Of a DNA stretch of 64,000 nt, positions 1 to 64,000 are shown in pieces. Positions within the stretch are counted from its first letter, which is position 1; each line of letters starts with the position of its first letter. The DNA lies in contig JAHDFP010000008.1 in NCBI GenBank assembly GCA_020628095.1, positions 62,001 through 126,000 of the forward strand. The letters are read 5' to 3'. Under the pieces are notes generated by a model that was not told the origin of the DNA, made no database searches, and saw nothing but the letters and a program-made list of their open reading frames with translations. This stretch comes from Saprospiraceae bacterium (GTDB lineage Bacteria > Bacteroidota > Bacteroidia > Chitinophagales > Saprospiraceae). Position numbers and translations under genes: made by a program.

Positions 1-71
1 AGCGTGAACAGAAGTCCGAGGATCTCCCCACAAGGTCGAGATGAAAAAGAAATTCTTTAGGAACAAAAAAA

Positions 72-362
72 TTACCTGATAACCACCTTATCCACCTGAC
101 AATATTCCAGCACCTTATTCATTTTGGTGATGATGCTTTCTTTGGTGAGGAGGAGTTCTTGTTTGAGAGGGGCGGAGGAGATGTATAGGGTGAGGGTGCC
201 GTTTTGGTATTGGACACGGGTGGTGTAGCTGGAGATCATTTCTCCCATCGTATCGCGAAAAATTTGTTCTACATTATAAGACTGGTACTTACGGGATAAT
301 CGGGACTTATTGCGTAACACATTAGTCAGGAGGTCTTTGATATTTTTTTCTTCTTGGCTCAC
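72..362 (-). CDS. DUF721 (DciA-like) protein
   Basis: A 96-residue protein consisting of a single DUF721 domain. The family includes DciA, which helps load the replicative helicase in bacteria lacking DnaC-type loaders; for Bacteroidota members this role is inferred from the family. It lies directly downstream of recF, and the recF stop TAG and this GTG start share one base (TAGTG), so the two are translationally coupled. The recF/DUF721 pairing is usual in Bacteroidota and supports a job at replication or repair forks. A GTG start fits because no upstream in-frame ATG lies outside recF. Confidence 0.85.
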   Translation of the reverse strand: MSQEEKNIKDLLTNVLRNKSRLSRKYQSYNVEQIFRDTMGEMISSYTTRVQYQNGTLTLYISSAPLKQELLLTKESIITKMNKVLEYCQVDKVVIR

Positions 363-1468
363 TAGGTTATGGTACCGTTATCTACTTTGAGAGTTTTATA
401 ATTTATATTGAGATCGGATAGCTGGTCTGTGACGCGCTTATCCTCCGTATCAGTAATGAATACCTGCGCCCCGATCTGATGATGACAAATATCCAAAAAC
501 TGATACACGCGCTGAGAATCCAACTTATCAAATATATCATCTAATAATAAAATGGGAATTTTCTGCGCATCGTTCCTTACCCAGACTAATTGTGCCAATT
601 TTATTGCGATGATACTGGACTTGAGTTGGCCCTGCGAGGCATATTTCTTGATGGGTTTGCCATCTAGCATGATGGTCATATCGTCCTTATGGATGCCCGC
701 ATTGGATTTGCCAGAGGCGAGATCCAGATTTTTATGTGTCGCAATGAGTTGTGACCATGACTGCTCTGAGAGTTGCGACTGATACGCGATGGAGACACTT
801 TCGTTACCACCTGAGAGTTTCAGATACAGATCATTGACGATAGGGATACTGGCCTCCAGATAATGCTTTCTTTTATTATATAGATAAGTCGCTGGCTCTT
901 CCATCTTGACAGATAGCGCCTCCAGCAGTATCTGATCTACCCTCCCCGTCTCACGATGAGATTTGAGGACGGCATTACGTTGCTTGAGCAATCGGTTATA
1001 GAGTAATAAGGACTTGAGGTAGGTCTTATCGACTTTGGAGAGTGTCTTATCCATCAGTCGCCGTCGCTCCACGGCACTTTCCAGTATAATCAGGATATCC
1101 TTGGGTGCAATCATAAATGCTGGAAACCTACCCAGATGCTCAGAGACGCTTTTCATCTTCTTATCATCGACAGTTATCTTCTTAGTCGCCTCCAGCGAAG
1201 AACTCACCTGCACCTCATATCTGGACTCGGCACATAGGAGACCACATCTGAGATGAAAGAATCCTGTCTCGTGTCTGTATAGAAATTGGTCTTTATAAGA
1301 AAAATAACTCTTGCCGTTACATAGATAATAGATGGCGTCGATAAGAGAGGTCTTGCCAGCTCCATTTATACCCGTTATCACGTTACATTGGGAGTCAAAT
1401 AAGCATTTTGCTTGACTGTAATTCCTATAATTAGACACATTTAGGCTTTCTATGCTTATTCGTTGCAA
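362..1468 (-). CDS. recF: DNA replication and repair protein RecF
   Basis: A 368-residue SMC-like ATPase that helps load RecA onto gapped DNA with RecO and RecR. Walker A (GINGAGKTS) lies at about residues 33-41, and the Walker B region (LLLDDIFDKLD) at about 308-318. Length is normal for RecF. It is divergent from pdhA across a 75-bp spacer and is followed by the overlapping DUF721 gene. Identification rests on full-length family resemblance and intact ATPase motifs. Confidence 0.95.
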   Translation of the reverse strand: MQRISIESLNVSNYRNYSQAKCLFDSQCNVITGINGAGKTSLIDAIYYLCNGKSYFSYKDQFLYRHETGFFHLRCGLLCAESRYEVQVSSSLEATKKITVDDKKMKSVSEHLGRFPAFMIAPKDILIILESAVERRRLMDKTLSKVDKTYLKSLLLYNRLLKQRNAVLKSHRETGRVDQILLEALSVKMEEPATYLYNKRKHYLEASIPIVNDLYLKLSGGNESVSIAYQSQLSEQSWSQLIATHKNLDLASGKSNAGIHKDDMTIMLDGKPIKKYASQGQLKSSIIAIKLAQLVWVRNDAQKIPILLLDDIFDKLDSQRVYQFLDICHHQIGAQVFITDTEDKRVTDQLSDLNINYKTLKVDNGTIT

Positions 1469-1542
1469 AAAATTACTTTTCTTTGAAAGAGAGTGCGAAA
1501 GTTAGAACAATATTTGCATCATTTACATTTAAAAACTGAGAC

Positions 1543-2574
1543 ATGTCCACTGTAACAGCTAAAAAAAGATCGACTAAGAAATCGACACCAGAATTTTCTA
1601 AAGACACTTACCTTAATTGGTACGAGGTGATGCTGAGGATCAGAAAATTTGAAGAGGCTTCGCTCAAGGCGTACAGTCAGCAGAAAATACGTGGATTTTT
1701 GCATGTCTACATCGGTCAGGAGGCTATCGCAGCAGGTCTCGTCTCCGCCCTTCGTAAAGAAGACAAAATAGCAACCGCCTACAGACAGCATGGCATCGCA
1801 TTATCGCGTGGTATAAGCTCTGATAAGTGTATGGCCGAGCTATTCGGCAAGGTAACTGGTGTGGTCAAAGGCAAAGGTGGCTCCATGCACTTTTCGTCCA
1901 AAGAGCATAACTATATAGGTGGCAATGGTATTGTAGGAGCGCAGATTCCTATCGGTACAGGTGTGGCACTGGCAGAGCAGTATAAGGGCACTGATAACCT
2001 TTGTGTGACGATGTTTGGTGATGGTGCGGCGCGACAAGGGGCGCTGCATGAGGCATTTAACATGGCCATGACGTGGAAACTACCCGTCTTATATATCTGT
2101 GAGAATAACAAATACGCGATGGGAACATCCGTGGAGCGTACGAGTAATGTAGAGGACATTCATAAGTTAGGTCTCGGCTATGATATGCCAAGCGAAGCCG
2201 TCGATGGCATGTCCCCTGAGAGCGTCCATAGAGCCTTAGCCAAGGCAGCAGAACACATCCGCGCTGGCAAAGGACCATATTTCTTAGAAATCAAGACCTA
2301 TAGATACAGAGGGCACTCTGTCTCAGATCCAGGCACTTATCGCACCAAAGACGAGCTCAACGACTATAAAGATCGCGACCCGATCAAGGAAACAGAAGAA
2401 AAAATAATCTCTGAGGGCATCGCTACTCAGAAAGAAATAGATAATATCAAAGAAGCCATCAAAGCTGAAATCGCTGCGGCTGTCATATTTGCCGAAAACT
2501 CCGATTATCCGCTCGGATCAGAGCTATATGACCATAACTACGTGCAAAAAGATTACCCATTTATCATGGACTAA
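1543..2574 (+). CDS. pdhA: pyruvate dehydrogenase E1 component, alpha subunit
   Basis: A 343-residue E1 alpha subunit of the pyruvate dehydrogenase complex, a thiamine diphosphate-dependent decarboxylase that feeds acetyl groups to lipoyl E2. The ThDP motif starts with GDG at residue 159 and ends with the NN pair near 188-189. The regulatory loop YRYRGHSVSDPGTYR lies near residue 260. The beta subunit is not adjacent, a common arrangement in Bacteroidota. A basic, disordered extension of about 20 residues precedes the domain. The complex acts in the cytosol. Confidence 0.95.
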   Translation: MSTVTAKKRSTKKSTPEFSKDTYLNWYEVMLRIRKFEEASLKAYSQQKIRGFLHVYIGQEAIAAGLVSALRKEDKIATAYRQHGIALSRGISSDKCMAELFGKVTGVVKGKGGSMHFSSKEHNYIGGNGIVGAQIPIGTGVALAEQYKGTDNLCVTMFGDGAARQGALHEAFNMAMTWKLPVLYICENNKYAMGTSVERTSNVEDIHKLGLGYDMPSEAVDGMSPESVHRALAKAAEHIRAGKGPYFLEIKTYRYRGHSVSDPGTYRTKDELNDYKDRDPIKETEEKIISEGIATQKEIDNIKEAIKAEIAAAVIFAENSDYPLGSELYDHNYVQKDYPFIMD

Positions 2575-2642
2575 AATAAGTCCCCGATATATCGTTTTCT
2601 TTAAGTATTTTTGCGCAGTTTTTTAAGATATTCCACACATAG

Positions 2643-3344
2643 ATGGCAAAGAACAGAAACAACAGAAAGAAAAAAAAGCAGGACGAGGATCAGCTGATTG
2701 ATATCGTCGAGGTAAAGGACACGGCGACCGATTGGTTTGAGAGAAACAAATCAATGGTACTCGGTGGATTAGGTCTATTGCTATTATTGGTAATCGGTGG
2801 ATTAGTCTACAAGTACATGATCAAAGAACCCAAAGAAAACGAAGCGAAAGCCGCTATATATAAGGCAGAGCAGCAGTTTCAGAGAGATTCTTTCGCTTTA
2901 GCATTGGAGAATCCAGGTGGAGGATTTGAGGGTCTACTCGACGTGATAGAGAACTATAGTGGCACCAAGACCTCTAATCTGGCTAAGCTATACGCGGGTA
3001 TCTCTTACCTTAATCTGGGTAGATACGAGGACGCTATAGAGTATCTGGAGGCACATAGCGCGGCAGGTACTTATTCTCCTATTTTGAAAAATGGTAATCT
3101 CGGTGATGCGCATTCAGAGTTGGGAGATTTTGACACGGCGATGTCATTCTATGAGAAAGCAGCCAATGCCAATGAAGATGCTCTACTGACCCCTTACTAC
3201 TTATACAAATTGGGTCTGTTAGCTAATAAAAATGGCAATACCAGCAAGGCACTATCGGCATTCGAAAAAATAAGAGACAATTATCCTGATAGCGAAGAAG
3301 CACGAAAAGTACCTAGGCTGATCGCTGGATTGTCTAACTCATAA
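2643..3344 (+). CDS. membrane-anchored tetratricopeptide repeat protein
   Basis: 233 residues: a basic and acidic N-terminal tail, one transmembrane helix at about 39-60 (glycine/leucine-rich), then three to four TPR units to the C-terminus. The topology resembles YfgM, which works with the SecYEG/PpiD periplasmic chaperone system; this equivalence is inference. It is followed after 6 bp by ribH, and this TPR-ribH pairing is common in Bacteroidota. An exact TANNTTTG match (TATTTTTG, 2606-2613) upstream is a likely -7 promoter element. Confidence 0.85.
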   Translation: MAKNRNNRKKKKQDEDQLIDIVEVKDTATDWFERNKSMVLGGLGLLLLLVIGGLVYKYMIKEPKENEAKAAIYKAEQQFQRDSFALALENPGGGFEGLLDVIENYSGTKTSNLAKLYAGISYLNLGRYEDAIEYLEAHSAAGTYSPILKNGNLGDAHSELGDFDTAMSFYEKAANANEDALLTPYYLYKLGLLANKNGNTSKALSAFEKIRDNYPDSEEARKVPRLIAGLSNS

Positions 3345-3350
3345 GCCGAC

Positions 3351-3863
3351 TTGAGCTCCAAAGACAAGAACTTATCGACACCTCACGGAGACATTCCTTC
3401 TGCTGAGGGTTACAAAATACATATCGCCGTCTCGGACTGGAATGCCGAGATAACGCATAAGCTATTAGACGGCGCGCAGCAATCACTAAAGGACGCTGGT
3501 ATACATGCCGATGACATGGTCGTCGTGCATACACCAGGAGCATTTGAGTTGCCCGTCGCCGCTAAGACTCTGCTCAAAAGTCAAGCCGCCGATGCCGTCA
3601 TCTGTCTCGGTTGTGTAATCAAGGGTGACACGGACCACGACATTTATATCAACCAAGCCGTCGCCACGGGCCTGACTAATCTATCCATCGCCTCTGGTAA
3701 GCCCATTATATTCGGCCTACTGACGGTCAATAACAAAGAGCAAGCACTGGAGCGATCTGGTGGCAAATATGGCAACAAAGGCACAGAAGCCGCACACACC
3801 GCCATACAGATGGTCCACATGCAAAAGGAGATCAACATCCCAAAATCCACCATAGGATTCTAA
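3351..3863 (+). CDS. ribH: 6,7-dimethyl-8-ribityllumazine synthase
   Basis: A 170-residue lumazine synthase, which condenses 5-amino-6-ribitylamino-uracil with 3,4-dihydroxy-2-butanone 4-phosphate in riboflavin synthesis. Family motifs include the substrate loops around PGAFELP and the conserved GCVIKGDTDHDIYI segment carrying the catalytic histidine. The start is TTG, six bases after the upstream TPR gene. The N-terminal extension of about 20 residues is typical of Bacteroidota RibH. The product forms cytosolic pentamers or capsid-like icosahedra. Confidence 0.95.
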   Translation: MSSKDKNLSTPHGDIPSAEGYKIHIAVSDWNAEITHKLLDGAQQSLKDAGIHADDMVVVHTPGAFELPVAAKTLLKSQAADAVICLGCVIKGDTDHDIYINQAVATGLTNLSIASGKPIIFGLLTVNNKEQALERSGGKYGNKGTEAAHTAIQMVHMQKEINIPKSTIGF

Positions 3864-3953
3864 ACTCGCACTTACTACAATAATTGGCTGTCTATCCTTA
3901 ACTTGATCGCTCTTAGCGAGTCTTCTCACACAAGAGAACAAGTAAATTATATT

Positions 3954-4808
3954 ATGAAACTATCAATTATAGAGACGGGATATTTCAAATTAGATGGTGG
4001 CGCAATGTTTGGTGTGGTGCCTAAGCAACTCTGGAAAAAGCTCAATCCCCCCGATGATAACAACATGTGTACCTGGTCCATGCGCTGCCTCCTCATAGAG
4101 CAAGGCGATCAGAAGATTCTGATAGATACGGGCATCGGCAATAAGCAGGATGCCAAGTTTATGTCCCACTTTGAGCCGCATGGGGATGATAGTCTGATGC
4201 AGTCCCTCGCTCAGGCTGGTGTGCAGGCTGATGATATTACGGATGTCATTATCACACACCTACACTTTGACCATGTGGGCGGTGCCGTCCTCCGCGATGG
4301 CTCCGACAGACTCCTTCCCACTTTCCCCAATGCCACCTACTGGGTATCACAAAAACATTATGACTGGGCCTGTGATCCTAACATGCGCGAGAAAGCCTCT
4401 TTCCTCAAAGAGAATTTCGTTCCTCTCCGAGAGCATGGCGTCCTACAGTTCACCGAAGACAAAGACGGCCAAGAACTCCTCCCCAATATATTCCTCAGAT
4501 ATGCGCACGGTCACACGAGTCACATGATCACACCACATATCCATCTGCCCTCGGGTAACGTCCTTATATACGCTGCCGATTTGATGCCTTCCAGTTTTCA
4601 TATCCGCAAGCCCTTCGTCATGAGTTACGATATACAGCCACTGGTCACCCTCCAAGAAAGAGACGCCCTCTACTCAGAAGCCATCGCCGACAACTACTAC
4701 ATCTTCTACGAGCATGACCCCAAGACCGCCATCGGCAAGTTATGTCAAAATGAGAAAGGGCGGTATTATTCTGATAATGAAGTGGGGATGGGTGTGGTGT
4801 TGGGGTGA
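3954..4808 (+). CDS. metallo-beta-lactamase-fold hydrolase
   Basis: A 284-residue MBL-fold enzyme. The zinc-binding motif HLHFDHVGG is intact, with further ligands in HGHTSHM and in the ADLMPS region. It resembles the broad quorum-quenching lactonase/AttM-like group, but the substrate cannot be told from sequence. I chose ATG 3954 because the earlier TTG (3903) adds a 17-residue stretch with no family resemblance and this ATG begins at the first beta strand (MKLSIIETGYF). There is no signal peptide, so it is cytosolic. Confidence 0.85.
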   Translation: MKLSIIETGYFKLDGGAMFGVVPKQLWKKLNPPDDNNMCTWSMRCLLIEQGDQKILIDTGIGNKQDAKFMSHFEPHGDDSLMQSLAQAGVQADDITDVIITHLHFDHVGGAVLRDGSDRLLPTFPNATYWVSQKHYDWACDPNMREKASFLKENFVPLREHGVLQFTEDKDGQELLPNIFLRYAHGHTSHMITPHIHLPSGNVLIYAADLMPSSFHIRKPFVMSYDIQPLVTLQERDALYSEAIADNYYIFYEHDPKTAIGKLCQNEKGRYYSDNEVGMGVVLG

Positions 4809-5268
4809 GTTTTTTTCACTTGTGCTATCACTTAAATTGATTTAGGCTTATTAGATTTTTCATTGTCTGATTATTTGAGGGTTTATGCTTGGGAGGTATG
4901 GGTTCTTGTGGGTTAGTTATACAGTACTTAGATTAGTTATTGTCAATATTATTTATCTAAAAAATATCTGGGTTAGGGGGTAACGAAATTGTTTTGTGTG
5001 ACACTATGTATGTGTAGGCTGAAAGTACATTATGGTACAAAGTCTTAAAGTTCCTCGTATAAAATATTTAGCATCAATTACGACAAAAAATTGACTGAAA
5101 AATCAAGTAAATCCAGAACAAACTTTATGGAAGCGGACAAAATCAAGATAGACGCTTTGAGTTAAAAGGTATACTTAATTGAGTAACTCCTAAATTTTAT
5201 TCTGATTGATGCAAAGAGAGGTTTTCTCTTGACGGAAGAGCAACCGATTTGCTCAAAATCATTGTAAA
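4809..5268. other. intergenic spacer, no gene seen
   Basis: About 460 AT-rich bases between the MBL-fold gene and a lipoprotein gene. I see no convincing reading frame, tRNA or strong terminator. A small inverted repeat (AGCAA...TTGCT, about 5239-5253) lies just before the next start codon and could fold near the ribosome-binding region. The spacer marks the change from housekeeping genes to AT-rich accessory genes. Confidence 0.5.
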
Positions 5269-6150
5269 ATGAAAAATATAGGACTAATTTTTATTTGTTT
5301 ATTCACATTTTCTTGCTCAAATATTGAAATGCAAAATTGTGTTATTGATTCAGATATTGGGATACAAAATCTTGATGATGGAGAATTTCATAACTTTTTA
5401 GTTAACTTAACTATTGAAAATTTAACATCTTGTCCTGATAATTCTGCTTCTTTAAGTAACTCAATGAAATCAATTATAATAGCAAATTCAAGTCTAATCG
5501 AGAATCAGTTTCAGCTTGAAAATGGTTCAATTTTTAGCGTTATGGAAACGCTAAATCTTGATGATCATATATCACCAATTTTTAATAATCCCAATTATTG
5601 GAGTTATCAAATTACTAATTCTAATTTCTCGAATGACCTAATATCTGCAATTGTAAATGCAGAATCCTTATTTGATAACATACCTGAAAATGTTATTACG
5701 GTAGACGATTTTTCACTTTTAATATGTGAATACTTCACAACAAACATTGATCAAATAAGTGATTATGACGAAAAAATCTATTTTGAATCCTTTATAGATG
5801 TTCTAAACAAATCAGCAAAACTTTGGGCTCCTTCAGAAGTTGGAGGGTTAGGTTCGAGTGAATTACTTCAAAATAAGTATGGAGCTACATGCAGTTCTTC
5901 AGTTAATAGCAATAATGTTGAGAAAAGAGGAATCTGGGGAAGTTTCAGGGATTGGGCTATGTCGACGGCAGCAGGGGTATTTGTATTAACAGATGCTACA
6001 ATGGCTGTTACGGCAACTGCGGCCGCTCTGACTGCAACAGCAGGGGCCGGAGCACTTCCGCTTTGCGGGGGAATACCTTGTGCAGGAGTCGCAGGCGTTA
6101 TTACAGGTGCTGGAGCTTCCATTGCCTCACAAATACCATATATGGGATGA
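5269..6150 (+). CDS. lipoprotein with Gly/Ala-rich hydrophobic tail
   Basis: 293 residues with a lipoprotein signal: hydrophobic core, then FTFSC with the acylated cysteine near residue 16. The middle is an asparagine/isoleucine-rich helical region of unknown fold. The last 70 residues are strikingly different: hydrophobic, built of Ala, Gly, Thr and Val, with a CGGIPCAG pair of cysteines. This tail looks like a membrane-inserting hairpin rather than a soluble domain. The next gene overlaps it by ATGA, so the two are probably co-translated. I do not recognise a family. A membrane-active toxin-like role is possible but unproved. Confidence 0.7.
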   Translation: MKNIGLIFICLFTFSCSNIEMQNCVIDSDIGIQNLDDGEFHNFLVNLTIENLTSCPDNSASLSNSMKSIIIANSSLIENQFQLENGSIFSVMETLNLDDHISPIFNNPNYWSYQITNSNFSNDLISAIVNAESLFDNIPENVITVDDFSLLICEYFTTNIDQISDYDEKIYFESFIDVLNKSAKLWAPSEVGGLGSSELLQNKYGATCSSSVNSNNVEKRGIWGSFRDWAMSTAAGVFVLTDATMAVTATAAALTATAGAGALPLCGGIPCAGVAGVITGAGASIASQIPYMG

Positions 6151-6329
6151 CCAAATTAAAAATTTCATCGTTGTTCTTGGTTCTTCTTGGCTTATTCGTT
6201 TTCATTACTTCTTGCTTTCAACTAATTCATAAATTTGACGCAGGATTTAATATATTAATCCAGAACAGTTTAATAGGAGTTCCAATTTGTCTTATTGCAA
6301 CATATTTCGCAATTAAAAAATCAAAATAA
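6147..6329 (+). CDS. small two-helix membrane protein
   Basis: 60 residues starting at the ATG of an ATGA overlap with the preceding lipoprotein gene. It has two hydrophobic segments (about residues 7-23 and 40-56) separated by a short polar loop, and a basic C-terminus (KKSK). Tight coupling to a protein with a membrane-active-looking tail is the layout seen for toxin/immunity or partner pairs, but no family is recognised. A start further upstream in this frame would overlap the lipoprotein deeply and gives an arginine/cysteine-rich stretch unlike a protein. Confidence 0.6.
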   Translation: MTKLKISSLFLVLLGLFVFITSCFQLIHKFDAGFNILIQNSLIGVPICLIATYFAIKKSK

Positions 6330-6341
6330 TAGATGCTAACA

Positions 6342-6389
6342 AGCGATTAAAACGGAAGTCAGGCTATTGTCTGACTTCCTCGTATCGCT
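6342..6389 (+). repeat. two-part hairpin
   Basis: Inner 9-bp perfect stem GGAAGTCAG (6354-6362) with CTGACTTCC (6371-6379), and an outer 6-bp stem AGCGAT (6342-6347) with ATCGCT (6384-6389), separated by unpaired bases on both sides. No T-run follows, so it is not a standard intrinsic terminator. It starts 12 bases after the small membrane protein gene ends and may protect or process its mRNA. Confidence 0.55.
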
Positions 6390-6581
6390 GATGGATTCTG
6401 AGCAATTCTCTCTGCGGACAGAAACAGAACAAACGGATACGGTGTAATACCAAAATAAAATTAGACACTTCGTGGAGAGCCCCTTTGGATTTTTTATCTT
6501 GAAACTCCACATATCCCCCGAACCGTTATACCGCATCAGAAATTGAAAACAATTGAATAAAACCTCAAAATATTAATAGGA

Positions 6582-6707
6582 ATGGGAATTACAAATTCAT
6601 TCAGAACCGTCAAAGGGCGAAATACATTTGGTAGATACTACGACAATTTGACACAAATTCTGCTTATAAGTATTTTAATGATCGGACTTGGATCTTTTAT
6701 TCGCTAG
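6582..6707 (+). CDS. possible 41-residue membrane peptide
   Basis: An ATG-started frame of 41 residues in otherwise empty sequence. The N-terminal half is basic and polar, and residues 26-40 form one hydrophobic helix ending in arginine. There is a weak purine-rich stretch upstream. Supported only by composition and position; it could be chance. Confidence 0.3.
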   Translation: MGITNSFRTVKGRNTFGRYYDNLTQILLISILMIGLGSFIR

Positions 6708-6830
6708 TATAGTAAAAGGAAGTCTTTGAACACAGATGAAGAACCCAACGCGAAGAAATAGAAATATTGGAACTGCCAAACAAGGTTATGGAAATACAAC
6801 AAACTTGTCATTCCCCGCTCCGCAATTGTT

Positions 6831-7529
6831 ATGAAGAGTTTCTTTGAACGACTAACTAAATACACAAAAGAATACAGAACAATAAATGGTAATAACTTTC
6901 AATTTGTAATTGAAGAAACAAGAGAGAATTCGGAACATAGTTGTACCGTGAATGATATTGCCGAGATCCTTAGACATATAAAGCCAAGTGATTACAGTAG
7001 ACTTAATCTAATTGTATTAAGACAACCCAAACGAAAAGAAGAAATACTTAATCCTGTTTGGGGAAGACTAATCTATCTTTACAAATTCGAAAAAGAAATT
7101 CAACCTGCTATCATTATTGAAGCACAAGAAATTGGCAAACAAATCAAGTGGAAGAACAATTTGAAACCGGACTTTCAAAAGGAATTGGAACGATTAAAAG
7201 CTGATGGCCACATAATCGATTCGACTAAACGGGAATTCATCATTGAATCAACTAAAGAATCAATAAGGTCCACACAATAGTACAGAACCATACCTCACGA
7301 AATTGGACATTATAAACATTTTTTAGAGTTAGTAGGTGAAATTGAAGATAGCCCTGATTCAGAAACCTATGAAGAATACGAAATACGAGAAGATAAATAT
7401 CATAACTTGAACACAGATATTAAAGAGAAGTTTGCACATAACTATGCAGATAAATTCAGAATGGAAATGACCAAAATTGGGGTAATTCCATTCGAACAAC
7501 TTATAGACGAAAAAGATAACTATTCTTAA
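6831..7529 (+). pseudogene. HEIGH-motif protein interrupted by an amber codon
   Basis: The frame from ATG 6831 meets TAG at 7278-7280 after 149 residues, then continues in the same frame for 82 more residues to TAA 7527-7529. The downstream part contains PHEIGHY, an HExxH zinc-binding motif, and a later helix with KFAHNYADKF that could supply the third ligand. The two parts read as one protein of about 232 residues: an alpha/beta N-terminal half, then the metal site. TAG differs from CAG (Gln) by one transition. Either the gene is dead, the amber is suppressed, or the base is an error. If translation stops at 7280 the product lacks the catalytic motif. Confidence 0.65.
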
Positions 7530-7602
7530 TAATAGATACCACAGCATATTTCTCCTTCGTCGAAAGATGCAGGGTATCATCGGTCATCTATAATCCATAA
7601 AA

Positions 7603-8118
7603 ATGGAAATACAATTAATAAAGGAAGACATTACCAAAGTTCAAGCAGATGCAATAGTAAATGCAGCAAATACTTCTCTTTTAGGAGGTGGTGGTGTCGA
7701 TGGAGCAATTAATAAAGCAGGAGGAAAAGAAATACTGGAAGAGTGCCGAGCAATAAGAAATAGACAAGGAGGTTGTAAAGTAGGTGAAGCAGTATTCACG
7801 ACAGCAGGAAAACTGAATGCTAAAATAGTTATCCATACTGTTGGTCCAAAATGGAATAAAGGAAAAAGTAACGAATCCGAAAAACTTAAAAACTGCTATT
7901 CCAATTCCTTAAAAATAGCGGAAAAACTCAATCTCAAATCCATAGCTTTTCCAAACATAAGTACAGGAATTTATGGTTATCCAAAATTAGAAGCTGCTCA
8001 AATTGCAATTGAAACAGTCAGAAATCATAAGACAAAGTCTATAAACTTGCTTCTATTCGTATGTTATGACGAAGAGAACTTCAATACCTATAAAGTCAAC
8101 CTCCAAGCATGGGAATGA
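7603..8118 (+). CDS. macro-domain protein, O-acetyl-ADP-ribose deacetylase type
   Basis: A 171-residue single macro domain of the YmdB/MacroD type. The ADP-ribose-binding segment [17 protein letters not shown] lies at about residues 20-36, and the second phosphate loop (ISTGIYGYP) is intact. Such enzymes hydrolyse O-acetyl-ADP-ribose and remove mono-ADP-ribose from proteins. The last 10 bases overlap the DUF1877 gene, so the pair is probably one transcription unit. The cytosolic, complete protein looks functional. Confidence 0.92.
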
Positions 8119-8606
8119 TACTAAACTTTCTAAAAATTGAACAAAACCAGTTGGACATTTTTAAGGAGGATAGTTCCAAACTGGCTCATAGGATATACCA
8201 AGCAGAAAATGAAAGTGATCCAGACTTTCTTGATATAGACAAATCATGGGATGGTATAATCTTTTTGCTGACAGGTCAAAGTGTCCAAAACGCGAGTGGA
8301 GATTTCGTGAAATTAATATTTAGTGGTAACCTAATCGATCCCAATCAAGATCTTGGATATGGACCAGCACACTATCTAAATCCTAATGAAGTCAGCGAAC
8401 TATACGCCAAACTTCAGCAAATAAATACAGAACAACTTAAAATCAATTTTAATGCGCCAATAATGAATACACTAGAAGTCTATCCCAACATTTGGGACGA
8501 TGGCCAATTAGCGATTGACTATTTGATCGATAACTTTATAAACTTAAGGAATTTCTATGCCGATGCTGCCAAAAAGAATCAGGCCATAATAATGATATTA
8601 AATTAG
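8109..8606 (+). CDS. DUF1877 family protein
   Basis: 165 residues. The start [10 protein letters not shown], the central [11 protein letters not shown] and the later [10 protein letters not shown] segment are characteristic of DUF1877, a family of small cytosolic proteins of unknown function that includes E. coli YfbM. It overlaps the macro-domain gene by 10 bases. No catalytic residues can be assigned. Confidence 0.85.
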
Positions 8607-8614
8607 TAGGTACA

Positions 8615-9082
8615 TCAGCCCTTATCTTTTCCAACACCACCCAATCCAAGAATCAAGAAAACAAGAGAAATAACTTCTAAGACAACCCTACCCCAATGCC
8701 AGTTTCGCCAGCGAACTAATTCATTTTGCAAGTCTTCTGGTGTAAAGATTACCTTATAGAATAGTTGGTTGACTCCGTGGAAGTATAAGAAAAAACAAGC
8801 CACGAATAAGATCGCAAAAATGGAAGAGACCAGGGCATATCGAGTGGCCTTATATTTTTTGCGACGGCTATAGATGGTCAGTAGGATAGGAATGATAGCT
8901 GCTATTATTGTCAGCACCGTATAGAACTTTCCGATGGATGGACCGAATTCTTTATAGTAGGTGTTAAAATCTGTCGGTGATAAGGATTGCCAGTAAGGAA
9001 CAAAAAGCGCGCCCTCCGTTATTTGTGCGCCGATAAAAATCGAGAAAATGGCAACAAATAAAAACTTTAAAAATTGATTCAT
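8615..9082 (-). CDS. DUF1772-like membrane protein
   Basis: 155 residues with four predicted transmembrane helices. The segment LVRWRNWHWGRVVLE before the last helix is a hallmark of DUF1772 (anthrone oxygenase-like) membrane proteins. It is convergent with the DUF1877 gene, the stop codons being 8 bases apart. Substrate unknown. Confidence 0.75.
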   Translation of the reverse strand: MNQFLKFLFVAIFSIFIGAQITEGALFVPYWQSLSPTDFNTYYKEFGPSIGKFYTVLTIIAAIIPILLTIYSRRKKYKATRYALVSSIFAILFVACFFLYFHGVNQLFYKVIFTPEDLQNELVRWRNWHWGRVVLEVISLVFLILGLGGVGKDKG

Positions 9083-9196
9083 AACACTAATTTAGACGCA
9101 TACTAAAGATATGCTCAGTCTAAAGGTAGAGCTATACTTTCTATTAAATGAGAATAACTTTGATATAATCATCGTCGCTCTAAAATACAATTACAG

Positions 9197-9730
9197 GTGA
9201 AATACATATTTACATCGGAGAGATTAGGCTTCAGAGAATGGAGAGAACCTGACCTACAACCATTTTCAGAGATGAACGCTGACAAAAAAGTAATGGAGTA
9301 TTTCTCAAAGACCCTGACCAAAAGTGAATCCGACAACTTCGTCGAAAAGATAAAACTAATGTTCTCAGAATACGACTACGGACTCTACGCCGTGGACGAA
9401 CTAAGCACAAAAGAATTTATAGGTTTTATTGGATATTGGCATCCCTCGATAGAGTTGGACTTTTCGCCTTTTGTCGAAATTGGCTGGAGGATAAAGCCAG
9501 AAAAATGGAACAATGGTTATGCCACAGAAGGCGCTACCGCCTGTCTTGATTTTGGATTTGGCACATTAGGTTTTGAAGAAATATACTCTTTGACATCCAA
9601 AACAAATTTGAAATCTGAAAGGATAATGCAAAAAATAGGCATGCGTAAAATTGCTGAATTCGAGCACCCTCACATTGAATTAGGAAGTTCTCTTAAGACG
9701 CATGTTCTTTATAAAATAGAGAAAGGATAA
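9197..9730 (+). CDS. GNAT family N-acetyltransferase (RimJ/RimL type)
   Basis: A 177-residue GNAT enzyme. The N-terminus TSERLGFREWREPDL is typical of the RimJ/RimL subgroup. The acetyl-CoA-binding region is around WRIKPEKWNNGYATEG, where NNGYATEG takes the place of the usual RxxGxA loop, and the C-terminal sub-domain reads TSKTNLKSERIMQKIGM. It starts with GTG at 9197. The acceptor (protein alpha-amine or small molecule) is unknown. Confidence 0.88.
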   Translation: MKYIFTSERLGFREWREPDLQPFSEMNADKKVMEYFSKTLTKSESDNFVEKIKLMFSEYDYGLYAVDELSTKEFIGFIGYWHPSIELDFSPFVEIGWRIKPEKWNNGYATEGATACLDFGFGTLGFEEIYSLTSKTNLKSERIMQKIGMRKIAEFEHPHIELGSSLKTHVLYKIEKG

Positions 9731-9831
9731 TGTCCGTAGACTGATTATGACTGTCAGATTATTATATTTTACAAGTCAGCATTTTTCAACAAGCTCAAAA
9801 GAGAAAAAATTAAAACGGTGTACCAATCAAT

Positions 9832-10425
9832 TCAAAAAATAAAATTCAAATTCATCCCTATTCTTAGACCGCTTGTATGCTGATCTTTGTTCACTGTGGT
9901 GACCTCTTGCAACTCCATTCTGGTAATATCTTCTGTCAGAAAACTCCATCGAGGACCAATATAAAAATCCAGATATATCCGCGAACTAAGCTCCAGGTTT
10001 TTACCAACCATCAGACCATAGCCTACAAATTTCTTATGATGATCGACGATCACTGATTCTACGTCTGGCGTATAACTATGATTGACTTCCTCATGACCGA
10101 CATCTACGAATGCACTTGCAAAAAATGATTTGTTAGAGTAACCATTCCAATGATAGCGAATTTCGGGAGAGAACAATCTGATCCTATTAGAGGACTCCTC
10201 CGATCCAGCATTAATACGGAACATATTATACAGGCATACCACGCTGAGCTCATCACTTATCTGACGCTCCACGCCGAAACCTATCGTATATCCTATGGGC
10301 GATGGCAGGTACCTCCCCTTAAGCAGCCAGAAATATTCCAGATCCCCATTATCATTAGACTCACTGAACTGAGCAATAATACTACAACATGATAAAGTCA
10401 GAAATATTATAATTGTAAGTCTCAT
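9832..10425 (-). CDS. exported outer-membrane beta-barrel-like protein
   Basis: 197 residues from ATG 10425. Residues 1-20 form a Sec signal peptide ending near AQF. The rest alternates amphipathic strands and ends in NLNFIF with a C-terminal phenylalanine, as in outer-membrane barrels. An upstream ATG (10491) would add 22 residues before the signal and overlap the neighbouring AlkC-like gene, so I prefer 10425. No family is recognised with confidence. Confidence 0.65.
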   Translation of the reverse strand: MRLTIIIFLTLSCCSIIAQFSESNDNGDLEYFWLLKGRYLPSPIGYTIGFGVERQISDELSVVCLYNMFRINAGSEESSNRIRLFSPEIRYHWNGYSNKSFFASAFVDVGHEEVNHSYTPDVESVIVDHHKKFVGYGLMVGKNLELSSRIYLDFYIGPRWSFLTEDITRMELQEVTTVNKDQHTSGLRIGMNLNFIF

Positions 10426-10483
10426 AGTGAGTAGCTCTTGATTTAGCCAGTAAGATAAGAAGGATTTTAGAATGAGAGTTTGG

Positions 10484-11260
10484 TTAATCATCTATCACTT
10501 GCCTCGCCCACTTATCTTCTTTTTTGATAAGATTCCGTAGTGCGTGTTTGATAATCCATTGGCGAGGTTTGCTGATCTTGGGTTGGTTCCAGTTGTCTAT
10601 TATTTCTTTGCCGATATCGGGATTATCTTTGAGTATGTCATTAATACAATTGGCGACTGATTTTTGGACGTACTTAGAGTGGTCGTCTTTGAGATTATCG
10701 AGGATAGGAATAATGGGTGTAGGATCTTGGATGAATATGTCTAATTTCTTTGCCCAGGGCAATCTGGGTCTCACGCCTTCGCTGGATAAGCGACGGACGT
10801 GCTTGTTCTTATTTTTGGACCAGCGTTTCATTTGTGCCAGTGTCTTATTCGTGTATTGCTCCAGATAAGGTCTGATGGTGTATTCGCCCGTGTTACGCTT
10901 GGTGATTTCCTCTATGGCGCACATAGAGGCGTCATAATCATCCAGTCCGTATTTTTCCACATACTTCGCGACGGGCATCACCCAATAGTATTCCTTAAAC
11001 ATCCCCGTCTCTTCTTCGTTCTCTGGACCAAGCACTGCTAATAAAAATTCTCTGTCCAAAAACAGCGATTTTCCTACTGCCTCATATACCCTATCCGCGA
11101 TGACCTCTACCCTATCTTTTAGTTCGAGATCTGCTAATTGAGCGTCTATCTTCTTGGTAAAGGTTGAATAGTTGTAGTCAGAACTGTAAGACTTCATCTT
11201 ATCAGCGAGCAGTTTCACCACTTCCTTATCAAACCATAATTTCAGGGGTTTATATGCCAT
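10484..11260 (-). CDS. DNA alkylation repair protein, AlkC-like HEAT-repeat family
   Basis: 258 residues, all alpha-helical HEAT-like repeats. The segment HVRRLSSEGVRPRLPW near residue 155 is characteristic of the AlkC branch of the AlkD-like DNA glycosylase superfamily, which removes N-alkylated purines such as 3-methyladenine. Length is normal. It lies alone upstream of the barrel-like gene. Repair function follows from the family; the exact lesion range is inference. Confidence 0.85.
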   Translation of the reverse strand: MAYKPLKLWFDKEVVKLLADKMKSYSSDYNYSTFTKKIDAQLADLELKDRVEVIADRVYEAVGKSLFLDREFLLAVLGPENEEETGMFKEYYWVMPVAKYVEKYGLDDYDASMCAIEEITKRNTGEYTIRPYLEQYTNKTLAQMKRWSKNKNKHVRRLSSEGVRPRLPWAKKLDIFIQDPTPIIPILDNLKDDHSKYVQKSVANCINDILKDNPDIGKEIIDNWNQPKISKPRQWIIKHALRNLIKKEDKWARQVIDD

Positions 11261-11332
11261 GAGCGTACATTGATATCTAATATCAAAACTACAAAATCAT
11301 AACTGACTTACATTCTGCATATTTGATGGAAC

Positions 11333-11373
11333 ATATAAAAAAAGAGGCGCAATTCTCAGGAATACGCCTCTTT
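11333..11373 (-). terminator. intrinsic terminator (minus strand)
   Basis: On the minus strand a perfect 9-bp stem AAAGAGGCG / CGCCTCTTT (11365-11373 with 11341-11349) with a 15-base loop runs straight into a T-tract. It lies about 250 bases after the minus-strand gene 11620-12291 and is its likely terminator. Confidence 0.8.
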
Positions 11374-11619
11374 ACTATAGCAATGTTATGTTACTCTCAT
11401 TTATATATTATAGTCACAGTAGATTATCACCATAAGTTATCCATAATATGAAATTGATCTAAACGGAAACATGTCTGCCTATGGTAGATCAGTAAAGAGT
11501 TTGGGGCGAAACTTTTTCTTTTCAAGCATTACTTGAGATACGAAATACCTCTAACGTATCGTAAGAATGAGTTGATAGTTTGTCAACAGCCTCTATTCTT
11601 AGTCTCAGTCGACTACTAT

Positions 11620-12291
11620 TTATCCAATCATTGGTATGTTGGAAAATACTTTAATGAACAGTTCCCAAATAGCCTTCCCTGTATTTGTGTCAACTCCTAA
11701 GTTCAAAACAAGACCAATCACTGTTGATATAGCTATTCCTTTCCAATCTGTTTTATTTGTTCTATCAATGGCTTCTTCTAAATATCTAAATCTATTTTCT
11801 ATTATTTCAATTTGATTTTCACTTAAATTGAAGTTATTTATTATTACCAATTTTGCCTCGTTTAATCCAAGTTTAATTTGTATAATTTCTTCTTTGCTAA
11901 ATGGCGAGTTATCATTGAAATCAATCTTCTCTATAGTTTTTGTTTCTACTAACTGACTACTTTGATTCCACATGTCTATTTCATTTAATTCATCTATATA
12001 TCCTTTTAAATGGTTATTTACCCAGTTGGTGAAATTCTTTTTTATTTCCTCGAAATTAGCATACCGGTCACGAGGAAATGCTACAGTTGGATTACCAGGT
12101 GCAAATGTTGTGTAAATAGATTCTAAATTATCATAACAATGTTTCGAAGCACCAATTGAATATTTGAATCCAGTCTCAATATGGGTGATTATGAATTTAC
12201 CTAAGTCCTCAATCTTATCGAAAGCATTATGTTTTAATCCAAGTTCGCTTATTAGTAAAAACATTTGATTCTTATATTTCTTTAGTACCAT
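11620..12291 (-). CDS. hypothetical protein with C-terminal membrane helix
   Basis: 223 residues. The first 150 are mostly helical and charged. A C-terminal helix near residues 190-220 follows TDWKGIAIST and is hydrophobic enough for membrane association. There is no signal peptide. Base composition is AT-rich like its neighbour 12464-12898. A soluble sensor plus C-terminal membrane segment is a layout seen in some abortive-infection effectors, but no family could be named. A clear terminator follows at about 11333-11373. Confidence 0.6.
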   Translation of the reverse strand: MVLKKYKNQMFLLISELGLKHNAFDKIEDLGKFIITHIETGFKYSIGASKHCYDNLESIYTTFAPGNPTVAFPRDRYANFEEIKKNFTNWVNNHLKGYIDELNEIDMWNQSSQLVETKTIEKIDFNDNSPFSKEEIIQIKLGLNEAKLVIINNFNLSENQIEIIENRFRYLEEAIDRTNKTDWKGIAISTVIGLVLNLGVDTNTGKAIWELFIKVFSNIPMIG

Positions 12292-12463
12292 TGATTTTAA
12301 GTGATTGTTTATTTAAATATACTTTTTTCATACAGACCAGTGCATGAGCAAAAGTTGATATCAAATTATTTTTATCCCAGATTAAGACAAACGGTATCTC
12401 ATATGCGGCGTGACCAGTTTTTGCTGGGCATGACCGTCATATATAATTGCTATGTGTAGTGAT

Positions 12464-12898
12464 TCATTTTTTGTTAAATAAGAAGCTACCAAGAATTCCA
12501 GCCAATATCAAAACATACATATTTATTTCATTTTGATGTCCATAAAGAAACGCAGATAAAGTTAATGTCGTTGTTGAAGCTAAAATAAAAGTCCCAGTTA
12601 ATTGATAATAATTTGTTTTAGCAGCCCTATCTGAGAGATGATGTTTTTTAATTGCTACAACTCTTTTTTTATCAATAATATCGTTGGATTCTGACTCATT
12701 AATCAGATTTTTAATAATATTCTCTTTGTAAAAATTTGAAATTTCTTCTATTTCAACAATTGCATCTTCTTTAAAGTAATAAACCTTGCCTAAATATTCT
12801 ATTTTGATAAGATTATGCTCTTCAAAAACAAAATTATAGTTCAAAGTTTTAAAAATACTTTTTGATTTAAAATTTAAAGTATTGTGATTTGTTTTCAT
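12464..12898 (-). CDS. hypothetical small membrane protein
   Basis: 144 residues: a polar N-terminal half with beta character (NFVFEEHNLIKIEYLGKVYY), a basic linker (KKRVVAIKKHH), then two transmembrane helices (about 99-118 and 124-141) ending in NKK. No recognised family. Very AT-rich. It may be an accessory gene travelling with 11620-12291. Confidence 0.6.
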   Translation of the reverse strand: MKTNHNTLNFKSKSIFKTLNYNFVFEEHNLIKIEYLGKVYYFKEDAIVEIEEISNFYKENIIKNLINESESNDIIDKKRVVAIKKHHLSDRAAKTNYYQLTGTFILASTTTLTLSAFLYGHQNEINMYVLILAGILGSFLFNKK

Positions 12899-13207
12899 AA
12901 CAAATATTTTAAATCTGACATATGATTGCTCACCCTAATTTATTTGATTAAGTTTTTAATACTGTTAAATGGAATCAGTAAAATTGATTCCATTTAAACA
13001 TTAGACTTTTAAATGGTTTTTATCAGACTTCTATTAAAACTAAAACAAGAAATGTGCTATTAAATTTAATTTATAGCACATTTATAATTGTTCAATTAAT
13101 ATTCTTTTTGAACATTTTAATCGATGAATATTATGTATAAGTTGCAAATATTCTAAAAGCATGAAATATATTAAATGTTTCTACTCATATTAAATATACG
13201 AATAATT
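12899..13207. other. AT-rich spacer with two perfect hairpins
   Basis: No gene is visible. It contains a 13-bp perfect stem TTAAATGGAATCA / TGATTCCATTTAA (12965-12977 with 12985-12997, 7-base loop) and an 11-bp perfect stem AAATGTGCTAT / ATAGCACATTT (13050-13060 with 13073-13083, 12-base loop). Neither has a long T-tract; they may end transcription from the DUF4145 side weakly or mark a structured RNA. Confidence 0.5.
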
Positions 13208-13558
13208 AGTCACTTAATAAACGGTAAAGATCTTGATATAGTTTGATTTCACCTTTTTCAATAGATTATTCTTCATAGTTTAACCGTAATAATGGATGAT
13301 GGGCAATTCCAATAATAAAATTAAGGTTTCCTTTTTGCGATTTTGAGATTATAATTCTATAATGAACAATTATCATTTGTTTTATCCAGAATTAATTTTG
13401 TTTACAATTATGAATGATATATCGTTTGACATCATGATTGCCTGGTAAACATAATAATACGGTTATTTCTTTCACATGTAGATAATTCTTACTATGTCTT
13501 CATTACACATAACGGATGGGCGATATGGAGCGGACGACTATTAGGGAGTCTGATCTCA
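13208..13558 (-). pseudogene. decayed calcineurin-like metallophosphoesterase
   Basis: One minus-strand frame, broken by several stop codons, keeps family landmarks in the right order: a strand DSLIVV where the GD motif is expected, then VLLCLPGNHDV about 30 codons later (the GNHD metal-binding motif), then FIIGIAHHPLL (the metal-binding histidine motif near the C-terminus), then a short charged tail ending at 13208. The N-terminal DxH part is absent and the distance between motifs is shorter than in intact enzymes. Therefore this is a truncated, dead copy lying directly behind the DUF4145 gene. Confidence 0.5.
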
Positions 13559-14328
13559 TCATCGTTTATTATCCACTTTTTTCTTTTCTATAATGTTTTG
13601 CGCTTTTTCATAAATTTTTTTTCTGGATTTGACATAGAGATTATTTAATATTTCTTCTAAATTTTCTAATGCACTGAGAATATCATCTTTATTTACGTTT
13701 CCTTTATGACTGCCTTCATTACCAATGTACTTGTTGGCAAGCATGAGAGTTGAAATGAATTTATTTTTGTTCTTAAAGTGAACGATTCGATCATGTAAGT
13801 TTCTAAAAATTATTTTTTTGGTTTTCGTTGAGTTGTATCTGAATTTGGCAGCCTTCACATCATCAAGTATCAGTTCGATTGCGGTCCTAATTTTGTTTGC
13901 ACTTGCATTGAAATCAAAAAAGTAATGGTGAAAAGCCAAATCAATTTCATTTACAATTTCTTTCGGAATTTCTTTGTGAAGTTTGAAATACCTCAGGTTT
14001 GGATGAAAGTAATTTGGCTTGTATATATGAAAATTGTATTCAAAGTATTCACCTTGATAATCTTGTCCAGAATGCTCAATGTCTTTATCTACCATTCCTG
14101 CTGTATTCACAAGATTTAAACAATTGGATTTTTTACATCTTAATATGCCAATGAAATTATATTCAATTCCAAATGGATAATTCATCTTGTCCATCTCTTC
14201 ACCACTTGGATTAATAAATTCATCATACTTGAATATTTCTAATTCACCACTTTGGCACTTTGGCAAGTTGCTCGTAAATCGTTTTTCGATTTAACACTTA
14301 ATTCTGTCCAAAGTCTGTCTTTATTCAT
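13559..14328 (-). pseudogene. DUF4145 protein gene with one-base frameshift
   Basis: The long frame (13559-14266) encodes the DUF4145 domain: zinc-ribbon cysteines, then a helical domain with ASANKIRTAIELILDD and ANKYIGNEGSH. That frame has no good start, only TTG 14266. A second frame starts at ATG 14328 and gives MNKDRLWTELSVKSKNDLRA followed by TC, and it runs into the first Cys of the expected CPKC motif. Adding one C in the run at about 14261-14264 joins both frames to give CPKCQSGEL. So the gene appears to have lost one base. DUF4145 domains occur in defence and restriction contexts. The product may be dead, or the base may be a sequencing error. Confidence 0.65.
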
Positions 14329-14358
14329 TTGTGTTTAGTTCAATTGCGCCTAACTACC

Positions 14359-14580
14359 CTATAACAGGACATCTACTCCCAATATTTCCCTTTTACATAT
14401 TCCACAAGAATATAAAGTTGACATATTGATAACAAGAAGTGTCCTTTTTATATTATCACACCAGCCATCTACTGGAATAACAGATTTCCCTATTTCTTCT
14501 TTAATATAGCGTGTATATCTTAGATTACTGTTTTTTCTATTAATTGCCTTCTCGCATCCATACTCTACATTAGTGTTCAT
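14359..14580 (-). CDS. possible 73-residue protein
   Basis: ATG-started frame of 73 residues with balanced composition and a CGIC pair near the C-terminus. It lies in its own spacer with no overlap, preceded on the minus strand by GAGGGTAACC. No family resemblance; kept as a low-confidence candidate. Confidence 0.3.
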   Translation of the reverse strand: MNTNVEYGCEKAINRKNSNLRYTRYIKEEIGKSVIPVDGWCDNIKRTLLVINMSTLYSCGICKREILGVDVLL

Positions 14581-14617
14581 AAGACGAATAAGGTTACCCT
14601 CATTTACAAATTATTTA

Positions 14618-14959
14618 TTATACCACACTCTCCCTATCACCATGCGCATGTGGCTGAGAGATAACGAGAAACTCTAAGTCCTCCGCCGTATGATTTCTAA
14701 TATGATGAATGGTCCGAGGAGGAATGTGTACACCCTCATTAGCAGCGACGATAACTTCCTCTCCATCTACCAGAAAAGTGGCGCACCCCTTTAATATGTA
14801 AAAGAATTGTTGGCTCTTGAGATGTTTGTGTTTTTGTTCTTGGCTACCAGGGGGCATCAGTTCTCGGATAACACTGAGGTCAGGGTTATTGACTAAATGC
14901 CATGCCGTACATCCTTTGCCCCACTTATAGGACGCACAGTTGCCCAAGGCTATTTTCAT
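14618..14959 (-). CDS. cupin-domain protein
   Basis: 113 residues forming one cupin barrel. Metal-ligand motifs are visible: the KHKHLKSQQFFYIL region supplies the first histidines and the glutamine/glutamate position, and PPRTIHHIRN the last. It overlaps the nitrilase-type gene by ATGA (start 14959), so the two are coupled. Small cupins of this type often bind a metal and act as isomerases or sensors; the substrate is unknown. Confidence 0.85.
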   Translation of the reverse strand: MKIALGNCASYKWGKGCTAWHLVNNPDLSVIRELMPPGSQEQKHKHLKSQQFFYILKGCATFLVDGEEVIVAANEGVHIPPRTIHHIRNHTAEDLEFLVISQPHAHGDRESVV

Positions 14960-15693
14960 AACTCACATTTTTGTCCGACCCAATCATCGTTAATACGTTC
15001 CATGACAACAAGCCCCTCCTGCTCTCTACCTAACGCTGCTATACAGACGCCCTTCCTATTCCAAAAAGCACTACGACCACCAGCTATCATTCGTCCGACT
15101 TGTCCGACATAATTAGACATCAATACGGCGAAAGAATAGGTCTCAGCATACTTCTTTAGCGAAGCGTGTCCGTTATCTATTTCTTGCTCAGAAAAAAGAA
15201 TACTGGGTATATAGAGCGTGCAATCACACTTCTTGGCCAATTTAGGATGGTTCGGTTCGTCTATGTCCGCACAGATGGCTAACTGTATGATCTCACCGTG
15301 TAATGAGACCACAGGGTTATGATCGAAGCAACTTGTATAATACGCCTGTTCTGTATGGTGGACATATCTCTTAGTATATATCTTGGCTTCACCATTGGGC
15401 ATAATTATGTAAGATCCGATGTACAAGATGTCATCCATATATATCGGCGCACCCGCTATAATGATCATTGTACGCTCTTGAGCCTTTTGACTTAGCTTAG
15501 TTATGACTTCTTCGTCCCGACCTATCGCCAGCGTGCGCCCTTCTTCCAAACAATATCCCGTCAAAGACATCTCAGGAAAGACAATTAGTTCTGCTTCCTT
15601 CTGTGCAGCGACATCGATGCAATGGAGATGCTTTTCCAGATTATAATTTACATCTCCCACTTTGGTTGTGATCTGGGCAGAACTGATTATCAT
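14956..15693 (-). CDS. carbon-nitrogen hydrolase (nitrilase superfamily)
   Basis: 245 residues with the Glu-Lys-Cys catalytic set: Glu in FPEMSLTGY (about residue 41), Lys in YTKRYVHH (about 106) and Cys in AICADI (about 139). Such enzymes hydrolyse amides or nitriles. It precedes and overlaps the cupin gene and follows a TPR lipoprotein by one base, suggesting one operon. Substrate unknown; cytosolic. Confidence 0.9.
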   Translation of the reverse strand: MIISSAQITTKVGDVNYNLEKHLHCIDVAAQKEAELIVFPEMSLTGYCLEEGRTLAIGRDEEVITKLSQKAQERTMIIIAGAPIYMDDILYIGSYIIMPNGEAKIYTKRYVHHTEQAYYTSCFDHNPVVSLHGEIIQLAICADIDEPNHPKLAKKCDCTLYIPSILFSEQEIDNGHASLKKYAETYSFAVLMSNYVGQVGRMIAGGRSAFWNRKGVCIAALGREQEGLVVMERINDDWVGQKCEL

Positions 15694-15694
15694 A

Positions 15695-16435
15695 TTATAA
15701 ATTTTCGATTAGCTCATCAAATTTTTCTTTGACGTACTTATTTACTTCTTTCTGACTTTCTATGGTTTGGTTTTCCTTGATGAGTTTCTGGACCATATCT
15801 TTGTTTCCAACGGCATCGTATAATTTGACCCCCAAAATATTCTGCGCATATATCCGTCCCGTATCTTTCCGCGTCACCCAAAAGTCTTTTGACTTATCAT
15901 ATAGGCGCAGACCTTCATTATAATTTTTACTTTGGTAATGGACATCCGCCATATTGAATTCCGATACGGCCACCCCTTGCTCAAAACCCATCTGCTTGTA
16001 CATTCCTATTGCCGTATTTATACTCAGCTCCGCATCTTCGTATTGCGCATTTCTACCCTTGAGCAATCCGATATACTTGTAAAGGTTAGCCATCTGCATC
16101 GTATCATTTTCTTCCGTCCAGGTAGCCAATGACTTATGAGAATATATCATGGCAGAATCTATATCGCCCTTATGCTCATCATATAGATTGGCAATATTAA
16201 GATAGGTCAATGCTGTCTTTTTCCCGTTCTGGGCTTCTCTATACTGCTCAGCCACCTTTTTGAATATCGGAATAGCTAACACTGGCGATTTCTGATAGGC
16301 TTCGAAACCTTGCTTTTCTAATTCTGCCACAGGGACAGCATTATCCCTTATTGTGGTCGCGGCTTCTTTCTGGTTATCGGACTTACAAGAAGCACATAAA
16401 TACATCAACAAAATAAGGAGGCATCTGATATTCAT
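15695..16435 (-). CDS. TPR lipoprotein
   Basis: 246 residues with a lipoprotein signal (YLCASC, cysteine near residue 17), followed by four to five tetratricopeptide units. Probably periplasmic and membrane-anchored. It lies one base before the nitrilase-type gene. Bacteroidota use such proteins as scaffolds; no partner can be assigned. Confidence 0.8.
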   Translation of the reverse strand: MNIRCLLILLMYLCASCKSDNQKEAATTIRDNAVPVAELEKQGFEAYQKSPVLAIPIFKKVAEQYREAQNGKKTALTYLNIANLYDEHKGDIDSAMIYSHKSLATWTEENDTMQMANLYKYIGLLKGRNAQYEDAELSINTAIGMYKQMGFEQGVAVSEFNMADVHYQSKNYNEGLRLYDKSKDFWVTRKDTGRIYAQNILGVKLYDAVGNKDMVQKLIKENQTIESQKEVNKYVKEKFDELIENL

Positions 16436-16546
16436 CTGAAATTGATTAATGATAAAAATCTATCTATACCTAAATATACAAGATCATTATCTTAATCAAG
16501 CCAATCCCTTTTTCTTGGTCACTGATTATTCAGACTTCGAGAGTCG

Positions 16547-17329
16547 TCACTTGACCAACTCCACCATATCACTATAAACGGATTCCAAATCTATCTCCGT
16601 CGCACATAGTGTATCATAATCCATTCCCTTCTCCTCAAAAAGATATTGTACGACCAATGCATATTTGTAATAAGATAAGATCTGCTTAGTTCCGTCTTCC
16701 AGATCAAAAACGGGTAAACCCTGATGCTTCTCTTTTTCTTTGACCAAGTAGTTTTTTACTTTACTACTGAGCAAGCCATCATCACGGAACTGTCGAGCTA
16801 CATACTCCGCATGCCCCTCCAGCTTCCAATTTATTCCACTAAGAGTACTTCTAAAAATATAACCCGCATTCCTATTGTATTGCAAATTATGGGTAAACTC
16901 ATGAGCTATTAACCAGGTCAAATCAAAACGTCTCAACTCATCATTATTAATATCCCATCGCGCCTCTATCAGATTATCCGCAAATCGGACCGTACCATTT
17001 TTGAGCACAGTGATGTCATTATAAGAATAGCCAAGTGCCCATTTCATCAGCGGATGTAAATTGATAAATCGCTGATCATCGTTCATGCACAATTGGATAC
17101 TAATGTCCTTATCAAAAATCTGAGCATCTTTTATTATCCTTACCGCATCCCCTATCACTCTCTCTGCCTCCTTGTCTAAGGGCTCGTTATGATACACCGT
17201 CACGATACCATAGTTAGTCTCATGGTCATAGTGCCAACTCGGATTGAGCATTATTATCGTCCATAATAATATTCCTACCACGATCAGGACGAGACCATAG
17301 AATATTGTTTTAAAAAAATTTCTTAGCAT
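16547..17329 (-). CDS. membrane-anchored zinc metallopeptidase, HEFTH type
   Basis: 260 residues. An N-terminal transmembrane helix (about 8-28) anchors a domain facing the periplasm. The gluzincin-like motif HEFTH lies at residues 143-147 and a downstream glutamate candidate in WKLEGHAEY (171-176). The overall layout matches peptidase-MA-like domains. A paralogue with the same plan (HEMIH and WKLEGYPEY) lies at 58457-59227, on the other side of the phage-like module. Substrate unknown. Confidence 0.75.
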   Translation of the reverse strand: MLRNFFKTIFYGLVLIVVGILLWTIIMLNPSWHYDHETNYGIVTVYHNEPLDKEAERVIGDAVRIIKDAQIFDKDISIQLCMNDDQRFINLHPLMKWALGYSYNDITVLKNGTVRFADNLIEARWDINNDELRRFDLTWLIAHEFTHNLQYNRNAGYIFRSTLSGINWKLEGHAEYVARQFRDDGLLSSKVKNYLVKEKEKHQGLPVFDLEDGTKQILSYYKYALVVQYLFEEKGMDYDTLCATEIDLESVYSDMVELVK

Positions 17330-17453
17330 GAGATAAGCAATTACTTAAGCCGCCATTAAGTTATAATAATTGCTTCTGCTTTTGGCAAGGATGTGTCGAG
17401 TGAAAATGGGGTTTTATCTAAATGAGAGTGTACAAATTAAAACAGCCCTGTAA

Positions 17454-18443
17454 TCAGATCTTCTCGAGTAATCGTTCAGTAACTTTTTTAATTTCATCCT
17501 TGCAATTATGGATAGCATTTTCGGCCAGTAATTGCAACACGCGTATGTTCTTTATACTTGTATTATCCAATTCATCATTTCCCTCTTTTAGTTCTACCTG
17601 TAATCTATAATAATGATCTCTACCCTTAAGGATTCTTGACAGTTGATAATCCACCGTATCACTTACTCCATCAAATACGCAATTCAAAATAGGTCTAGCC
17701 CATCTAACAACACCCCAATTTTTTATTTCATCGTGATAATATCGCTTGGTAAATCGTCCCGTACCTAAAGAGAGTAACATAATATCCCTATCTTCTTTTC
17801 CGTACATGGTCTTTGCATCTATGTATGCACATAGCGCAGGGTTATTAGCATATATACCTCCATCTATAAAGCTCAGGTAATCATTATCGTCTCTGAACGG
17901 TACTTTATGCGGCTCAAAGTATGTGGGCGACGACGCCGTTGCCAATGCAACATCTCTCAATGCAAAATCATAATCGTCATTACCAGATATCTTTGCATTT
18001 TTACTTTTGAATAACCAAGGTATACGCCGCTCTGTCTCATAGGATGGAATAATCACATCAGTCATTACATTTTTAAGCCTTTGCTCTCCAAAAAAATCGT
18101 CTATTACTTTCCTTAGTTTGAAGTTGGGATATTTCTCTCCTCTCAAGCTATCTAAAGATCTAAAACTATGGCCTACAGATCTGCTAAAAATGTCCTTCCC
18201 TTTTGTTCTATAAAAGTCTACTAAATCACTTGCCGAATATTTGGGATTTCCATTTTCATCTTTCATAGATAACCCCAGAGCAATGAGTCCACCTGTAGAT
18301 GTTCCAGCAATAAGATCAAACAATTCACATATTGGTTTACCGCTTAGCTCCTCGATTTTCTTCAATACCAAGGCTGGGATTATACCGCGTATTCCACCTC
18401 CATCTATAGAAAGTATATTAAAGGGTTTTTCTCTTTTCTCCAT
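17454..18443 (-). CDS. patatin-like phospholipase
   Basis: 329 residues. The anion hole DGGGIRG is at 14-20, the nucleophile elbow GTSTGG has Ser48, and the catalytic aspartate is in DGGIYANNP (Asp193). It resembles the plant-type patatin subgroup that also includes CBASS effectors such as CapV. No cyclase gene is adjacent, so a CBASS role is not supported here. No signal peptide. GGGTAACACTT occurs 41 bases upstream of the start, as it does before the 555-residue gene at 59336. Confidence 0.88.
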   Translation of the reverse strand: MEKREKPFNILSIDGGGIRGIIPALVLKKIEELSGKPICELFDLIAGTSTGGLIALGLSMKDENGNPKYSASDLVDFYRTKGKDIFSRSVGHSFRSLDSLRGEKYPNFKLRKVIDDFFGEQRLKNVMTDVIIPSYETERRIPWLFKSKNAKISGNDDYDFALRDVALATASSPTYFEPHKVPFRDDNDYLSFIDGGIYANNPALCAYIDAKTMYGKEDRDIMLLSLGTGRFTKRYYHDEIKNWGVVRWARPILNCVFDGVSDTVDYQLSRILKGRDHYYRLQVELKEGNDELDNTSIKNIRVLQLLAENAIHNCKDEIKKVTERLLEKI

Positions 18444-18512
18444 AATGTATTACTTGTATAATACATAGAGGTAAGATTTATGAAAGTGTTACCCTCTAAC
18501 AAAAAACACCGA

Positions 18513-19076
18513 TCAATCCTCCACAAAAACACACTCACACCGCGCCCTATCCTTCTCCTTATATCGCTTAGATAATTCGACGATCTCAGGATAGAGGCGT
18601 CCCGACTTAATATCATCGAGACTGAGGTTTATATTACGCTGGCCAGCATAAGATTTGTATGCCAGAATACTTTGTCGTGGCGTACCAGAGGTCTCTATGT
18701 ATCGGCTTTCGCTAATCTCTTTGAGTTGTTCGTATTCGTGAGGATGTTTGAAACCTAAGAAGTGTATGATCTCATGGGCGACAACATACCAAAGGCGTCT
18801 ATTGATGTGCGATCTTTTTAGGATGATCGCTGGGCCTCTTCCTTCATGGAGATGAGAATTAAGACAATCCGTCCCTATGTAAGAAGCGGACCTATCGCCT
18901 TCGCCTACCCGTATCTCACCTTCCGCGACAAACCGAAAAACAAAATAATCATTAAACAACTTCTCTATAAAATCAAAGCATCCTCTTATAAATTGCTTAT
19001 CCTGACCCTCATAGTTTATGATCGAGATATTGAATCGCTGCTTATCTGTCCATGTCTTAGCGAGATCGGCGATCAT
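18513..19076 (-). CDS. metzincin-like zinc protease
   Basis: 187 residues. A full metzincin motif HEIIHFLGFKH is at residues 101-111 (zinc ligands His101, His105, His111; Glu102 catalytic). A later SILAY could be the Met-turn with leucine in place of methionine. There is no signal in this reading, but the 5' end overlaps the small exported-protein gene 19057-19278 by 20 bases, so the two are made together. It could be the last gene of the phage-like operon or a separate unit. Confidence 0.75.
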   Translation of the reverse strand: MIADLAKTWTDKQRFNISIINYEGQDKQFIRGCFDFIEKLFNDYFVFRFVAEGEIRVGEGDRSASYIGTDCLNSHLHEGRGPAIILKRSHINRRLWYVVAHEIIHFLGFKHPHEYEQLKEISESRYIETSGTPRQSILAYKSYAGQRNINLSLDDIKSGRLYPEIVELSKRYKEKDRARCECVFVED

Positions 19077-19278
19077 ATTTATTCTTAGCTTGTAGCTTTT
19101 CGATATGCTGATCTATCTTAGGCTGCAGTTTTCTTTCGAAATCATAATATTCTAAAGGATCATTTGGACCTCCAATGACATAGATAGTTCCTATCTCGAT
19201 TTTCTTTATATCAGACTCGCTTTCTATCACCACGATCTGAGCCAACGTAAAGGCTATTGCCAGTAATAATATTTTCAT
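19057..19278 (-). CDS. small exported protein
   Basis: 73 residues with a clear Sec signal (LLLAIAFTLAQ) and a short charged mature part. It overlaps the metzincin gene by 20 bases and starts one base after the tail-fibre-like gene ends. It could serve as a propeptide or partner of the protease; no family is recognised. Confidence 0.6.
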   Translation of the reverse strand: MKILLLAIAFTLAQIVVIESESDIKKIEIGTIYVIGGPNDPLEYYDFERKLQPKIDQHIEKLQAKNKYDRRSR

Positions 19279-19279
19279 A

Positions 19280-20446
19280 TCAGTTCCTTTTATATTGTAC
19301 TGTAAATTCCAGCCATATCACCGCGTCGTTATCACGAAAGTTCGCTTGATTAAGATAAATCCTTCCTGAGTTACTCCAGTGATGAGCTTCGTTTCCCATG
19401 TAAGGATTAGTCGCCATCGCGCCTCTGACACCGTCATCGGCTGAGATCAATCCTGTCTGTCGATACGTACCGACATCATATATATCTCTATCCCACCCTG
19501 CGATATTGGGTACATCTACATAACCCCATCCATTGCCTGCCGCATGTGTTCCTCTGAGCCTGTAATGAAACTCATACACCTCTCTACAGTCGCCGTCTTG
19601 CTGGACATACCAGTAGGTGTCTGTCTCTGTTACTTGACTCAGATTAGTCGTGTATGTTCCTAACCCTGCCAGAGTCGGCGCGGTGATTGTCGTCCATGTC
19701 GGCATCACGCCGATGTCTACCGTATTGCCATCTTGGATAGTTAGATTCTTAGTATTGGGATCATAGGTCAAGGTCTGATCGTCCGTGTCTGTACTATTCG
19801 GTATTGTGACAGATCCGCCACCATTGGATAAGCTGATGACATTACCAGCGATAGACAAGGTCTGTATCTCGTTAGTCACGCTACCGTCCACCTCTGGCGG
19901 ATGTATGACTAACTGATTGATAACCGTCTGACAATTCGCCAGACTATCTTTGAAGTTGATCGCTTGCGCTGACACCTCACCTTCTACGCCTGCATATCGA
20001 ATGCAAGCCGTCACGCAGTCTTCCACCTCTAATCGAAAAGCGTTATTCCGTGGCGTACCAGCCGCCGCACCGTTATCTTGCTCTCCGATGACAAAGCTAA
20101 ATCCACTCGCCGTCTTAGTGCCTGAGGTTGTATAAGCATTTATATCATCGACGCCTGTAACCTGTACATCATATTCTATATCGTAGCTGCTGCCTTGATT
20201 TGGTGTGCTCGCAAAATTGACCGTATAATTACCTGTCGAGTTTTGTACAATGTCCGCATTATCGCCTCCTATGATTTCGGTGAACTGAGTGCCGTCCCAT
20301 TCTACGACGTAGAACTTAGAGACGGTGATTATTTCTTCTATACATTCTACCTCTGAGCCACCGTTACAGCACTTGCGAGGGATCGCCGACTGAGCACAGA
20401 TACTCTGATAGAAAGCAACCAATAATAATATGATTAGTCCTCTCAT
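19280..20446 (-). CDS. tail-fibre-like protein with Sec signal
   Basis: 388 residues from ATG 20446 (TAATG overlap with the upstream gene). It starts with a signal peptide (LIILLLVAFYQSICAQ). The middle has fibre-type beta repeats: IQTLSIAGNVISLSNGGG and DQTLTYDPNTKNLTI, as in trimeric phage tail fibres and adhesins. The C-terminal 130 residues form an aromatic beta domain ending in EFTVQYKRN that could be a receptor-binding head. A Sec signal on a phage-type fibre is unusual. Confidence 0.6.
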   Translation of the reverse strand: MRGLIILLLVAFYQSICAQSAIPRKCCNGGSEVECIEEIITVSKFYVVEWDGTQFTEIIGGDNADIVQNSTGNYTVNFASTPNQGSSYDIEYDVQVTGVDDINAYTTSGTKTASGFSFVIGEQDNGAAAGTPRNNAFRLEVEDCVTACIRYAGVEGEVSAQAINFKDSLANCQTVINQLVIHPPEVDGSVTNEIQTLSIAGNVISLSNGGGSVTIPNSTDTDDQTLTYDPNTKNLTIQDGNTVDIGVMPTWTTITAPTLAGLGTYTTNLSQVTETDTYWYVQQDGDCREVYEFHYRLRGTHAAGNGWGYVDVPNIAGWDRDIYDVGTYRQTGLISADDGVRGAMATNPYMGNEAHHWSNSGRIYLNQANFRDNDAVIWLEFTVQYKRN

Positions 20447-21753
20447 TATTGGCAGCAATTAGGTGATGGATTAGGATTAGTTATTGTCACTGTACTAAGG
20501 TCAGAGCTATTAATCCACTCATGTCCATTAGAATCAGGATTAGGCGTTGGCGTATCTATAGAGCATAATTGATACACTGTCCAACCATCTATCGCAAAAT
20601 TTGAAACTGGATGAGTTCCTGAGTCTACCACACCTATCACCGTCGCATTAGCAAACTGAGGATGTGGGGCTGACAACTTAGAGTATAAGGTCCAGATTGT
20701 TTCCTCACAATCAGAATCACAAGTAGAACACATACACCAGTCATCTAAGACAGTCTCCTGTATGGTATCTATCGTACCGTCAGAATAATCCACTATCCAA
20801 TGTGGTACACAGTCTATACAGACGGCCGTACGTTGATTGATCTCCAGAGGTTGTGGCTCTGGTTCTTCTATGACACCACCGTTGCAATCATCTATATTGA
20901 TTTCTCCACCAACTTCTACAGGCGTGTAGTCTATTAAAGCCCCGTCGTTATCTACTTCAAATATGGCGTTGACAATTTCTCCATCTCCGCAATCGACATA
21001 CTGAATGATAATCGCTTTCGGACTGCCATTGATAATATTATTCTGATCGCATCCATCAAAGTATGTAAAAGAACAACTCGGTGCCGTCAGAGAAGGAAAG
21101 GTAAAACCACACGGTCTGGTACATATCGGCATATCCTGTTCTGCGACAGGCTCTTTCGTATCATAATAATACCACTGTCCATCTTCGCCACAAGCACCAC
21201 AGACTTCATACTCTATCTCTTCGCCATAAAAAACAATCAGGTCTAAGACTCTTCCGACATGTGAGGCAATCGTCGATGTGACGACCTCTATTTTGACAGG
21301 TATCTTTTCTGTAAAACAGCATTTGACATTGAGATAACGCCAGCGCATTTTTGATATATCCGTTCCGCTTTCTATGACTTCCGTAGGTGGTGGATTGAGT
21401 CCACCGCAGCCATTAGGCAATATGTTACATGATGGCTCATAGATACAATCTTCATTAGTCCCAAAACCATCTGCACTGGCCCAATAATTAAGCTGGCCCG
21501 TCCATGTCCCAGAAGTGATCGCGGGTTGCGATGCCAGCTCTGTAGACCCATCATCAAAGGTCACCTCGAAAGTATAATCTGCATTCCATGATGTTCCTGT
21601 GTTATCCCATAGCGCGTAGACTGATTTTCCGACGCGGCATTCTTTGACATGACTCACGGGCTGCCCGACGCCATTATTAAGAGAGCGCAAGCCAGATCTG
21701 TTACAGCCTATAAATGATAGTAGAATAAATACAAATAGAATGTTTCTGAGCAT
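20446..21753 (-). CDS. cysteine-rich lipoprotein of the phage-like operon
   Basis: 435 residues with a lipoprotein signal (LSFIGC, cysteine near residue 17). The mature part is rich in cysteine, tryptophan and proline (for example CSTCDSDCEET and CIDCVPHW), which suggests many disulfides and small beta domains. No family recognised. It is coupled to the tail-fibre-like gene by TAATG and lies 3 bases after the haloperoxidase-like gene, so all three probably share the promoter at 22579-22609. Confidence 0.65.
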   Translation of the reverse strand: MLRNILFVFILLSFIGCNRSGLRSLNNGVGQPVSHVKECRVGKSVYALWDNTGTSWNADYTFEVTFDDGSTELASQPAITSGTWTGQLNYWASADGFGTNEDCIYEPSCNILPNGCGGLNPPPTEVIESGTDISKMRWRYLNVKCCFTEKIPVKIEVVTSTIASHVGRVLDLIVFYGEEIEYEVCGACGEDGQWYYYDTKEPVAEQDMPICTRPCGFTFPSLTAPSCSFTYFDGCDQNNIINGSPKAIIIQYVDCGDGEIVNAIFEVDNDGALIDYTPVEVGGEINIDDCNGGVIEEPEPQPLEINQRTAVCIDCVPHWIVDYSDGTIDTIQETVLDDWCMCSTCDSDCEETIWTLYSKLSAPHPQFANATVIGVVDSGTHPVSNFAIDGWTVYQLCSIDTPTPNPDSNGHEWINSSDLSTVTITNPNPSPNCCQ

Positions 21754-21756
21754 GTT

Positions 21757-22518
21757 CTATTTTTGAAACTCTTTTAATGTTGTCAATACCCCGCCTGCCA
21801 GATTATCCATCGGATAATGTATAAGACTACCTGACCGACCCATAGACGCCACACACGCCGCGATCAATGCCTCCCTATAACATCTCTTATCCAGATGAAA
21901 GACATCGTTAATCACTTCTACAGCTGTCAAAAACTTAGTGCCGTGTCCTGCGGGATAGGACCAATGACCAGGGTGTACGTGATTAGCGATCAGAGAAAGA
22001 TTGAGACCAAACTTTTCTTCTATGTAGACTAATGGTCTTGGTGTTTTGTAATAGTACTTAGCATCAAAGCATTGCTCCAATGTTCTTTTGAGTCGTCGCG
22101 TGTAGGCATTGACATAACCGATACCCGATCCGTCGATAAAGTCTTTTTCTCTCTGATGCTTCTGCCCCTCTGACTTGCAATATCTCAGCAACATATTAAA
22201 GAACTCCAGACATTCATCATCCTGCACAAACTCTGAGACCTCCTTCCAAGAACTCATATCCATCACATTAGATACCGCCGTCCTGATCTCTCTATGCTCT
22301 ACCGCAAAAGGGATGTACTCCGCTAAGATGTCCAGTGTCTCATCTTGCCACATCTTAACTTCTAATGGATCGTCTACCTTCGCCTGCTCATTGAGAATCA
22401 TTGTTTTCTCTAACTCCATTGTGATTTTGGTCGGCGTTAGATTGGGTTCTGGGATACCATGTGCTGTATTGGATTCCCTTTTTTCCACGTTCATTTCTGG
22501 AAATGGTGTGTTCGTCAT
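21757..22518 (-). CDS. PAP2/vanadium haloperoxidase-like protein
   Basis: 253 residues. The superfamily's three motifs are visible: YYKTPRP near residue 180, YPAGHGT near 200 (PSGH-type), and GRSGSLIHYPMD near 230 (SRxxxxxH-type, with Gly-Arg). These residues bind phosphate or vanadate. No signal peptide and no transmembrane helices, which favours the soluble haloperoxidase branch over lipid phosphatases. It is the first gene behind the module promoter at 22579-22609, an odd place for this enzyme. Confidence 0.75.
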   Translation of the reverse strand: MTNTPFPEMNVEKRESNTAHGIPEPNLTPTKITMELEKTMILNEQAKVDDPLEVKMWQDETLDILAEYIPFAVEHREIRTAVSNVMDMSSWKEVSEFVQDDECLEFFNMLLRYCKSEGQKHQREKDFIDGSGIGYVNAYTRRLKRTLEQCFDAKYYYKTPRPLVYIEEKFGLNLSLIANHVHPGHWSYPAGHGTKFLTAVEVINDVFHLDKRCYREALIAACVASMGRSGSLIHYPMDNLAGGVLTTLKEFQK

Positions 22519-22578
22519 TGCTATACTTTTGTTTTTTCTAAGAGCCGAAAGTTTGCGCTCTTAAATCAAGGCATATCA

Positions 22579-22609
22579 CAAAAGTATGTTAGTGGGAGGG
22601 GTACTTATT
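22579..22609 (-). promoter_or_regulatory. module promoter 1
   Basis: Minus strand: AATAAGTACC (22609-22600), 13 bases, TACTTTTG (22586-22579). The second part is an exact Bacteroidota -7 element (TANNTTTG). It lies 60 bases upstream of the haloperoxidase-like start. The same pair with the same spacing recurs six more times in this window. Confidence 0.75.
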
Positions 22610-22755
22610 TGTGGTGGTGGTTTGTGGGTTATTAGGTGATGGAAGGTTGTGGCTATCTTTTGGAATCCTTTATTAATTAACTCTATTCGTCCTTTACATT
22701 ATCCAATCGAATATTAAGTCTGGTCTTTGTATCTTGCCTTCCAGATAACAAGTAT

Positions 22756-23214
22756 ATGGAAGATAAAAATGAAAAGATTTACCTGCACATGCATAGAGTG
22801 ATGATGGTTCTTAACGAAACTTACCCAGTTTCTAAACTGCCCATGTCTATTGCTTACTTGTTAGAAATTAAAATGAAAAAGACACCAGACTTTATTGAGC
22901 GAATACTTGAAGCAAATGAGATAAGAGAATACTGTGAATACTTTTGCAAGGAGGGCCTCGCCGAACGAACGAATAAAAAAAATGATAAAGAGATTTATGA
23001 ATATAAGCTAACCGTAAAGGGCGTTATATTTATAAACAGAGGAGGATTTAAATGGAAATATCAAAACGATAAATTAGACTTTATGCAGTCTTACAAAGAA
23101 AGAAAAATTGAGTTAGATAAAAATAGAGTTGCAAGAATAATCCCATTACTTGCATGGGTTGTTTCGATTGGACAATTAATAGTCTTTGTTGTAATAAGTA
23201 TAAGTAAAAATTAA
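22756..23214 (+). CDS. hypothetical protein with C-terminal membrane helix
   Basis: 152 residues. Residues 5-100 look like a winged-helix-type domain: helices, then EYKLTVKGVIFINRGG resembling a wing. A C-terminal transmembrane helix spans about 130-149. It is the only plus-strand gene in the 16-55 kb stretch and is AT-rich, like a moron gene. No family recognised. Confidence 0.6.
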   Translation: MEDKNEKIYLHMHRVMMVLNETYPVSKLPMSIAYLLEIKMKKTPDFIERILEANEIREYCEYFCKEGLAERTNKKNDKEIYEYKLTVKGVIFINRGGFKWKYQNDKLDFMQSYKERKIELDKNRVARIIPLLAWVVSIGQLIVFVVISISKN

Positions 23215-23373
23215 ACCAGCAATATTTAAAATTGCGTAGAAAGTTATTAATCCTATTGGCATTTCTAATTTTTTGTATTTGTTTGATAATTAATTTAAAT
23301 CATATTCCAAACATACCTCAAAAGCACAGGTATCTATTTTTGTTCTCTTGAGAAAACCACACTCTTAACCAGA

Positions 23374-24126
23374 TCAACGAATCATTGCAGCAGATCTAAA
23401 ATATTGATGCACTAAATGAAATAACTCCCAGGTCTGCGAGTTAAACAATATTGGCAATGAGGCTTCTAAGTTCTGATTTGAAAGAATTTTTAGTCTTTCA
23501 TTTAATATAAAATGCACAGCGTCATTGAGCGGTCCAATTCCAGAATTTAAGTAATAATCTAAGGCACTGATATAACAAGAAATGCGAGGTAACTATGTCA
23601 TAAGCACGTTATACTTGGTCTGGAACATAGTAAAGAATATATAGTAAAAAGCTGCAACTGGAAATATTGGAAAATCATCCAATTTTTTAAGCTCCAGCCA
23701 CTTAAGATGTTGCTTTTGAATAATTTTCATTGAGTCATCAATGGCGTTAATGCCAGTAATCTTATCTATATCCTCATCAGGATACATCATATCCAGAATT
23801 ATCGAGACACCCACGAAGTACCCAAACTTCGCATTGTATAGGCGCTTTTCCTTTACAGTTAACGCTTCATTTGACCTCATAACAATTGGCTGTAACTTAA
23901 CAATTGTCATTGCCGTAATTGCAGCTATTTTGAACTTATTAATATTCTTAGGAACTAGAGGTCTAACGTATTTTTTCAGAATTTGATAATAAACTCCAGC
24001 TATCTTTAGTGAGGCAGAGTCTATTAACTGGAAGTCTCCATATCGCGAGACGAAATGTGTAATTCCCCTTTCTATTACCTCTGCCCTCTCTTCTATACGA
24101 ACGGACAACTTATCTCCACTTATCAT
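23374..24126 (-). pseudogene. hypothetical gene interrupted by an amber codon
   Basis: The frame from ATG 24126 runs 177 residues to TAG at 23595-23593, then continues in the same frame for 72 protein-like residues (including NSGIGPLNDAVHFILNERLK) to TGA 23376-23374. The continuation has normal composition and helix periodicity and no other gene covers it. So the original product was probably about 250 residues. As with 7278, TAG could derive from CAG by one transition. The protein has amphipathic and hydrophobic helices but no recognised family. Confidence 0.5.
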
Positions 24127-24174
24127 AAGGACAGTATTAAATAGAAGACATTTTGGTATTCGTAAGGATAATGA

Positions 24175-24390
24175 TTAAAGTTCCAAAAGTGCGGAGACAA
24201 AATCCGTTTTACCTCCTGTCAATAGTTTATTATTGTCAGTCGAATCCTCGTGATTTGCCATATTTTGATTTGTAGAAAGCGCATAATCTAAATCTACATC
24301 TAGGTTTATGTCGCTACTCTCTTCTATAAATTCTCTTATGTTATCGTCTAAAATCTGAGCCATTACTTTGTCCTTTATATCCTCATACAA
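24175..24390 (-). CDS. small acidic hypothetical protein
   Basis: 71 residues, strongly acidic (many Asp/Glu/Asn), no membrane segment. It lies 48 bases upstream of the amber-interrupted gene on the same strand and probably shares its transcript. No family recognised. Confidence 0.45.
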   Translation of the reverse strand: MYEDIKDKVMAQILDDNIREFIEESSDINLDVDLDYALSTNQNMANHEDSTDNNKLLTGGKTDFVSALLEL

Positions 24391-24623
24391 ATTAACGCAA
24401 AAAGCATGACAATAGTTATATACTAATATATTGTTCGTCAGAGAGTTATAGTCTTTTAGTAGTGCTTGGACTTAATGTTGCTCTGATTATCAACAACATA
24501 CATAAATTAAGTCGTGAATATTTAATTTTCTAATAAATCAAAAAAAACTTCATTTCTGGAATACAAAGCATTTCTTAATATTTCTATCCTCTTTCCGGTC
24601 TGATAATTTATGTTCTGGAATAA

Positions 24624-25235
24624 CTATTTTTTACTAGTCTTAGTTCTAATCCAACCCGACATCAAATCAATCAATTCTGAAAAAGGTATTTCCCACATCT
24701 TATCCGGGTCTAAATTTTCTGCTCTCATATCTTTGTCGAAGTCGTAAAGAAATTCATTGTATAAATCCCATATTATCGTGTAAGCTAAGGGTTTGGCATT
24801 TTTAATTTTATAAATCCAATTCCTAACACATTTTATTACTTGTATGGGTTCATTTGAGTGGTTACTTATGTCTTGACCTGATATATCCGATATGACCTGT
24901 TTGTATCTATATGGTTCTTCTTCTAAGATTAAGCATTTTTTATCCTTCTTTGAGTACATTTTACATCCAAGATCTATACCTAATTCAAAAGGCATATTAA
25001 ATCGAGGTAAGCCTTTTGTATCCTTCGGTATTATTCTAGAAATGTCATGGATACTATACTTAGATTCGTAAATTAAACTTTGTATTTGTCTTATACGAAT
25101 GTCATCGCCATCTTTCGTTTCAGATAGTCGAGGTTTAAGATCACAAAAAATTACTGTAAAAAGAATCGCTTTGAGGAGAGGGTAATAATCACTATCGAAA
25201 GGACAATTAATGAAAATGTTAGTTCTATAGGCCAT
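24624..25235 (-). CDS. TIR/deoxyribosyltransferase-like conflict protein
   Basis: 203 residues. The N-terminus NIFINCPFDSDYYPLLKAI, the SETKDGDDIRIRQIQSLI stretch and SKYSIHDISR form a Rossmann-like pattern seen in a family of nucleotide-directed TIR or nucleoside-deoxyribosyltransferase-like proteins often found in defence contexts. The MPFELGIDLG segment suits the conserved Glu of such folds. Its stop/start region overlaps the DUF2188 gene, giving a two-gene unit. The assignment to a superfamily is moderate; the substrate (possibly NAD) is inference. Confidence 0.6.
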   Translation of the reverse strand: MAYRTNIFINCPFDSDYYPLLKAILFTVIFCDLKPRLSETKDGDDIRIRQIQSLIYESKYSIHDISRIIPKDTKGLPRFNMPFELGIDLGCKMYSKKDKKCLILEEEPYRYKQVISDISGQDISNHSNEPIQVIKCVRNWIYKIKNAKPLAYTIIWDLYNEFLYDFDKDMRAENLDPDKMWEIPFSELIDLMSGWIRTKTSKK

Positions 25236-25474
25236 TATTTAGAAGACCTAAATTTCCCATTTTTACCATGAATTATAACAGTGGTGGCGCTGCCAGATTT
25301 CACCCATTTGTTTGCTAGTGCAACTACTTCTTTTTGGGTATCCTTAACCCTGTAGGCCTTTAACGTACCTTCTTTGCGGATCGCCCAACCCTTAGGGCGT
25401 GGTGTTATATGCACTCTTTTAGAGTTGGTTTTAGCAGAATTAATTAACCTCTTACGTAACTTATTGGTTTTCAA
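25235..25474 (-). CDS. DUF2188 domain protein
   Basis: 79 residues: a basic N-terminal tail and a DUF2188 domain (GWAIRKEGTLKAYRVKDTQKE then VVALANK and VIIHGKNGKF). DUF2188 is a small alpha/beta domain of unknown function, often encoded next to larger effector-like genes. It ends on the first base of the TIR-like start, so the pair is translationally coupled. It may be a regulator or antidote of its partner. Confidence 0.75.
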   Translation of the reverse strand: MKTNKLRKRLINSAKTNSKRVHITPRPKGWAIRKEGTLKAYRVKDTQKEVVALANKWVKSGSATTVIIHGKNGKFRSSK

Positions 25475-25555
25475 TGTTAACTTTTATACGTTTTTCATAA
25501 ATATAACGAGAATTATTCTAAAATGATTTCATCTAAGGGCTATTGCATTACTAAT

Positions 25556-26542
25556 TCAACACAATTTAAAAAATCTCAATACCCTCTTAAACCAACCATG
25601 CTTCTCATACAAAGCTGGGTGATGCGCTAAGTGATCATCGACCGTATCTGCTGTATTGATAATAGACTGAAAAACTTGTGTCGTCAGTCCTCGGACTTTG
25701 CCGTTGCCATAAGGAATACCGTTAAGTATTTCGGCAGCTTTATAAAGTATGTTGATCGTCACATGATTAGCTGGCACTTCGTTATAGTGCCGCATGTATA
25801 TCTCGATAATCCGTCCACATTCTGCTGCCACCCACGGCGCAGCCATCGACGTACCAGACAGTGATCTCATCAGCTTGGACACCTCGTTACGTAGGTCCCT
25901 CCATCCCGACACGATCTGATCTCCATAAGCCACAATGTCTAATCTCTCATCTCTGGAACTATGACGCCATAGCTTGTCATTCCATGATAACGCACCTGTC
26001 GCCACCACCTCTCTCATACTCGCTGGAAAGGTCAGATTACCACCATTGTTTCCAGCACTACAGACGACGACGCAGTTCTTTTTGTAGGCGTATCTTATCG
26101 CTCTGACGATATGCCGATCTTCACCGCCGCCACCTAATGATAGATTGATTACATGTGCATTATTATCCGCGCAGAAAATAATGGCATCGGCGATGTCCTT
26201 AGTCGAATACGCATTACCTCCTTTGTCCAAGGCTTTAGTAATTATCTGCGATGCGGCTGGCAGTCCAGACAAGACTATACATCTCACATGCGTACCGTGT
26301 CCGTTATAGTCTCTTGTGTCTTTGTCACCAAATGACTTTACCAGAATAGCATTCGGATAATCCACATGCTCTTGATAGCCTGTATCTACTATGCCTATGA
26401 TTATACCACGCCCGACATAGCCCTCTTCGATGGACTTATCCATACCCATTCTATAAAGTGGGTTACGCATGATGTCCTGTGCGCCGATGTCTGGCACTTC
26501 GTCATGCACGATATGTGGCGTTAGTCCGAAATCGTTACTCAT
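25556..26542 (-). CDS. subtilisin-family (S8) serine peptidase
   Basis: 328 residues, no signal peptide. The triad is visible: Asp53 in IVDTG, His82 in NGHGTH, Ser232 in SGTSMAAP, with oxyanion Asn165 in AGNNGG. The usual HVAG after the histidine motif is HVRC. It starts on the base where the amidase gene ends (TAATG). Placed with amidase and holin, it may act in lysis, in maturation of structural proteins, or after release. A short C-terminal helical basic tail is unusual. Confidence 0.88.
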   Translation of the reverse strand: MSNDFGLTPHIVHDEVPDIGAQDIMRNPLYRMGMDKSIEEGYVGRGIIIGIVDTGYQEHVDYPNAILVKSFGDKDTRDYNGHGTHVRCIVLSGLPAASQIITKALDKGGNAYSTKDIADAIIFCADNNAHVINLSLGGGGEDRHIVRAIRYAYKKNCVVVCSAGNNGGNLTFPASMREVVATGALSWNDKLWRHSSRDERLDIVAYGDQIVSGWRDLRNEVSKLMRSLSGTSMAAPWVAAECGRIIEIYMRHYNEVPANHVTINILYKAAEILNGIPYGNGKVRGLTTQVFQSIINTADTVDDHLAHHPALYEKHGWFKRVLRFFKLC

Positions 26543-27024
26543 TAATCCTCTTTAATTTCTGCGCAGTCATCACACCCTGAATATTCTGCTTCTAATTTTT
26601 GAATCAAATGTTTGCCAGGGCAAAGCGTTGCCTTATGCTTCGCATGCCAACTGACTTCTAATGGACCTACGATGTCTATTAGGTCGTCCACAAGGTTTAC
26701 TAATGCCTTCCATTGATCGTCAGGAACTTTATTTTCCTCGAAATTTCCTATCAATGCAACACCTATAGTAGACAGATTTAGTCCAGATGTATTGTAGCTT
26801 ATTACGTCTATCTTGTTGCATCTGAACACCTCACCAATATTGTCGATCATAAAATGATAACCGACCCCAGGCCATTTGTTATTCTTTACATGGTACTTAG
26901 CTATCGCCTTGGGCGTCGCATCACTAACCGTATGATGTACGACGATTCTCTTTATCAGAGATATTTCGCGCAGATTGTATCTTTTGCGCTTATGCTTTGG
27001 CAATATGTCTACTAAGTCGATCAC
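26542..27024 (-). CDS. N-acetylmuramoyl-L-alanine amidase (endolysin-like)
   Basis: 160-residue Amidase_2/PGRP domain like T7 lysozyme. Zinc ligands are visible: first His in VVHHTVSD, second in WHAKHK, and Cys in LCPGKH. The YHFMIDNIGEVF core is typical. It cleaves the amide between muramic acid and L-Ala. No signal peptide, so release needs the holin-like protein 3 bases upstream. Coupled to the S8 peptidase by TAATG. Confidence 0.88.
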   Translation of the reverse strand: MIDLVDILPKHKRKRYNLREISLIKRIVVHHTVSDATPKAIAKYHVKNNKWPGVGYHFMIDNIGEVFRCNKIDVISYNTSGLNLSTIGVALIGNFEENKVPDDQWKALVNLVDDLIDIVGPLEVSWHAKHKATLCPGKHLIQKLEAEYSGCDDCAEIKED

Positions 27025-27027
27025 TAC

Positions 27028-27321
27028 TTACACCTTACTTTTAACCAACTGATACACCGCCAATAATTCCGCTATCACTGCCACGGTAGAATTGGAAATT
27101 TCATTGATAAACTCTGGCGTTATCTCCGTACCTCCTATACTCATCCCGACAAACAAAGCCGCCACCGACATAAAGACGGCGTACCACTTCGAGGATTTGA
27201 TCTGGTCGATGTCTTCTTGATTGGCTTGTGCGGATAGTTTTGGTTTAGCATACAGGCTATAGGCTATTATTGATGCTAAAGCGACTGTAGCCGCGATTAA
27301 AATAATTGCTGATGGTGTCAT
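27028..27321 (-). CDS. holin-like small membrane protein
   Basis: 97 residues with an N-terminal helix (about 4-25), a second (48-64) and a hydrophobic C-terminal segment ending in a basic KSKV tail. Position directly before the amidase gene and size fit a holin; sequence alone does not prove pore formation. Coupled to the upstream gene by TAATG. Confidence 0.6.
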   Translation of the reverse strand: MTPSAIILIAATVALASIIAYSLYAKPKLSAQANQEDIDQIKSSKWYAVFMSVAALFVGMSIGGTEITPEFINEISNSTVAVIAELLAVYQLVKSKV

Positions 27322-27590
27322 TATCTTATTGGATTAAAGTCTAATAAATCAATTTTCTTATCTATACCATTCTCATCTATGAGGATGACATTGTGATACG
27401 TCTGCACAATGCGACGTCTGGTTTCTGTGTCTTTATAAAAGTAAACCGAGTACAAATCACCCGACCGCTTACTACTCGTCTGGCGATACCTCACCCAATC
27501 GAAGTTCTTACCAAAATGATAGGCTTCTGATCCATCGGGTTTGCATAGTGCGCCGTTACTCAGGTTTAGTTTCCATTCTGCTGCTGGCAT
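27321..27590 (-). CDS. small hypothetical protein of the lysis cluster
   Basis: 89 residues, soluble, beta-rich, many arginines and aromatic residues. No signal peptide. It overlaps the holin-like gene by TAATG. Family unknown; could be a lysis regulator or a minor virion protein. Confidence 0.55.
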   Translation of the reverse strand: MPAAEWKLNLSNGALCKPDGSEAYHFGKNFDWVRYRQTSSKRSGDLYSVYFYKDTETRRRIVQTYHNVILIDENGIDKKIDLLDFNPIR

Positions 27591-27594
27591 ATTT

Positions 27595-27966
27595 TTAGTC
27601 TATTTCTATTGGTGTAAATAATTCCCATCCCAACTTCTCATTTATCGACCCTACGCCCTCGTTAAATATCTTTCTTTCCAGAATAGTCAATCTGCTCTTC
27701 CGTATCCACTTAAAGACGCTCTTTCCTATTTTAAGCGGATCAAAGGCTTGCACTCCTATTCCTGATCTCTGCTCTCGCTCATATTCTTTTTTCCATTGCT
27801 CATACAGGAAGTCGTATAAGCCATCCTCTTCTGCTTCTTTTTCTTCTTCGTCTACTTCTGTTACCTTATATATCTTTCCATTGATCTCTATCCACTCAGG
27901 ATTAGTCACCTGGGCAGAAGTGAGGAGTGGGAATAGGAGTATGAGGAGTGTGTGTTTCATTCTCAT
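27595..27966 (-). CDS. small exported protein
   Basis: 123 residues with a Sec signal (LLILLFPLLTSAQ) and an acidic middle (EVDEEEKEAEEDG). The remaining part is helical and basic. It starts by TAATG overlap with a 53-residue gene. In a phage it could be a spanin-like or periplasmic factor, but the sequence does not prove that. Confidence 0.55.
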   Translation of the reverse strand: MRMKHTLLILLFPLLTSAQVTNPEWIEINGKIYKVTEVDEEEKEAEEDGLYDFLYEQWKKEYEREQRSGIGVQAFDPLKIGKSVFKWIRKSRLTILERKIFNEGVGSINEKLGWELFTPIEID

Positions 27967-28127
27967 TATTTTAGTATTCCTAAAAGGTCGCCATCGAGGA
28001 CCACTTTTCCATCCTTGATTATCTGCATTGCCTTTGAGTTTCTTACTTTTTCATTCTTTTCGTGCTTGCACAAAGACTCTAATTTCTCGTAAGCCTCATC
28101 CGATATGTCTACAAATATTCTTTCCAT
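27966..28127 (-). CDS. 53-residue protein
   Basis: Micro-gene of 53 codons, ATG 28127 to TAA 27966. It begins MERIFVDISDEAYEKLESLC and continues with a charged strand/helix pattern ending DGDLLGILK. Both ends are TAATG overlaps with its neighbours, which strongly supports real translation. It resembles a small ribbon-helix-helix or antitoxin-like fold at most; no firm family. Confidence 0.65.
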   Translation of the reverse strand: MERIFVDISDEAYEKLESLCKHEKNEKVRNSKAMQIIKDGKVVLDGDLLGILK

Positions 28128-28324
28128 TATATTCCTAAGTGTTCTGATTTTAAGTCTTGATGTATTCTCCTGATTTTACTCGCTGACATCTTGCAATTTT
28201 CAACTCTACTTAGACCACCTCCTACGTCCCAAGAGTTCATATTTTTAGGATAGTTCCGCTTTACTTCTTCCAAAGTAAGTCCTATTTTATCCGCCAAGTC
28301 TTTCTGTAATGCCTCTAAGCTCAT
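28127..28324 (-). CDS. 65-residue protein
   Basis: Starts at ATG 28324 within an ATGA overlap with the upstream 36-residue gene and ends by TAATG overlap with the next. The sequence is helical with a central NMNSWDVGGGLSRVENCKM segment. A TTG start (28330) is possible and would add two residues. Unknown function. Confidence 0.6.
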   Translation of the reverse strand: MSLEALQKDLADKIGLTLEEVKRNYPKNMNSWDVGGGLSRVENCKMSASKIRRIHQDLKSEHLGI

Positions 28325-28431
28325 ATCCAAAACAATTTCTCCTGCTTACTTTTGATCTCTTCCACATCGCCAGCTTCACTAATAAGTCCGCACCATACTG
28401 TTACAAATAATATTAGTCCCAATAATCCCAT
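28321..28431 (-). CDS. 36-residue membrane peptide
   Basis: ATG 28431 overlaps the stop of the 1127-residue gene (TAATG) and its own TGA overlaps the next ATG (ATGA). One hydrophobic helix (GLLGLILFVTVWCGLI) is followed by a charged tail. The double overlap supports translation. It may assist lysis or anchor a partner. Confidence 0.55.
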   Translation of the reverse strand: MGLLGLILFVTVWCGLISEAGDVEEIKSKQEKLFWI

Positions 28432-31400
28432 TATGGCGTATTACAGTCTGAGCAAAATCTTACAAACTGACTCATATTAGCCAGCATATTCTCACCACCT
28501 GTACCCGTCGCCGTTGCGGGGCTATAATCTCTATCCAAAGTCACTCTATTGAAATCACCGACCCACGTATATGTACCAGAATTAGAGCTACTGGAATCCG
28601 TTATACAAGATTTGAAATATCCGTTCCACGTAAATCCACCGTCAGGCGTCGTCCAATCTAAGATGTCAGATGGAGAACCAGCACAGCCAGCCAATCCACT
28701 ATATACGGGCGGAGTAGGTTGCGCCACGTCAAAGGTGATAATGACTGGATACTTATTGACCGCCCTTATTTTGAATAAGTTCTGAGGCGTCGAGGTGTCA
28801 CCCCATGACTGTTGAGCGCAATTATCTATTTCCAGTACAGGATACGTATAGTCTATAGTCATATCCCCTGGGTTACCAAGTGTGTACAGGTTGAGGTTTC
28901 CAGCCACAAGCGGACTGCCTGGGAAAGGTTGCTGCCACGCGGCGGCATTAGTACTCGTTACTGATAGACTGCCAGGCGTTACGACGGATACCGTATAATT
29001 AGCTCCTATCGCTGGTATCGCGCTAAAGTCTGTACAATTAGTCACCACATGCTGTAATCCATCAAACACCAGCGCATCAGGCAAGCAATTGGCATTCTGC
29101 GACCAATCCGATCTAATTTCATTCACTACCTCGCCAGCACTACATCCAGCAGGGATAAGCTCACTCGGATCGTCGTCTCCATCGTCATCAGGTACATCAT
29201 CTCCATTATCATCTTGCTCCGCACTATCTCCATTGCCGTCGTCATCTGAGAGGTCACTGACAGCTTGTCCATATTCGTCGACAGCATCCACTTGCATACT
29301 ACAGACGATAGATTCTTGGTCTACATCTGCCTGTACTACCGTGTAGATGCCTGTATAGGTCGCGCACTCTCCTACCAGCAATTCACCATTAGGACTACCC
29401 ATTGTAGAGCTTACAAAAGTCCATGTCGTCGGTGCTGTTCCGTTCATTGTGGAAGAAGCGACAGAGAAATTATCTGCACCACTCGCTATATCATTGGTTG
29501 TGCTTGTATTACACACTTCCAGATTGATAGTCACATCTCCCAGCGCAAGCGTACCAGCTATGTTTTTGTTTAGTTCTATCTCTGGTGGTGGCACTCGGAA
29601 TATATGCTCACTACATGCCGTCTCGCTTTCGATGACATTGCCATCAGGGTCTACACAATCCAGTCTATAGTCTATACAGCCTCTCTTTTCTCCATTCGCA
29701 TCATAATCCGTTCCCGTATAAGTTATATTGATCTCGCCATTGACTACACCTAATATGGTCGCATCTGGCACTGTCGTACATCCATCCGCACAGCCATTAT
29801 TGCATTCATATAGTGGGTGCGGAAAGGTCGTTATATCATTGCCATTGCAATCTATCAGAGTGAGTACTTGAGTCGAGTTACTACAGGCATCATTAACCAG
29901 CAAATTTTCTGTACAATTAGGCGGACTCGCAGCCCAGCACTCGTTAGAATCATCGTTAGCGACGATGCAGCCAGATGTATTCAGTATAATATATGCAATA
30001 CCACAAGGCCCGACATAAGGGACTGATTGCTGGCTACAATTATTCAGTTGTGGCGTGTAGGTCCACGCACACGGCGTTCCTGTTAGTGTTCCAAATACCA
30101 AGGTAGGTGGCGTACTTGTCGCATCGCCATTCGCATCTATCCAGCTATAATTAGCGCAGTCCTGATCGCTACAGGTCACATCATCTATCACACTATTACC
30201 AGAGATTGGCGTATCATTAGGTGTGTACCAAGTGTCATTGAGCGGGCTTCCTTCTACCACATTGATCGTCATAGTACAGGTCTGGTCACAGGCTATGCCA
30301 CCACAGGCCAAAGAGTAAGTCGCATCTATTTCCCCAGCAACGCCAGGGATAAACTGTACATAACCACCACCTATATCTGTTGCTGTACTCGGAGGGGTTG
30401 TGGGCGTTACCACATCTATTATAATAGACGGCGTCGTACCATCCGTACACATTAGATCATCATTCTCTAAGGGTCTGAAAGTCGCTGTCGTCCCTAAAAT
30501 CGTCACATATAGATCATCAGTACAACTGAGCGCACAATCTGGAAAGTCTATCGTCACTACAGATTCGCTTTCTGTACCGTCCTCACAAGTTGCAGCAAAG
30601 CTAAATACTATATCTTGCGCTACCGCACAGGTCTCTTCATCTGGACATATTGCAAATAAAGAACCGCCTGTACTATAGACTATCGCATCCGCCGTAGGAA
30701 TAGAAGTCAGCGCGTAGTCGGTTTCTAAGATATTACCAAATTGATCTTCACACGGCGTCGTATAGTCTGCTAAGTCAATAGTAAAGCACTCACAATCCAA
30801 TCGCGTCGAGTCCACATTTTCCGTACTCACCGTTATCTCATATTCTGGCTCTTTGCATGTCTCAAATTCTACCTCACAATCCCCAGACTGATCGCATAAG
30901 TACTGTGTTATATTGATCTGACCATTAGCCAAGGTATCATTCTCATAATAAGTATATGTGAAGGTCGTATCTCCATCGTCGGCATGATAAGTATATATCG
31001 TATCTCCGACCGTTACTATCCATTCGCCCCATACGTCATAACTTGTAAAGAAGGTATCTTGTGCATTGCCATTTACATAAGTAATGGTATATGTAGAATC
31101 ATTGCTTGCATACTGCGAATGCGTTATTTCAATACTGTCAATGACGCACTCTTTTAGAAAATCCAAAGGAAACTCTGTTGTTGTCGTGTCTACAGGTTCG
31201 CCATTATTGTCGGTTATGTAATTATAAATGACAATGCTGCTATCTCCAACGACGCCTATTGCTAAAGAGTCACACTTATAAGTATCGGTATCATTAAAAT
31301 CATAGGTGTCCCCCAGGTATTCTATAACCAAAGAATCCAGATTATCGACATTAGTAAATTCCTGAATAACCAAAGACGTATCCAAACAAGAAAGAATAAA

Positions 31401-31814
31401 ATCCTTGACACCCGTAATATCATCTACAGGGTGTATATGGTCTGGTACGCTGGCAGCACCTTTGAGGCATCCTATCAGTCCAATAAATTCTGCCTTATCA
31501 TTAGCATTGTCGATTTTCGAGTAAGGATATGGGACACCATTTATAACAACCTCGTCGTCTTCTTTGAACTGTAACTTGAATGGCCAATCTATATACTTCT
31601 TATTGCCACTCTGATCGGTCAACTCTAAGCCCGTAAAAATGTACGTCTTATCGCAATCCCTACACGCGGTGGGATCGTCGATTTCCGCGCAGTTAAGACA
31701 TGCTACGCTGACGCTTGTGACATTTTGAGCGCTAAGATGAGTATCAGAAAAGTTTTTTTGCACTTTACAACTAAAGCACAAAAACAATATTGCTATCCAG
31801 ATTATATTTTTCAT
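28431..31814 (-). CDS. giant cysteine-rich lipoprotein with DUF11-type domain
   Basis: 1127 residues with a lipoprotein signal (LFLCFSC, cysteine near 16). The body is a chain of beta domains rich in Cys, Thr and Asp. A DUF11-type domain (EIELNKNIAG onward) is seen near residue 750-850, followed by an acidic Asp-rich stretch (SDDDGNGDSAEQDDNGDD) that could bind calcium. No C-terminal T9SS sorting domain is visible. The position after neck/tail-like genes fits a tail or fibre component; the lipoprotein signal fits a surface adhesin. Both cannot be reconciled from sequence alone. Confidence 0.65.
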   Translation of the reverse strand: MKNIIWIAILFLCFSCKVQKNFSDTHLSAQNVTSVSVACLNCAEIDDPTACRDCDKTYIFTGLELTDQSGNKKYIDWPFKLQFKEDDEVVINGVPYPYSKIDNANDKAEFIGLIGCLKGAASVPDHIHPVDDITGVKDFILSCLDTSLVIQEFTNVDNLDSLVIEYLGDTYDFNDTDTYKCDSLAIGVVGDSSIVIYNYITDNNGEPVDTTTTEFPLDFLKECVIDSIEITHSQYASNDSTYTITYVNGNAQDTFFTSYDVWGEWIVTVGDTIYTYHADDGDTTFTYTYYENDTLANGQINITQYLCDQSGDCEVEFETCKEPEYEITVSTENVDSTRLDCECFTIDLADYTTPCEDQFGNILETDYALTSIPTADAIVYSTGGSLFAICPDEETCAVAQDIVFSFAATCEDGTESESVVTIDFPDCALSCTDDLYVTILGTTATFRPLENDDLMCTDGTTPSIIIDVVTPTTPPSTATDIGGGYVQFIPGVAGEIDATYSLACGGIACDQTCTMTINVVEGSPLNDTWYTPNDTPISGNSVIDDVTCSDQDCANYSWIDANGDATSTPPTLVFGTLTGTPCAWTYTPQLNNCSQQSVPYVGPCGIAYIILNTSGCIVANDDSNECWAASPPNCTENLLVNDACSNSTQVLTLIDCNGNDITTFPHPLYECNNGCADGCTTVPDATILGVVNGEINITYTGTDYDANGEKRGCIDYRLDCVDPDGNVIESETACSEHIFRVPPPEIELNKNIAGTLALGDVTINLEVCNTSTTNDIASGADNFSVASSTMNGTAPTTWTFVSSTMGSPNGELLVGECATYTGIYTVVQADVDQESIVCSMQVDAVDEYGQAVSDLSDDDGNGDSAEQDDNGDDVPDDDGDDDPSELIPAGCSAGEVVNEIRSDWSQNANCLPDALVFDGLQHVVTNCTDFSAIPAIGANYTVSVVTPGSLSVTSTNAAAWQQPFPGSPLVAGNLNLYTLGNPGDMTIDYTYPVLEIDNCAQQSWGDTSTPQNLFKIRAVNKYPVIITFDVAQPTPPVYSGLAGCAGSPSDILDWTTPDGGFTWNGYFKSCITDSSSSNSGTYTWVGDFNRVTLDRDYSPATATGTGGENMLANMSQFVRFCSDCNTP

Positions 31815-31831
31815 TTGTTATTCCTTCTATC

Positions 31832-31873
31832 ACCTTAAGCGGATGCCTAATCAAAGGCTATCCGCTTTAAGGT
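31832..31873 (-). repeat. long intercistronic hairpin
   Basis: ACCTTAAGCGGAT-GCCT pairs with AGGC-ATCCGCTTTAAGGT (one bulge each side) around a 6-base loop, about 17 bp in total. It lies between the 362-residue gene and the 1127-residue gene. No T-tract, so probable mRNA processing or stabilising element, or partial attenuator. Confidence 0.6.
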
Positions 31874-31895
31874 TAGTGAGCATCCAAAATGTGTT

Positions 31896-32984
31896 TTACT
31901 TTGTTGCTTGCGTTGTAGGGTCATCGTCACATAAGACACCCTTGAGCTTAACGACAACGCCATGACCATCAGGGATCACAACTGGGGTCGTCAGGTCATA
32001 ACACTGATCTTGAAGATTATCGCAGTCTGCATCTATAGGCTGTATTTTCCCGCATGTGCCTTGTCCACCGTCAAAGCTCACACCCGATGCTGTTGCAGGA
32101 TCACCAAATGTAAATCCCTGCCCTGTTGTTACTTTTCCCGCACAGGTATTCCCCTTAAATTCGGCATCTATTTCATAAGATAGAATACCGTCAGGTCTTG
32201 TCGTACCGTCAGGTAAAAAGAAATTAGGGTTTAATAAGGCAAAATTGAAAATGTCTTGCAGTGTACCCGTAAGTCCACCATCAGGGCAGTACTCAAAATT
32301 AATTTCTGGTGTACACTTGATTTCGACTTCTTGAGGAAGTCCGACGCTGTTACTCATTTTTTTATAGTTTTTAATGTCTATAGGATTGGACTTATCTCCC
32401 AAGTCATAATCCGATTTTAAATAATAGGTTTCTTTTCCTGTTTTCTTAGAAAATTCCAATATGGCATCTATAGGGATGCTCAATTTCTTGTCTTCATTTT
32501 CATACAGCACACATTCTTCTACCTCAAGACCCGCCTCTTTATAAGGCTCATAATCTATGAGAATAGTGTCCAAATCATACCAGTTAGCATCACCTTCGAT
32601 TTGGTATCTTATTTCTAATCCACCGCCTTCGATTTCTTGAAGATACTTTGTCAGTTCGCATATCTCGCCCGTTTCTTTATCGCAGTATCTTACTACTGGC
32701 GAACCAAATTTGAGAGCCTCAACGGTATTGCCATTTTTGCAACTTAGTATTGAGCTATTAAGGAGATCGGTAGTTATTCCTAATTCCTCTAATTGTGAAA
32801 CAGAAATATTAATCGCCCCCATAGAAGTGCAAATATTTATATCCGAACCACTACAGCTAATCGCTGCACCGCATAGAGGTAGCGACTTTATTATTTTTTC
32901 ATCTGTATAAAAAATCAAGTAGCAGTCTGTAATTTCTGCTGTAATATCTTCTATAAGAATATTGCCGAATGGACTACAGCTCAT
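31896..32984 (-). CDS. hypothetical virion-like protein (possible major tail protein)
   Basis: 362 residues, no signal, beta-rich with scattered cysteines. It follows the neck/tail-completion-like genes, the place where a tail tube gene is expected, but no tail tube motif could be recognised. The last part (TTPVVIPDGHGVVVKLKG) looks like a beta-sandwich edge. Starts by ATGA overlap with the 111-residue gene. Unknown function. Confidence 0.5.
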   Translation of the reverse strand: MSCSPFGNILIEDITAEITDCYLIFYTDEKIIKSLPLCGAAISCSGSDINICTSMGAINISVSQLEELGITTDLLNSSILSCKNGNTVEALKFGSPVVRYCDKETGEICELTKYLQEIEGGGLEIRYQIEGDANWYDLDTILIDYEPYKEAGLEVEECVLYENEDKKLSIPIDAILEFSKKTGKETYYLKSDYDLGDKSNPIDIKNYKKMSNSVGLPQEVEIKCTPEINFEYCPDGGLTGTLQDIFNFALLNPNFFLPDGTTRPDGILSYEIDAEFKGNTCAGKVTTGQGFTFGDPATASGVSFDGGQGTCGKIQPIDADCDNLQDQCYDLTTPVVIPDGHGVVVKLKGVLCDDDPTTQATK

Positions 32985-33316
32985 TTATTGTATACTATTT
33001 CTATGGAAAAACTAAAACCAGAATAGGTGCAATCGCCATCTTGGAACTCAATCAATGCGCCTGTAGAATCATAGATTTCCAAAGTCGTTTCATTGCATTC
33101 GTTAAGGCAGTCTGTATTAAAACAGAAATTGTCTCCTTGATTAAAAAATTTCTTTTGTTTCAACTTGCCACCGATGATCTTATACTGAAAAATGTATTCC
33201 GCCGAATCGGGAGCTAATAAGTCGAGACAAACTTCCTCGCAATGCCCATAACAGCCCAAAGGAAACTTTGGACTTTTATTGTTAACAACTTTGCACGGGT
33301 CTGTACAGATAGGCAT
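32981..33316 (-). CDS. 111-residue cysteine-rich protein
   Basis: First gene behind the promoter at 33321-33351, whose -7 element ends four bases before this ATG, so the mRNA is probably leaderless. The protein has ten or so cysteines, no signal, and begins MPICTDPCKVV. A similar start pattern (Cys-rich N-terminus, ICTDPC-like) occurs inside 20446-21753 (ICTRPCG). Function unknown. Confidence 0.55.
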   Translation of the reverse strand: MPICTDPCKVVNNKSPKFPLGCYGHCEEVCLDLLAPDSAEYIFQYKIIGGKLKQKKFFNQGDNFCFNTDCLNECNETTLEIYDSTGALIEFQDGDCTYSGFSFSIEIVYNK

Positions 33317-33320
33317 GACC

Positions 33321-33351
33321 CAAAATTATAATGGTAAGAATGGTACTTATT
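33321..33351 (-). promoter_or_regulatory. module promoter 2
   Basis: Minus strand: AATAAGTACC (33351-33342), 13 bases, TAATTTTG (33328-33321), then four bases to the ATG at 33316. The transcription start would fall on or beside the start codon. Confidence 0.75.
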
Positions 33352-33352
33352 C

Positions 33353-33805
33353 CTAAACAAATCTATAAGTGAGCATAGAAAGCGACATAGAAAATGCTAT
33401 AATACATAGTGGGTGAAATCCCAATAAAAACATAATCACCGCGCCTAAGATTGTGACATAAATAGAAAAATAAACCGCCATACAGACCTTACATATCCAC
33501 CTTTTAAATAAATAATTTTTGGAGGCGATCTGATCGTACATGCCCGCGACTATATTAATTTGAGTTTCTGTCTCGTCTTCATTATAAGCGGATTGTAAGC
33601 CTTCGTCAAAAACCTCTTCGCCTATGCTGTCTGTATTTCTTATGGCGCGACGCGCAAGATAGGCTCTTAGCTTCCAGAAGTAACCGCCATAATCCATTGC
33701 GTCATCTAAAAAATTAGCAAACAGCGCAAGCAAATAAGCTGGCATAGCGGCTAAGAGTCCGCCAATATATATATGAAATATTATATTTAATTCTGCGTCC
33801 AACAT
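33353..33805 (-). CDS. 150-residue membrane protein
   Basis: I chose ATG 33805 (MLDAELNIIFHIYIGG) because the longer reading overlaps the upstream gene deeply and adds a basic stretch unlike the rest. Four hydrophobic segments: two before residue 30 and two near 108-148. It overlaps the tail-completion-like gene by 19 bases. A membrane protein in this place is unusual for virion clusters. Unknown family. Confidence 0.55.
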   Translation of the reverse strand: MLDAELNIIFHIYIGGLLAAMPAYLLALFANFLDDAMDYGGYFWKLRAYLARRAIRNTDSIGEEVFDEGLQSAYNEDETETQINIVAGMYDQIASKNYLFKRWICKVCMAVYFSIYVTILGAVIMFLLGFHPLCIIAFSMSLSMLTYRFV

Positions 33806-34254
33806 GGGATTTCTCCGCAATAATCTATGATCCCAGAAAGTGTAAATTCGTAACAAAGCAAATAGTGGTTACAATCTTTCCACTTCTTGCCTGTCTCTTC
33901 TTCGTAGATGTCTTTGCTTATGTTGTCGAACCCTGATAAAGTTATATCGCCACAACCTGCTGGCGCGTGAGCAAGATTTAATTTTATGATTTCCTGTAGC
34001 TCGGACTTGGGCATTTTTTTATTGAGATCGACAATCAGACTATAACTCGCCGATACGCCATAGGTTTTACCGCCAAATGCCTGAGACTTGTCAGTAAGAA
34101 CATATTTGCCTTTATTTTTTCGGATGTAAGCGTAAGAATCATATTGGTCTGTAATCCCACAAAATCCACCCTCTTCTTCGTTATAAATAAAAACAGGGAC
34201 AGGGAAAGAGTCATTGAGATACTCCAATAAATTATTAAGCTGATAATCTAACAT
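33787..34254 (-). CDS. tail-completion-like protein
   Basis: 155 residues, alpha/beta, no signal. Size and place (second gene after an HK97-gp10-like protein) match tail terminator/completion proteins of siphoviruses, and the segment MPKSELQEIIKLNLAH fits the helix of that fold. Sequence resemblance is weak, so the call leans on gene order. Coupled to its upstream neighbour by TAATG. Confidence 0.45.
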   Translation of the reverse strand: MLDYQLNNLLEYLNDSFPVPVFIYNEEEGGFCGITDQYDSYAYIRKNKGKYVLTDKSQAFGGKTYGVSASYSLIVDLNKKMPKSELQEIIKLNLAHAPAGCGDITLSGFDNISKDIYEEETGKKWKDCNHYLLCYEFTLSGIIDYCGEIPCWTQN

Positions 34255-34712
34255 TATTTAACTGCGGATTTTATCAAAAATCTGATTTCAGCTAATGCCG
34301 ATTTCTTAGCTAATTCTAAGGCGTTGTCGGATACGCCATAAATGTCTTTTCGTCGATATGCCTCATGCCCTTCTGCGATAAGTCTTTGCTCTTGGTCGCT
34401 AAATCCATAGACTATATCACCGCCACTTTCGCCGACGATCAAAGAATTTCTATGCGTCCCCGTATAATCAAGATTGACCCTGTCTGTGCCTCGGCCTCTT
34501 TCTTTACGGCGTCTACCGTGAGATCTGGAATAATTGCCTTCGCGTGGCTTGCGGGCTTTTCTGCGTGAGTCTATGGCTGCGCCGTCACGACACTTGCCTT
34601 CTTCAAATATCCTTTGGATTTCTGCTATTCTAACACGCTCTAAAGCAACCTTAGACACTCTGTCTATGATGCCTGGCATCGCATTGGGCAACCCTTTGAT
34701 TTTCGCTAACAT
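34254..34712 (-). CDS. HK97-gp10/neck-like protein
   Basis: 152 residues. A basic, arginine-rich loop (SRSHGRRRKERGRG) sits between two helices, then the segment TGTHRNSLIVGESGGDIVYG and the final AELRFLIK-like helix resemble virion morphogenesis/neck proteins that close the head-tail joint. Follows the capsid cluster, precedes the tail-completion-like gene. Moderate confidence. Confidence 0.5.
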   Translation of the reverse strand: MLAKIKGLPNAMPGIIDRVSKVALERVRIAEIQRIFEEGKCRDGAAIDSRRKARKPREGNYSRSHGRRRKERGRGTDRVNLDYTGTHRNSLIVGESGGDIVYGFSDQEQRLIAEGHEAYRRKDIYGVSDNALELAKKSALAEIRFLIKSAVK

Positions 34713-34742
34713 AGACTAAAGTTATTCGCTATTGCAACGTAT

Positions 34743-34886
34743 CTATTTCTTTGGGTTAATGACCCGAAACTTTCTACCTTCTTTTGAGGTCAAGATAGTT
34801 CCCTCTTTGTTGATGAGTTTTACTTTTTCGTAAGTCGCTCTATTTCTGTTAGACTTACCACAATTTTTGTTTTTACCACACGCCAT
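34743..34886 (-). CDS. 47-residue basic protein
   Basis: Micro-gene of 47 codons, ATG 34886 to TAG 34743: MACGKNKNCGKSNRNRATYE, then a short beta hairpin ending FRVINPKK. Very basic with two cysteines. It fills the gap between its neighbours (10 bases to the 307-residue gene), which supports it. May bind nucleic acid or join capsid subunits; unknown. Confidence 0.6.
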   Translation of the reverse strand: MACGKNKNCGKSNRNRATYEKVKLINKEGTILTSKEGRKFRVINPKK

Positions 34887-34896
34887 AGTTATCTTT

Positions 34897-35820
34897 TTAG
34901 ATTTGTTCTACATATCTGTACCCTCTACATTTTAGACATTTACTTTGCCTTAGTGATCCTTTGACACGCTTGGCCGCATTCCATATTTTAGGCCAGTACT
35001 TAGAATCTTTTCTTTCTATTTTGTCAGGAAACGCTTGACTGTCACCGCCCATGATTCGCGCATACTTGATTTGTGCGTCTTCTTCTAATCCTCTGGCCAC
35101 TTCGTTCTTCCTGCATGTCCCCTCAAATTCCTCCCAAAAACAAGCTGTCAGATTGAGCTTAAGAGCTTGCTTGAGTTGCTTCTTATATTTGCAGATAAGG
35201 GTCTCGTCCAGACAAACGCAACTGACCGATACCTGAAAAACACTGTCCCCCTTTATCGCGTAGCAAGACCCACAGTTGCACGTTGACGTACAACTGCATG
35301 ATATAGCCGAATAAAGGCTTAACTCACCTTCTATGGCTATGCTCACATCTCCGTCGTAGTCGATTTCAAATATATTCTCGCCACAAGTGAGCGTTATTTC
35401 CTCTGTAGTAGACTCTTTGCCTTTTGTGGTCGTTAACGTTGCAATCGTTTCTGTTTTAGCCTTGACAGCAACCGTACAGACCTGTGGGGTTATATAAGGA
35501 TCAGTGCAGTCCTTGTATATCTCGATTTCAAATCTTGAATCCTCAACGCACTTAGAATTTTTACTCCATCCCCCTCTGACTTCGCTTTGTATCACTTCGT
35601 CCCAATGATAACCGCAATTCATTAAGGCGTCTTTGAAATCATCAGCGACGTTCTCACAGGCTTTTTTTCTGAGTCTTTCAAACAGCCCTTTGCCATTGAT
35701 GTCCTCTTCATTGGCAAGTTTAGAAAATAACTTTAACGGGATTTCGTCATTGATATAGCACAAGTGATTCCCTTGGTCACATACGCCTATTAATCCTACT
35801 ATGTTTTCAAGACATTCCAA
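34897..35820 (-). CDS. hypothetical head-cluster protein
   Basis: 307 residues, no signal. The middle is cysteine-rich (CSCTSTCNCGSC). N- and C-terminal thirds are helical. The C-terminal CLKCRGYRYVEQI is short and basic. Place between capsid and neck genes suits a head-tail adaptor or head decoration protein. No family resemblance. Confidence 0.5.
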   Translation of the reverse strand: MECLENIVGLIGVCDQGNHLCYINDEIPLKLFSKLANEEDINGKGLFERLRKKACENVADDFKDALMNCGYHWDEVIQSEVRGGWSKNSKCVEDSRFEIEIYKDCTDPYITPQVCTVAVKAKTETIATLTTTKGKESTTEEITLTCGENIFEIDYDGDVSIAIEGELSLYSAISCSCTSTCNCGSCYAIKGDSVFQVSVSCVCLDETLICKYKKQLKQALKLNLTACFWEEFEGTCRKNEVARGLEEDAQIKYARIMGGDSQAFPDKIERKDSKYWPKIWNAAKRVKGSLRQSKCLKCRGYRYVEQI

Positions 35821-35822
35821 TT

Positions 35823-36014
35823 TTAAGAGCCTTGATTTTCTTTATTTGGTACTAACTTTTGAAAAAACGCGTGCCTCCTTTCTTTTTTCTTACCTAACAT
35901 CACATCTACGTCGCTATGAATTACCCCGTCCAATCCTAATATCAAATTAGAATCTTTAATTATAGAGTGTCCATAATCTTTATTGCTCGAATGACAACAA
36001 CTATTGTAACTCAT
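35823..36014 (-). CDS. 63-residue head-cluster protein
   Basis: 63 residues with a CCHSS start and a LGLDGVIHSDVDVMLGKKK core, overlapping the next upstream gene by 14 bases and ending 2 bases before the 307-residue gene. Unknown function. Confidence 0.5.
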   Translation of the reverse strand: MSYNSCCHSSNKDYGHSIIKDSNLILGLDGVIHSDVDVMLGKKKERRHAFFQKLVPNKENQGS

Positions 36015-36198
36015 CTTTACTTATTAAGTAGTCACTTTTTTCTAACCAAACTTGATACTTTCCATTAACTAAGACAGAATACGCGTTTTGAGGTAAATAG
36101 TCCGCCGTCAACTTGCCAAGGCCGACATGAACTTTAGCAACAATGCCATAGGTCTCACGTCTTGTATTAAATAATTCCGCCCCTACACTAAACATCAT
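36001..36198 (-). CDS. 65-residue head-cluster protein
   Basis: 65 residues, beta-rich (SVGAELFNTRRETYGIVAKV), overlapping the following gene by 14 bases. It is the first gene after the terminator behind the capsid gene. No promoter of the module type is seen before it, so it probably depends on read-through. Confidence 0.5.
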   Translation of the reverse strand: MMFSVGAELFNTRRETYGIVAKVHVGLGKLTADYLPQNAYSVLVNGKYQVWLEKSDYLISKDELQ

Positions 36199-36203
36199 AT
36201 CAA

Positions 36204-36240
36204 ATTAAAAACTCCCGCCTATCACCAAGACGGACGGGAG
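36204..36240 (-). terminator. terminator behind the capsid gene
   Basis: Minus strand: CTCCCG (36240-36235) pairs with CGGGAG (36217-36212) around a 17-base loop, followed by TTTTTAATTT. A strong, possibly leaky terminator right after the capsid gene would raise capsid transcript over the neck genes. Confidence 0.7.
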
Positions 36241-36284
36241 CTTAAGCAAATAGAAAAAAGATTATAAAATAAAAATTACCAAAC

Positions 36285-37466
36285 TTAGCTCTTAGTTACA
36301 AGGCGTACATATATCGCCACAAGTATATGGCTCACATGTAATCTGCCATAGATTGCAGAAGTTCCACTCCGTGCCATCACAGAACGCGCCCTCTGGAATC
36401 TTGAATAAATCAAAATACTTTTCCACTTATAAGTCACCGTACCCGCCTTACCTGCACACTCATCATAGATTATCATAAGATCAACGACAAACGGCACTCC
36501 TAATACTGACGTCCCGACATCCACCTTTTGTTTGACAATCCTTGTCCCGACGAACTGAGGCGCCCACGCTACCCTTCCGCCTGGCGTCGCAGCAAAATTA
36601 GGGTTATCAAAACAGAACCATTCCAGTAAAGAAACTGATCCTGGCAAAAACGATACTGCCCCGTCACAACCTGTAGGCGTACTACCTAAAGCACTGGCAA
36701 TCGCAGGATCAAAGTAAATGTTATTAGGCAATGGGCGGGCGTTAGCCCCTGGGGTATTTGTTCCGTTATAAACTCCATTAGAAGCCATATAGTCATAAGC
36801 TGCTACTTTTTCTGATCCCGTAATTATAACAGGGTTCTCAGCGCAGTTAGGACTTTGCTTCATGTATTCTTGCTTGATCGCATAAGTCCCTTGAGGTTGC
36901 AACTCAAGTTTCCCTTTGAGGTCTTCGCAGAAAAGTTTCAGTTTCAAGAAATCTTCTCCATCGTAAGACTTACCTGCGCCCGCAACTATTTTTTCTCCTA
37001 GTATTTTAGAGTATTGAGCATATCCCCTTCTGACCGAATTGGCGAGTTTGATGGCCACTTCCTGATTGACTGTACTCGTGCAATCACAATTGAAGGCATC
37101 TGCACTGACCGAAAATTGATCTGCCACACATTCGTTCATCGTGACTTGGCATGACTCGTATTCTTCTGACTGCGACACCGCTGTCTCGCAGGTAAAATTG
37201 ACCTCATCACAAGTCAGTGATTTTACATCGCACTCTGGTTTTCTGTATTTTACCGTCACATTGACCGTCGAGCAATCAGGATCATTAGGTCTTACAGACA
37301 TGCCCTGTAAGATTTCTGTAAGATCTGTTCTTGTATGTCTTTCTATAGCCTCTGCGGCTTTGTATGTATTCCTTCCGACCTCTATATTATCATAAAGGCA
37401 TCCTGCTATCTTTTGTAACTCCAGCTCCAGTGTATGACAAAGCTGCAGTGGGGCGATTCCTGCCAT
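36285..37466 (-). CDS. putative major capsid protein, frameshifted near the 3' end
   Basis: 393 residues as read. It follows a scaffold-like gene and precedes a terminator, as major capsid genes do. The order GSEKVAAYDYM, then LPGSVSLLEWFCFDNPNF, then FVVDLMIIYDECAGKAG and TYKWK fits HK97-fold capsids of Bacteroidota phages. After Lys349 the read frame turns into an unlike basic tail. The -1 frame from the AAAA run at 36422-36419 instead gives YFDLFKIPEGAFC and a Cys-rich end stopping at 36292; FDLFxxPxxAF is the usual capsid C-terminus. So one A is probably missing. The protein carries many extra cysteines in its N-terminal third. Confidence 0.6.
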   Translation of the reverse strand: MAGIAPLQLCHTLELELQKIAGCLYDNIEVGRNTYKAAEAIERHTRTDLTEILQGMSVRPNDPDCSTVNVTVKYRKPECDVKSLTCDEVNFTCETAVSQSEEYESCQVTMNECVADQFSVSADAFNCDCTSTVNQEVAIKLANSVRRGYAQYSKILGEKIVAGAGKSYDGEDFLKLKLFCEDLKGKLELQPQGTYAIKQEYMKQSPNCAENPVIITGSEKVAAYDYMASNGVYNGTNTPGANARPLPNNIYFDPAIASALGSTPTGCDGAVSFLPGSVSLLEWFCFDNPNFAATPGGRVAWAPQFVGTRIVKQKVDVGTSVLGVPFVVDLMIIYDECAGKAGTVTYKWKSILIYSRFQRARSVMARSGTSAIYGRLHVSHILVAIYVRLVTKS

Positions 37467-37505
37467 GTTATTCTTATTTTTTGAAATTAGAAATTGTTAC
37501 CTGAC

Positions 37506-37573
37506 TCGCATTTATGGTAGGAATGAGTCATACCCATATAATAGTAGTTGGTCGTATTATGGAAGGAACGACC
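37506..37573 (-). repeat. two hairpins between scaffold and capsid genes
   Basis: In the 131-bp spacer, GACTC (GC) ATT pairs with AATGAGTC at about 37503-37529, and GGTCGT (37550-37555) pairs with ACGACC (37568-37573). Probable mRNA processing or stabilising elements in front of the capsid gene. No T-tract. Confidence 0.45.
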
Positions 37574-37597
37574 TGATCCCAATTTGAAAAAGCTCTA

Positions 37598-38485
37598 TTA
37601 GCCCTTGAGGATATCAGGAACAGCCAGATTAACCGCCTGTCCATTTCTATTGATGGCTGCAGTAGTGAGCCCTTCTATACTGAGATCCGTATTACTCATT
37701 TTGTAATATTTGTCTTTGATGGCTAGTTCGTTAGCCAGTTGCTTGAGATCTACAAACTTATTTTTAGCTAAGTCCATCGCCTTTGATCCATTCTTATGAT
37801 ATGGCACTAACTCATAAGTACCCGTCCCTTCATTCTTCTCTACCTTTATCATATAGCCATACCGTCGCAAGCTGCCCTCAAAACTGTCCTTGGCCTGCTC
37901 TATCGTACCGCAGGTCCACTTATGGAATTCATTACCGAGGAAACTATACATCTCACGATCATATATATAGGAAGTAATCTCATTATGGGTTTCTTCCTTT
38001 CGGGTTTCCACTTCTTGTTTTCTTAAGTTCTCCAATGAGGTCAACTTATTATTCATTGTATTCAACTCAGCCTTAAGACTATCTATACGCTGTACCTTCT
38101 CTGTGTCTGAAGAAGAATAACGCTCTTCCATATCCTTTAGGCTTTGATCGACATCTTCTTTGTACCGATCTAATAATTCTTTGACAGGTATGTCTTTTAT
38201 TTCTTGTTTGTCATAACCCGCATAAGAAGCAATTCGATTTCTGAGCGGATTAGAATGTGCCGCATACCATTCCTTCTGCTTTTTGTCCAGTTCCTTAGAG
38301 ATCGCTTTTGGCAATTCCTCGTCGATGATTTTCTTATCACGTTCTATGTCATAGGCTTCTTGCAGATGTTCCTGATAACTATCTATATCCTTATATTCTT
38401 CTGGCAACTCTATATCCAGACCTATAAGGATTTTAGCCAAATCACCTTTGATATTATTATGCTCAATAAACTTCTCTAAAGACAT
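37598..38485 (-). CDS. putative capsid scaffold protein
   Basis: 295 residues, charged and helical, with a long coiled-coil stretch about 100-170 (KVQRIDSLKAELNTMNNKL). Place directly before the capsid gene, acidic/basic alternation and the basic helix near the C-terminus fit a scaffold. The MYSFLGNEFHKWTCGTIEQA region is a separate small domain. It is preceded by its own promoter (38508-38538) lying in the end of the previous gene. Confidence 0.6.
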   Translation of the reverse strand: MSLEKFIEHNNIKGDLAKILIGLDIELPEEYKDIDSYQEHLQEAYDIERDKKIIDEELPKAISKELDKKQKEWYAAHSNPLRNRIASYAGYDKQEIKDIPVKELLDRYKEDVDQSLKDMEERYSSSDTEKVQRIDSLKAELNTMNNKLTSLENLRKQEVETRKEETHNEITSYIYDREMYSFLGNEFHKWTCGTIEQAKDSFEGSLRRYGYMIKVEKNEGTGTYELVPYHKNGSKAMDLAKNKFVDLKQLANELAIKDKYYKMSNTDLSIEGLTTAAINRNGQAVNLAVPDILKG

Positions 38486-38507
38486 TAACTTTCTAGTTGC
38501 GTTTGTA

Positions 38508-38538
38508 CAAAAGTAATTTACTGCTCAGGGTACTTATT
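38508..38538 (-). promoter_or_regulatory. module promoter 3, partly inside a coding region
   Basis: Minus strand: AATAAGTACC (38538-38529), 13 bases, TACTTTTG (38515-38508), 22 bases before the scaffold ATG (38485). The first element lies within the last codons of the 114-residue gene, so sequence conservation there serves two purposes. Confidence 0.75.
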
Positions 38539-38862
38539 ATTAGTAGCATCTAAAATCGCTGATCTGATCTCAGACTTGGTCATTCCCTGATGGACGGTTA
38601 TTCCCATACTGTTAGCCACGTCTATCAACTCTGCCTTTCGCATATACTTTATCTTGTTTTGATCAATCCCAGCATGGTCAATAGTATTATCCTGACCCTC
38701 CACTTGGCTAACCTCTTCCTCTACCAGACAATAATCCAAAGGCCAATGCAATGCCTTCATCCGAGCATAGGATTCCACTATATCACCTTTCCCCTTACCG
38801 ATTTTTCGGAAGCGATTCCTTTGCTTGTCGTGAAGATATAATTGAGTTTGTCGATCTGCCAT
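38518..38862 (-). CDS. SAP/HeH-like small protein
   Basis: 114 residues. The C-terminal part, RKAELIDVANSMGITVHQG then MTKSEIRSAILDA, is a helix-extended-helix (SAP/LEM/Rho-N-like) motif found in phage head-cluster proteins and in DNA-binding proteins. The N-terminus is basic. It precedes the scaffold gene and has its own module promoter. Confidence 0.6.
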   Translation of the reverse strand: MADRQTQLYLHDKQRNRFRKIGKGKGDIVESYARMKALHWPLDYCLVEEEVSQVEGQDNTIDHAGIDQNKIKYMRKAELIDVANSMGITVHQGMTKSEIRSAILDATNNKYPEQ

Positions 38863-38910
38863 AAGATAATTTTTGATTTAAGGACATAGCTTATAGAATA
38901 AACTATAAAT

Positions 38911-38941
38911 CAAAAATAAATTGATGTAGGTGGTACTTGTT
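38911..38941 (-). promoter_or_regulatory. module promoter 4
   Basis: Minus strand: AACAAGTACC (38941-38932), 13 bases, TATTTTTG (38918-38911), 48 bases before ATG 38862. It marks the left edge of the inserted bacterial genes. Confidence 0.75.
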
Positions 38942-38975
38942 ATTTATTGGTCTCCTTAAGAATAATTCCGATTAT

Positions 38976-40340
38976 TTATGTAGAACTACTACCCTCCTCA
39001 TACACCCCTTGCTTATGCAACAAATTAATCGCACTATCCTGCCCTGACCAATAAGCCCCATGGACAGTGGCATAGGCTTGCAGGCTAAGAGCCTCTCCTG
39101 CAAAAAATAATTTATTGTCTATGGCCTTTCGCATCTGACTGCGGGCCTTATATGCTGTAGAGTCAGAAATAGGGAGGTCAGGCAAAGGGGCGGTATAAGA
39201 GTAAGCCCCTAAGGCATAGGGATTCTTAGACCAATTGGACATGCCTAATAACTGAACGAATCCCTGAGAATCATAAGCCTTATCAAAAGATGCACAAAAC
39301 ATATTATAGACCTCATCATCAGGCAATCCATCTAATGCCTTAGCAAAGTCACCAGAGGCATGTATCACCAGTACGTTATCTGGATAAAATGACAACCTAT
39401 AGAATTGCCATATTCCTCTGGTCGTGTCGTTTATTTCGTATAGATAATAATTAATGTTATCCTCGATGGCATCTGGAATTGACGCTAACTGGACCGCCAT
39501 CTTCTTGTAAGAACCTAGCCTAAGCGCGCCAAGGGCAGTCACATAGGGTTGTGGCAATAACGGATTGAACATGCGCTGATGTCTTTCTAGAACAGAGACG
39601 GGTAAAGTTACTACACAGGCCGACACAGAAAGTAAATATCCATCCCCATAAGTTACAACGACAAATTTGTCAGTATAATTTATACCCGTAACGAGGGCAT
39701 TAAAGGTCACATAAAATCTGTCTGGGTATTTCTTTTTGATTTGCTCGCCGTATCGTTGCACTAACTTTCCATACCCTTCTCTGACAAACAAATTATTACC
39801 CCAGTTACCACTCGCCTCTCTCGCGCGATCGGCGGCAAGATATTGCCATGGCTCAGCCGACTCGGTAAAAGAACCATAGGTCGATATCCCTAGTGCAAAA
39901 GAAGACATTTTGCCCAATGCCCCTGGATCACTAATAATGGCTTTATTATCATAATCCTTATTCGCCTCGAATCCCTTATTTATACAATTAGAAAAAATAT
40001 TGATATCATTGTTAGCGGTGACATCCTCGGTCTTGTATCCAGAGCCGTCATTGATACGTAACTTATAGTCAGTTGTATCTTCTATGGTCTGAAAACCAAA
40101 ACTCGCTGCAATATCTTTCCAAGGATTATCTGGAGCATCAGGGTCTTGTATATAGACCGCTCCCATATCGAAGGGTAAGGGTTTACCGTTAGCATTGATA
40201 ATCTGTGTATGTGCTCGTCCACCAAATCTATTAGTCGCCTCTAAAAGGTACACTGTGGTATCAACCGAGTTCTCTAATAAGGTGTAGGCTGCCGCAATAC
40301 CAGCCGCTCCTCCACCTATCACCGCAAATTGCTTTGACAT
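38976..40340 (-). CDS. flavin-containing amine oxidase
   Basis: 454 residues from ATG 40340. Residues 3-30 form the FAD-binding Rossmann motif (VIGGGAAGIAAAYTLL), followed by EATNRFGGRAHT, and near the C-terminus LFFAGEALS plus the HGAYWSGQDSA helix of the amine oxidase/FAD-dependent oxidoreductase family. Substrate unknown. I rejected the ATG at 40478, which adds 46 residues without family resemblance. It belongs to ordinary bacterial metabolism and sits within the phage-like module. Confidence 0.85.
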   Translation of the reverse strand: MSKQFAVIGGGAAGIAAAYTLLENSVDTTVYLLEATNRFGGRAHTQIINANGKPLPFDMGAVYIQDPDAPDNPWKDIAASFGFQTIEDTTDYKLRINDGSGYKTEDVTANNDINIFSNCINKGFEANKDYDNKAIISDPGALGKMSSFALGISTYGSFTESAEPWQYLAADRAREASGNWGNNLFVREGYGKLVQRYGEQIKKKYPDRFYVTFNALVTGINYTDKFVVVTYGDGYLLSVSACVVTLPVSVLERHQRMFNPLLPQPYVTALGALRLGSYKKMAVQLASIPDAIEDNINYYLYEINDTTRGIWQFYRLSFYPDNVLVIHASGDFAKALDGLPDDEVYNMFCASFDKAYDSQGFVQLLGMSNWSKNPYALGAYSYTAPLPDLPISDSTAYKARSQMRKAIDNKLFFAGEALSLQAYATVHGAYWSGQDSAINLLHKQGVYEEGSSST

Positions 40341-40561
40341 AATGGAAACAAGGGAATTAAAGGTTAATAGAATACTGCAATGTATGTAATCAAGCCAATA
40401 GGAATCCCAGATACTATAACTATTATGTGTTACATAACCCGATTGTATAGTCCGTGTAGTTGATTTGTAGTTCGGCAATTGGAAAATTTCTTTAATAATG
40501 TAAAGTAGCTGACAAAAACTACGGTTGCCCCGATACCCTAAAGATTTCCATCGATCATCCT

Positions 40562-40585
40562 AAAAGTGAAAAAGGGTCACTTTTT
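40562..40585 (-). terminator. probable terminator at acyltransferase end
   Basis: Minus strand: AAAAGTGA (40585-40578) pairs with TCACTTTT (40569-40562), overlapping the stop codon and ending in a short T-run. Modest strength. Confidence 0.4.
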
Positions 40586-41716
40586 AGGTTTCATACCAAA
40601 CAGGAATCGCATGACATTATAGGGCCTGATAAACAAATGATATGTCAATATACAAATCACAAAGCACACCCCTATCAGGAACAGATATTTGAACGGGACG
40701 GCATCAGGCGTCTGTATAACATAATAGCCTATAATAACGATAACCGTCTGATGCAATATATAAAATGGGTAGACGGCCTGATTGCTATATGAGAGCCACT
40801 TGCTTTTGTGATTAAGATACTTTCTACCATATCCGAGAGAAGCGAGCACCCAAGACCAGGCATTGATATTTCCTAAAGCGATGAACAGATATGTCTGTGG
40901 CTTAGTTATCCAATTTTCCCACATATCGAACGGTTCCCAACCATTCCATCTTAAAACATTAATAGTGATTATAGATACAAAACCAACCCCCAGAAAAAAA
41001 CGTCGATCCTTTTCTAGGCGCTCCAGTATAACAGGTAACTTATACATAAGAACGCCAGCAAAAACAAAAAATATAAAAAACGAATGCCTGCCAAAATCAT
41101 TGATAAGGTCATAGGTCGTCGGAAAGTGGACAGACAAAAATGTATATGGTAAAATCACAACCAGCACCATAATCACAATTCCTAGACGAGAACCAAAGAA
41201 TGATGATAAACCATGAACAACACGCTCCTTATTCAAAAACCTAAACAAGGGAATAGACAACAAATTATAAAAGAAAAGATAAGGTATAAACCAAAGATGT
41301 AACCAATGAAAGTTTCCCTCAGGATACCAATCAAACTGAAGAAATGTCTTGTAGAATTCCAGATAATTAAATTCTACTCCTTCAAATCTTCGTTCGAAAT
41401 ACAACTGAGGAGCCACTAGTAAAAACGTCCATATCACAGTCGGAATTATCAGTCTCATCCATCGCTGAGAAACAAAGGACTTGATACTCATCTTACTTAA
41501 CAAAATAGCTGATACAAATCCCGATACCACAAATAGCAAAGGCATGCGAAATGATGACATCCAATAATTAAGTTCCAACAAAACATTACTCGATGAGGCA
41601 TCTTTGATGTGCCAATCCCATTCTGCAACGAATATCATATTGACATGAAAGACATACATCATTAATATTGCAATGACACGAAGAAAGTCTATGTAATAAT
41701 ATCTTTGATTAGCCAT
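40577..41716 (-). CDS. acyltransferase family 3 membrane protein
   Basis: 379 residues, about ten transmembrane helices. The N-terminal YIDFLRVIAILMMYVFHVN and the FRMPLLFVVSGF loop are hallmarks of acyltransferase 3/OafA-type enzymes that transfer acyl groups to sugars or lipids at the inner membrane. Could modify cell-surface polysaccharide, which may matter for phage adsorption, but that is inference. Confidence 0.88.
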   Translation of the reverse strand: MANQRYYYIDFLRVIAILMMYVFHVNMIFVAEWDWHIKDASSSNVLLELNYWMSSFRMPLLFVVSGFVSAILLSKMSIKSFVSQRWMRLIIPTVIWTFLLVAPQLYFERRFEGVEFNYLEFYKTFLQFDWYPEGNFHWLHLWFIPYLFFYNLLSIPLFRFLNKERVVHGLSSFFGSRLGIVIMVLVVILPYTFLSVHFPTTYDLINDFGRHSFFIFFVFAGVLMYKLPVILERLEKDRRFFLGVGFVSIITINVLRWNGWEPFDMWENWITKPQTYLFIALGNINAWSWVLASLGYGRKYLNHKSKWLSYSNQAVYPFYILHQTVIVIIGYYVIQTPDAVPFKYLFLIGVCFVICILTYHLFIRPYNVMRFLFGMKPKK

Positions 41717-41747
41717 GATTTCGTTTGTTTTGTTTTGACAAGACCAA

Positions 41748-42419
41748 CTAATTATTTACACTACCTACTGCCTCAAAAAAAAGTTTCAATTTCTCAACAT
41801 CTAATTTCCCATCTGTTCTTACCCCACTGCAAAGATCTATTCCGTAAGGTCTCACAGTACGTATGGCGTCCTGGACATTATCTGCATTCAATCCACCCGC
41901 TAGAAAAACAGGCACTTCTACTTTCTCTCTTATCCGCCGACTAATATCCCAATTATGAACCTCACCCGTCCCTCCTAATTTTTTGATCTTCAAATTAGGA
42001 TTCCCGATATCCAATAATATATAGTCAACTAAAGATGCCACATGCAGAGCCTCTTGAATGGTGTCTTCGCCGAGGACATGTATGACTTGGACTATTTTGA
42101 CTTCTGGTCTAAGTTGACGTATTTTTTGATAAGATTCCTTCTCTATTTTATCGACAATCTGAATAGTGCGGGTACTAAGTCGTTCATGCTGTACAATTAT
42201 ATCATCTGCTTCCGTCTTACTTGTAAGCAGAAAGGTATCCGTATCCATCGGGAGACTCTGAACAATATGATATATGTCATTTTCGCTTATGACTCCTGGC
42301 CCACTCGGCATCGCACTTACTAATCCCAATGCATCAGCACCTGCACCAAGGGCCATCTTAGCCTCCTCCACACTACTTATACAGCAAATTTTTACTTTTG
42401 GACGAAATGTTACTTTCAT
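41748..42419 (-). CDS. phosphoribosylanthranilate isomerase-like protein
   Basis: 223 residues, a TrpF-type TIM barrel: KICCISSVEEAKMA at the first strand (catalytic Cys), GADALGLVS, a later DYILLDIG and the phosphate-binding FLAGGLNADNV and GIDLCSGVRTDGKLD. TrpF converts phosphoribosylanthranilate in tryptophan synthesis, but no other trp gene is near; standalone TrpF-like proteins may have other jobs. It shares the strand with the acyltransferase. Confidence 0.85.
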   Translation of the reverse strand: MKVTFRPKVKICCISSVEEAKMALGAGADALGLVSAMPSGPGVISENDIYHIVQSLPMDTDTFLLTSKTEADDIIVQHERLSTRTIQIVDKIEKESYQKIRQLRPEVKIVQVIHVLGEDTIQEALHVASLVDYILLDIGNPNLKIKKLGGTGEVHNWDISRRIREKVEVPVFLAGGLNADNVQDAIRTVRPYGIDLCSGVRTDGKLDVEKLKLFFEAVGSVNN

Positions 42420-42469
42420 TTTTCATAGATTAACTCGCTACCAATATCCGTAAATATAATCTGATCTAT

Positions 42470-43711
42470 CTACTGCTCAGAATTATACTTTTTGATGATA
42501 CCGACTATTTCCATGTAACCCTTATTATCTCTCAGATTATCAAAAGCAGAGTCTTCGTCCATTCGTTTTAGATTATTATATCCACGCGCGGAGAGGCAAC
42601 GGATATATCTTATAGCCTGGAAATTACTCCTTGGAGTATTAAGTAAGGCTTGTAAGCGCGCGGCATTATAGATATCCTCTGTCTGTATATGTCCATTACA
42701 ACTCAGCACCTTCTTATAGTACTTAGCGGCTTCCTCATAATTTTGGTTATCAAGGGCCACCTTTCCTTTCTCCAGATTGCTAGTATAAGAATTGGCCAGA
42801 TCAGATTCTTTAGCCTTATATTCTGATTCTGTCAGAGGTGTATACGCTCCAAGATATTCCACCATACTTTGCCTGAAGCCAATCTCTTTTCTTCTTCGCT
42901 CTAGCTCATGTTCATCTTCGATCGGAACATGACGGACAATACCATACCGTTGCTTACCCAGATTACTTACTGCCTGAAAACGATCATAGAGATAAGCATA
43001 ATCCACCCCATCGACTTGCCCCGACGCCAAAGCCTCTTCCATCATCTCCAGACTTTGTTTCATAAGAGGAGGGTTAAACACCGCATGTTGTATAATGTTC
43101 CAGGCCGCATGCGCTCCATCTCTGCCCACCTTGTCATAAGTAGGCCAACCGATTTCTTCTATGATCTGCTCTACACGCATGGCATTATATCTGTCGACCG
43201 CCTCGGTGACATTTCCTACTTCATTAGGTGGTCTCCCATTATATCTGCCGAATATAAGCCGTCGATAATACTGATCCGCTTGCCACAACTCCATTAACTC
43301 ATGCCGTATATGCGGATACATTATGGATGCCGCTTCGGTATTAAAGACTTTTGTGTTTTTATCAAAAAAACTCTTCCACTCTTCTGTATGCCTGATGGGA
43401 TAAAAATTAAGATCAAATCGCACTTCTGTGAGATAGTCATCATCTACTCCCCCATCTACTGCTTTTTGTAACCATCTGATAGACTTTCCCGCGTTATTAA
43501 CCTGGGCAAAAGCGACGGCCGCATTATAATAATGGCCCACATCCAGATTTTCCTCAGCATCAGAGAAGTAGGCTTCGTAATTATCCGCTGCCGATTGGTA
43601 TTCGCCGATACGATAGAGACTATCAGCCAGATCAGCAAGTGACGAAGAAGACTGACCTTGCACAAAAGCAACATAGGTCAAAATAAAAAGTAGAGTCAAA
43701 TATTTTTTCAT
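42470..43711 (-). CDS. exported TPR protein
   Basis: 413 residues with a Sec signal (LTLLFILTYVAFVQG). TPR-like units lie at about 25-100 and again at 300-350, with a helical middle domain of 180 residues that includes ENLDVGHYYNAAVAFAQ. The middle resembles the DUF6624-like class of bacterial proteins. Unknown function; not phage-like. Confidence 0.7.
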   Translation of the reverse strand: MKKYLTLLFILTYVAFVQGQSSSSLADLADSLYRIGEYQSAADNYEAYFSDAEENLDVGHYYNAAVAFAQVNNAGKSIRWLQKAVDGGVDDDYLTEVRFDLNFYPIRHTEEWKSFFDKNTKVFNTEAASIMYPHIRHELMELWQADQYYRRLIFGRYNGRPPNEVGNVTEAVDRYNAMRVEQIIEEIGWPTYDKVGRDGAHAAWNIIQHAVFNPPLMKQSLEMMEEALASGQVDGVDYAYLYDRFQAVSNLGKQRYGIVRHVPIEDEHELERRRKEIGFRQSMVEYLGAYTPLTESEYKAKESDLANSYTSNLEKGKVALDNQNYEEAAKYYKKVLSCNGHIQTEDIYNAARLQALLNTPRSNFQAIRYIRCLSARGYNNLKRMDEDSAFDNLRDNKGYMEIVGIIKKYNSEQ

Positions 43712-43876
43712 AAGTCAAGGTTAGGTCCGTGGATATCTTAACTTATAAAATTTATTTTGTGTAGAGAAGTAATTTCTATGGAAATGGTGTCAGTATCGCT
43801 TAATACATAAAATATCAGGACAAATATTATTCTACCTTTAAACATAACCGATAAAAAACAAGATTGCCAAATATCC

Positions 43877-44049
43877 TCATTCCACATTCTTTATAAAGAA
43901 CATACCCAGTGCTCCCGTAACAAACCCACTAATAGTTCCAGATATCAAATCGAAGGTTTTGAATCTGGGGTCTTTTACAAAAGGGGGAACCAAAATTTAA
44001 ATGCAATTGTAAAAGCCTTTTTGTCAAAACCGATTTCGGAATTATCCAA
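43877..44049 (-). CDS. possible small membrane protein after the portal gene
   Basis: A minus-strand frame ending at TGA 43879-43877 reads as about 55 residues: FDKKAFTIAFKFWFPLFVKD, then a second hydrophobic helix LISGTISGFVTGALGMFFI and a KNVE end. The two helices and clean composition suggest a real protein, but there is no ATG; a TTG near 44049 would be the start, and I am unsure of the exact 5' base count. The rest of the spacer 43712-44094 shows nothing else. Confidence 0.35.
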
Positions 44050-44094
44050 TACCAAAAATAAAAAATGAAATAACCTGGATTAAATTAGTTGTCC

Positions 44095-46353
44095 TCATTC
44101 GCCAGAGCCAGGAAAATCCTCTTTCACATCTCCAAAACGAAGTTCTTTAGATGCCCTTCTTACGCGCAGTTCTCCGCCTTCAATAGTAGGAGTTTCGACT
44201 AGCCCCCTTCTATTATATGGATAGAACCCATGATTGATAGAATTACGGTATCCATTCATTGCCATTCTTATTTGTGCAGGATTCAGATTTTCGTAAAACT
44301 TATCCTGTATTTCATATTTATCCAGAATGACCCCGACTTCTACGATACTTTTGGATGTTTCTATGCTAAGCTGCCTGATACCCTCTTCTCGGGATATTAC
44401 TCCTTCCTCAATAGAGTTCATTATGTATTCTAACTTATCAAAGGCAGGTGAAGAGGATACTGAACTACCCATAATCTCCTTTGCCTCTTCTGCACGATAA
44501 CCAAATTGTCGCACCAGTAATAATTCCGCTGCTGTTTTGGTAATAGAACCCTCCTGTACATATCTATTTAAACCAACTATGGCCTGCAACTCTGAGATTC
44601 GATCCTTGCTAATAGTTTTCTTTTCGGTTGTTTCCTCTTTAGAAAGAAGTTTCTTCTTAAAGAACCACTGGTCCATCATATTATGGATGTCATCTTTGGA
44701 CATTCGTATAATCTCTTGCCCCATGGATTCGACTACATAATCTATGGCAATGGCACCCCATTGCCTTTTGATCATATCTTCTTTGGTACAGATATTTTTA
44801 TCCATATTGAGTTTGATAACCTCCAGGTCCTCATACATATACGGTGTATAACAAAGGAGGGCGGCATGTGCCTTGGTCATAATTGGATCATCACCATATT
44901 TTTTCTTGAGATACATCTTATGGCTAAATAATCTATCTTCTGGTAACGCATTACGCGCCTGTTCTTTGAGGTCGTGTACATTAGCGGTAGCAATGCGTTC
45001 TGGTATGACTGTCTTAGGTCTTATCCGTGACTCGCGAGATGGTACAAGTAGACATTCGCATTGATATAAGAATCTATCCATCGTCGCAAATAATCCATCC
45101 ACCACTCTCAGCAACTTATCATGTTCGTCTTCCTTCCATTCCCTTAGTGCTTCGCCACTTGCATTTGCTCCTGCATGTCCATATAGATTAAGACCTATAC
45201 TCTGGTATGCCTTATTAAGTAAATCAAAAGCCCGCTTATAAGCGTGATCTGCAAAACCCATCTCTGGATTATGCCAGGTAATTGCTGGCTTATTAGTATT
45301 ACTTTTTTCGTCTAGTATATTATGACTATCATCAGGAGAAACTAAAGCTCCAGAAGGACCAGGCCACAAGACATAACCTTCCACGCATTCACGACAAGGG
45401 TTATGTCTATCATTATTGATATATCCTCCTTCGTAACCTGCAACGTGACATTTAGTGGGTCTGATCTCAGGTATAGGATAAGAATACCTAGAGTTAACTA
45501 TAAACTCGTCTGAGAAAGCGGACATAGCCGCGTCAGCCAGACTATAATAAGAACGAATGTAACTTTCTAGATAATGAATATCCTCGGACCGCGAGCATGT
45601 ATACTCCCCAGACAAAAAATTAAGCAGACTTTCGCCAGTGTCATGTTGGTACCAAATTATAGTTTCGTAATATAACACGGGCTTTCCTTCCTCCTTTTTG
45701 ATCAAAGGGCGATGCTGATACCAGTATTGACTATCACAAGAAAAATAAACCTTTTGCTTAACTATCTTCCCTTCATAAGGCACTTCCATTTCCTGAGTAT
45801 CTTCGAAAGAAAAACAATTGTTATCTGTCCACCTTATATCAAAATGCGAAACCAATAACGGCTTGATATCTACCCTCACATCCGAGTCGCCCATTATAGG
45901 CGGCAAGTAAGGATCAGATGCCCTATAGGGAAAAGCTATCAACAGCTGATTAGGATTTTCTAAAGCGCGTTTAGCAATAACATCCACTACAAAACGATCC
46001 AGCGTCTTGGACTCACCAAGATACAGGAATGGATTCTTACCTATCCACTCCTGTAAAGTCTCGCTAATCGTACTTGTAGCTTGCACACATTGCTTAACCG
46101 TTCTAGACACCTTAGCCACAAACATCTCAAATCCAGCTCTCGTAAACTGCCTCTCATGTTTTATCCTATAATCTTTTAACATATTCGTCTCATGCGGTCT
46201 AAAATCCTCTATGATGGGATTTTTGTCCTTTTCTTCCGCTCGACGTGTATGTATAACCGATTGCTGATGTACTTTATTCCAAAATGGAAAAGCTGGGTTG
46301 GTCTGCCTGAAAAAATCAGGGTTTTTTTCTAATAATTTTAGTATGCTTGACAC
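44095..46353 (-). CDS. putative portal protein
   Basis: 752 residues, cytosolic. The central segment ASGEALREWKEDEHDKLLRV followed by a long amphipathic helix is typical of phage portal proteins of the large kind. The C-terminal 200 residues are helical and charged, ending in LRFGDVKEDFPGSGE. Starts with GTG 46353, 10 bases after its upstream neighbour. No terminase gene lies beside it, which is unusual. The call is moderate and rests on the motif, size and cluster context. Confidence 0.5.
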   Translation of the reverse strand: MSSILKLLEKNPDFFRQTNPAFPFWNKVHQQSVIHTRRAEEKDKNPIIEDFRPHETNMLKDYRIKHERQFTRAGFEMFVAKVSRTVKQCVQATSTISETLQEWIGKNPFLYLGESKTLDRFVVDVIAKRALENPNQLLIAFPYRASDPYLPPIMGDSDVRVDIKPLLVSHFDIRWTDNNCFSFEDTQEMEVPYEGKIVKQKVYFSCDSQYWYQHRPLIKKEEGKPVLYYETIIWYQHDTGESLLNFLSGEYTCSRSEDIHYLESYIRSYYSLADAAMSAFSDEFIVNSRYSYPIPEIRPTKCHVAGYEGGYINNDRHNPCRECVEGYVLWPGPSGALVSPDDSHNILDEKSNTNKPAITWHNPEMGFADHAYKRAFDLLNKAYQSIGLNLYGHAGANASGEALREWKEDEHDKLLRVVDGLFATMDRFLYQCECLLVPSRESRIRPKTVIPERIATANVHDLKEQARNALPEDRLFSHKMYLKKKYGDDPIMTKAHAALLCYTPYMYEDLEVIKLNMDKNICTKEDMIKRQWGAIAIDYVVESMGQEIIRMSKDDIHNMMDQWFFKKKLLSKEETTEKKTISKDRISELQAIVGLNRYVQEGSITKTAAELLLVRQFGYRAEEAKEIMGSSVSSSPAFDKLEYIMNSIEEGVISREEGIRQLSIETSKSIVEVGVILDKYEIQDKFYENLNPAQIRMAMNGYRNSINHGFYPYNRRGLVETPTIEGGELRVRRASKELRFGDVKEDFPGSGE

Positions 46354-46362
46354 ACATGAATA

Positions 46363-47007
46363 TTAAGCTGCCAGTTGGTCAAGTAGACATTCTTGTAATC
46401 CCGGAAGTTTGACAGGACAAAGAATTTGCTGACCGTCTAATTTGATTTCTAATTGAAAATTCCAAACCTCTTTGTTACCCTCTCCATTAGTCGGATAAGG
46501 TGACTGAATAAGAGAATACTCATACCCTGGATTTCCGATCGGTGCATCTGTGGTTACGCCATTGACATAATCTCGATACTCCGGTGTGATATAAGCATTG
46601 CCATCACAATCAAAAAGGATCACATTAAGGCAACTGTTATTAACCAGTGCTTCGTAATATGCACAATGCGTCAACCCTTCTGGATCAGAGGAGTAGGTAG
46701 AAAATGTCGGCTGGTAAATCGTCTCCAGCACTTCCGTCTCTCCACAATTATTAGTATCAGAAGACTGTGTAAATGATGGAGTCCCCAGATCAATCTTACC
46801 GCAAGGTGAAATCGCAATAAAAGCATCCGTCGCCGCCTGACACCATTCCGTCAGGTCCGTAGGATCTCCTAAGACTAAATCTCTGGCAACAAATCCGAGA
46901 TAACGAAATCCAAACTGTTTCTTTGCTGATTTAACGCAAAGAACTTCAAAACTTTTTGGTGGCGTACCCAATTCGCCACAGGTAGAACTACAAAGTAAAT
47001 TAGCCAT
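46363..47007 (-). CDS. hypothetical protein before the portal gene
   Basis: 214 residues from ATG 47007, overlapping the stop of the 70-residue gene by 8 bases. Contains CSSTCGELGTPPKSFEVLC at the N-terminus and further cysteines later. Mixed alpha/beta, no signal. The longer start at 47037 would overlap more and adds a histidine-rich stretch, so I prefer 47007. Possibly a head-tail accessory; unknown. Confidence 0.5.
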   Translation of the reverse strand: MANLLCSSTCGELGTPPKSFEVLCVKSAKKQFGFRYLGFVARDLVLGDPTDLTEWCQAATDAFIAISPCGKIDLGTPSFTQSSDTNNCGETEVLETIYQPTFSTYSSDPEGLTHCAYYEALVNNSCLNVILFDCDGNAYITPEYRDYVNGVTTDAPIGNPGYEYSLIQSPYPTNGEGNKEVWNFQLEIKLDGQQILCPVKLPGLQECLLDQLAA

Positions 47008-47212
47008 TTTTAGATGTTGGTGATACGCTTTTTTCAATTTGCTTTTTTGACTTAACTTCTTCCAAAGTCTTGCCTTCTTTCTTCGCTACTTGCTTTAATT
47101 CATTTGCGGATATTGGTTTATATCCGATTTTTTCCCAGGCTGCTAATGTCTTGTCATTATTAGCAACACTTCTTAAGTGGGGACCTTTCTTAACTATTAT
47201 TTTTTCTGCCAT
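47000..47212 (-). CDS. 70-residue basic protein of the portal operon
   Basis: First gene behind the promoter at 47230-47260. 70 residues, lysine-rich and helical, with a SANELKQVAKKEGKTLEEV stretch. Could be a nucleic-acid-binding or small adaptor protein. Unknown family. Confidence 0.55.
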   Translation of the reverse strand: MAEKIIVKKGPHLRSVANNDKTLAAWEKIGYKPISANELKQVAKKEGKTLEEVKSKKQIEKSVSPTSKNG

Positions 47213-47229
47213 CTAAGAATTTGTTTATT

Positions 47230-47260
47230 CAAAGATAGACTGTGCAATACGGTACTTATT
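47230..47260 (-). promoter_or_regulatory. module promoter 5
   Basis: Minus strand: AATAAGTACC (47260-47251), 13 bases, TATCTTTG (47237-47230), 17 bases before ATG 47212, giving a very short leader for the portal operon. Confidence 0.75.
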
Positions 47261-47280
47261 CTGAGGATCAGATTAGTCTA

Positions 47281-48156
47281 TTAAGAACAATTATTTGCAT
47301 TCGTATCACATTTAGATTCTAATTCTATGCTGAACTTATACATTGTACCCGTCTGTATCTCATTATTGACATTATAACTTTCTAATTCGTAATCCACACC
47401 GTCGATACATATCAGACCACCAGTCAGCAATTGTTCGCAAAGTATATTGGCAGCAAAAGGAGGCATCTTTCCATTGAAGGTAAGTTGATAGCTTTTAGTA
47501 ATCTCTTCTGACTTAATAGCACCACTAAAATCAGCCCTCTCTATATCACTACCAAAGCCCGTATTCTTGAGCCATCCACAATACCTCAGGCTATTATTAT
47601 AAACTATCATATCTCCCAAGTAATTATCAGGAACACCATAGCAATAGCCGAAACAATCCGTAGAAGTTCTTTTCGACTGTATAAGTATCGTTTCTTTCTT
47701 GACCTTTACCCGTCCAAATTCCTGGCTACAATATTCGTCACCTGTTATGTTATTGGTAATTTTAAGACTCCAGCAATCGGGTAGATTATCGACGCAGACT
47801 TCTATAATCTGATATGGTAATCCATCTTTCCAGGCACTCATTTTGCGCCCTTCGATAATATAGGTCTCATCCTCATTACTACATATCTCCGCCGTTATCA
47901 GACTATCATAATCCATCGGATCAGAAGGCGCACCACCAAAAAACAAAGTCTGAAACTGAATCTTATCGCCATCCAAAAAAGGAATGTGATACAGTCGATC
48001 CATACTACAAGGGATATTACAATTCCATTGACCACCACACTCGACTAAGCGTCCGTCAGTCGGTTGCTGGATACATTCTATCCGTCTGGGTAGACAGAAA
48101 GAGTATATCTTTTGATTGGCAATGATACAGGTGGTGGGTTGTATTATTGTTTGCAT
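47281..48156 (-). CDS. hypothetical cysteine-rich structural-type protein
   Basis: 291 residues, no signal. Cys-rich and beta-rich; the N-terminal half has NIPCSMDRLYHIPFLDGDKIQF and the C-terminal half has a KSYQLTFNGKMPPFAANILC stretch like small baseplate or tail proteins. Gene lies 6 bases after the SprB-repeat gene. No firm family. Confidence 0.5.
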   Translation of the reverse strand: MQTIIQPTTCIIANQKIYSFCLPRRIECIQQPTDGRLVECGGQWNCNIPCSMDRLYHIPFLDGDKIQFQTLFFGGAPSDPMDYDSLITAEICSNEDETYIIEGRKMSAWKDGLPYQIIEVCVDNLPDCWSLKITNNITGDEYCSQEFGRVKVKKETILIQSKRTSTDCFGYCYGVPDNYLGDMIVYNNSLRYCGWLKNTGFGSDIERADFSGAIKSEEITKSYQLTFNGKMPPFAANILCEQLLTGGLICIDGVDYELESYNVNNEIQTGTMYKFSIELESKCDTNANNCS

Positions 48157-48162
48157 GGTGGT

Positions 48163-50895
48163 TTAGTTTTTGATTCGCGTCTGACTAGTGGTCTCTACCA
48201 AAGTACATGAGCAACAATCATTATTGACCCTAACTCCAAATTGCTGATTGGTTAGACTACCATCTGGACATTCGATATCCGTTCTATAAGTTAGAAATTG
48301 TAGACGTTCCCCACAATCCGTACTTGCGATAATATCCATACTCTGAGTACCCGCATTCCATGACATAGAAAATGTGCTTCCACCTGGGCATTGCGATAAT
48401 ATACAGGCTTCCGTCTCCGAAATCATGTTGGATAAAGTTTCTACACAACAATTGCTCGATGGTTGACCACCTGGTGTCTGTGGAGGACAAGACGCAAAAT
48501 TATGAAGAACTACATCTTCTCCACAAGTTGGGTGACAACCCCCAGCACAGGCAGGCGTAGTCCCAATGGATAATCCCCAAGCTGATGTACTATTACCACC
48601 ACTGCAAGCCTGCCAGCTTACAGCCGCAATATTTAATATATCGTGTGTATTCCATAATGAACTAAAATCGACCGAATATTCACATTGATATTGCAATCTT
48701 ACCGTATTACTCACTTGAGTACCACAAGAAGCACTAAATAGAACCAACCTATAGTAGCCTTCACTTGCCGTAACAGAACCAGAAACTGGTGCCGTACCAG
48801 TAGCTAATGTGGACCATCCGACACCTGTCAGAGAATATTGTAATTGGTAGGTATAGTTAGAGCAACCACCACCCAGTGCCGAGTAATCTATCTCGCAGTC
48901 AATATCATCATAGACAACCGATGGCGTACACGTACAGTCTATACAGTCCAAGCACTCACAAGACGCCGTCCTAACTCCACAAGTCCCAGAACTATCTCGT
49001 ATACGTACTAAGAAACATCCACTATCTCCGTTAGTTGGACAACTATTATTAGGCACAGTATAAGACCCTGCCCCACTGATAGGTATCGTATTAATAAATC
49101 CGCCGCACGTCGATGCGTTAAAACATCCAGTAGTATTATCCCACTTGCTATAATCTAAAATATTATAATTGCCGCAGTCTGGACCTGAGACAATCGCAGT
49201 CATCGTACAACTGGTATTATCCGCAACAAGGCTGACAGAACAATTACAAGATACAGGCGCACACAAGGTCGTCATATAACTTGCCGTCAAGGTCTGGCAG
49301 CATCCTGTAACGGTGACGCTATAAGTTTGGTTTTGAGTGGCAGTGATAGACGAGGTCGTTGCTCCTGTCGACCATAAGTAGGAAGGTGTCCCTCCACAAT
49401 TATTCACGATGGCATTAAGCTGACAAGTCGGACTCTCTGTTATCGTCACCGAAGCATTACAAGGCGTACAACCACTGACCAGCTCACAATCCGTTGCCGT
49501 GCAATTATTAGCATCGGTAATCGTTACGCAGTAGACACCATCCACTGTGACATTGATAATCTGACCACTTGATCCATTGGACCAATTGTAAGATAGAGGA
49601 TTTTGCAGACCTGATGAGGTTGCGATGAGTTGGCAATTATTATTGACAATAGTCGCCGTGCCGCTGCAACAATTCGCTGTAAAGGTGGCACTCTGATAAT
49701 CACAATCTGGATTAAAATTAGTACAGGTCGTGGCATTATACCATCTTGTGATCGTCGTTACACAACCCGCAGGAAATCCTGACCACACCCAAGTATAACC
49801 TATCGTACAATTACCATTAATAGTAATGCCACCAGGTGGGCAACTTGTACAGCCCGTAATAGAAAAACAATTACTGCCTGTACATCCGTTAGCATCGGTC
49901 ACCGTAACACAGTATGTGCCATCCGATGTGGCAGTAATGGTCTGCGTCGTCGCTCCTATATCCCAATTATAACTAAAAGGTGCCGTCCCTGTTCCACTTT
50001 GGACAAAAGCCGATAAGTCACATCCACTAGGAAATATATTGACGACCATATTAGAGGGGTCATTGCCGACATTGGCCGTACAGGTCTCCGCACAGTTGTT
50101 AGCATCCGTCACTGTGACTGTATAACTACCCGCACCGAGATTAGTGATGACCTGTGTCGTTGCCCCGTTAGACCAATTGTAGGAATAAGGGATCTGGCCT
50201 CCTGACGCGTTGACTGTTGCGCTGCCCTGACCGTTTCCACATGCCTCATTAGTAGCAGTACATAGTGCTTGTATATTGGGACAATTACAATCATCAATAA
50301 ACTCCCAATAGACTCTGGACTGACATCCATTGGAGTTGACATACACTCCCAAAAAAGTAACCGTTCCCACTCCTCCATTTGCAGCAATGTTATAGTTAAA
50401 GAAATAGTTTGTAGAAACAACCGTATTGGTATTCAAATTAGTCCAAGTCCAGTTTCCAACGGGAGTGCCTACTACTGTAATAACACCAACGTCATCCGTA
50501 CAATAAGTCACAGAACAATCAGGATCCGTCATCGCTGGCCCAAAGTTAAATCTATAGGCACAACCTAATACAGTCGTATCTAATGGATTGATCGTAAAAG
50601 TAGAAACGACCGTACAGCCTTTGTCATCAGTCGTAGTAACGGCGTAAGTACCTGGCGCATCTGTATCTAACGTCGGCGTATTATCTCCTGTAGACCAAGC
50701 ATAAGATAATCCCGAGCCAGATACGTCAGGGTCTAAAGTCGCCGTCTGCAACTCGTCCAGACATATATCACAAGTAGCCGATCCCAAGACCTGATAATTA
50801 TCTGACTCTTTGGATTTTGCTTTCTTCTTATCGTCTATACACGTACCGATCCCTGATAGAATCAGCAGACCTAATATGACATAAAACCACTTCAT
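48163..50895 (-). CDS. SprB-repeat exported protein
   Basis: 910 residues. N-terminal hydrophobic signal (YVILGLLILSGIGTC). At least five SprB-type repeats are visible, each with YxWSNGATTQ and xYTVTVTDANNC, at roughly residues 45-105, 205-270, 275-345, 405-470 and 480-540. SprB is the gliding adhesin of flavobacteria. The C-terminus lacks a T9SS sorting domain and ends in a cysteine-rich segment. It may be a tail-fibre-type adhesin or a surface protein. Coupled to the 181-residue gene by TAATG. Confidence 0.65.
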   Translation of the reverse strand: MKWFYVILGLLILSGIGTCIDDKKKAKSKESDNYQVLGSATCDICLDELQTATLDPDVSGSGLSYAWSTGDNTPTLDTDAPGTYAVTTTDDKGCTVVSTFTINPLDTTVLGCAYRFNFGPAMTDPDCSVTYCTDDVGVITVVGTPVGNWTWTNLNTNTVVSTNYFFNYNIAANGGVGTVTFLGVYVNSNGCQSRVYWEFIDDCNCPNIQALCTATNEACGNGQGSATVNASGGQIPYSYNWSNGATTQVITNLGAGSYTVTVTDANNCAETCTANVGNDPSNMVVNIFPSGCDLSAFVQSGTGTAPFSYNWDIGATTQTITATSDGTYCVTVTDANGCTGSNCFSITGCTSCPPGGITINGNCTIGYTWVWSGFPAGCVTTITRWYNATTCTNFNPDCDYQSATFTANCCSGTATIVNNNCQLIATSSGLQNPLSYNWSNGSSGQIINVTVDGVYCVTITDANNCTATDCELVSGCTPCNASVTITESPTCQLNAIVNNCGGTPSYLWSTGATTSSITATQNQTYSVTVTGCCQTLTASYMTTLCAPVSCNCSVSLVADNTSCTMTAIVSGPDCGNYNILDYSKWDNTTGCFNASTCGGFINTIPISGAGSYTVPNNSCPTNGDSGCFLVRIRDSSGTCGVRTASCECLDCIDCTCTPSVVYDDIDCEIDYSALGGGCSNYTYQLQYSLTGVGWSTLATGTAPVSGSVTASEGYYRLVLFSASCGTQVSNTVRLQYQCEYSVDFSSLWNTHDILNIAAVSWQACSGGNSTSAWGLSIGTTPACAGGCHPTCGEDVVLHNFASCPPQTPGGQPSSNCCVETLSNMISETEACILSQCPGGSTFSMSWNAGTQSMDIIASTDCGERLQFLTYRTDIECPDGSLTNQQFGVRVNNDCCSCTLVETTSQTRIKN

Positions 50896-51440
50896 TAATT
50901 AACCGTACACGTCGGATTATCTATCAAGGCAGGTGGATCAGTCAGCGTTACAGAACAGTCACCTGTGCATCCATTAGCATCAGTAACTGTAACAGAATAC
51001 GTCCCTGCTGAAAGCCCCGTGATCGTCGCTGTATTACCCCCATTATCCCAGCTATAGGTATAAGGTCCTGTACCTCCCGAAGGCGTCACTGTAGCATCCC
51101 CATCGCTATCTCCAGCACAACTGGGGTCATTACCTGCACAGCTTGCCATAATAGCCGAACTGCTGCCTACGGTAAATGTATGTATGATCTCACAGCCATT
51201 TGCATCGGTACATGTCGAGGTATAAGTGCCTGCCGCTGTCACCGAGATCGTCTGTGTATTATCTCCTGTAGACCAGGCATAGGTAATCGTTCCTGATCCA
51301 CCAGAACAGGCCGCATCTAATGTGACCATCTGTCCAGGACAAATGTCACATGTCGTCTGAGAATATGCAGCACTCGCCATCATTATGACCAGCGCTACAT
51401 TAACCAACCTGAGAATGTTATTCGATTCAATTATTTTCAT
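50895..51440 (-). CDS. short SprB-repeat exported protein
   Basis: 181 residues: Sec signal (VALVIMMASAAYSQ), then two SprB-type repeats (TYAWSTGDNTQTISV and TYSWDNGGNTATITG). It ends soon after the second repeat, so it is mostly repeat. Likely partner or shorter version of the 910-residue protein that follows. Confidence 0.65.
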   Translation of the reverse strand: MKIIESNNILRLVNVALVIMMASAAYSQTTCDICPGQMVTLDAACSGGSGTITYAWSTGDNTQTISVTAAGTYTSTCTDANGCEIIHTFTVGSSSAIMASCAGNDPSCAGDSDGDATVTPSGGTGPYTYSWDNGGNTATITGLSAGTYSVTVTDANGCTGDCSVTLTDPPALIDNPTCTVN

Positions 51441-51456
51441 CTTACTTATTTATTTA

Positions 51457-51852
51457 TTATTCGTTACATGTAGGATTATTGACTAAGCAACATTTGACAT
51501 AATACACAGATGTCGTATCGTAGCAATTTTCGCAATCAGGACTTTGTACGATATACCAAAACTCATAAAGACCATCTTCGCCTTCACAGATCATCTCCTC
51601 ATCATCAAAGCAACCCGTATTAGGGTCAAGGTTTACATTACTTCCATTTGGTTGATAACCGATCTGATACGTTCCACCTGCGTCTGCGCCAGTTATATGA
51701 TCGCCGACGCACTCTATAGACAAGGCACGTACGTCATCATCATCACAAATCAATATCGGATTATCCTTAGAGCCACTCACAGATTCTTTAGTCGTTACTC
51801 TGATCGTATGGCAGGATGATAACAGCAATATGATAATTATGGCTATTCTCAT
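51457..51852 (-). CDS. small lipoprotein
   Basis: 131 residues with a lipoprotein signal (IILLLSSC, cysteine near 14). The mature part has an acidic stretch and ends with several cysteines (SPDCENCYDTT and KCCLVNNPTC). Starts by ATGA overlap with the 996-residue gene. Unknown function. Confidence 0.6.
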   Translation of the reverse strand: MRIAIIIILLLSSCHTIRVTTKESVSGSKDNPILICDDDDVRALSIECVGDHITGADAGGTYQIGYQPNGSNVNLDPNTGCFDDEEMICEGEDGLYEFWYIVQSPDCENCYDTTSVYYVKCCLVNNPTCNE

Positions 51853-54839
51853 TGTTTGACTATTGGATTGGTTTGTGCATTGCCCATACCAGCTTCTGGT
51901 TTGGTAAATACATATTGGGTGTCTATCTGAGGGCAGCCGTCCTTAGTCGCTTTAGCAGTATAGGTATCTGACACAGTGGCCTCGTAAGATGGGCCTGTCC
52001 CGAGCTCTACCCCATTAGAATCACACCACACAAAAGAATAACCCGGCGCATCTGCCGTTACAGTGAGCGTACATTGATCGCAAGTTATCATTAGGACGTC
52101 CGTACACTCCTCATTATCATCACAGCACGCATCCACATTGATAACTGGATTAAACTCTATCACTGGCTCGACCACTATATCCCCTATGAAGCTCGGTTTT
52201 ATATAGCAGCCTTTGGTCAATACTTTGATCTCGCAAGGGTTGCCGTTATTATCGACGACTTGTATGCACCATTGTAAGACTAATTGCCCTTGACCATATA
52301 TCGGCGCACCCTCCCATGTGGCGAATGGTGACCCGTCTATCGAAAAGGATTTTTCGTCTTTGATAAGTGCTGTTCCATCACCATTGAATACGGGAGTAAA
52401 TAAGCAATTCTCCTCATCTACCTGACAATCGATACTATATCCAGAATAATCGCAAGACGAAGGATCGGTCGCTTTGGTAACCGTAAATATGGTCTTAGCC
52501 ACATCGACATCGGGGCAACCATCATCGAAAATAACATTAGACCAATAGCATACAGAGTCGCCGTCTTGTACGGTCAAAGGATTAGGTAGAGTATCGCCGT
52601 TCTGTAAGTCGTACTCTGTGGTAGTTCCGTTGATCCTGATCCAGACCTTATCTCCTATTTTGTTAGAATCAAAATTATCTGTTACAGCAAACGTGACATC
52701 GCAATCATTGATTGTATGAGTTAGAGTCCGTGAATTGACACATGGTGTACTGATCGGACACTCGATAACATCGTGAATAATAAGATCGCTACATCCATTA
52801 CCAAAAGTTATCTCACGGCTTATAGTGCATTTTATAACATTACCATTGCTGTCGGTGGTTTCTGTTTTTATATCGCCCGTATCACTTTCGACTGGACTTA
52901 AAAGATTGACAACCGTCTCGCATTTGGTGATACCATTATCTCCACATTCCCAATCGACGTAGCCCGTGTTGGTGTCTGTGCAAGGCTCTTCTTCTTCGCA
53001 GTCGCAATCAGGATCTTCTATCTCCGAGGCATTATCCAGATAGCTGACATCCGTACTATTACAATCACTTTTGACGGCGACGGTCGGATCTGTTATAAGT
53101 GTGCTGGGTTGGTCTCCTGCATTATTATTGAATTGCGTTTCTGTAGCGACATTATAGACCTCATACCACGCATTCATATCTCCTGGGAATCTCGGTATCA
53201 AAATCGTTTGTCCGATAATATCCGCATAGAGACAAACCACGCGATCATTGAGCGCGCCATTGGTATCGTAATCAGCGCATTCTCGGACAAAGAAATACTT
53301 CCTTTCTACAGGAATAGGCGGACACTCACAATCATTCTCCTCCTCCTCTGGCGTACCATTACATACCGCTTTCACACATTGTATCCCTTCACAATTCAGC
53401 AGCGATGCATTCAATTCGTTAGTTGCGCCCATGGACACGTAAGGTCCATATCCTTCGCTGAGGAAAACCTCACAACCACTTTCTCCAAAATCAAAACTCA
53501 AAGTCCCACCGTCCTCACAACAATAAACCTCCGTCACCTCTTCATTATCCAATGCAAAGGCAGGTACAACATTTAGAGTACTAATAAAATTAGTCCTTAC
53601 GGGAACACATAGCGATTGTCCAAAACTGAAATAAAAACAAAAATTACTAAAGCTATCCCCTAACCTCTCATCAGCATTGAACGAATAACAAAATTCTAAG
53701 TCATCATTAATCACTAACTGATAGCTAAAACCCGTCGTCACGGCCGCGCTAGAACCAGAAAACAACAAGGCTTGATCCAGATAATCTTCTACTGGATTAT
53801 TATAACCTTTATCGGCTAGGGCAGCTTCTATCACAGCACGATTGAGCTTAACACACACATCCACGTTACCACAAGAAGCCAATCCGCTAACACAACAATT
53901 TTCGAAAGTATTACCCAAGGCATCTGTGACATAACAGTCTATCATATCCTCAGTAAAGGCCAATATCTTAACCTGCGCCTCACATATCAAAGGACTAAGA
54001 CAAGACTTCCATTCTGAGCCTTCGCGATAAACAACATAGACACTATACTTACCACCCGCTTGTAGACAACTAGAGGACAGAGTCATACAGGCCTTTGAGT
54101 CTATGCCATCGTTAGTAAAGCCTGCTCCTTCCGTAATACAGGCTGCATTTATGACCGTACCATCATGCGCTGTAATCTGACCGACTCCATTATTTATCTG
54201 TACATAGTTGAGATTACTATCTGCTGGAAAAGCCAATACATTAGACAAAGAATTTTCCTGAAAATAGCCTGCATAGATAGTGTTGCTTAGATTAGTGCCT
54301 GTACTGGAAATATTTATCTTGAGGTCTTCTCCTAGACAAAATCCACCATCAATTCCAAGATCAAAAAACAGTTCGTTTTGGCAAAATGCATTGTACTCTA
54401 CCGGGTGCGCACATAAGGCCGTACTACCATCGACTTCCAACCAAAAATTAAGATAACCGCTACCGCCATTACCAAAAAGATTATAATTGTTATAAGCCGC
54501 ATCTGAAATATACCCGCCAAGATCACCCCAAAAGAAAAACTCAAAACATATAATAAAGTTACGGCTATCAATCGCCTCTATCGTGGCTACAAAATTCCTA
54601 TTGACTGCCGTACCGACGAAAGCCATCGGTGTGACTGTGCCAGAGCTAGGATAGGTGGCGACAAATTGGTTGGAAGTATTAGACGGAAGGTCTGTAGGAC
54701 TCTGAGAAAAGAGAGAAGGAATAAAATTAATGACTTCGCCAGTCAAATCTTCTGTAGACGAAATCTGACAACACGCCTTAGCGAGTTGCCCTGTTGTGCC
54801 TACTATAGGAAGCGCGGAAGATGCTACAGATAACGCCAT
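51849..54839 (-). CDS. 996-residue cysteine-rich protein
   Basis: First gene of the 55-47 kb operon. I place the start at ATG 54839; an upstream TTG (54848) would lie within the -7 promoter box. It has more than 60 cysteines, many as CDC, CC or CxxC, and several repeated beta domains (for example CTLTVTADAPGYSFVWCDSN and the similar SprB-like end). No classical signal. Could be a long fibre or tip protein. Unknown family. Confidence 0.6.
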   Translation of the reverse strand: MALSVASSALPIVGTTGQLAKACCQISSTEDLTGEVINFIPSLFSQSPTDLPSNTSNQFVATYPSSGTVTPMAFVGTAVNRNFVATIEAIDSRNFIICFEFFFWGDLGGYISDAAYNNYNLFGNGGSGYLNFWLEVDGSTALCAHPVEYNAFCQNELFFDLGIDGGFCLGEDLKINISSTGTNLSNTIYAGYFQENSLSNVLAFPADSNLNYVQINNGVGQITAHDGTVINAACITEGAGFTNDGIDSKACMTLSSSCLQAGGKYSVYVVYREGSEWKSCLSPLICEAQVKILAFTEDMIDCYVTDALGNTFENCCVSGLASCGNVDVCVKLNRAVIEAALADKGYNNPVEDYLDQALLFSGSSAAVTTGFSYQLVINDDLEFCYSFNADERLGDSFSNFCFYFSFGQSLCVPVRTNFISTLNVVPAFALDNEEVTEVYCCEDGGTLSFDFGESGCEVFLSEGYGPYVSMGATNELNASLLNCEGIQCVKAVCNGTPEEEENDCECPPIPVERKYFFVRECADYDTNGALNDRVVCLYADIIGQTILIPRFPGDMNAWYEVYNVATETQFNNNAGDQPSTLITDPTVAVKSDCNSTDVSYLDNASEIEDPDCDCEEEEPCTDTNTGYVDWECGDNGITKCETVVNLLSPVESDTGDIKTETTDSNGNVIKCTISREITFGNGCSDLIIHDVIECPISTPCVNSRTLTHTINDCDVTFAVTDNFDSNKIGDKVWIRINGTTTEYDLQNGDTLPNPLTVQDGDSVCYWSNVIFDDGCPDVDVAKTIFTVTKATDPSSCDYSGYSIDCQVDEENCLFTPVFNGDGTALIKDEKSFSIDGSPFATWEGAPIYGQGQLVLQWCIQVVDNNGNPCEIKVLTKGCYIKPSFIGDIVVEPVIEFNPVINVDACCDDNEECTDVLMITCDQCTLTVTADAPGYSFVWCDSNGVELGTGPSYEATVSDTYTAKATKDGCPQIDTQYVFTKPEAGMGNAQTNPIVKQ

Positions 54840-54845
54840 GAATGA

Positions 54846-54877
54846 CAAAGATACATTCAGTGCAAGAGGTACTTATT
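54846..54877 (-). promoter_or_regulatory. module promoter 6
   Basis: Minus strand: AATAAGTACC (54877-54868), 14 bases, TATCTTTG (54853-54846), six bases before ATG 54839, so the mRNA is probably leaderless. Confidence 0.75.
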
Positions 54878-54903
54878 ATATCAATGTACACCAGAAAAAT
54901 ACT

Positions 54904-55015
54904 ACGGGTAAAAAAACCTGATTTTCTGTCTGGCATTTTTTCAGACAAATAATAAGTCTATATTTCGCCTCGTACTACTGTAGACACTCATAACTCTATT
55001 ATCGTTTTTACCCGT
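54904..55015. repeat. ACGGGTAAAAA inverted pair
   Basis: ACGGGTAAAAA (54904-54914) and its reverse complement TTTTTACCCGT (55005-55015) lie 90 bases apart in the divergent spacer between the 996-residue gene and the trypsin-like gene. Such an arrangement suits a binding site for a regulator acting on both sides, though it could be chance. Confidence 0.4.
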
Positions 55016-55085
55016 TTAGTCAACACAGTAATATGCTATAAATATGGAACAATAATTATTTACCAAATCAATAAAAACCTCACCA

Positions 55086-56078
55086 ATGAAAGAGAAAACA
55101 TTCGACACATCTGATGCTAAAAAAGTATTAGACAAACACAAAGATGCCTTGCTCAAAACACCAGGATGCAATGGCATCGCCATCGGACTCAAAGAAGTCA
55201 ATCACCGAAAAATTCCAGAAGTTAGTATCGTAATTTTCGTACAGAAAAAAGGACAGTGTAATGCCTCAGATCTGATACCCGAAAAACTGGACGGCATCAA
55301 GACAGACGTCGTAGAACGCGAATTTAACTTCGAAGAAGTCGCCACCGATCCTCACGCGCGATTCGATACTTTATTCAGTGGTATAGCTCTTACAGCACAG
55401 GAGGATTCTGTCAATTATGGAACGATAGGGTGTTTTATAAGAACGAACGGTCTTGCAGCCGCACCTCCACGTCCTGCAATTCCTGCAGGAGTCTATCTTC
55501 TGACTAATCAGCATGTCGTGCAAGTCGCCGATCCACACAATGGAGGTAATGGCATTATAATACAGCCCAATACTACAAAACCATTTCCGCCACCACCGGC
55601 AAACTATAACGCGGGTACTTACGTCTATGGCATAAAGGATGCACAACATGATTGTGCCATCGTTACTCTGACCGCTGCATATAATAGAGGATGGGCTAAC
55701 CAAATTCCCAATGCTCCCTGGTGGCCTGGACGTAACACCTTAGCTGGTACGGCCGCTCCTCAACTCAACCAAAATGTATACAAATATGGAGCAACCACCT
55801 TGTATACAACAGCCAACGTAAGATATGTCAATTATATAGATCCGACGCATACCTACGTTAATGCGATGTACATAGAAAATACGAATCAGGGCACGTGGGT
55901 AGACGGAGGTGATTCTGGTTCTGTTGTCGTCACGCCATGGTCCAATGAAGTCGTCGGGCTAAATTTCCGAGCGGATACAACCAAACCAGCACTAAGTGGT
56001 ACAGGCTTCTATGCAGGACTGGCTTATGACATTAATGCGCAGATGAATAACTTTGGGACGGTTGTTACGTTGGCGTAG
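55086..56078 (+). CDS. cytosolic trypsin-like serine protease
   Basis: 330 residues, no signal. The triad is visible: His143 in LTNQHVV, Asp189 in AQHDCAIV, Ser277 in GGDSGSVVV. The N-terminal 100 residues (GCNGIAIGLK and KTDVVEREF) form a small alpha/beta domain seen in NAL1-like cytosolic proteases of bacteria. These often sit in conflict or effector loci. It is followed by a terminator and transcribed away from the phage-like module. Confidence 0.8.
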   Translation: MKEKTFDTSDAKKVLDKHKDALLKTPGCNGIAIGLKEVNHRKIPEVSIVIFVQKKGQCNASDLIPEKLDGIKTDVVEREFNFEEVATDPHARFDTLFSGIALTAQEDSVNYGTIGCFIRTNGLAAAPPRPAIPAGVYLLTNQHVVQVADPHNGGNGIIIQPNTTKPFPPPPANYNAGTYVYGIKDAQHDCAIVTLTAAYNRGWANQIPNAPWWPGRNTLAGTAAPQLNQNVYKYGATTLYTTANVRYVNYIDPTHTYVNAMYIENTNQGTWVDGGDSGSVVVTPWSNEVVGLNFRADTTKPALSGTGFYAGLAYDINAQMNNFGTVVTLA

Positions 56079-56105
56079 GCTGTGGTAGAAAATATAGGAT
56101 AAAGA

Positions 56106-56155
56106 ATAACCTATCCAGATAGTAATTGAGTAATTAGGGGTGGGTTATTTTTTTG
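56106..56155 (+). terminator. terminator of the trypsin-like gene
   Basis: AATAACCTATCC (56106-56117) pairs with GGGTGGGTTATT (56139-56150) with wobble pairs, followed by a T-run of seven. Plus strand. Confidence 0.7.
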
Positions 56156-56168
56156 TTTTGCAATTCTT

Positions 56169-56927
56169 CTAGGTTGTCTCTACTAATTCCTTTTGGCCAT
56201 AGTGTAATAATTGCTTAACCAAATGATGCACCGTTGTACACGGGGCTTTGAGATGTGGACTCAGCTGTTGATCAAATTGAGCTTCTAATATTTCAGCTCT
56301 TTCGATTGCGACTCTTGTGTTTTTTACAACTTCTGGCCTTACCACGTTTATAAATTTCTTCCTGCTCTTGAGGGAACTTTTATAATAAAATTTCTCATGA
56401 CTTAGGGCTTTCTGCAACTCTTCATTCGGCTCTTCAATACGTTTAAAAACTTCCGTCAGCCTGTCATAATAATATGATCTATGTTTAGCCTCTTCTCTAA
56501 GTTCTACATCTTCAAAGTGTAGCAAAATCCATAGCTCAAAAGAATCGTTGCTCCAAGCCACGTTTATACCTCTGGCATGTGCCGTTCTTATAGATTCATC
56601 AAATGAGGTATCACCTGCTTTGATTCGATCTTCATTTTCTTCCTTATCTCTGTCATATACACACCAGACAAAAAAATCATCCATTTTGATCTTAGATTCA
56701 TGGTTTTTTTTGTCTAAAAAATCATGATCTTGACAATGTCTAATAGCACTATTCACATTATCAGATTTACTTTTTTGATTCTCTATCACATTAACCTTTA
56801 TCTCCTCTGTTTCGAAGTATCTGAAATAAATAGGCTCACTACTTTCGTCCTCACAAAAAATAATGAACGTTACCCTGCTATCAAAGTCTCTCTCAGAATC
56901 CGTTCTTTTCTTCCAAGGCTCTGACAT
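56169..56927 (-). CDS. RloB family protein (AbiLii-like)
   Basis: 252 residues. The N-terminus FIIFCEDESSEPIYFRYF carries the conserved acidic residues of the RloB Toprim-like domain; WCVYDRDKEEN and NVAWSNDSFELWILLHF follow, both standard for RloB. It sits one base after the AAA ATPase gene. RloA/RloB pairs are equivalent to the AbiL abortive-infection system of Lactococcus. Probable RNA or DNA nuclease partner. Confidence 0.85.
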   Translation of the reverse strand: MSEPWKKRTDSERDFDSRVTFIIFCEDESSEPIYFRYFETEEIKVNVIENQKSKSDNVNSAIRHCQDHDFLDKKNHESKIKMDDFFVWCVYDRDKEENEDRIKAGDTSFDESIRTAHARGINVAWSNDSFELWILLHFEDVELREEAKHRSYYYDRLTEVFKRIEEPNEELQKALSHEKFYYKSSLKSRKKFINVVRPEVVKNTRVAIERAEILEAQFDQQLSPHLKAPCTTVHHLVKQLLHYGQKELVETT

Positions 56928-58205
56928 CTACTTTTCTTCTGTGATAAAACGATGTAATACTGGAACTGCACCATAATAGCCCGCAAGATAATGCTTGGCA
57001 AAATCCGCATTATTTCTGACTCCCTTTAGATCTGATAGAGCGTATAACTTGGTAGATTCTGTTTCTGTTTTTTCTGTAAAATAAAACTGATCTCTTCGCA
57101 TGATAGTGGGAGACATTAGGTTGGTATCATGGCTACTGAACAGTAATTGCGAATTGGTTTTGTTAATACTAGGATCATTAAATGATTCAATTAGTTTTCT
57201 GAGAAGCGCTGGATGGAAATTGCTATCAATTTCATCTATCGCAATAAATCTTGAGACAAATGAGTTATCAAAAATACTCAAAAGGAAACCAGCTAGATTA
57301 AATAACTTTTGGGTACCTTTTGATTCATTCGTCTTAAGGTTTAAGTTCAAGACATTAGAAGAATTATTACTAGTGAAAACTCTCTTTTTGAAATTAATTT
57401 TTTCCGCGGGAACAAGGTAATCTAATTCATCCTTGTCAAATTTGATTTCGATGTCATCATATTGTAAATTAAATGAAGCTAAAAACTTTAGAAAAGTATC
57501 TTTGTTTTTTCTCAAGATATTCCATACAGATACAGCCCTATAATACGGAATCTTGTCATCTCTAAAAAACTTCAACTTTGCCGAAAGAAAATTTCTTACA
57601 ACTGTGCATTCGCCACTATTACTAAAAGCAGCAGCATGAGTTAAAAAAAGGGAATGAGAATATGGAATAGGAGGAACTGTAGCCGAATCAGATAAAGAAT
57701 TAACTTTCAAAACATTGCCTATTCTAACAAAAACTTCCCTACTATTTTTTTCTTTAGTGCCATACAACCATTCACTGGTAATAACCTCATTACTATACTG
57801 ATCTATCAGATTTTCTCCAGTCTCTGGATTTTTTTTCAGAGTAATTCCATACCTATACTTCTTCCCATCAATTAATAAAACAATCTGAAAGTAGGCATCT
57901 GTTTTTTCGGGAGATTCTTGATACAAAAAAGGCTGGCAGGCATCGGAAAGATTGGACTTGGGACTAGGATCTCTTTTAACTATATTAATAAATTCTTCGA
58001 ACGCCTTTAATATATTACTCTTACCACTCGCATTAGCACCATAGATACCGACTGTCTTCAATAGTCTATGCCCTCCTACTTCTACAATATTATTCTTATC
58101 TACATCAGCGTTGTCATCACTACTTTTTAGGCCTGTAGCTACAAAACTGATCGTTTGCATCTCATTAATAGACCTGAAATTAGCGACACTAAATTCTACA
58201 AGCAT
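56928..58205 (-). CDS. AAA ATPase of the RloA/AbiLi type
   Basis: 425 residues from ATG 58205 (MLVEFSVANF; an ATG at 58283 adds a hydrophobic stretch I consider non-coding). Walker A GANASGKSN lies at about residues 56-64; Walker B-like FIAIDEIDSNFHP and SSHDTN follow. SMC-like AAA_21/AAA_15 ATPase. Together with RloB it forms an AbiL-type anti-phage pair. The upstream region carries the module promoter at 58292-58323. Confidence 0.85.
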   Translation of the reverse strand: MLVEFSVANFRSINEMQTISFVATGLKSSDDNADVDKNNIVEVGGHRLLKTVGIYGANASGKSNILKAFEEFINIVKRDPSPKSNLSDACQPFLYQESPEKTDAYFQIVLLIDGKKYRYGITLKKNPETGENLIDQYSNEVITSEWLYGTKEKNSREVFVRIGNVLKVNSLSDSATVPPIPYSHSLFLTHAAAFSNSGECTVVRNFLSAKLKFFRDDKIPYYRAVSVWNILRKNKDTFLKFLASFNLQYDDIEIKFDKDELDYLVPAEKINFKKRVFTSNNSSNVLNLNLKTNESKGTQKLFNLAGFLLSIFDNSFVSRFIAIDEIDSNFHPALLRKLIESFNDPSINKTNSQLLFSSHDTNLMSPTIMRRDQFYFTEKTETESTKLYALSDLKGVRNNADFAKHYLAGYYGAVPVLHRFITEEK

Positions 58206-58291
58206 GTTTTCCTGTTGCTTTATTTGTACAAATATTAGAAGTAAGAAGTGCAATAATCGCACCTTTTTTAAGATTATTTGCACGAATAATG

Positions 58292-58323
58292 CAAATATGC
58301 TCTAAATTGTTCAGGTACTTGTT
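58292..58323 (-). promoter_or_regulatory. module promoter 7
   Basis: Minus strand: AACAAGTACC (58323-58314), 14 bases, CATATTTG (58299-58292; one mismatch to TANNTTTG), 86 bases upstream of the AAA ATPase ATG. Confidence 0.6.
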
Positions 58324-58456
58324 ATCGGTTTCCATTTTAGTTTTCCACATGACACTTAGACATGTCACCCGTCTAATTACAAGGATTCCAACGATATTAT
58401 CCCTGATTTGGTCTAAGTTATGAGGTGTATAACCCTAATTCGTTTTATTATCACCT

Positions 58457-59227
58457 ATGAAAATCAAAAAACTCCTCTCCACCTTAGCTATAAGTCTAAT
58501 TGTTTTTCTCAGTGGCATTGTGACGCTGATATTATTTCCGCAGCCGCTTTTTTCGGAGTCGTATGCTTATAAGAATTTTGAGATTCACTCTGATCGCGAA
58601 ATAGAGCAAGACGATTTTAATGGGTATCTCGACAAGGCCTATGATCTTATCAAAAAAAGTGAATTATACAATGCCGATTATCGTTTTGATATCTTCTTGG
58701 CGAAAGGGACATTTTATAACAAAATAGATGACGTCCTGCTTGGCGAATGGTCGGCGGCCAGAGCCATAGATAATAATGTCGTTATCAAAAATCAAGTCCA
58801 AGAAAAAATCGGCATTGTCAAAAATGGAGAAAATCAATTTGCCTTAGATTATGTACTGGCACATGAGATGATCCATTGCCTACAAGAAAATAAATATGGC
58901 AAAATAAAATTCAATCCCCTCAGTCATCCCCCCATGTGGAAGCTCGAAGGATATCCAGAATACATCTCAAGGAACCAAACAATAAACCACCCCGATTATA
59001 CTTTGAAAAAAGGCATCACCAAATTTTTACAACTAAGTAAAAATATGTCTGACCACAACATTATCCAGACATCTCATAATGAGTCCACACCTTACATTTA
59101 CTACAAAGGACGACTGATGACAGAGTACCTTATGGATATCCGCGCCATGAGCTATGACGATATATTATCCGACCAAAGAACGGAATCAGAAATCTATGAT
59201 GAGATGATCAGGTGGTATAGATCATAA
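58457..59227 (+). CDS. membrane-anchored zinc metallopeptidase, HEMIH type
   Basis: 256 residues, paralogue of 16547-17329. A transmembrane helix (about 8-28), then the zinc motif HEMIH at 136-140 and a glutamate candidate in WKLEGYPEY near 164-169. Same order and spacing of elements as the paralogue. Probably periplasmic. Substrate unknown. Confidence 0.75.
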   Translation: MKIKKLLSTLAISLIVFLSGIVTLILFPQPLFSESYAYKNFEIHSDREIEQDDFNGYLDKAYDLIKKSELYNADYRFDIFLAKGTFYNKIDDVLLGEWSAARAIDNNVVIKNQVQEKIGIVKNGENQFALDYVLAHEMIHCLQENKYGKIKFNPLSHPPMWKLEGYPEYISRNQTINHPDYTLKKGITKFLQLSKNMSDHNIIQTSHNESTPYIYYKGRLMTEYLMDIRAMSYDDILSDQRTESEIYDEMIRWYRS

Positions 59228-59335
59228 AAGAAGCTCAAATAAAAATTCCCAAAAAAAATATTCTAAAAATATTCTGATAAGGGGTAACACTTCTAAGTTT
59301 TCATACACAACTAGGTAACTAAACAACCATAAAAC

Positions 59336-61003
59336 ATGAAAACAACAGAAGAACGTTTCAAAAACATGCATCTGCTATCGCGGCAAGAGCGGCGATCTCT
59401 AGCAGACGAATTACAAAGAACCAGACCCGATTTTCTTAAGCAATTCGCGCCCCCCTGGTGGTGGTGGCAACCTTGCAAAGTCAAAGTCCTCATTGTTACC
59501 GATGGTGGATTAAACTATGGCACGACGGGATTTGGTTTGTCAGAATTTTTAACTGCCTTTAATGAGCTAGAATCACAATCCTCTATCAACTATGAAGTCA
59601 CGCTCGCTCATAGAGGAACAATTATTAATTCGCCTAATCCAGTTGTCGTTAATCACATCAGTAACTTCAACTTTAACACCAGCGTTAATCTTCCCGATTT
59701 TGACCAGCTATGGATTTTTGGTATTGACTCGGGAGCAAGTATATCATCTGCAGAGCGCAATGCCATAGAAGCCTTTATGGATGGCGGAGGAGGTGTCTTC
59801 GCTACAGGTGACCATGGTACGCTCGGAGGTGCTATAGGACGAGACGTGGCCAGAATAAAAGACATGCGCTACTGGGATAATTTCCCTAACTCGGTAGACA
59901 GCGAAGTGGGCATGGGTAATAGGAGACGTAATGACACCAACCAGCCCGAAGCAGGCTCAGCAATTTCCAACTTTTTTGATAACCAATCCGATGATGTACC
60001 TCAGACTATTGCAGTGAGGACTTTCGGAGCAGGCATGCCCCACCCTCTTTTGTCTATATCGGCAAGCCTGAGACCATCTCGTATCATAGATGTGATGCCC
60101 GACCATCCGCATGAGGGAGAGTGCAAGCCTGAGACGAGTTTTACAGTCAATGGCACAACCGTTCCTACTCAGATCATCGCCACATCATTTGTAAGAGGAG
60201 GTAGCACCACCTACGGAGGAGCGGGCAAGGATGCCACAGAACCTCATTGCTTTCCATCTATTGCCGTATGGGATGGATGGCAAGCTAACGTTGGGCGTAT
60301 TGTCATAGATTCTACTTGGCATCATTTCGTCAATATTAATCTCAATGGTGTAGGTTCCGGTCCTTTTGGTGATATACCAGGACAAGAACCTGGACTAACT
60401 GCAACGGATTGGGTTGCCGTGCGACAATACTTTATGAATATTGCCACATGGATGTCACGGAGAAAATACTGGTGGTGCTGGAGACGAAGAATTTTATTCG
60501 AGTTACTTAATGATAGTCAGTTGATAGAAGCAAGTCTCGATAATCCATTAGAGGAAAGATCAAAAGTTTCTCTTGCTGATATCAATAGTATCGGTGCGCT
60601 GGCAGAAGAAATATTGGCGTCCAAATTTAATCCTGTATTTGCTAGAACATTTTTGCTGGAGATACTGGAAGAGGTCAATCCTAATCTTGCAACACAACTA
60701 GACGTTTGGTCTCCGATCAAATCCAAAAAAGCCAAAAGCTATTATCAGGAATGGATCAATTATGATCTTCTTCTCTATACGGCGATAGGCTCTGGGTTCT
60801 TATCTCTCAAGAATAACAAAGCCTTCTTGACGGACAAAAAGATTTCAGAAAAATCATTGACCAAAATAGATGGATTATTCTCTGAAGGCATGGAATATGG
60901 ATTTGCGATAGCTCTAAAAGATCTTGAGTCCAAGATGAGAAGCTCTATTAAGTCTATAAAAGCCGTTGGCAAAATAGATAAGCAAATCAAAAAGAAGAAG
61001 TGA
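59336..61003 (+). CDS. GATase1-like domain protein with C-terminal helical region
   Basis: 555 residues, no signal. Residues 50-270 look like a class-I glutamine amidotransferase/ThuA-like Rossmann fold: VLIVTDGGLNYG, the strand DQLWIFGIDSG and GGGVFATGDHGTLGG, where a nucleophile position holds His-Gly instead of Cys. A tryptophan-rich patch (PPWWWW, WWCWRRR) precedes and follows. The last 180 residues are helical and end in KKKK. GGGTAACACTT lies 44 bases upstream of the start, as before the patatin gene. Effector-like, unknown function. Confidence 0.55.
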   Translation: MKTTEERFKNMHLLSRQERRSLADELQRTRPDFLKQFAPPWWWWQPCKVKVLIVTDGGLNYGTTGFGLSEFLTAFNELESQSSINYEVTLAHRGTIINSPNPVVVNHISNFNFNTSVNLPDFDQLWIFGIDSGASISSAERNAIEAFMDGGGGVFATGDHGTLGGAIGRDVARIKDMRYWDNFPNSVDSEVGMGNRRRNDTNQPEAGSAISNFFDNQSDDVPQTIAVRTFGAGMPHPLLSISASLRPSRIIDVMPDHPHEGECKPETSFTVNGTTVPTQIIATSFVRGGSTTYGGAGKDATEPHCFPSIAVWDGWQANVGRIVIDSTWHHFVNINLNGVGSGPFGDIPGQEPGLTATDWVAVRQYFMNIATWMSRRKYWWCWRRRILFELLNDSQLIEASLDNPLEERSKVSLADINSIGALAEEILASKFNPVFARTFLLEILEEVNPNLATQLDVWSPIKSKKAKSYYQEWINYDLLLYTAIGSGFLSLKNNKAFLTDKKISEKSLTKIDGLFSEGMEYGFAIALKDLESKMRSSIKSIKAVGKIDKQIKKKK

Positions 61004-61057
61004 TCATCTGCAAGCGATTATAAAAGATTTCATTAATAATCGAATACTCAGCGAGGA

Positions 61058-61087
61058 AGAGGTGCTCATCAGAGCATCTCTTTTTTT
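61058..61087 (+). terminator. terminator after the 555-residue gene
   Basis: AGAGGTGCTC (61058-61067) pairs with GAGCATCTCT (61072-61081) with one wobble around ATCA, followed by a run of six T. Strong plus-strand intrinsic terminator. Confidence 0.85.
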
Positions 61088-61190
61088 ACCAGCTAAAAAT
61101 AATTTGACAAAAAAAACTGATGTCCGATTTGTGAGCATTTTATAAAATAAATTGCATAGTAAGATCAGATAACCAAAGAAACCAAAAAAG

Positions 61191-61565
61191 ATGATAGTAT
61201 TCAGACAAGGCTGGGATACAGCAGCAAATAATCCAGGCCAAGCCACCCCACAGGATATCGTGGACATGACCAATGCGATGGCCAAAAGAATATTAGACAC
61301 ACATAATCCTAATCAGCTAGCACTGCAACTTGCCGATGATGTAGAGTCAGATGACACCGTTGTCACGGTAATCAAAGGCATACATCAGTTAGAAAGATAT
61401 AAGGGTGTCTGGTGGGCGCATTATACCGTGGGCGACAACACAGGAAGGCAGGCCTTTCACCTATACCTCAGAACTGACCCTAACGACATTGCTAATTATC
61501 AAGAAAATGTCATCATCCTAAGTACCAACCTGATCAACGAAGGTGTGGTCTGGACTGAAGTATAA
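61191..61565 (+). CDS. hypothetical 124-residue protein
   Basis: 124 residues, soluble alpha/beta with a tryptophan-rich strand (GVWWAHYTVGD). No signal and no family recognised. It forms a pair with the following gene (31 bases apart), and both lie after the GATase-like gene behind its terminator. Confidence 0.6.
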   Translation: MIVFRQGWDTAANNPGQATPQDIVDMTNAMAKRILDTHNPNQLALQLADDVESDDTVVTVIKGIHQLERYKGVWWAHYTVGDNTGRQAFHLYLRTDPNDIANYQENVIILSTNLINEGVVWTEV

Positions 61566-61596
61566 AACAAATTTATAACCTAAAAAAATCAATATC

Positions 61597-61914
61597 ATGG
61601 CAGGATGTCCATCATTCAATGTAGATAACATCGACTCGCAACTTATAGAAAAAATAATCAGCGGGCTTACCAAAGCTGGAGCGACGATAACAGGAAATAA
61701 TCCGTGGAATGTCAATCTTAACCAACATGGTATCAAACTGGTGGCGGCTTGGAATCAAGACACACACGTAGCAGAAATAACGGTAACAGATAAAGCGTGG
61801 TACGTACCTTGCGGCAAAATAAAAGAAGAGATGATCAAAAGAATAAATGAAGCCAGAAACGGAGGCCTGATTAACGAGTCCCTATTTACTTTTGATTTTC
61901 CAGAGAATGTATAA
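61597..61914 (+). CDS. hypothetical 105-residue protein
   Basis: 105 residues, alpha/beta (KLVAAWNQDTHVAEITVTD), no signal. No family recognised. Second gene of the pair 61191-61914; small partner proteins of this kind often assist effectors, but nothing proves that here. Confidence 0.6.
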   Translation: MAGCPSFNVDNIDSQLIEKIISGLTKAGATITGNNPWNVNLNQHGIKLVAAWNQDTHVAEITVTDKAWYVPCGKIKEEMIKRINEARNGGLINESLFTFDFPENV

Positions 61915-62010
61915 AAGCTAATAATTATTATAAAATAACTTTATTAGAAAACTAATACGTATATCAACAGAATAACCAAGCTATAACCCTGATAAGACAA
62001 ATCAATTCCT

Positions 62011-62685
62011 ATGTTAGAAATACATAATCAAAAAAGTCAAGCAGAATTAATCTCTGCATCAGCACTGATGAAATCCGTCGGCATACTGGCCTTTGCCTTT
62101 CCGATAATTGTCGTCCTTGTCGCTGCGATATTCCAAAACTGCGAGCTGATACAAAACTCTATATCCGCATATTATCATACCGTCTCCAGGAATGTGTTCG
62201 TCGGTGTCTTATGTTCTATTGCATTCTCTTTATTCGCATACAAGGGCTATGATTCTCTGGACAATATCTTGGCTAACGTAGGAGCATTGTGCGCTTTAGG
62301 AATCGCTTTCTTTCCGACGTCTGTGGGAAAACCATTTACAGGGTGCATTCCCAAAGCGATAGAAACAGGAATAGATGGCAAAATACATTTTATCTGTGCG
62401 GCGGTGCTATTTATCCTTCTCGGTTATTTTTCCGCTTTTATGTTCACCAAGAGCGGCAGCACGATGACTAAGCAAAAAATCAAGCGTAACACCATATACA
62501 AAATCTGCGGCTACCTGATTTTCTTCTACATCTTCGTATTGATATTATATTACTTTGTACTACGCAATAATTTCCCGGCGATATCTAACTATAGACCAGT
62601 CTATGTCATGGAGACCTTATCACTCTGGACCTTCGCGACATCCTGGTTGACTAAAGGTGGTTTCTTTTTTAAGGATGTCAATTGA
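62011..62685 (+). CDS. DUF998-like membrane protein
   Basis: 224 residues, six transmembrane helices. The loop QNSISAYYHTVSRNVFVG is typical of DUF998/related membrane proteins, which are of unknown function. Followed by a strong terminator. Single-gene unit. Confidence 0.7.
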   Translation: MLEIHNQKSQAELISASALMKSVGILAFAFPIIVVLVAAIFQNCELIQNSISAYYHTVSRNVFVGVLCSIAFSLFAYKGYDSLDNILANVGALCALGIAFFPTSVGKPFTGCIPKAIETGIDGKIHFICAAVLFILLGYFSAFMFTKSGSTMTKQKIKRNTIYKICGYLIFFYIFVLILYYFVLRNNFPAISNYRPVYVMETLSLWTFATSWLTKGGFFFKDVN

Positions 62686-62764
62686 TGTCTGCAAAATATA
62701 ATCTGTAATCACGCAACAATATTTCATTGGCCCATTAAATATTTCCTCGCATTTAACCCCAAAA

Positions 62765-62792
62765 TGACCTTCCTCATGGGAGGTCAATTTTT
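62765..62792 (+). terminator. terminator after the DUF998-like gene
   Basis: TGACCTTCC (62765-62773) pairs with GGGAGGTCA (62778-62786, one G-T pair) around TCAT, then ATTTTT. A T-run also follows on the minus strand, so it may act both ways. Confidence 0.8.
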
Positions 62793-62887
62793 GTTGTGTG
62801 ATGATAGAAGAAACAATCTATCATATCGCCATTATCGATTTAAACTTTCAAGGATAAGACTTACTTTTACTTTAGAATTTTTAGATT

Positions 62888-63239
62888 ATGAAGTATTTGT
62901 ATTTGTTATTGGTCCTTTGTTTTATTGGATGTCAAGGAAAATATAACGATACAGAATTGACCAAGGAAATTCAATTAAGCATGAACTCAGAAATGAGACA
63001 CGATACAATACTTTTAGGGTATTACTATGGCATGTCAGAAAAGCAATTAGTACTACACAACAGAAGGCGTCATAAGGGGCACTGACGAGTTTCATATTAT
63101 TAAGGATAATATGCACATCGAAATATTAATAGGAATGCAAGATGTTCGCATTGTATATGAAGACCTAATAACTGAAAATAGAAAAGCGCAAATTATTAAG
63201 AACAAAAAGAAATCATTAGAAACATTAAAAGACTTATAA
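62888..63239 (+). pseudogene. lipoprotein gene with frameshift
   Basis: ATG 62888 opens a lipoprotein (LVLCFIGC) that ends after 65 residues in an unlike basic stretch. In the next frame from about 63050 a protein-like segment continues: YYTTEGVIRGTDEFHIIKDN, then MHIEILIGMQDVRIVYED and a lysine-rich end at TAA 63237-63239. The join is near 63045-63055, needing one base change. The intact product would be about 116 residues. It resembles its neighbour 63251-63697 in its signal (MKYLYLLL). Confidence 0.55.
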
Positions 63240-63250
63240 AATTGAGAACC

Positions 63251-63697
63251 ATGAAATATTTATACCTACTATTGGCATTAGCATTTGTTAGTTGTGACAA
63301 AGAGGAAACTCAGCAACAAATAGAACAAGATGACGCACAAGTCATTTTTAACGGTCAAACCTTCACTACTTTTGCAGCCGCGCTTGATCCTGTTACGATT
63401 AACGGATCTTTAAGGGCTTGGAATGTTGTTTTTGTTGGCAATTATTCCAATGGCCAAAGCATATCCATCGTAATTAACTCTAATTCCATCTTAAGTGAGG
63501 TAGAATCAATAAGCCAAACTATAGACATTGGGGATTCATGTGTTATTCCACATACTAAGGTCTTGGATTATAAGGTTAATAGGTTTGAAAAAATTGGTCT
63601 TGAATCACACGTAGGCGACTTGTTAATTATGACTGAATGCTCAGATGATGGCGAGATAACGGAATATCAATTTAAATGGAATCTACCTATTGAATAG
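63251..63697 (+). CDS. lipoprotein
   Basis: 148 residues from ATG 63251 (a TTG at 63242 gives three extra residues). Lipoprotein signal LALAFVSC, cysteine near 17, then an acidic Glu/Gln-rich spacer and a beta-rich domain. The start MKYLYLLL matches the broken gene before it, so they may be a duplicated pair. Unknown function. Confidence 0.65.
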   Translation: MKYLYLLLALAFVSCDKEETQQQIEQDDAQVIFNGQTFTTFAAALDPVTINGSLRAWNVVFVGNYSNGQSISIVINSNSILSEVESISQTIDIGDSCVIPHTKVLDYKVNRFEKIGLESHVGDLLIMTECSDDGEITEYQFKWNLPIE

Positions 63698-63699
63698 CA

Positions 63700-64000
63700 T
63701 TACCGATAACACCTGATCTTCGCTTCCTGAATACTGCCAATATTCCCATCCGTATTAACCTTGATTAGTTCTACGTTAGCACGACCATAGGGCGTATTAA
63801 TATACCAGCCACAGGGCGTATTATGCACCTTCTGCATCTCTTCACAGGTCATTTGCCAGCTTAGTTCTGTAATCTGGTATCGTTGATTTCCGTGGTTATT
63901 AGGATCACAGATAGACCAAAACTCATCATATAACTGCCCCTGGCTAAAGGTTTCGGTGTCGTGGTCGAATTTTGATACAGATAACGGATAGTTGTATTCG
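63700..64000 (-). CDS. C-terminal end of a cysteine-rich protein (cut by window end)
   Basis: A minus-strand frame open from the window edge to TAA 63702-63700 gives about 99 residues with four cysteines and clear protein character (YDEFWSICDPNNHGNQRY and CGWYINTPYGRANVELIKV). It converges with the lipoprotein gene and is rich in cysteine and aromatics, like the proteins of the phage-like module, so that module may continue beyond 64 kb. The start lies outside the window. Confidence 0.6.
   Translation of the reverse strand, partial: EYNYPLSVSKFDHDTETFSQGQLYDEFWSICDPNNHGNQRYQITELSWQMTCEEMQKVHNTPCGWYINTPYGRANVELIKVNTDGNIGSIQEAKIRCYR

Follow-up and report, generated by a model that had tools for sequence, protein, structure and literature searches.

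Eight AAYAAGTACC sites in a Saprospiraceae phage-like element are candidate activator-dependent promoters

What reads the bipartite sequence that recurs ahead of phage-like genes in this Saprospiraceae genome, and does it belong to the host or to a mobile element? The source genome (G000) comprises 4,216,564 bp in 33 contigs, and the window, the whole stretch of 64,000 nucleotides that was analysed, is part of contig C9. An earlier note described seven minus-strand sites here as a dispersed regulon preceding genes of a phage-like module and the RloA/RloB pair. All seven were recovered, one site set indeed precedes both groups of genes, and the observation is stronger than claimed.

Site sequences and their distribution in the genome

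In the seven window sites, all on the minus strand, AAYAAGTACC is separated from TANNTTTG by 13 bases (five sites) or 14 bases (two sites); only the site at 58292-58323 differs, with CATATTTG as its −7 box. A whole-genome scan with the strict pattern revealed a new site (site 1) on the minus strand at C9:138295-138325, outside the window and 12.3 kb beyond its right end. The strict pattern has seven matches in the genome, all on the minus strand of C9:84579-138325 within 54 kb, six of them in the window; together with the imperfect site at 58292-58323 this gives the total of eight. The eight boxes are invariant except for the Y position. Because the flanking sequence is hardly conserved, the sites do not represent copies of some longer repeat.

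The genome scan, which had been proposed, confines the strict sites to these 54 kb. The reversed pattern has no match in the whole genome, and in 200 dinucleotide shuffles of C9:84001-139000 the strict pattern occurred 0 times and no 7-mer was common to more than three; on the minus strand of the real segment, AAGTACC at one offset (±1) is common to seven of the 30 TANNTTTG sequences. A matrix built from the same eight sites scores them at 25.3-30.6 bits, compared with 15.6 bits for the next best match in 557 kb. The bare box AAYAAGTACC is found 32 times in the genome versus 27 times for its reversed control: the eight sites, one copy at 3066-3075 of the window without a −7 box, and 23 on other contigs. 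In 400 kb of the host contig C5, none of 36 upstream TANNTTTG sites has AAGTACC, and TTTG stands 18-19 bases upstream in only four of them.

Ninety-nine other genomes, scanned with spacings of 12-15, gave one match each in four genomes, and the reversed control five matches in four genomes. Viral contigs scanned with AATAAGTACC N13 TANNTTTG yielded 34 stretches with a single match each; a tblastn comparison of 25 window proteins with these stretches, the only sequence compared, gave no match at E 0.01, and the 34 matches are background. Since no strict site lies beyond 54 kb of C9, the eight sites are a private set of one mobile element and not a host regulon. The shared site set of the supposed dispersed regulon is real, its spread was drawn too wide, and a host-wide regulon is rejected on the same ground.

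Genes downstream of the sites

Site 2 (58292..58323, minus strand, AACAAGTACC N14 CATATTTG) lies upstream of RloA (AbiLi, ATG at 58205) and RloB (AbiLii), a minus-strand defence pair at 56169..58205. RloA matches Pfam AAA_21 (1.5e-25) and PADLOC AbiLi (5.9e-82), RloB matches PADLOC AbiLii (5.8e-26), and Pfam RloB was found for one member of a scan of 49 element ORFs. The locus has an AbiLi ATPase with an adjoining AbiLii/RloB partner, as in known AbiL abortive-infection pairs; the difference is that here the pair is preceded by the same box as the structural genes of the element. Of the eight sites this one is weakest (25.3 bits), with its imperfect −7 box and a long, structured predicted leader of 82 nt, in which a second −7 sequence with one mismatch (AATATTTG) was seen by eye.

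All the following sites and genes are on the minus strand. Site 3 (54846..54877, AATAAGTACC N14 TATCTTTG) has its predicted +1 2 nt upstream of the ATG at 54839 and is followed by genes for proteins of 996 aa, 131 aa (lipoprotein-like by eye), 181 aa, 910 aa and 291 aa (47281..54839). Two of these, the 996-aa and 291-aa genes, are homologous to genes in G860:C7. The 181-aa and 910-aa proteins carry PKD/SprB-type repeats; the PKD match of the 910-aa protein is below the cut-off, and the SprB match obtained for one member of the 49-ORF scan probably belongs to the 181-aa protein. Site 4 (47230..47260, AATAAGTACC N13 TATCTTTG, predicted leader 13 nt) precedes the 70-aa, 224-aa and portal-position (752 aa) genes at 44095..47212; the phage-like contigs G509 and G860 contain homologs of the last two. 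The G509 homolog of the 752-aa protein has a weak match (E 1e-3) to the annotated portal proteins of Polaribacter phages P12002L/S; the window protein itself has no match to these portals. Between the portal and head genes lie cargo genes without a box of their own (38976..43711): amine oxidase, acyltransferase 3, TrpF-like and DUF6624/TPR. The first three correspond to one scan match each, and their assignment to the cargo ORFs is likely. In G860 and G509, a related gene of 305 and 283 aa, respectively, follows the portal.

Site 5 (38911..38941, AACAAGTACC N13 TATTTTTG, predicted leader 44 nt) precedes a 114-aa gene (38518..38862) that contains a Rho_N-like stretch below the cut-off and takes the position of the 110-aa gene of G860, without a sequence match between the two. 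Within the 3′ end of this gene sits the box of site 6 (38508..38538, AATAAGTACC N13 TACTTTTG, predicted leader 18 nt). It precedes the scaffold-position (295 aa) and capsid-position (393 aa) genes and those for 307, 152, 155 and 167 aa (33353..38485); the 393-, 307-, 152- and 167-aa genes match G860, and the gene order is that of gp14-gp17 of P12002L. The capsid-position protein, whose predicted structure has a mean pLDDT of 33, is named from gene position alone. At site 7 (33321..33351, AATAAGTACC N13 TAATTTTG) the predicted +1 coincides with the first base of the start codon (ATG at 33316), a leaderless arrangement, and 111-, 362- and 1127-aa genes, small genes, an amidase and a subtilase are located downstream (25556..33316). 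Site 8 (22579..22609, AATAAGTACC N13 TACTTTTG, predicted leader 56 nt) precedes a PAP2-like 253-aa gene (PAP2 below the Pfam cut-off) and two tail-like genes of 435 and 392 aa (19280..22518). The 435-aa protein matches a 1417-aa G509 protein (E 1e-20), outside the order of the other matches. The listed structural ORFs are open. Neither the HTH protein described below nor the portal and capsid-position profiles had a match in PDB sequence searches (E 0.1), and Rfam gave none over the window at gathering thresholds.

Promoter geometry, proposed activation and candidate regulator

In sigma-A numbering, the −7 box covers −12 to −5 (PMC9723704, excerpt). With this numbering, AAYAAGTACC covers −35 to −26 at the six sites with a spacer of 13 and −36 to −27 at the two with 14. 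The box was said to lie just inside the −33 position; instead it covers that element. The usual TTTG is indeed replaced, since AAYAAG fills its position at all eight sites, and the second half is the Bacteroidota −7 element as described (exact consensus at seven sites, CATATTTG at one). An ATG follows the predicted +1 by 0-82 nt at every site. From this arrangement we infer that the sites act as promoters. They share the −7 TAnnTTTG and the close start codon with Bacteroidota primary-sigma (sigma-ABfr/sigma-A) promoters and differ from them in having AAYAAGTACC at the −33 TTTG position. Loss of TTTG alone is no proof of activator dependence, because the −33 motif is not always identifiable in Bacteroidota (PMC7366714, excerpt).

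The reading we prefer, at a probability of roughly two in three, is that the eight sites drive the element's structural genes, presumably late genes, as activator-dependent promoters that use the host primary sigma. Host RNA polymerase with the primary sigma would read the −7 box TAnnTTTG via region 2, and an element-specific activator would bind the 10-bp asymmetric AAYAAGTACC at −35 to −26, substituting for the −33 contact. The structural units would then be silent until the activator arrives and would all be switched on together, probably along with the RloA/RloB pair. Both the existence of such an activator and its positive action are suggested by the sequence pattern, and the common box suggests that a single protein may control particle genes and defence pair together.

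The closest parallel is found in the T4 middle promoters (MotA/AsiA), where the MotA box replaces the −35 element, the −10 is kept and the two are 12 ± 1 bp apart; at a distance of 13 bp the MotA box covers −35 to −26 (PMC2988021, excerpt). Here, too, a 10-bp box stands in place of the −35/−33 element next to a retained primary −10/−7, a likeness at the sequence level, and the six sites with 13 bp have the same geometry, whereas two with 14 bp exceed the T4 range by one. Unlike in T4, the box has an unrelated sequence and is nearly invariant where T4 boxes tolerate deviation (same excerpt), the sigma is that of Bacteroidota with TAnnTTTG, and structural genes are served. No MotA or AsiA family was among the best 25 of 38 Pfam and 25 of 46 NCBIfam families for the 49 element ORFs, although divergent proteins could escape.

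In temperate phages such as P2 (Ogr) and Mu (C), a single activator induces several structural operons at their late promoters, whose site sequence and position are unlike those here; the activator here is only proposed. Among the open-licence papers listed we saw no account of promoters with an activator box in phages of Bacteroidota, which is weak evidence of absence, and nothing on the AAYAAGTACC box itself, as judged largely from titles.

The earlier note expected a dedicated sigma factor or activator, perhaps encoded outside the window. Its dedicated upstream box stands; a dedicated sigma is less likely than an activator because seven of the eight sites keep the primary-sigma −7 box. In line with its statement that the window has no such regulator gene, for the 49 element ORFs no sigma family is among the best 25 of 38 Pfam and 25 of 46 NCBIfam families (the remaining ones being weaker than 1.2e-3 and 7.6e-5, respectively), and none was listed for the further element ORFs scanned. 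A location elsewhere is possible. The sole clear DNA-binding candidate, a 59-aa HTH_17 protein of the common HTH_17/excisionase type (C9:138110-138289), heads the unit of site 1, 12 kb past the window. That it is the activator is a guess from its position. It has no match (E 1) among the ORFs of six relative contigs or stretches, weak evidence that fits the absence of the box there.

State of the element and alternative explanations

The element carrying the sites resembles a broken Saprospiraceae prophage, with defence and host-like genes inside it. Of its genes, eight, including the portal, are colinear with a phage-like contig; the genes downstream of the sites include relatives of the portal, head and tail genes of two such contigs, and a portal and head gene block is present. 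The G509 integrase has no match on C9 (E 1e-3). Pattern searches of viral and genome contigs for portal- and capsid-position relatives found only the G509 contig. The gene order portal, small gene, gene of about 270 aa and virion structural protein is that of Polaribacter phages P12002L/S (Incheonvirus), whose portals the G509 relative resembles weakly; these phages differ in lacking an exact AAYAAGTACC and in having an annotated terminase and tape measure. For the relatives' terminase large subunit and tape measure there was no match in the whole genome (two-row profiles A4/A5, without positive control), so the structural genes may no longer make particles; a non-homologous terminase may be present. 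A gene-transfer agent was also considered and is not favoured, because no terminase was found. The box set was not found in the relatives examined and thus comes without comparative conservation. Lone sites on contigs G792 (one mismatch) and G1000 (two mismatches) may be due to chance.

A tentative possibility, rated above the other alternatives, is that the sites are dead relics whose activator disappeared with the early region and which have so far escaped decay. It is compatible with activator dependence and concerns only whether the set still works. Besides the missing terminase and tape-measure matches, the remnant of the C-terminal end of a phage gene, without a start codon, lies at C9:125709-126050, the early-region ORFs of G860 and G509 have no match in C9 (E 1e-3), and the element has cargo in two places. 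Against decay, the boxes are identical except for Y and the ORFs are open, so any loss was recent or the set is still selected.

Recognition by an alternative sigma, ECF or phage-encoded, with region 4 reading AAYAAGTACC and region 2 a TAnnTTTG-like box, is unlikely. It would account for the substitution of the −33 element by the box and for the near-fixed spacing, and Flavobacterium psychrophilum has eight alternative sigma factors (PMC9723704, excerpt), but the ECF-type motif reported there includes a CGT box at the −10 region, while seven sites here carry the full primary-sigma −7 consensus, no sigma family is among the best 25 families of either scan of the element ORFs, and a host ECF factor should have further strict sites in the genome. 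Equally improbable is a prophage repressor that would silence the element from an operator over the −33 of ordinary primary-sigma promoters. Such a box would obstruct polymerase, the promoters might work without a −33 element according to the johnsoniae data (PMC7366714, excerpt), and an operator-like element over −33 is repeated in the related contig G860. That element, however, is palindromic by eye (AGTTTGC-N6-GAACTAT, varying) and its five places are outside the structural cluster, whereas the box here is asymmetric, with symmetry limited to the core GTAC, and an activator or sigma would require its distance of 13-14 bp to the −7 at all eight sites more than a repressor would. That the sites arose by chance, or are a dispersed repeat with a role other than promotion (in binding, replication or packaging), would fit the background frequency of the bare box elsewhere, yet is very improbable: the empty shuffles and the score gap exclude chance, and against a repeat stand the single orientation, the near-fixed spacing, the variable flanks and the position of all eight sites ahead of start codons.

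If activator-dependent promoters are the right reading, the eight near-identical sites offer a ready assay for finding the activator and for learning by what means the divergent primary sigma of Bacteroidota is redirected. If AbiL truly belongs to the set, this would be a case of a prophage that has put abortive infection under the switch of its own structural genes. A more far-reaching version, which we consider doubtful, is that a Bacteroidota phage lineage has its own sigma appropriation through a non-T4 activator and placed AbiL on the same box, so that defence and particle genes are co-induced; the activator would then be the element's own or come from a related infecting phage.

Eight sites on contig C9

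Each of the seven minus-strand sites claimed by the earlier note, composed of an AAYAAGTACC box, a spacer of 13-14 bases and a -7 box, is present as written. The window covers C9:62001-126000. We scanned the entire assembly (4,216,564 bp, 33 contigs) with the strict pattern AAYAAGTACC, 13-14 bases, TANNTTTG, which gave seven matches; the reversed-pattern control gave none. All seven lie on the minus strand of contig C9 between 84579 and 138325, and the dispersed regulon proposed earlier is right in kind and narrower in scope. Six of the strict matches are sites of the earlier note, the site at window position 58292-58323 is one base off the strict pattern, and an extra site was found beyond the window at C9:138295-138325, making a total of eight. 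The bare 10-mer AAYAAGTACC occurs 32 times in the genome versus 27 times for the reversed control; eight of the 32 are these sites, and elsewhere in the genome the 10-mer is at background level. A degenerate ninth candidate, AATAGATACC N13 TATGTTTG, is located in an intergenic position at window:23338 (minus strand) and scores 13.4 bits in the weight matrix, within the background range.

On the minus strand of C9:84001-139000, AAGTACC is found at one offset (+/-1 base) in 7 of 30 occurrences of TANNTTTG. In 200 dinucleotide shuffles of this stretch the best common 7-mer reached three sites, and the strict pattern was absent. The test goes through all k-mers at all offsets between 8 and 49 bases and is therefore independent of the motif chosen in the earlier note. 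The weight matrix, built from the eight sites, was run on both strands of C9 (157 kb) and C5:1-400000. The eight sites scored 25.3-30.6 bits and the next best 15.6; it is this gap that counts rather than the absolute scores, because the matrix was built from the eight themselves. Of 99 further genomes, 13 of them congeneric, four showed one match each at a spacing of 12-15, and the reversed control gave five matches in four genomes. Outside both boxes the columns agree only weakly (at most 6 or 7 of the eight sites), so they are not duplicates of some longer repeated element.

For the prediction of transcription starts, the -7 box was taken to span -12 to -5, its position in F. psychrophilum (PMC9723704). 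With ORFs assigned to each site in this analysis, the predicted starts are 0, 1, 2, 13, 18, 44, 56 and 82 nt upstream of the ATG, and three of the eight sites are predicted to be leaderless or almost so; in F. psychrophilum 5.5% of the mRNAs are leaderless (PMC9723704). The box at 38529-38538 is contained in the 3′ end of the upstream gene, which ends at 38518. TANNTTTG is located 4-5 nt before an ATG at two places in G860 and four in G509, two genomes with related phage-like contigs, just as it is at three sites of the present set (including window:33316 and 54839); transcripts without a leader may be frequent in this group.

The carrier element and its relatives

The sites are carried by what looks like a prophage-derived element, with its structural genes on the minus strand. 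Relatives of the portal-position protein (44095-46353) were sought in overlapping draws of 395, 298, 396 and 388 genomes, which differ in queries and limits, and were found in 2, 2, 9 and 4 genomes, respectively, the own genome counted. The best ones are on G860:C7 (67.9 kb) and G509:C30 (43.6 kb; CAKZUK010000030.1, uncultured Saprospiraceae), the latter with integrase, Terminase_3, TMP_3 and amidase families. The G509 portal weakly matches the annotated portals of the Polaribacter phages P12002L and P12002S (E 1e-3); the window portal-position protein and the G860 portal showed no match to these portals. Besides the portal, seven genes (996, 291, 224, 393, 307, 152 and 167 aa) lie in the same order as their G860 counterparts, with which they share 20-35% identity; four of them are matched in the same order in G509, and the 435-aa gene is matched there out of order. 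Cargo genes aside, the order portal, small gene, gene of ~290 aa and capsid-position gene is that of P12002L gp14-gp17, and the capsid-position protein is a candidate capsid, named by position alone.

The relatives were scanned with up to two mismatches in total and a spacing of 12-15. No site was found in the contigs of G860, G509, G777 and G334 or the G947 stretch, one with one mismatch is present in G792, and one with two mismatches and spacing 15 in the G1000 stretch; neither P12002L nor P12002S has an exact box. In the relatives, 6-mers upstream of TANNTTTG are common to at most three sites, inside the range of 60 shuffles each (G334 has too few sites); in P12002L/S sharing likewise reached three, counted without shuffles. 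Since these phages and relatives are without the set, we regard the box system as confined to this element within the sampling.

The element looks like a broken prophage. Terminase (A4) and tape measure (A5) profiles from G509 and G860 found zero matches in the whole genome, in a search run without a positive control and hence of limited weight. Between G509 and G860 themselves, these proteins are matched. At E 1e-3, none of the early-region ORFs of these two contigs found a match on C9. At C9:125709-126050 (minus strand) lies a start-less relic of the gene preceding the 845-aa gene in G860, and C9:120.4-136.3 kb is occupied by plus-strand genes, PtuA/PtuB-like ones included. Amine oxidase, acyltransferase, TrpF-like and TPR genes lie between the portal and head genes, the first three families being placed on these ORFs by inference. 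The structural ORFs listed are still open. The odds that the sites are dead relics overlap those of the activator reading below. A Septu-like PtuA/PtuB pair is located inside the broken region at L014:13548-16282 (C9:133548-136282).

The right flank is chromosomal, its DNA (C9:140001-156952) having matches in all 13 other same-genus genomes searched. Short dispersed repeats of up to 93% or more identity (L015:9715-9942, 5888-6583 and 16126-16880, L015 being a stretch of C9) have many copies on several contigs of the own genome and occur in some same-genus genomes. Adjoining the right end of the element, L015:999-4055 (C9:140999-144055) encodes a protein of 1018 aa that carries LRR, Roc and COR-A along with a weak TIR stretch scoring under the Pfam cut-off. 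Patatin-like genes flank it on either side, and the whole resembles a cluster for defence or signalling.

Reading of the sites

On sequence grounds, the sites are probably phage-specific activator-box promoters, of a kind already known and in a form that is new. The sites carry the -7 box of the primary sigma factor, thus sigma region 2 is probably used normally. The 10-bp box spans -35 to -26 at the six sites with spacer 13 and -36 to -27 at the two with spacer 14, and would occupy the place where TTTG (~-33) would stand. When 13 bp separate them from the -10 element, MotA boxes of phage T4 span -35 to -26 and take over the -35 contact (PMC2988021). Six of the eight sites share this geometry, whereas the box sequences are unrelated; the likeness to T4 concerns how the geometry works and does not make the sites members of that class.

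That an alternative sigma factor reads the sites is unlikely, since they keep the -7 consensus and the families listed for the scanned ORFs include no sigma factor; in two of the scans these are the best 25 of 38 and the best 25 of 46 families in element ORFs, the rest being weaker than 1.2e-3 and 7.6e-5, respectively. A dyad operator is likewise improbable, because the box is asymmetric and differs from the operator-like repeat of G860, AGTTTGC-N6-GAACTAT (with variation), which is palindromic by eye. At five places of G860:C7 (stretches L082-L085; 5026, 10928, 12552, 16099 and 19362), all outside the structural cluster, this repeat covers the -33 position belonging to a TANNTTTG site. A candidate for a putative activator at the boxes is the excisionase-type HTH_17 protein (PF12728, 8.4e-13), on account of where it lies and because no other protein is clearly DNA-binding; no relative of it was found in six searched contigs or stretches without the box set.

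Units under the sites

Operon extents were inferred from gene order alone, and units are numbered from right to left. Unit 1 (C9:138.3 kb, beyond the window) starts with the 59-aa HTH_17 gene, followed by genes of 178, 116 and 102 aa and a short gene. RloA/RloB form unit 2, the 996-aa to 291-aa genes unit 3, a 70-aa gene, a 224-aa gene and the portal unit 4, and a 114-aa gene unit 5. Unit 6 runs from the scaffold-position and capsid-position genes onward, unit 7 from the 111-, 362- and 1127-aa genes onward, and unit 8 comprises the PAP2-like, 435-aa and 392-aa genes.

RloA and RloB match AbiLi and AbiLii. Their site has an exact box and CATATTTG as -7, and the pair likely belongs to the box set as its least certain member. 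The predicted 82-nt RloA leader (window:58206-58287) has a fold z of -3.06, with 0 of 200 shuffles as stable, and contains by eye a second -7 with one mismatch; this predicted leader is a structured RNA and a possible attenuator or sensor. PKD/SprB-type repeats of the sort known from gliding adhesins are present in the 910- and 181-aa proteins of the phage module (window:48163-51440) and may mimic the host surface; similar repeats are found in G1000.
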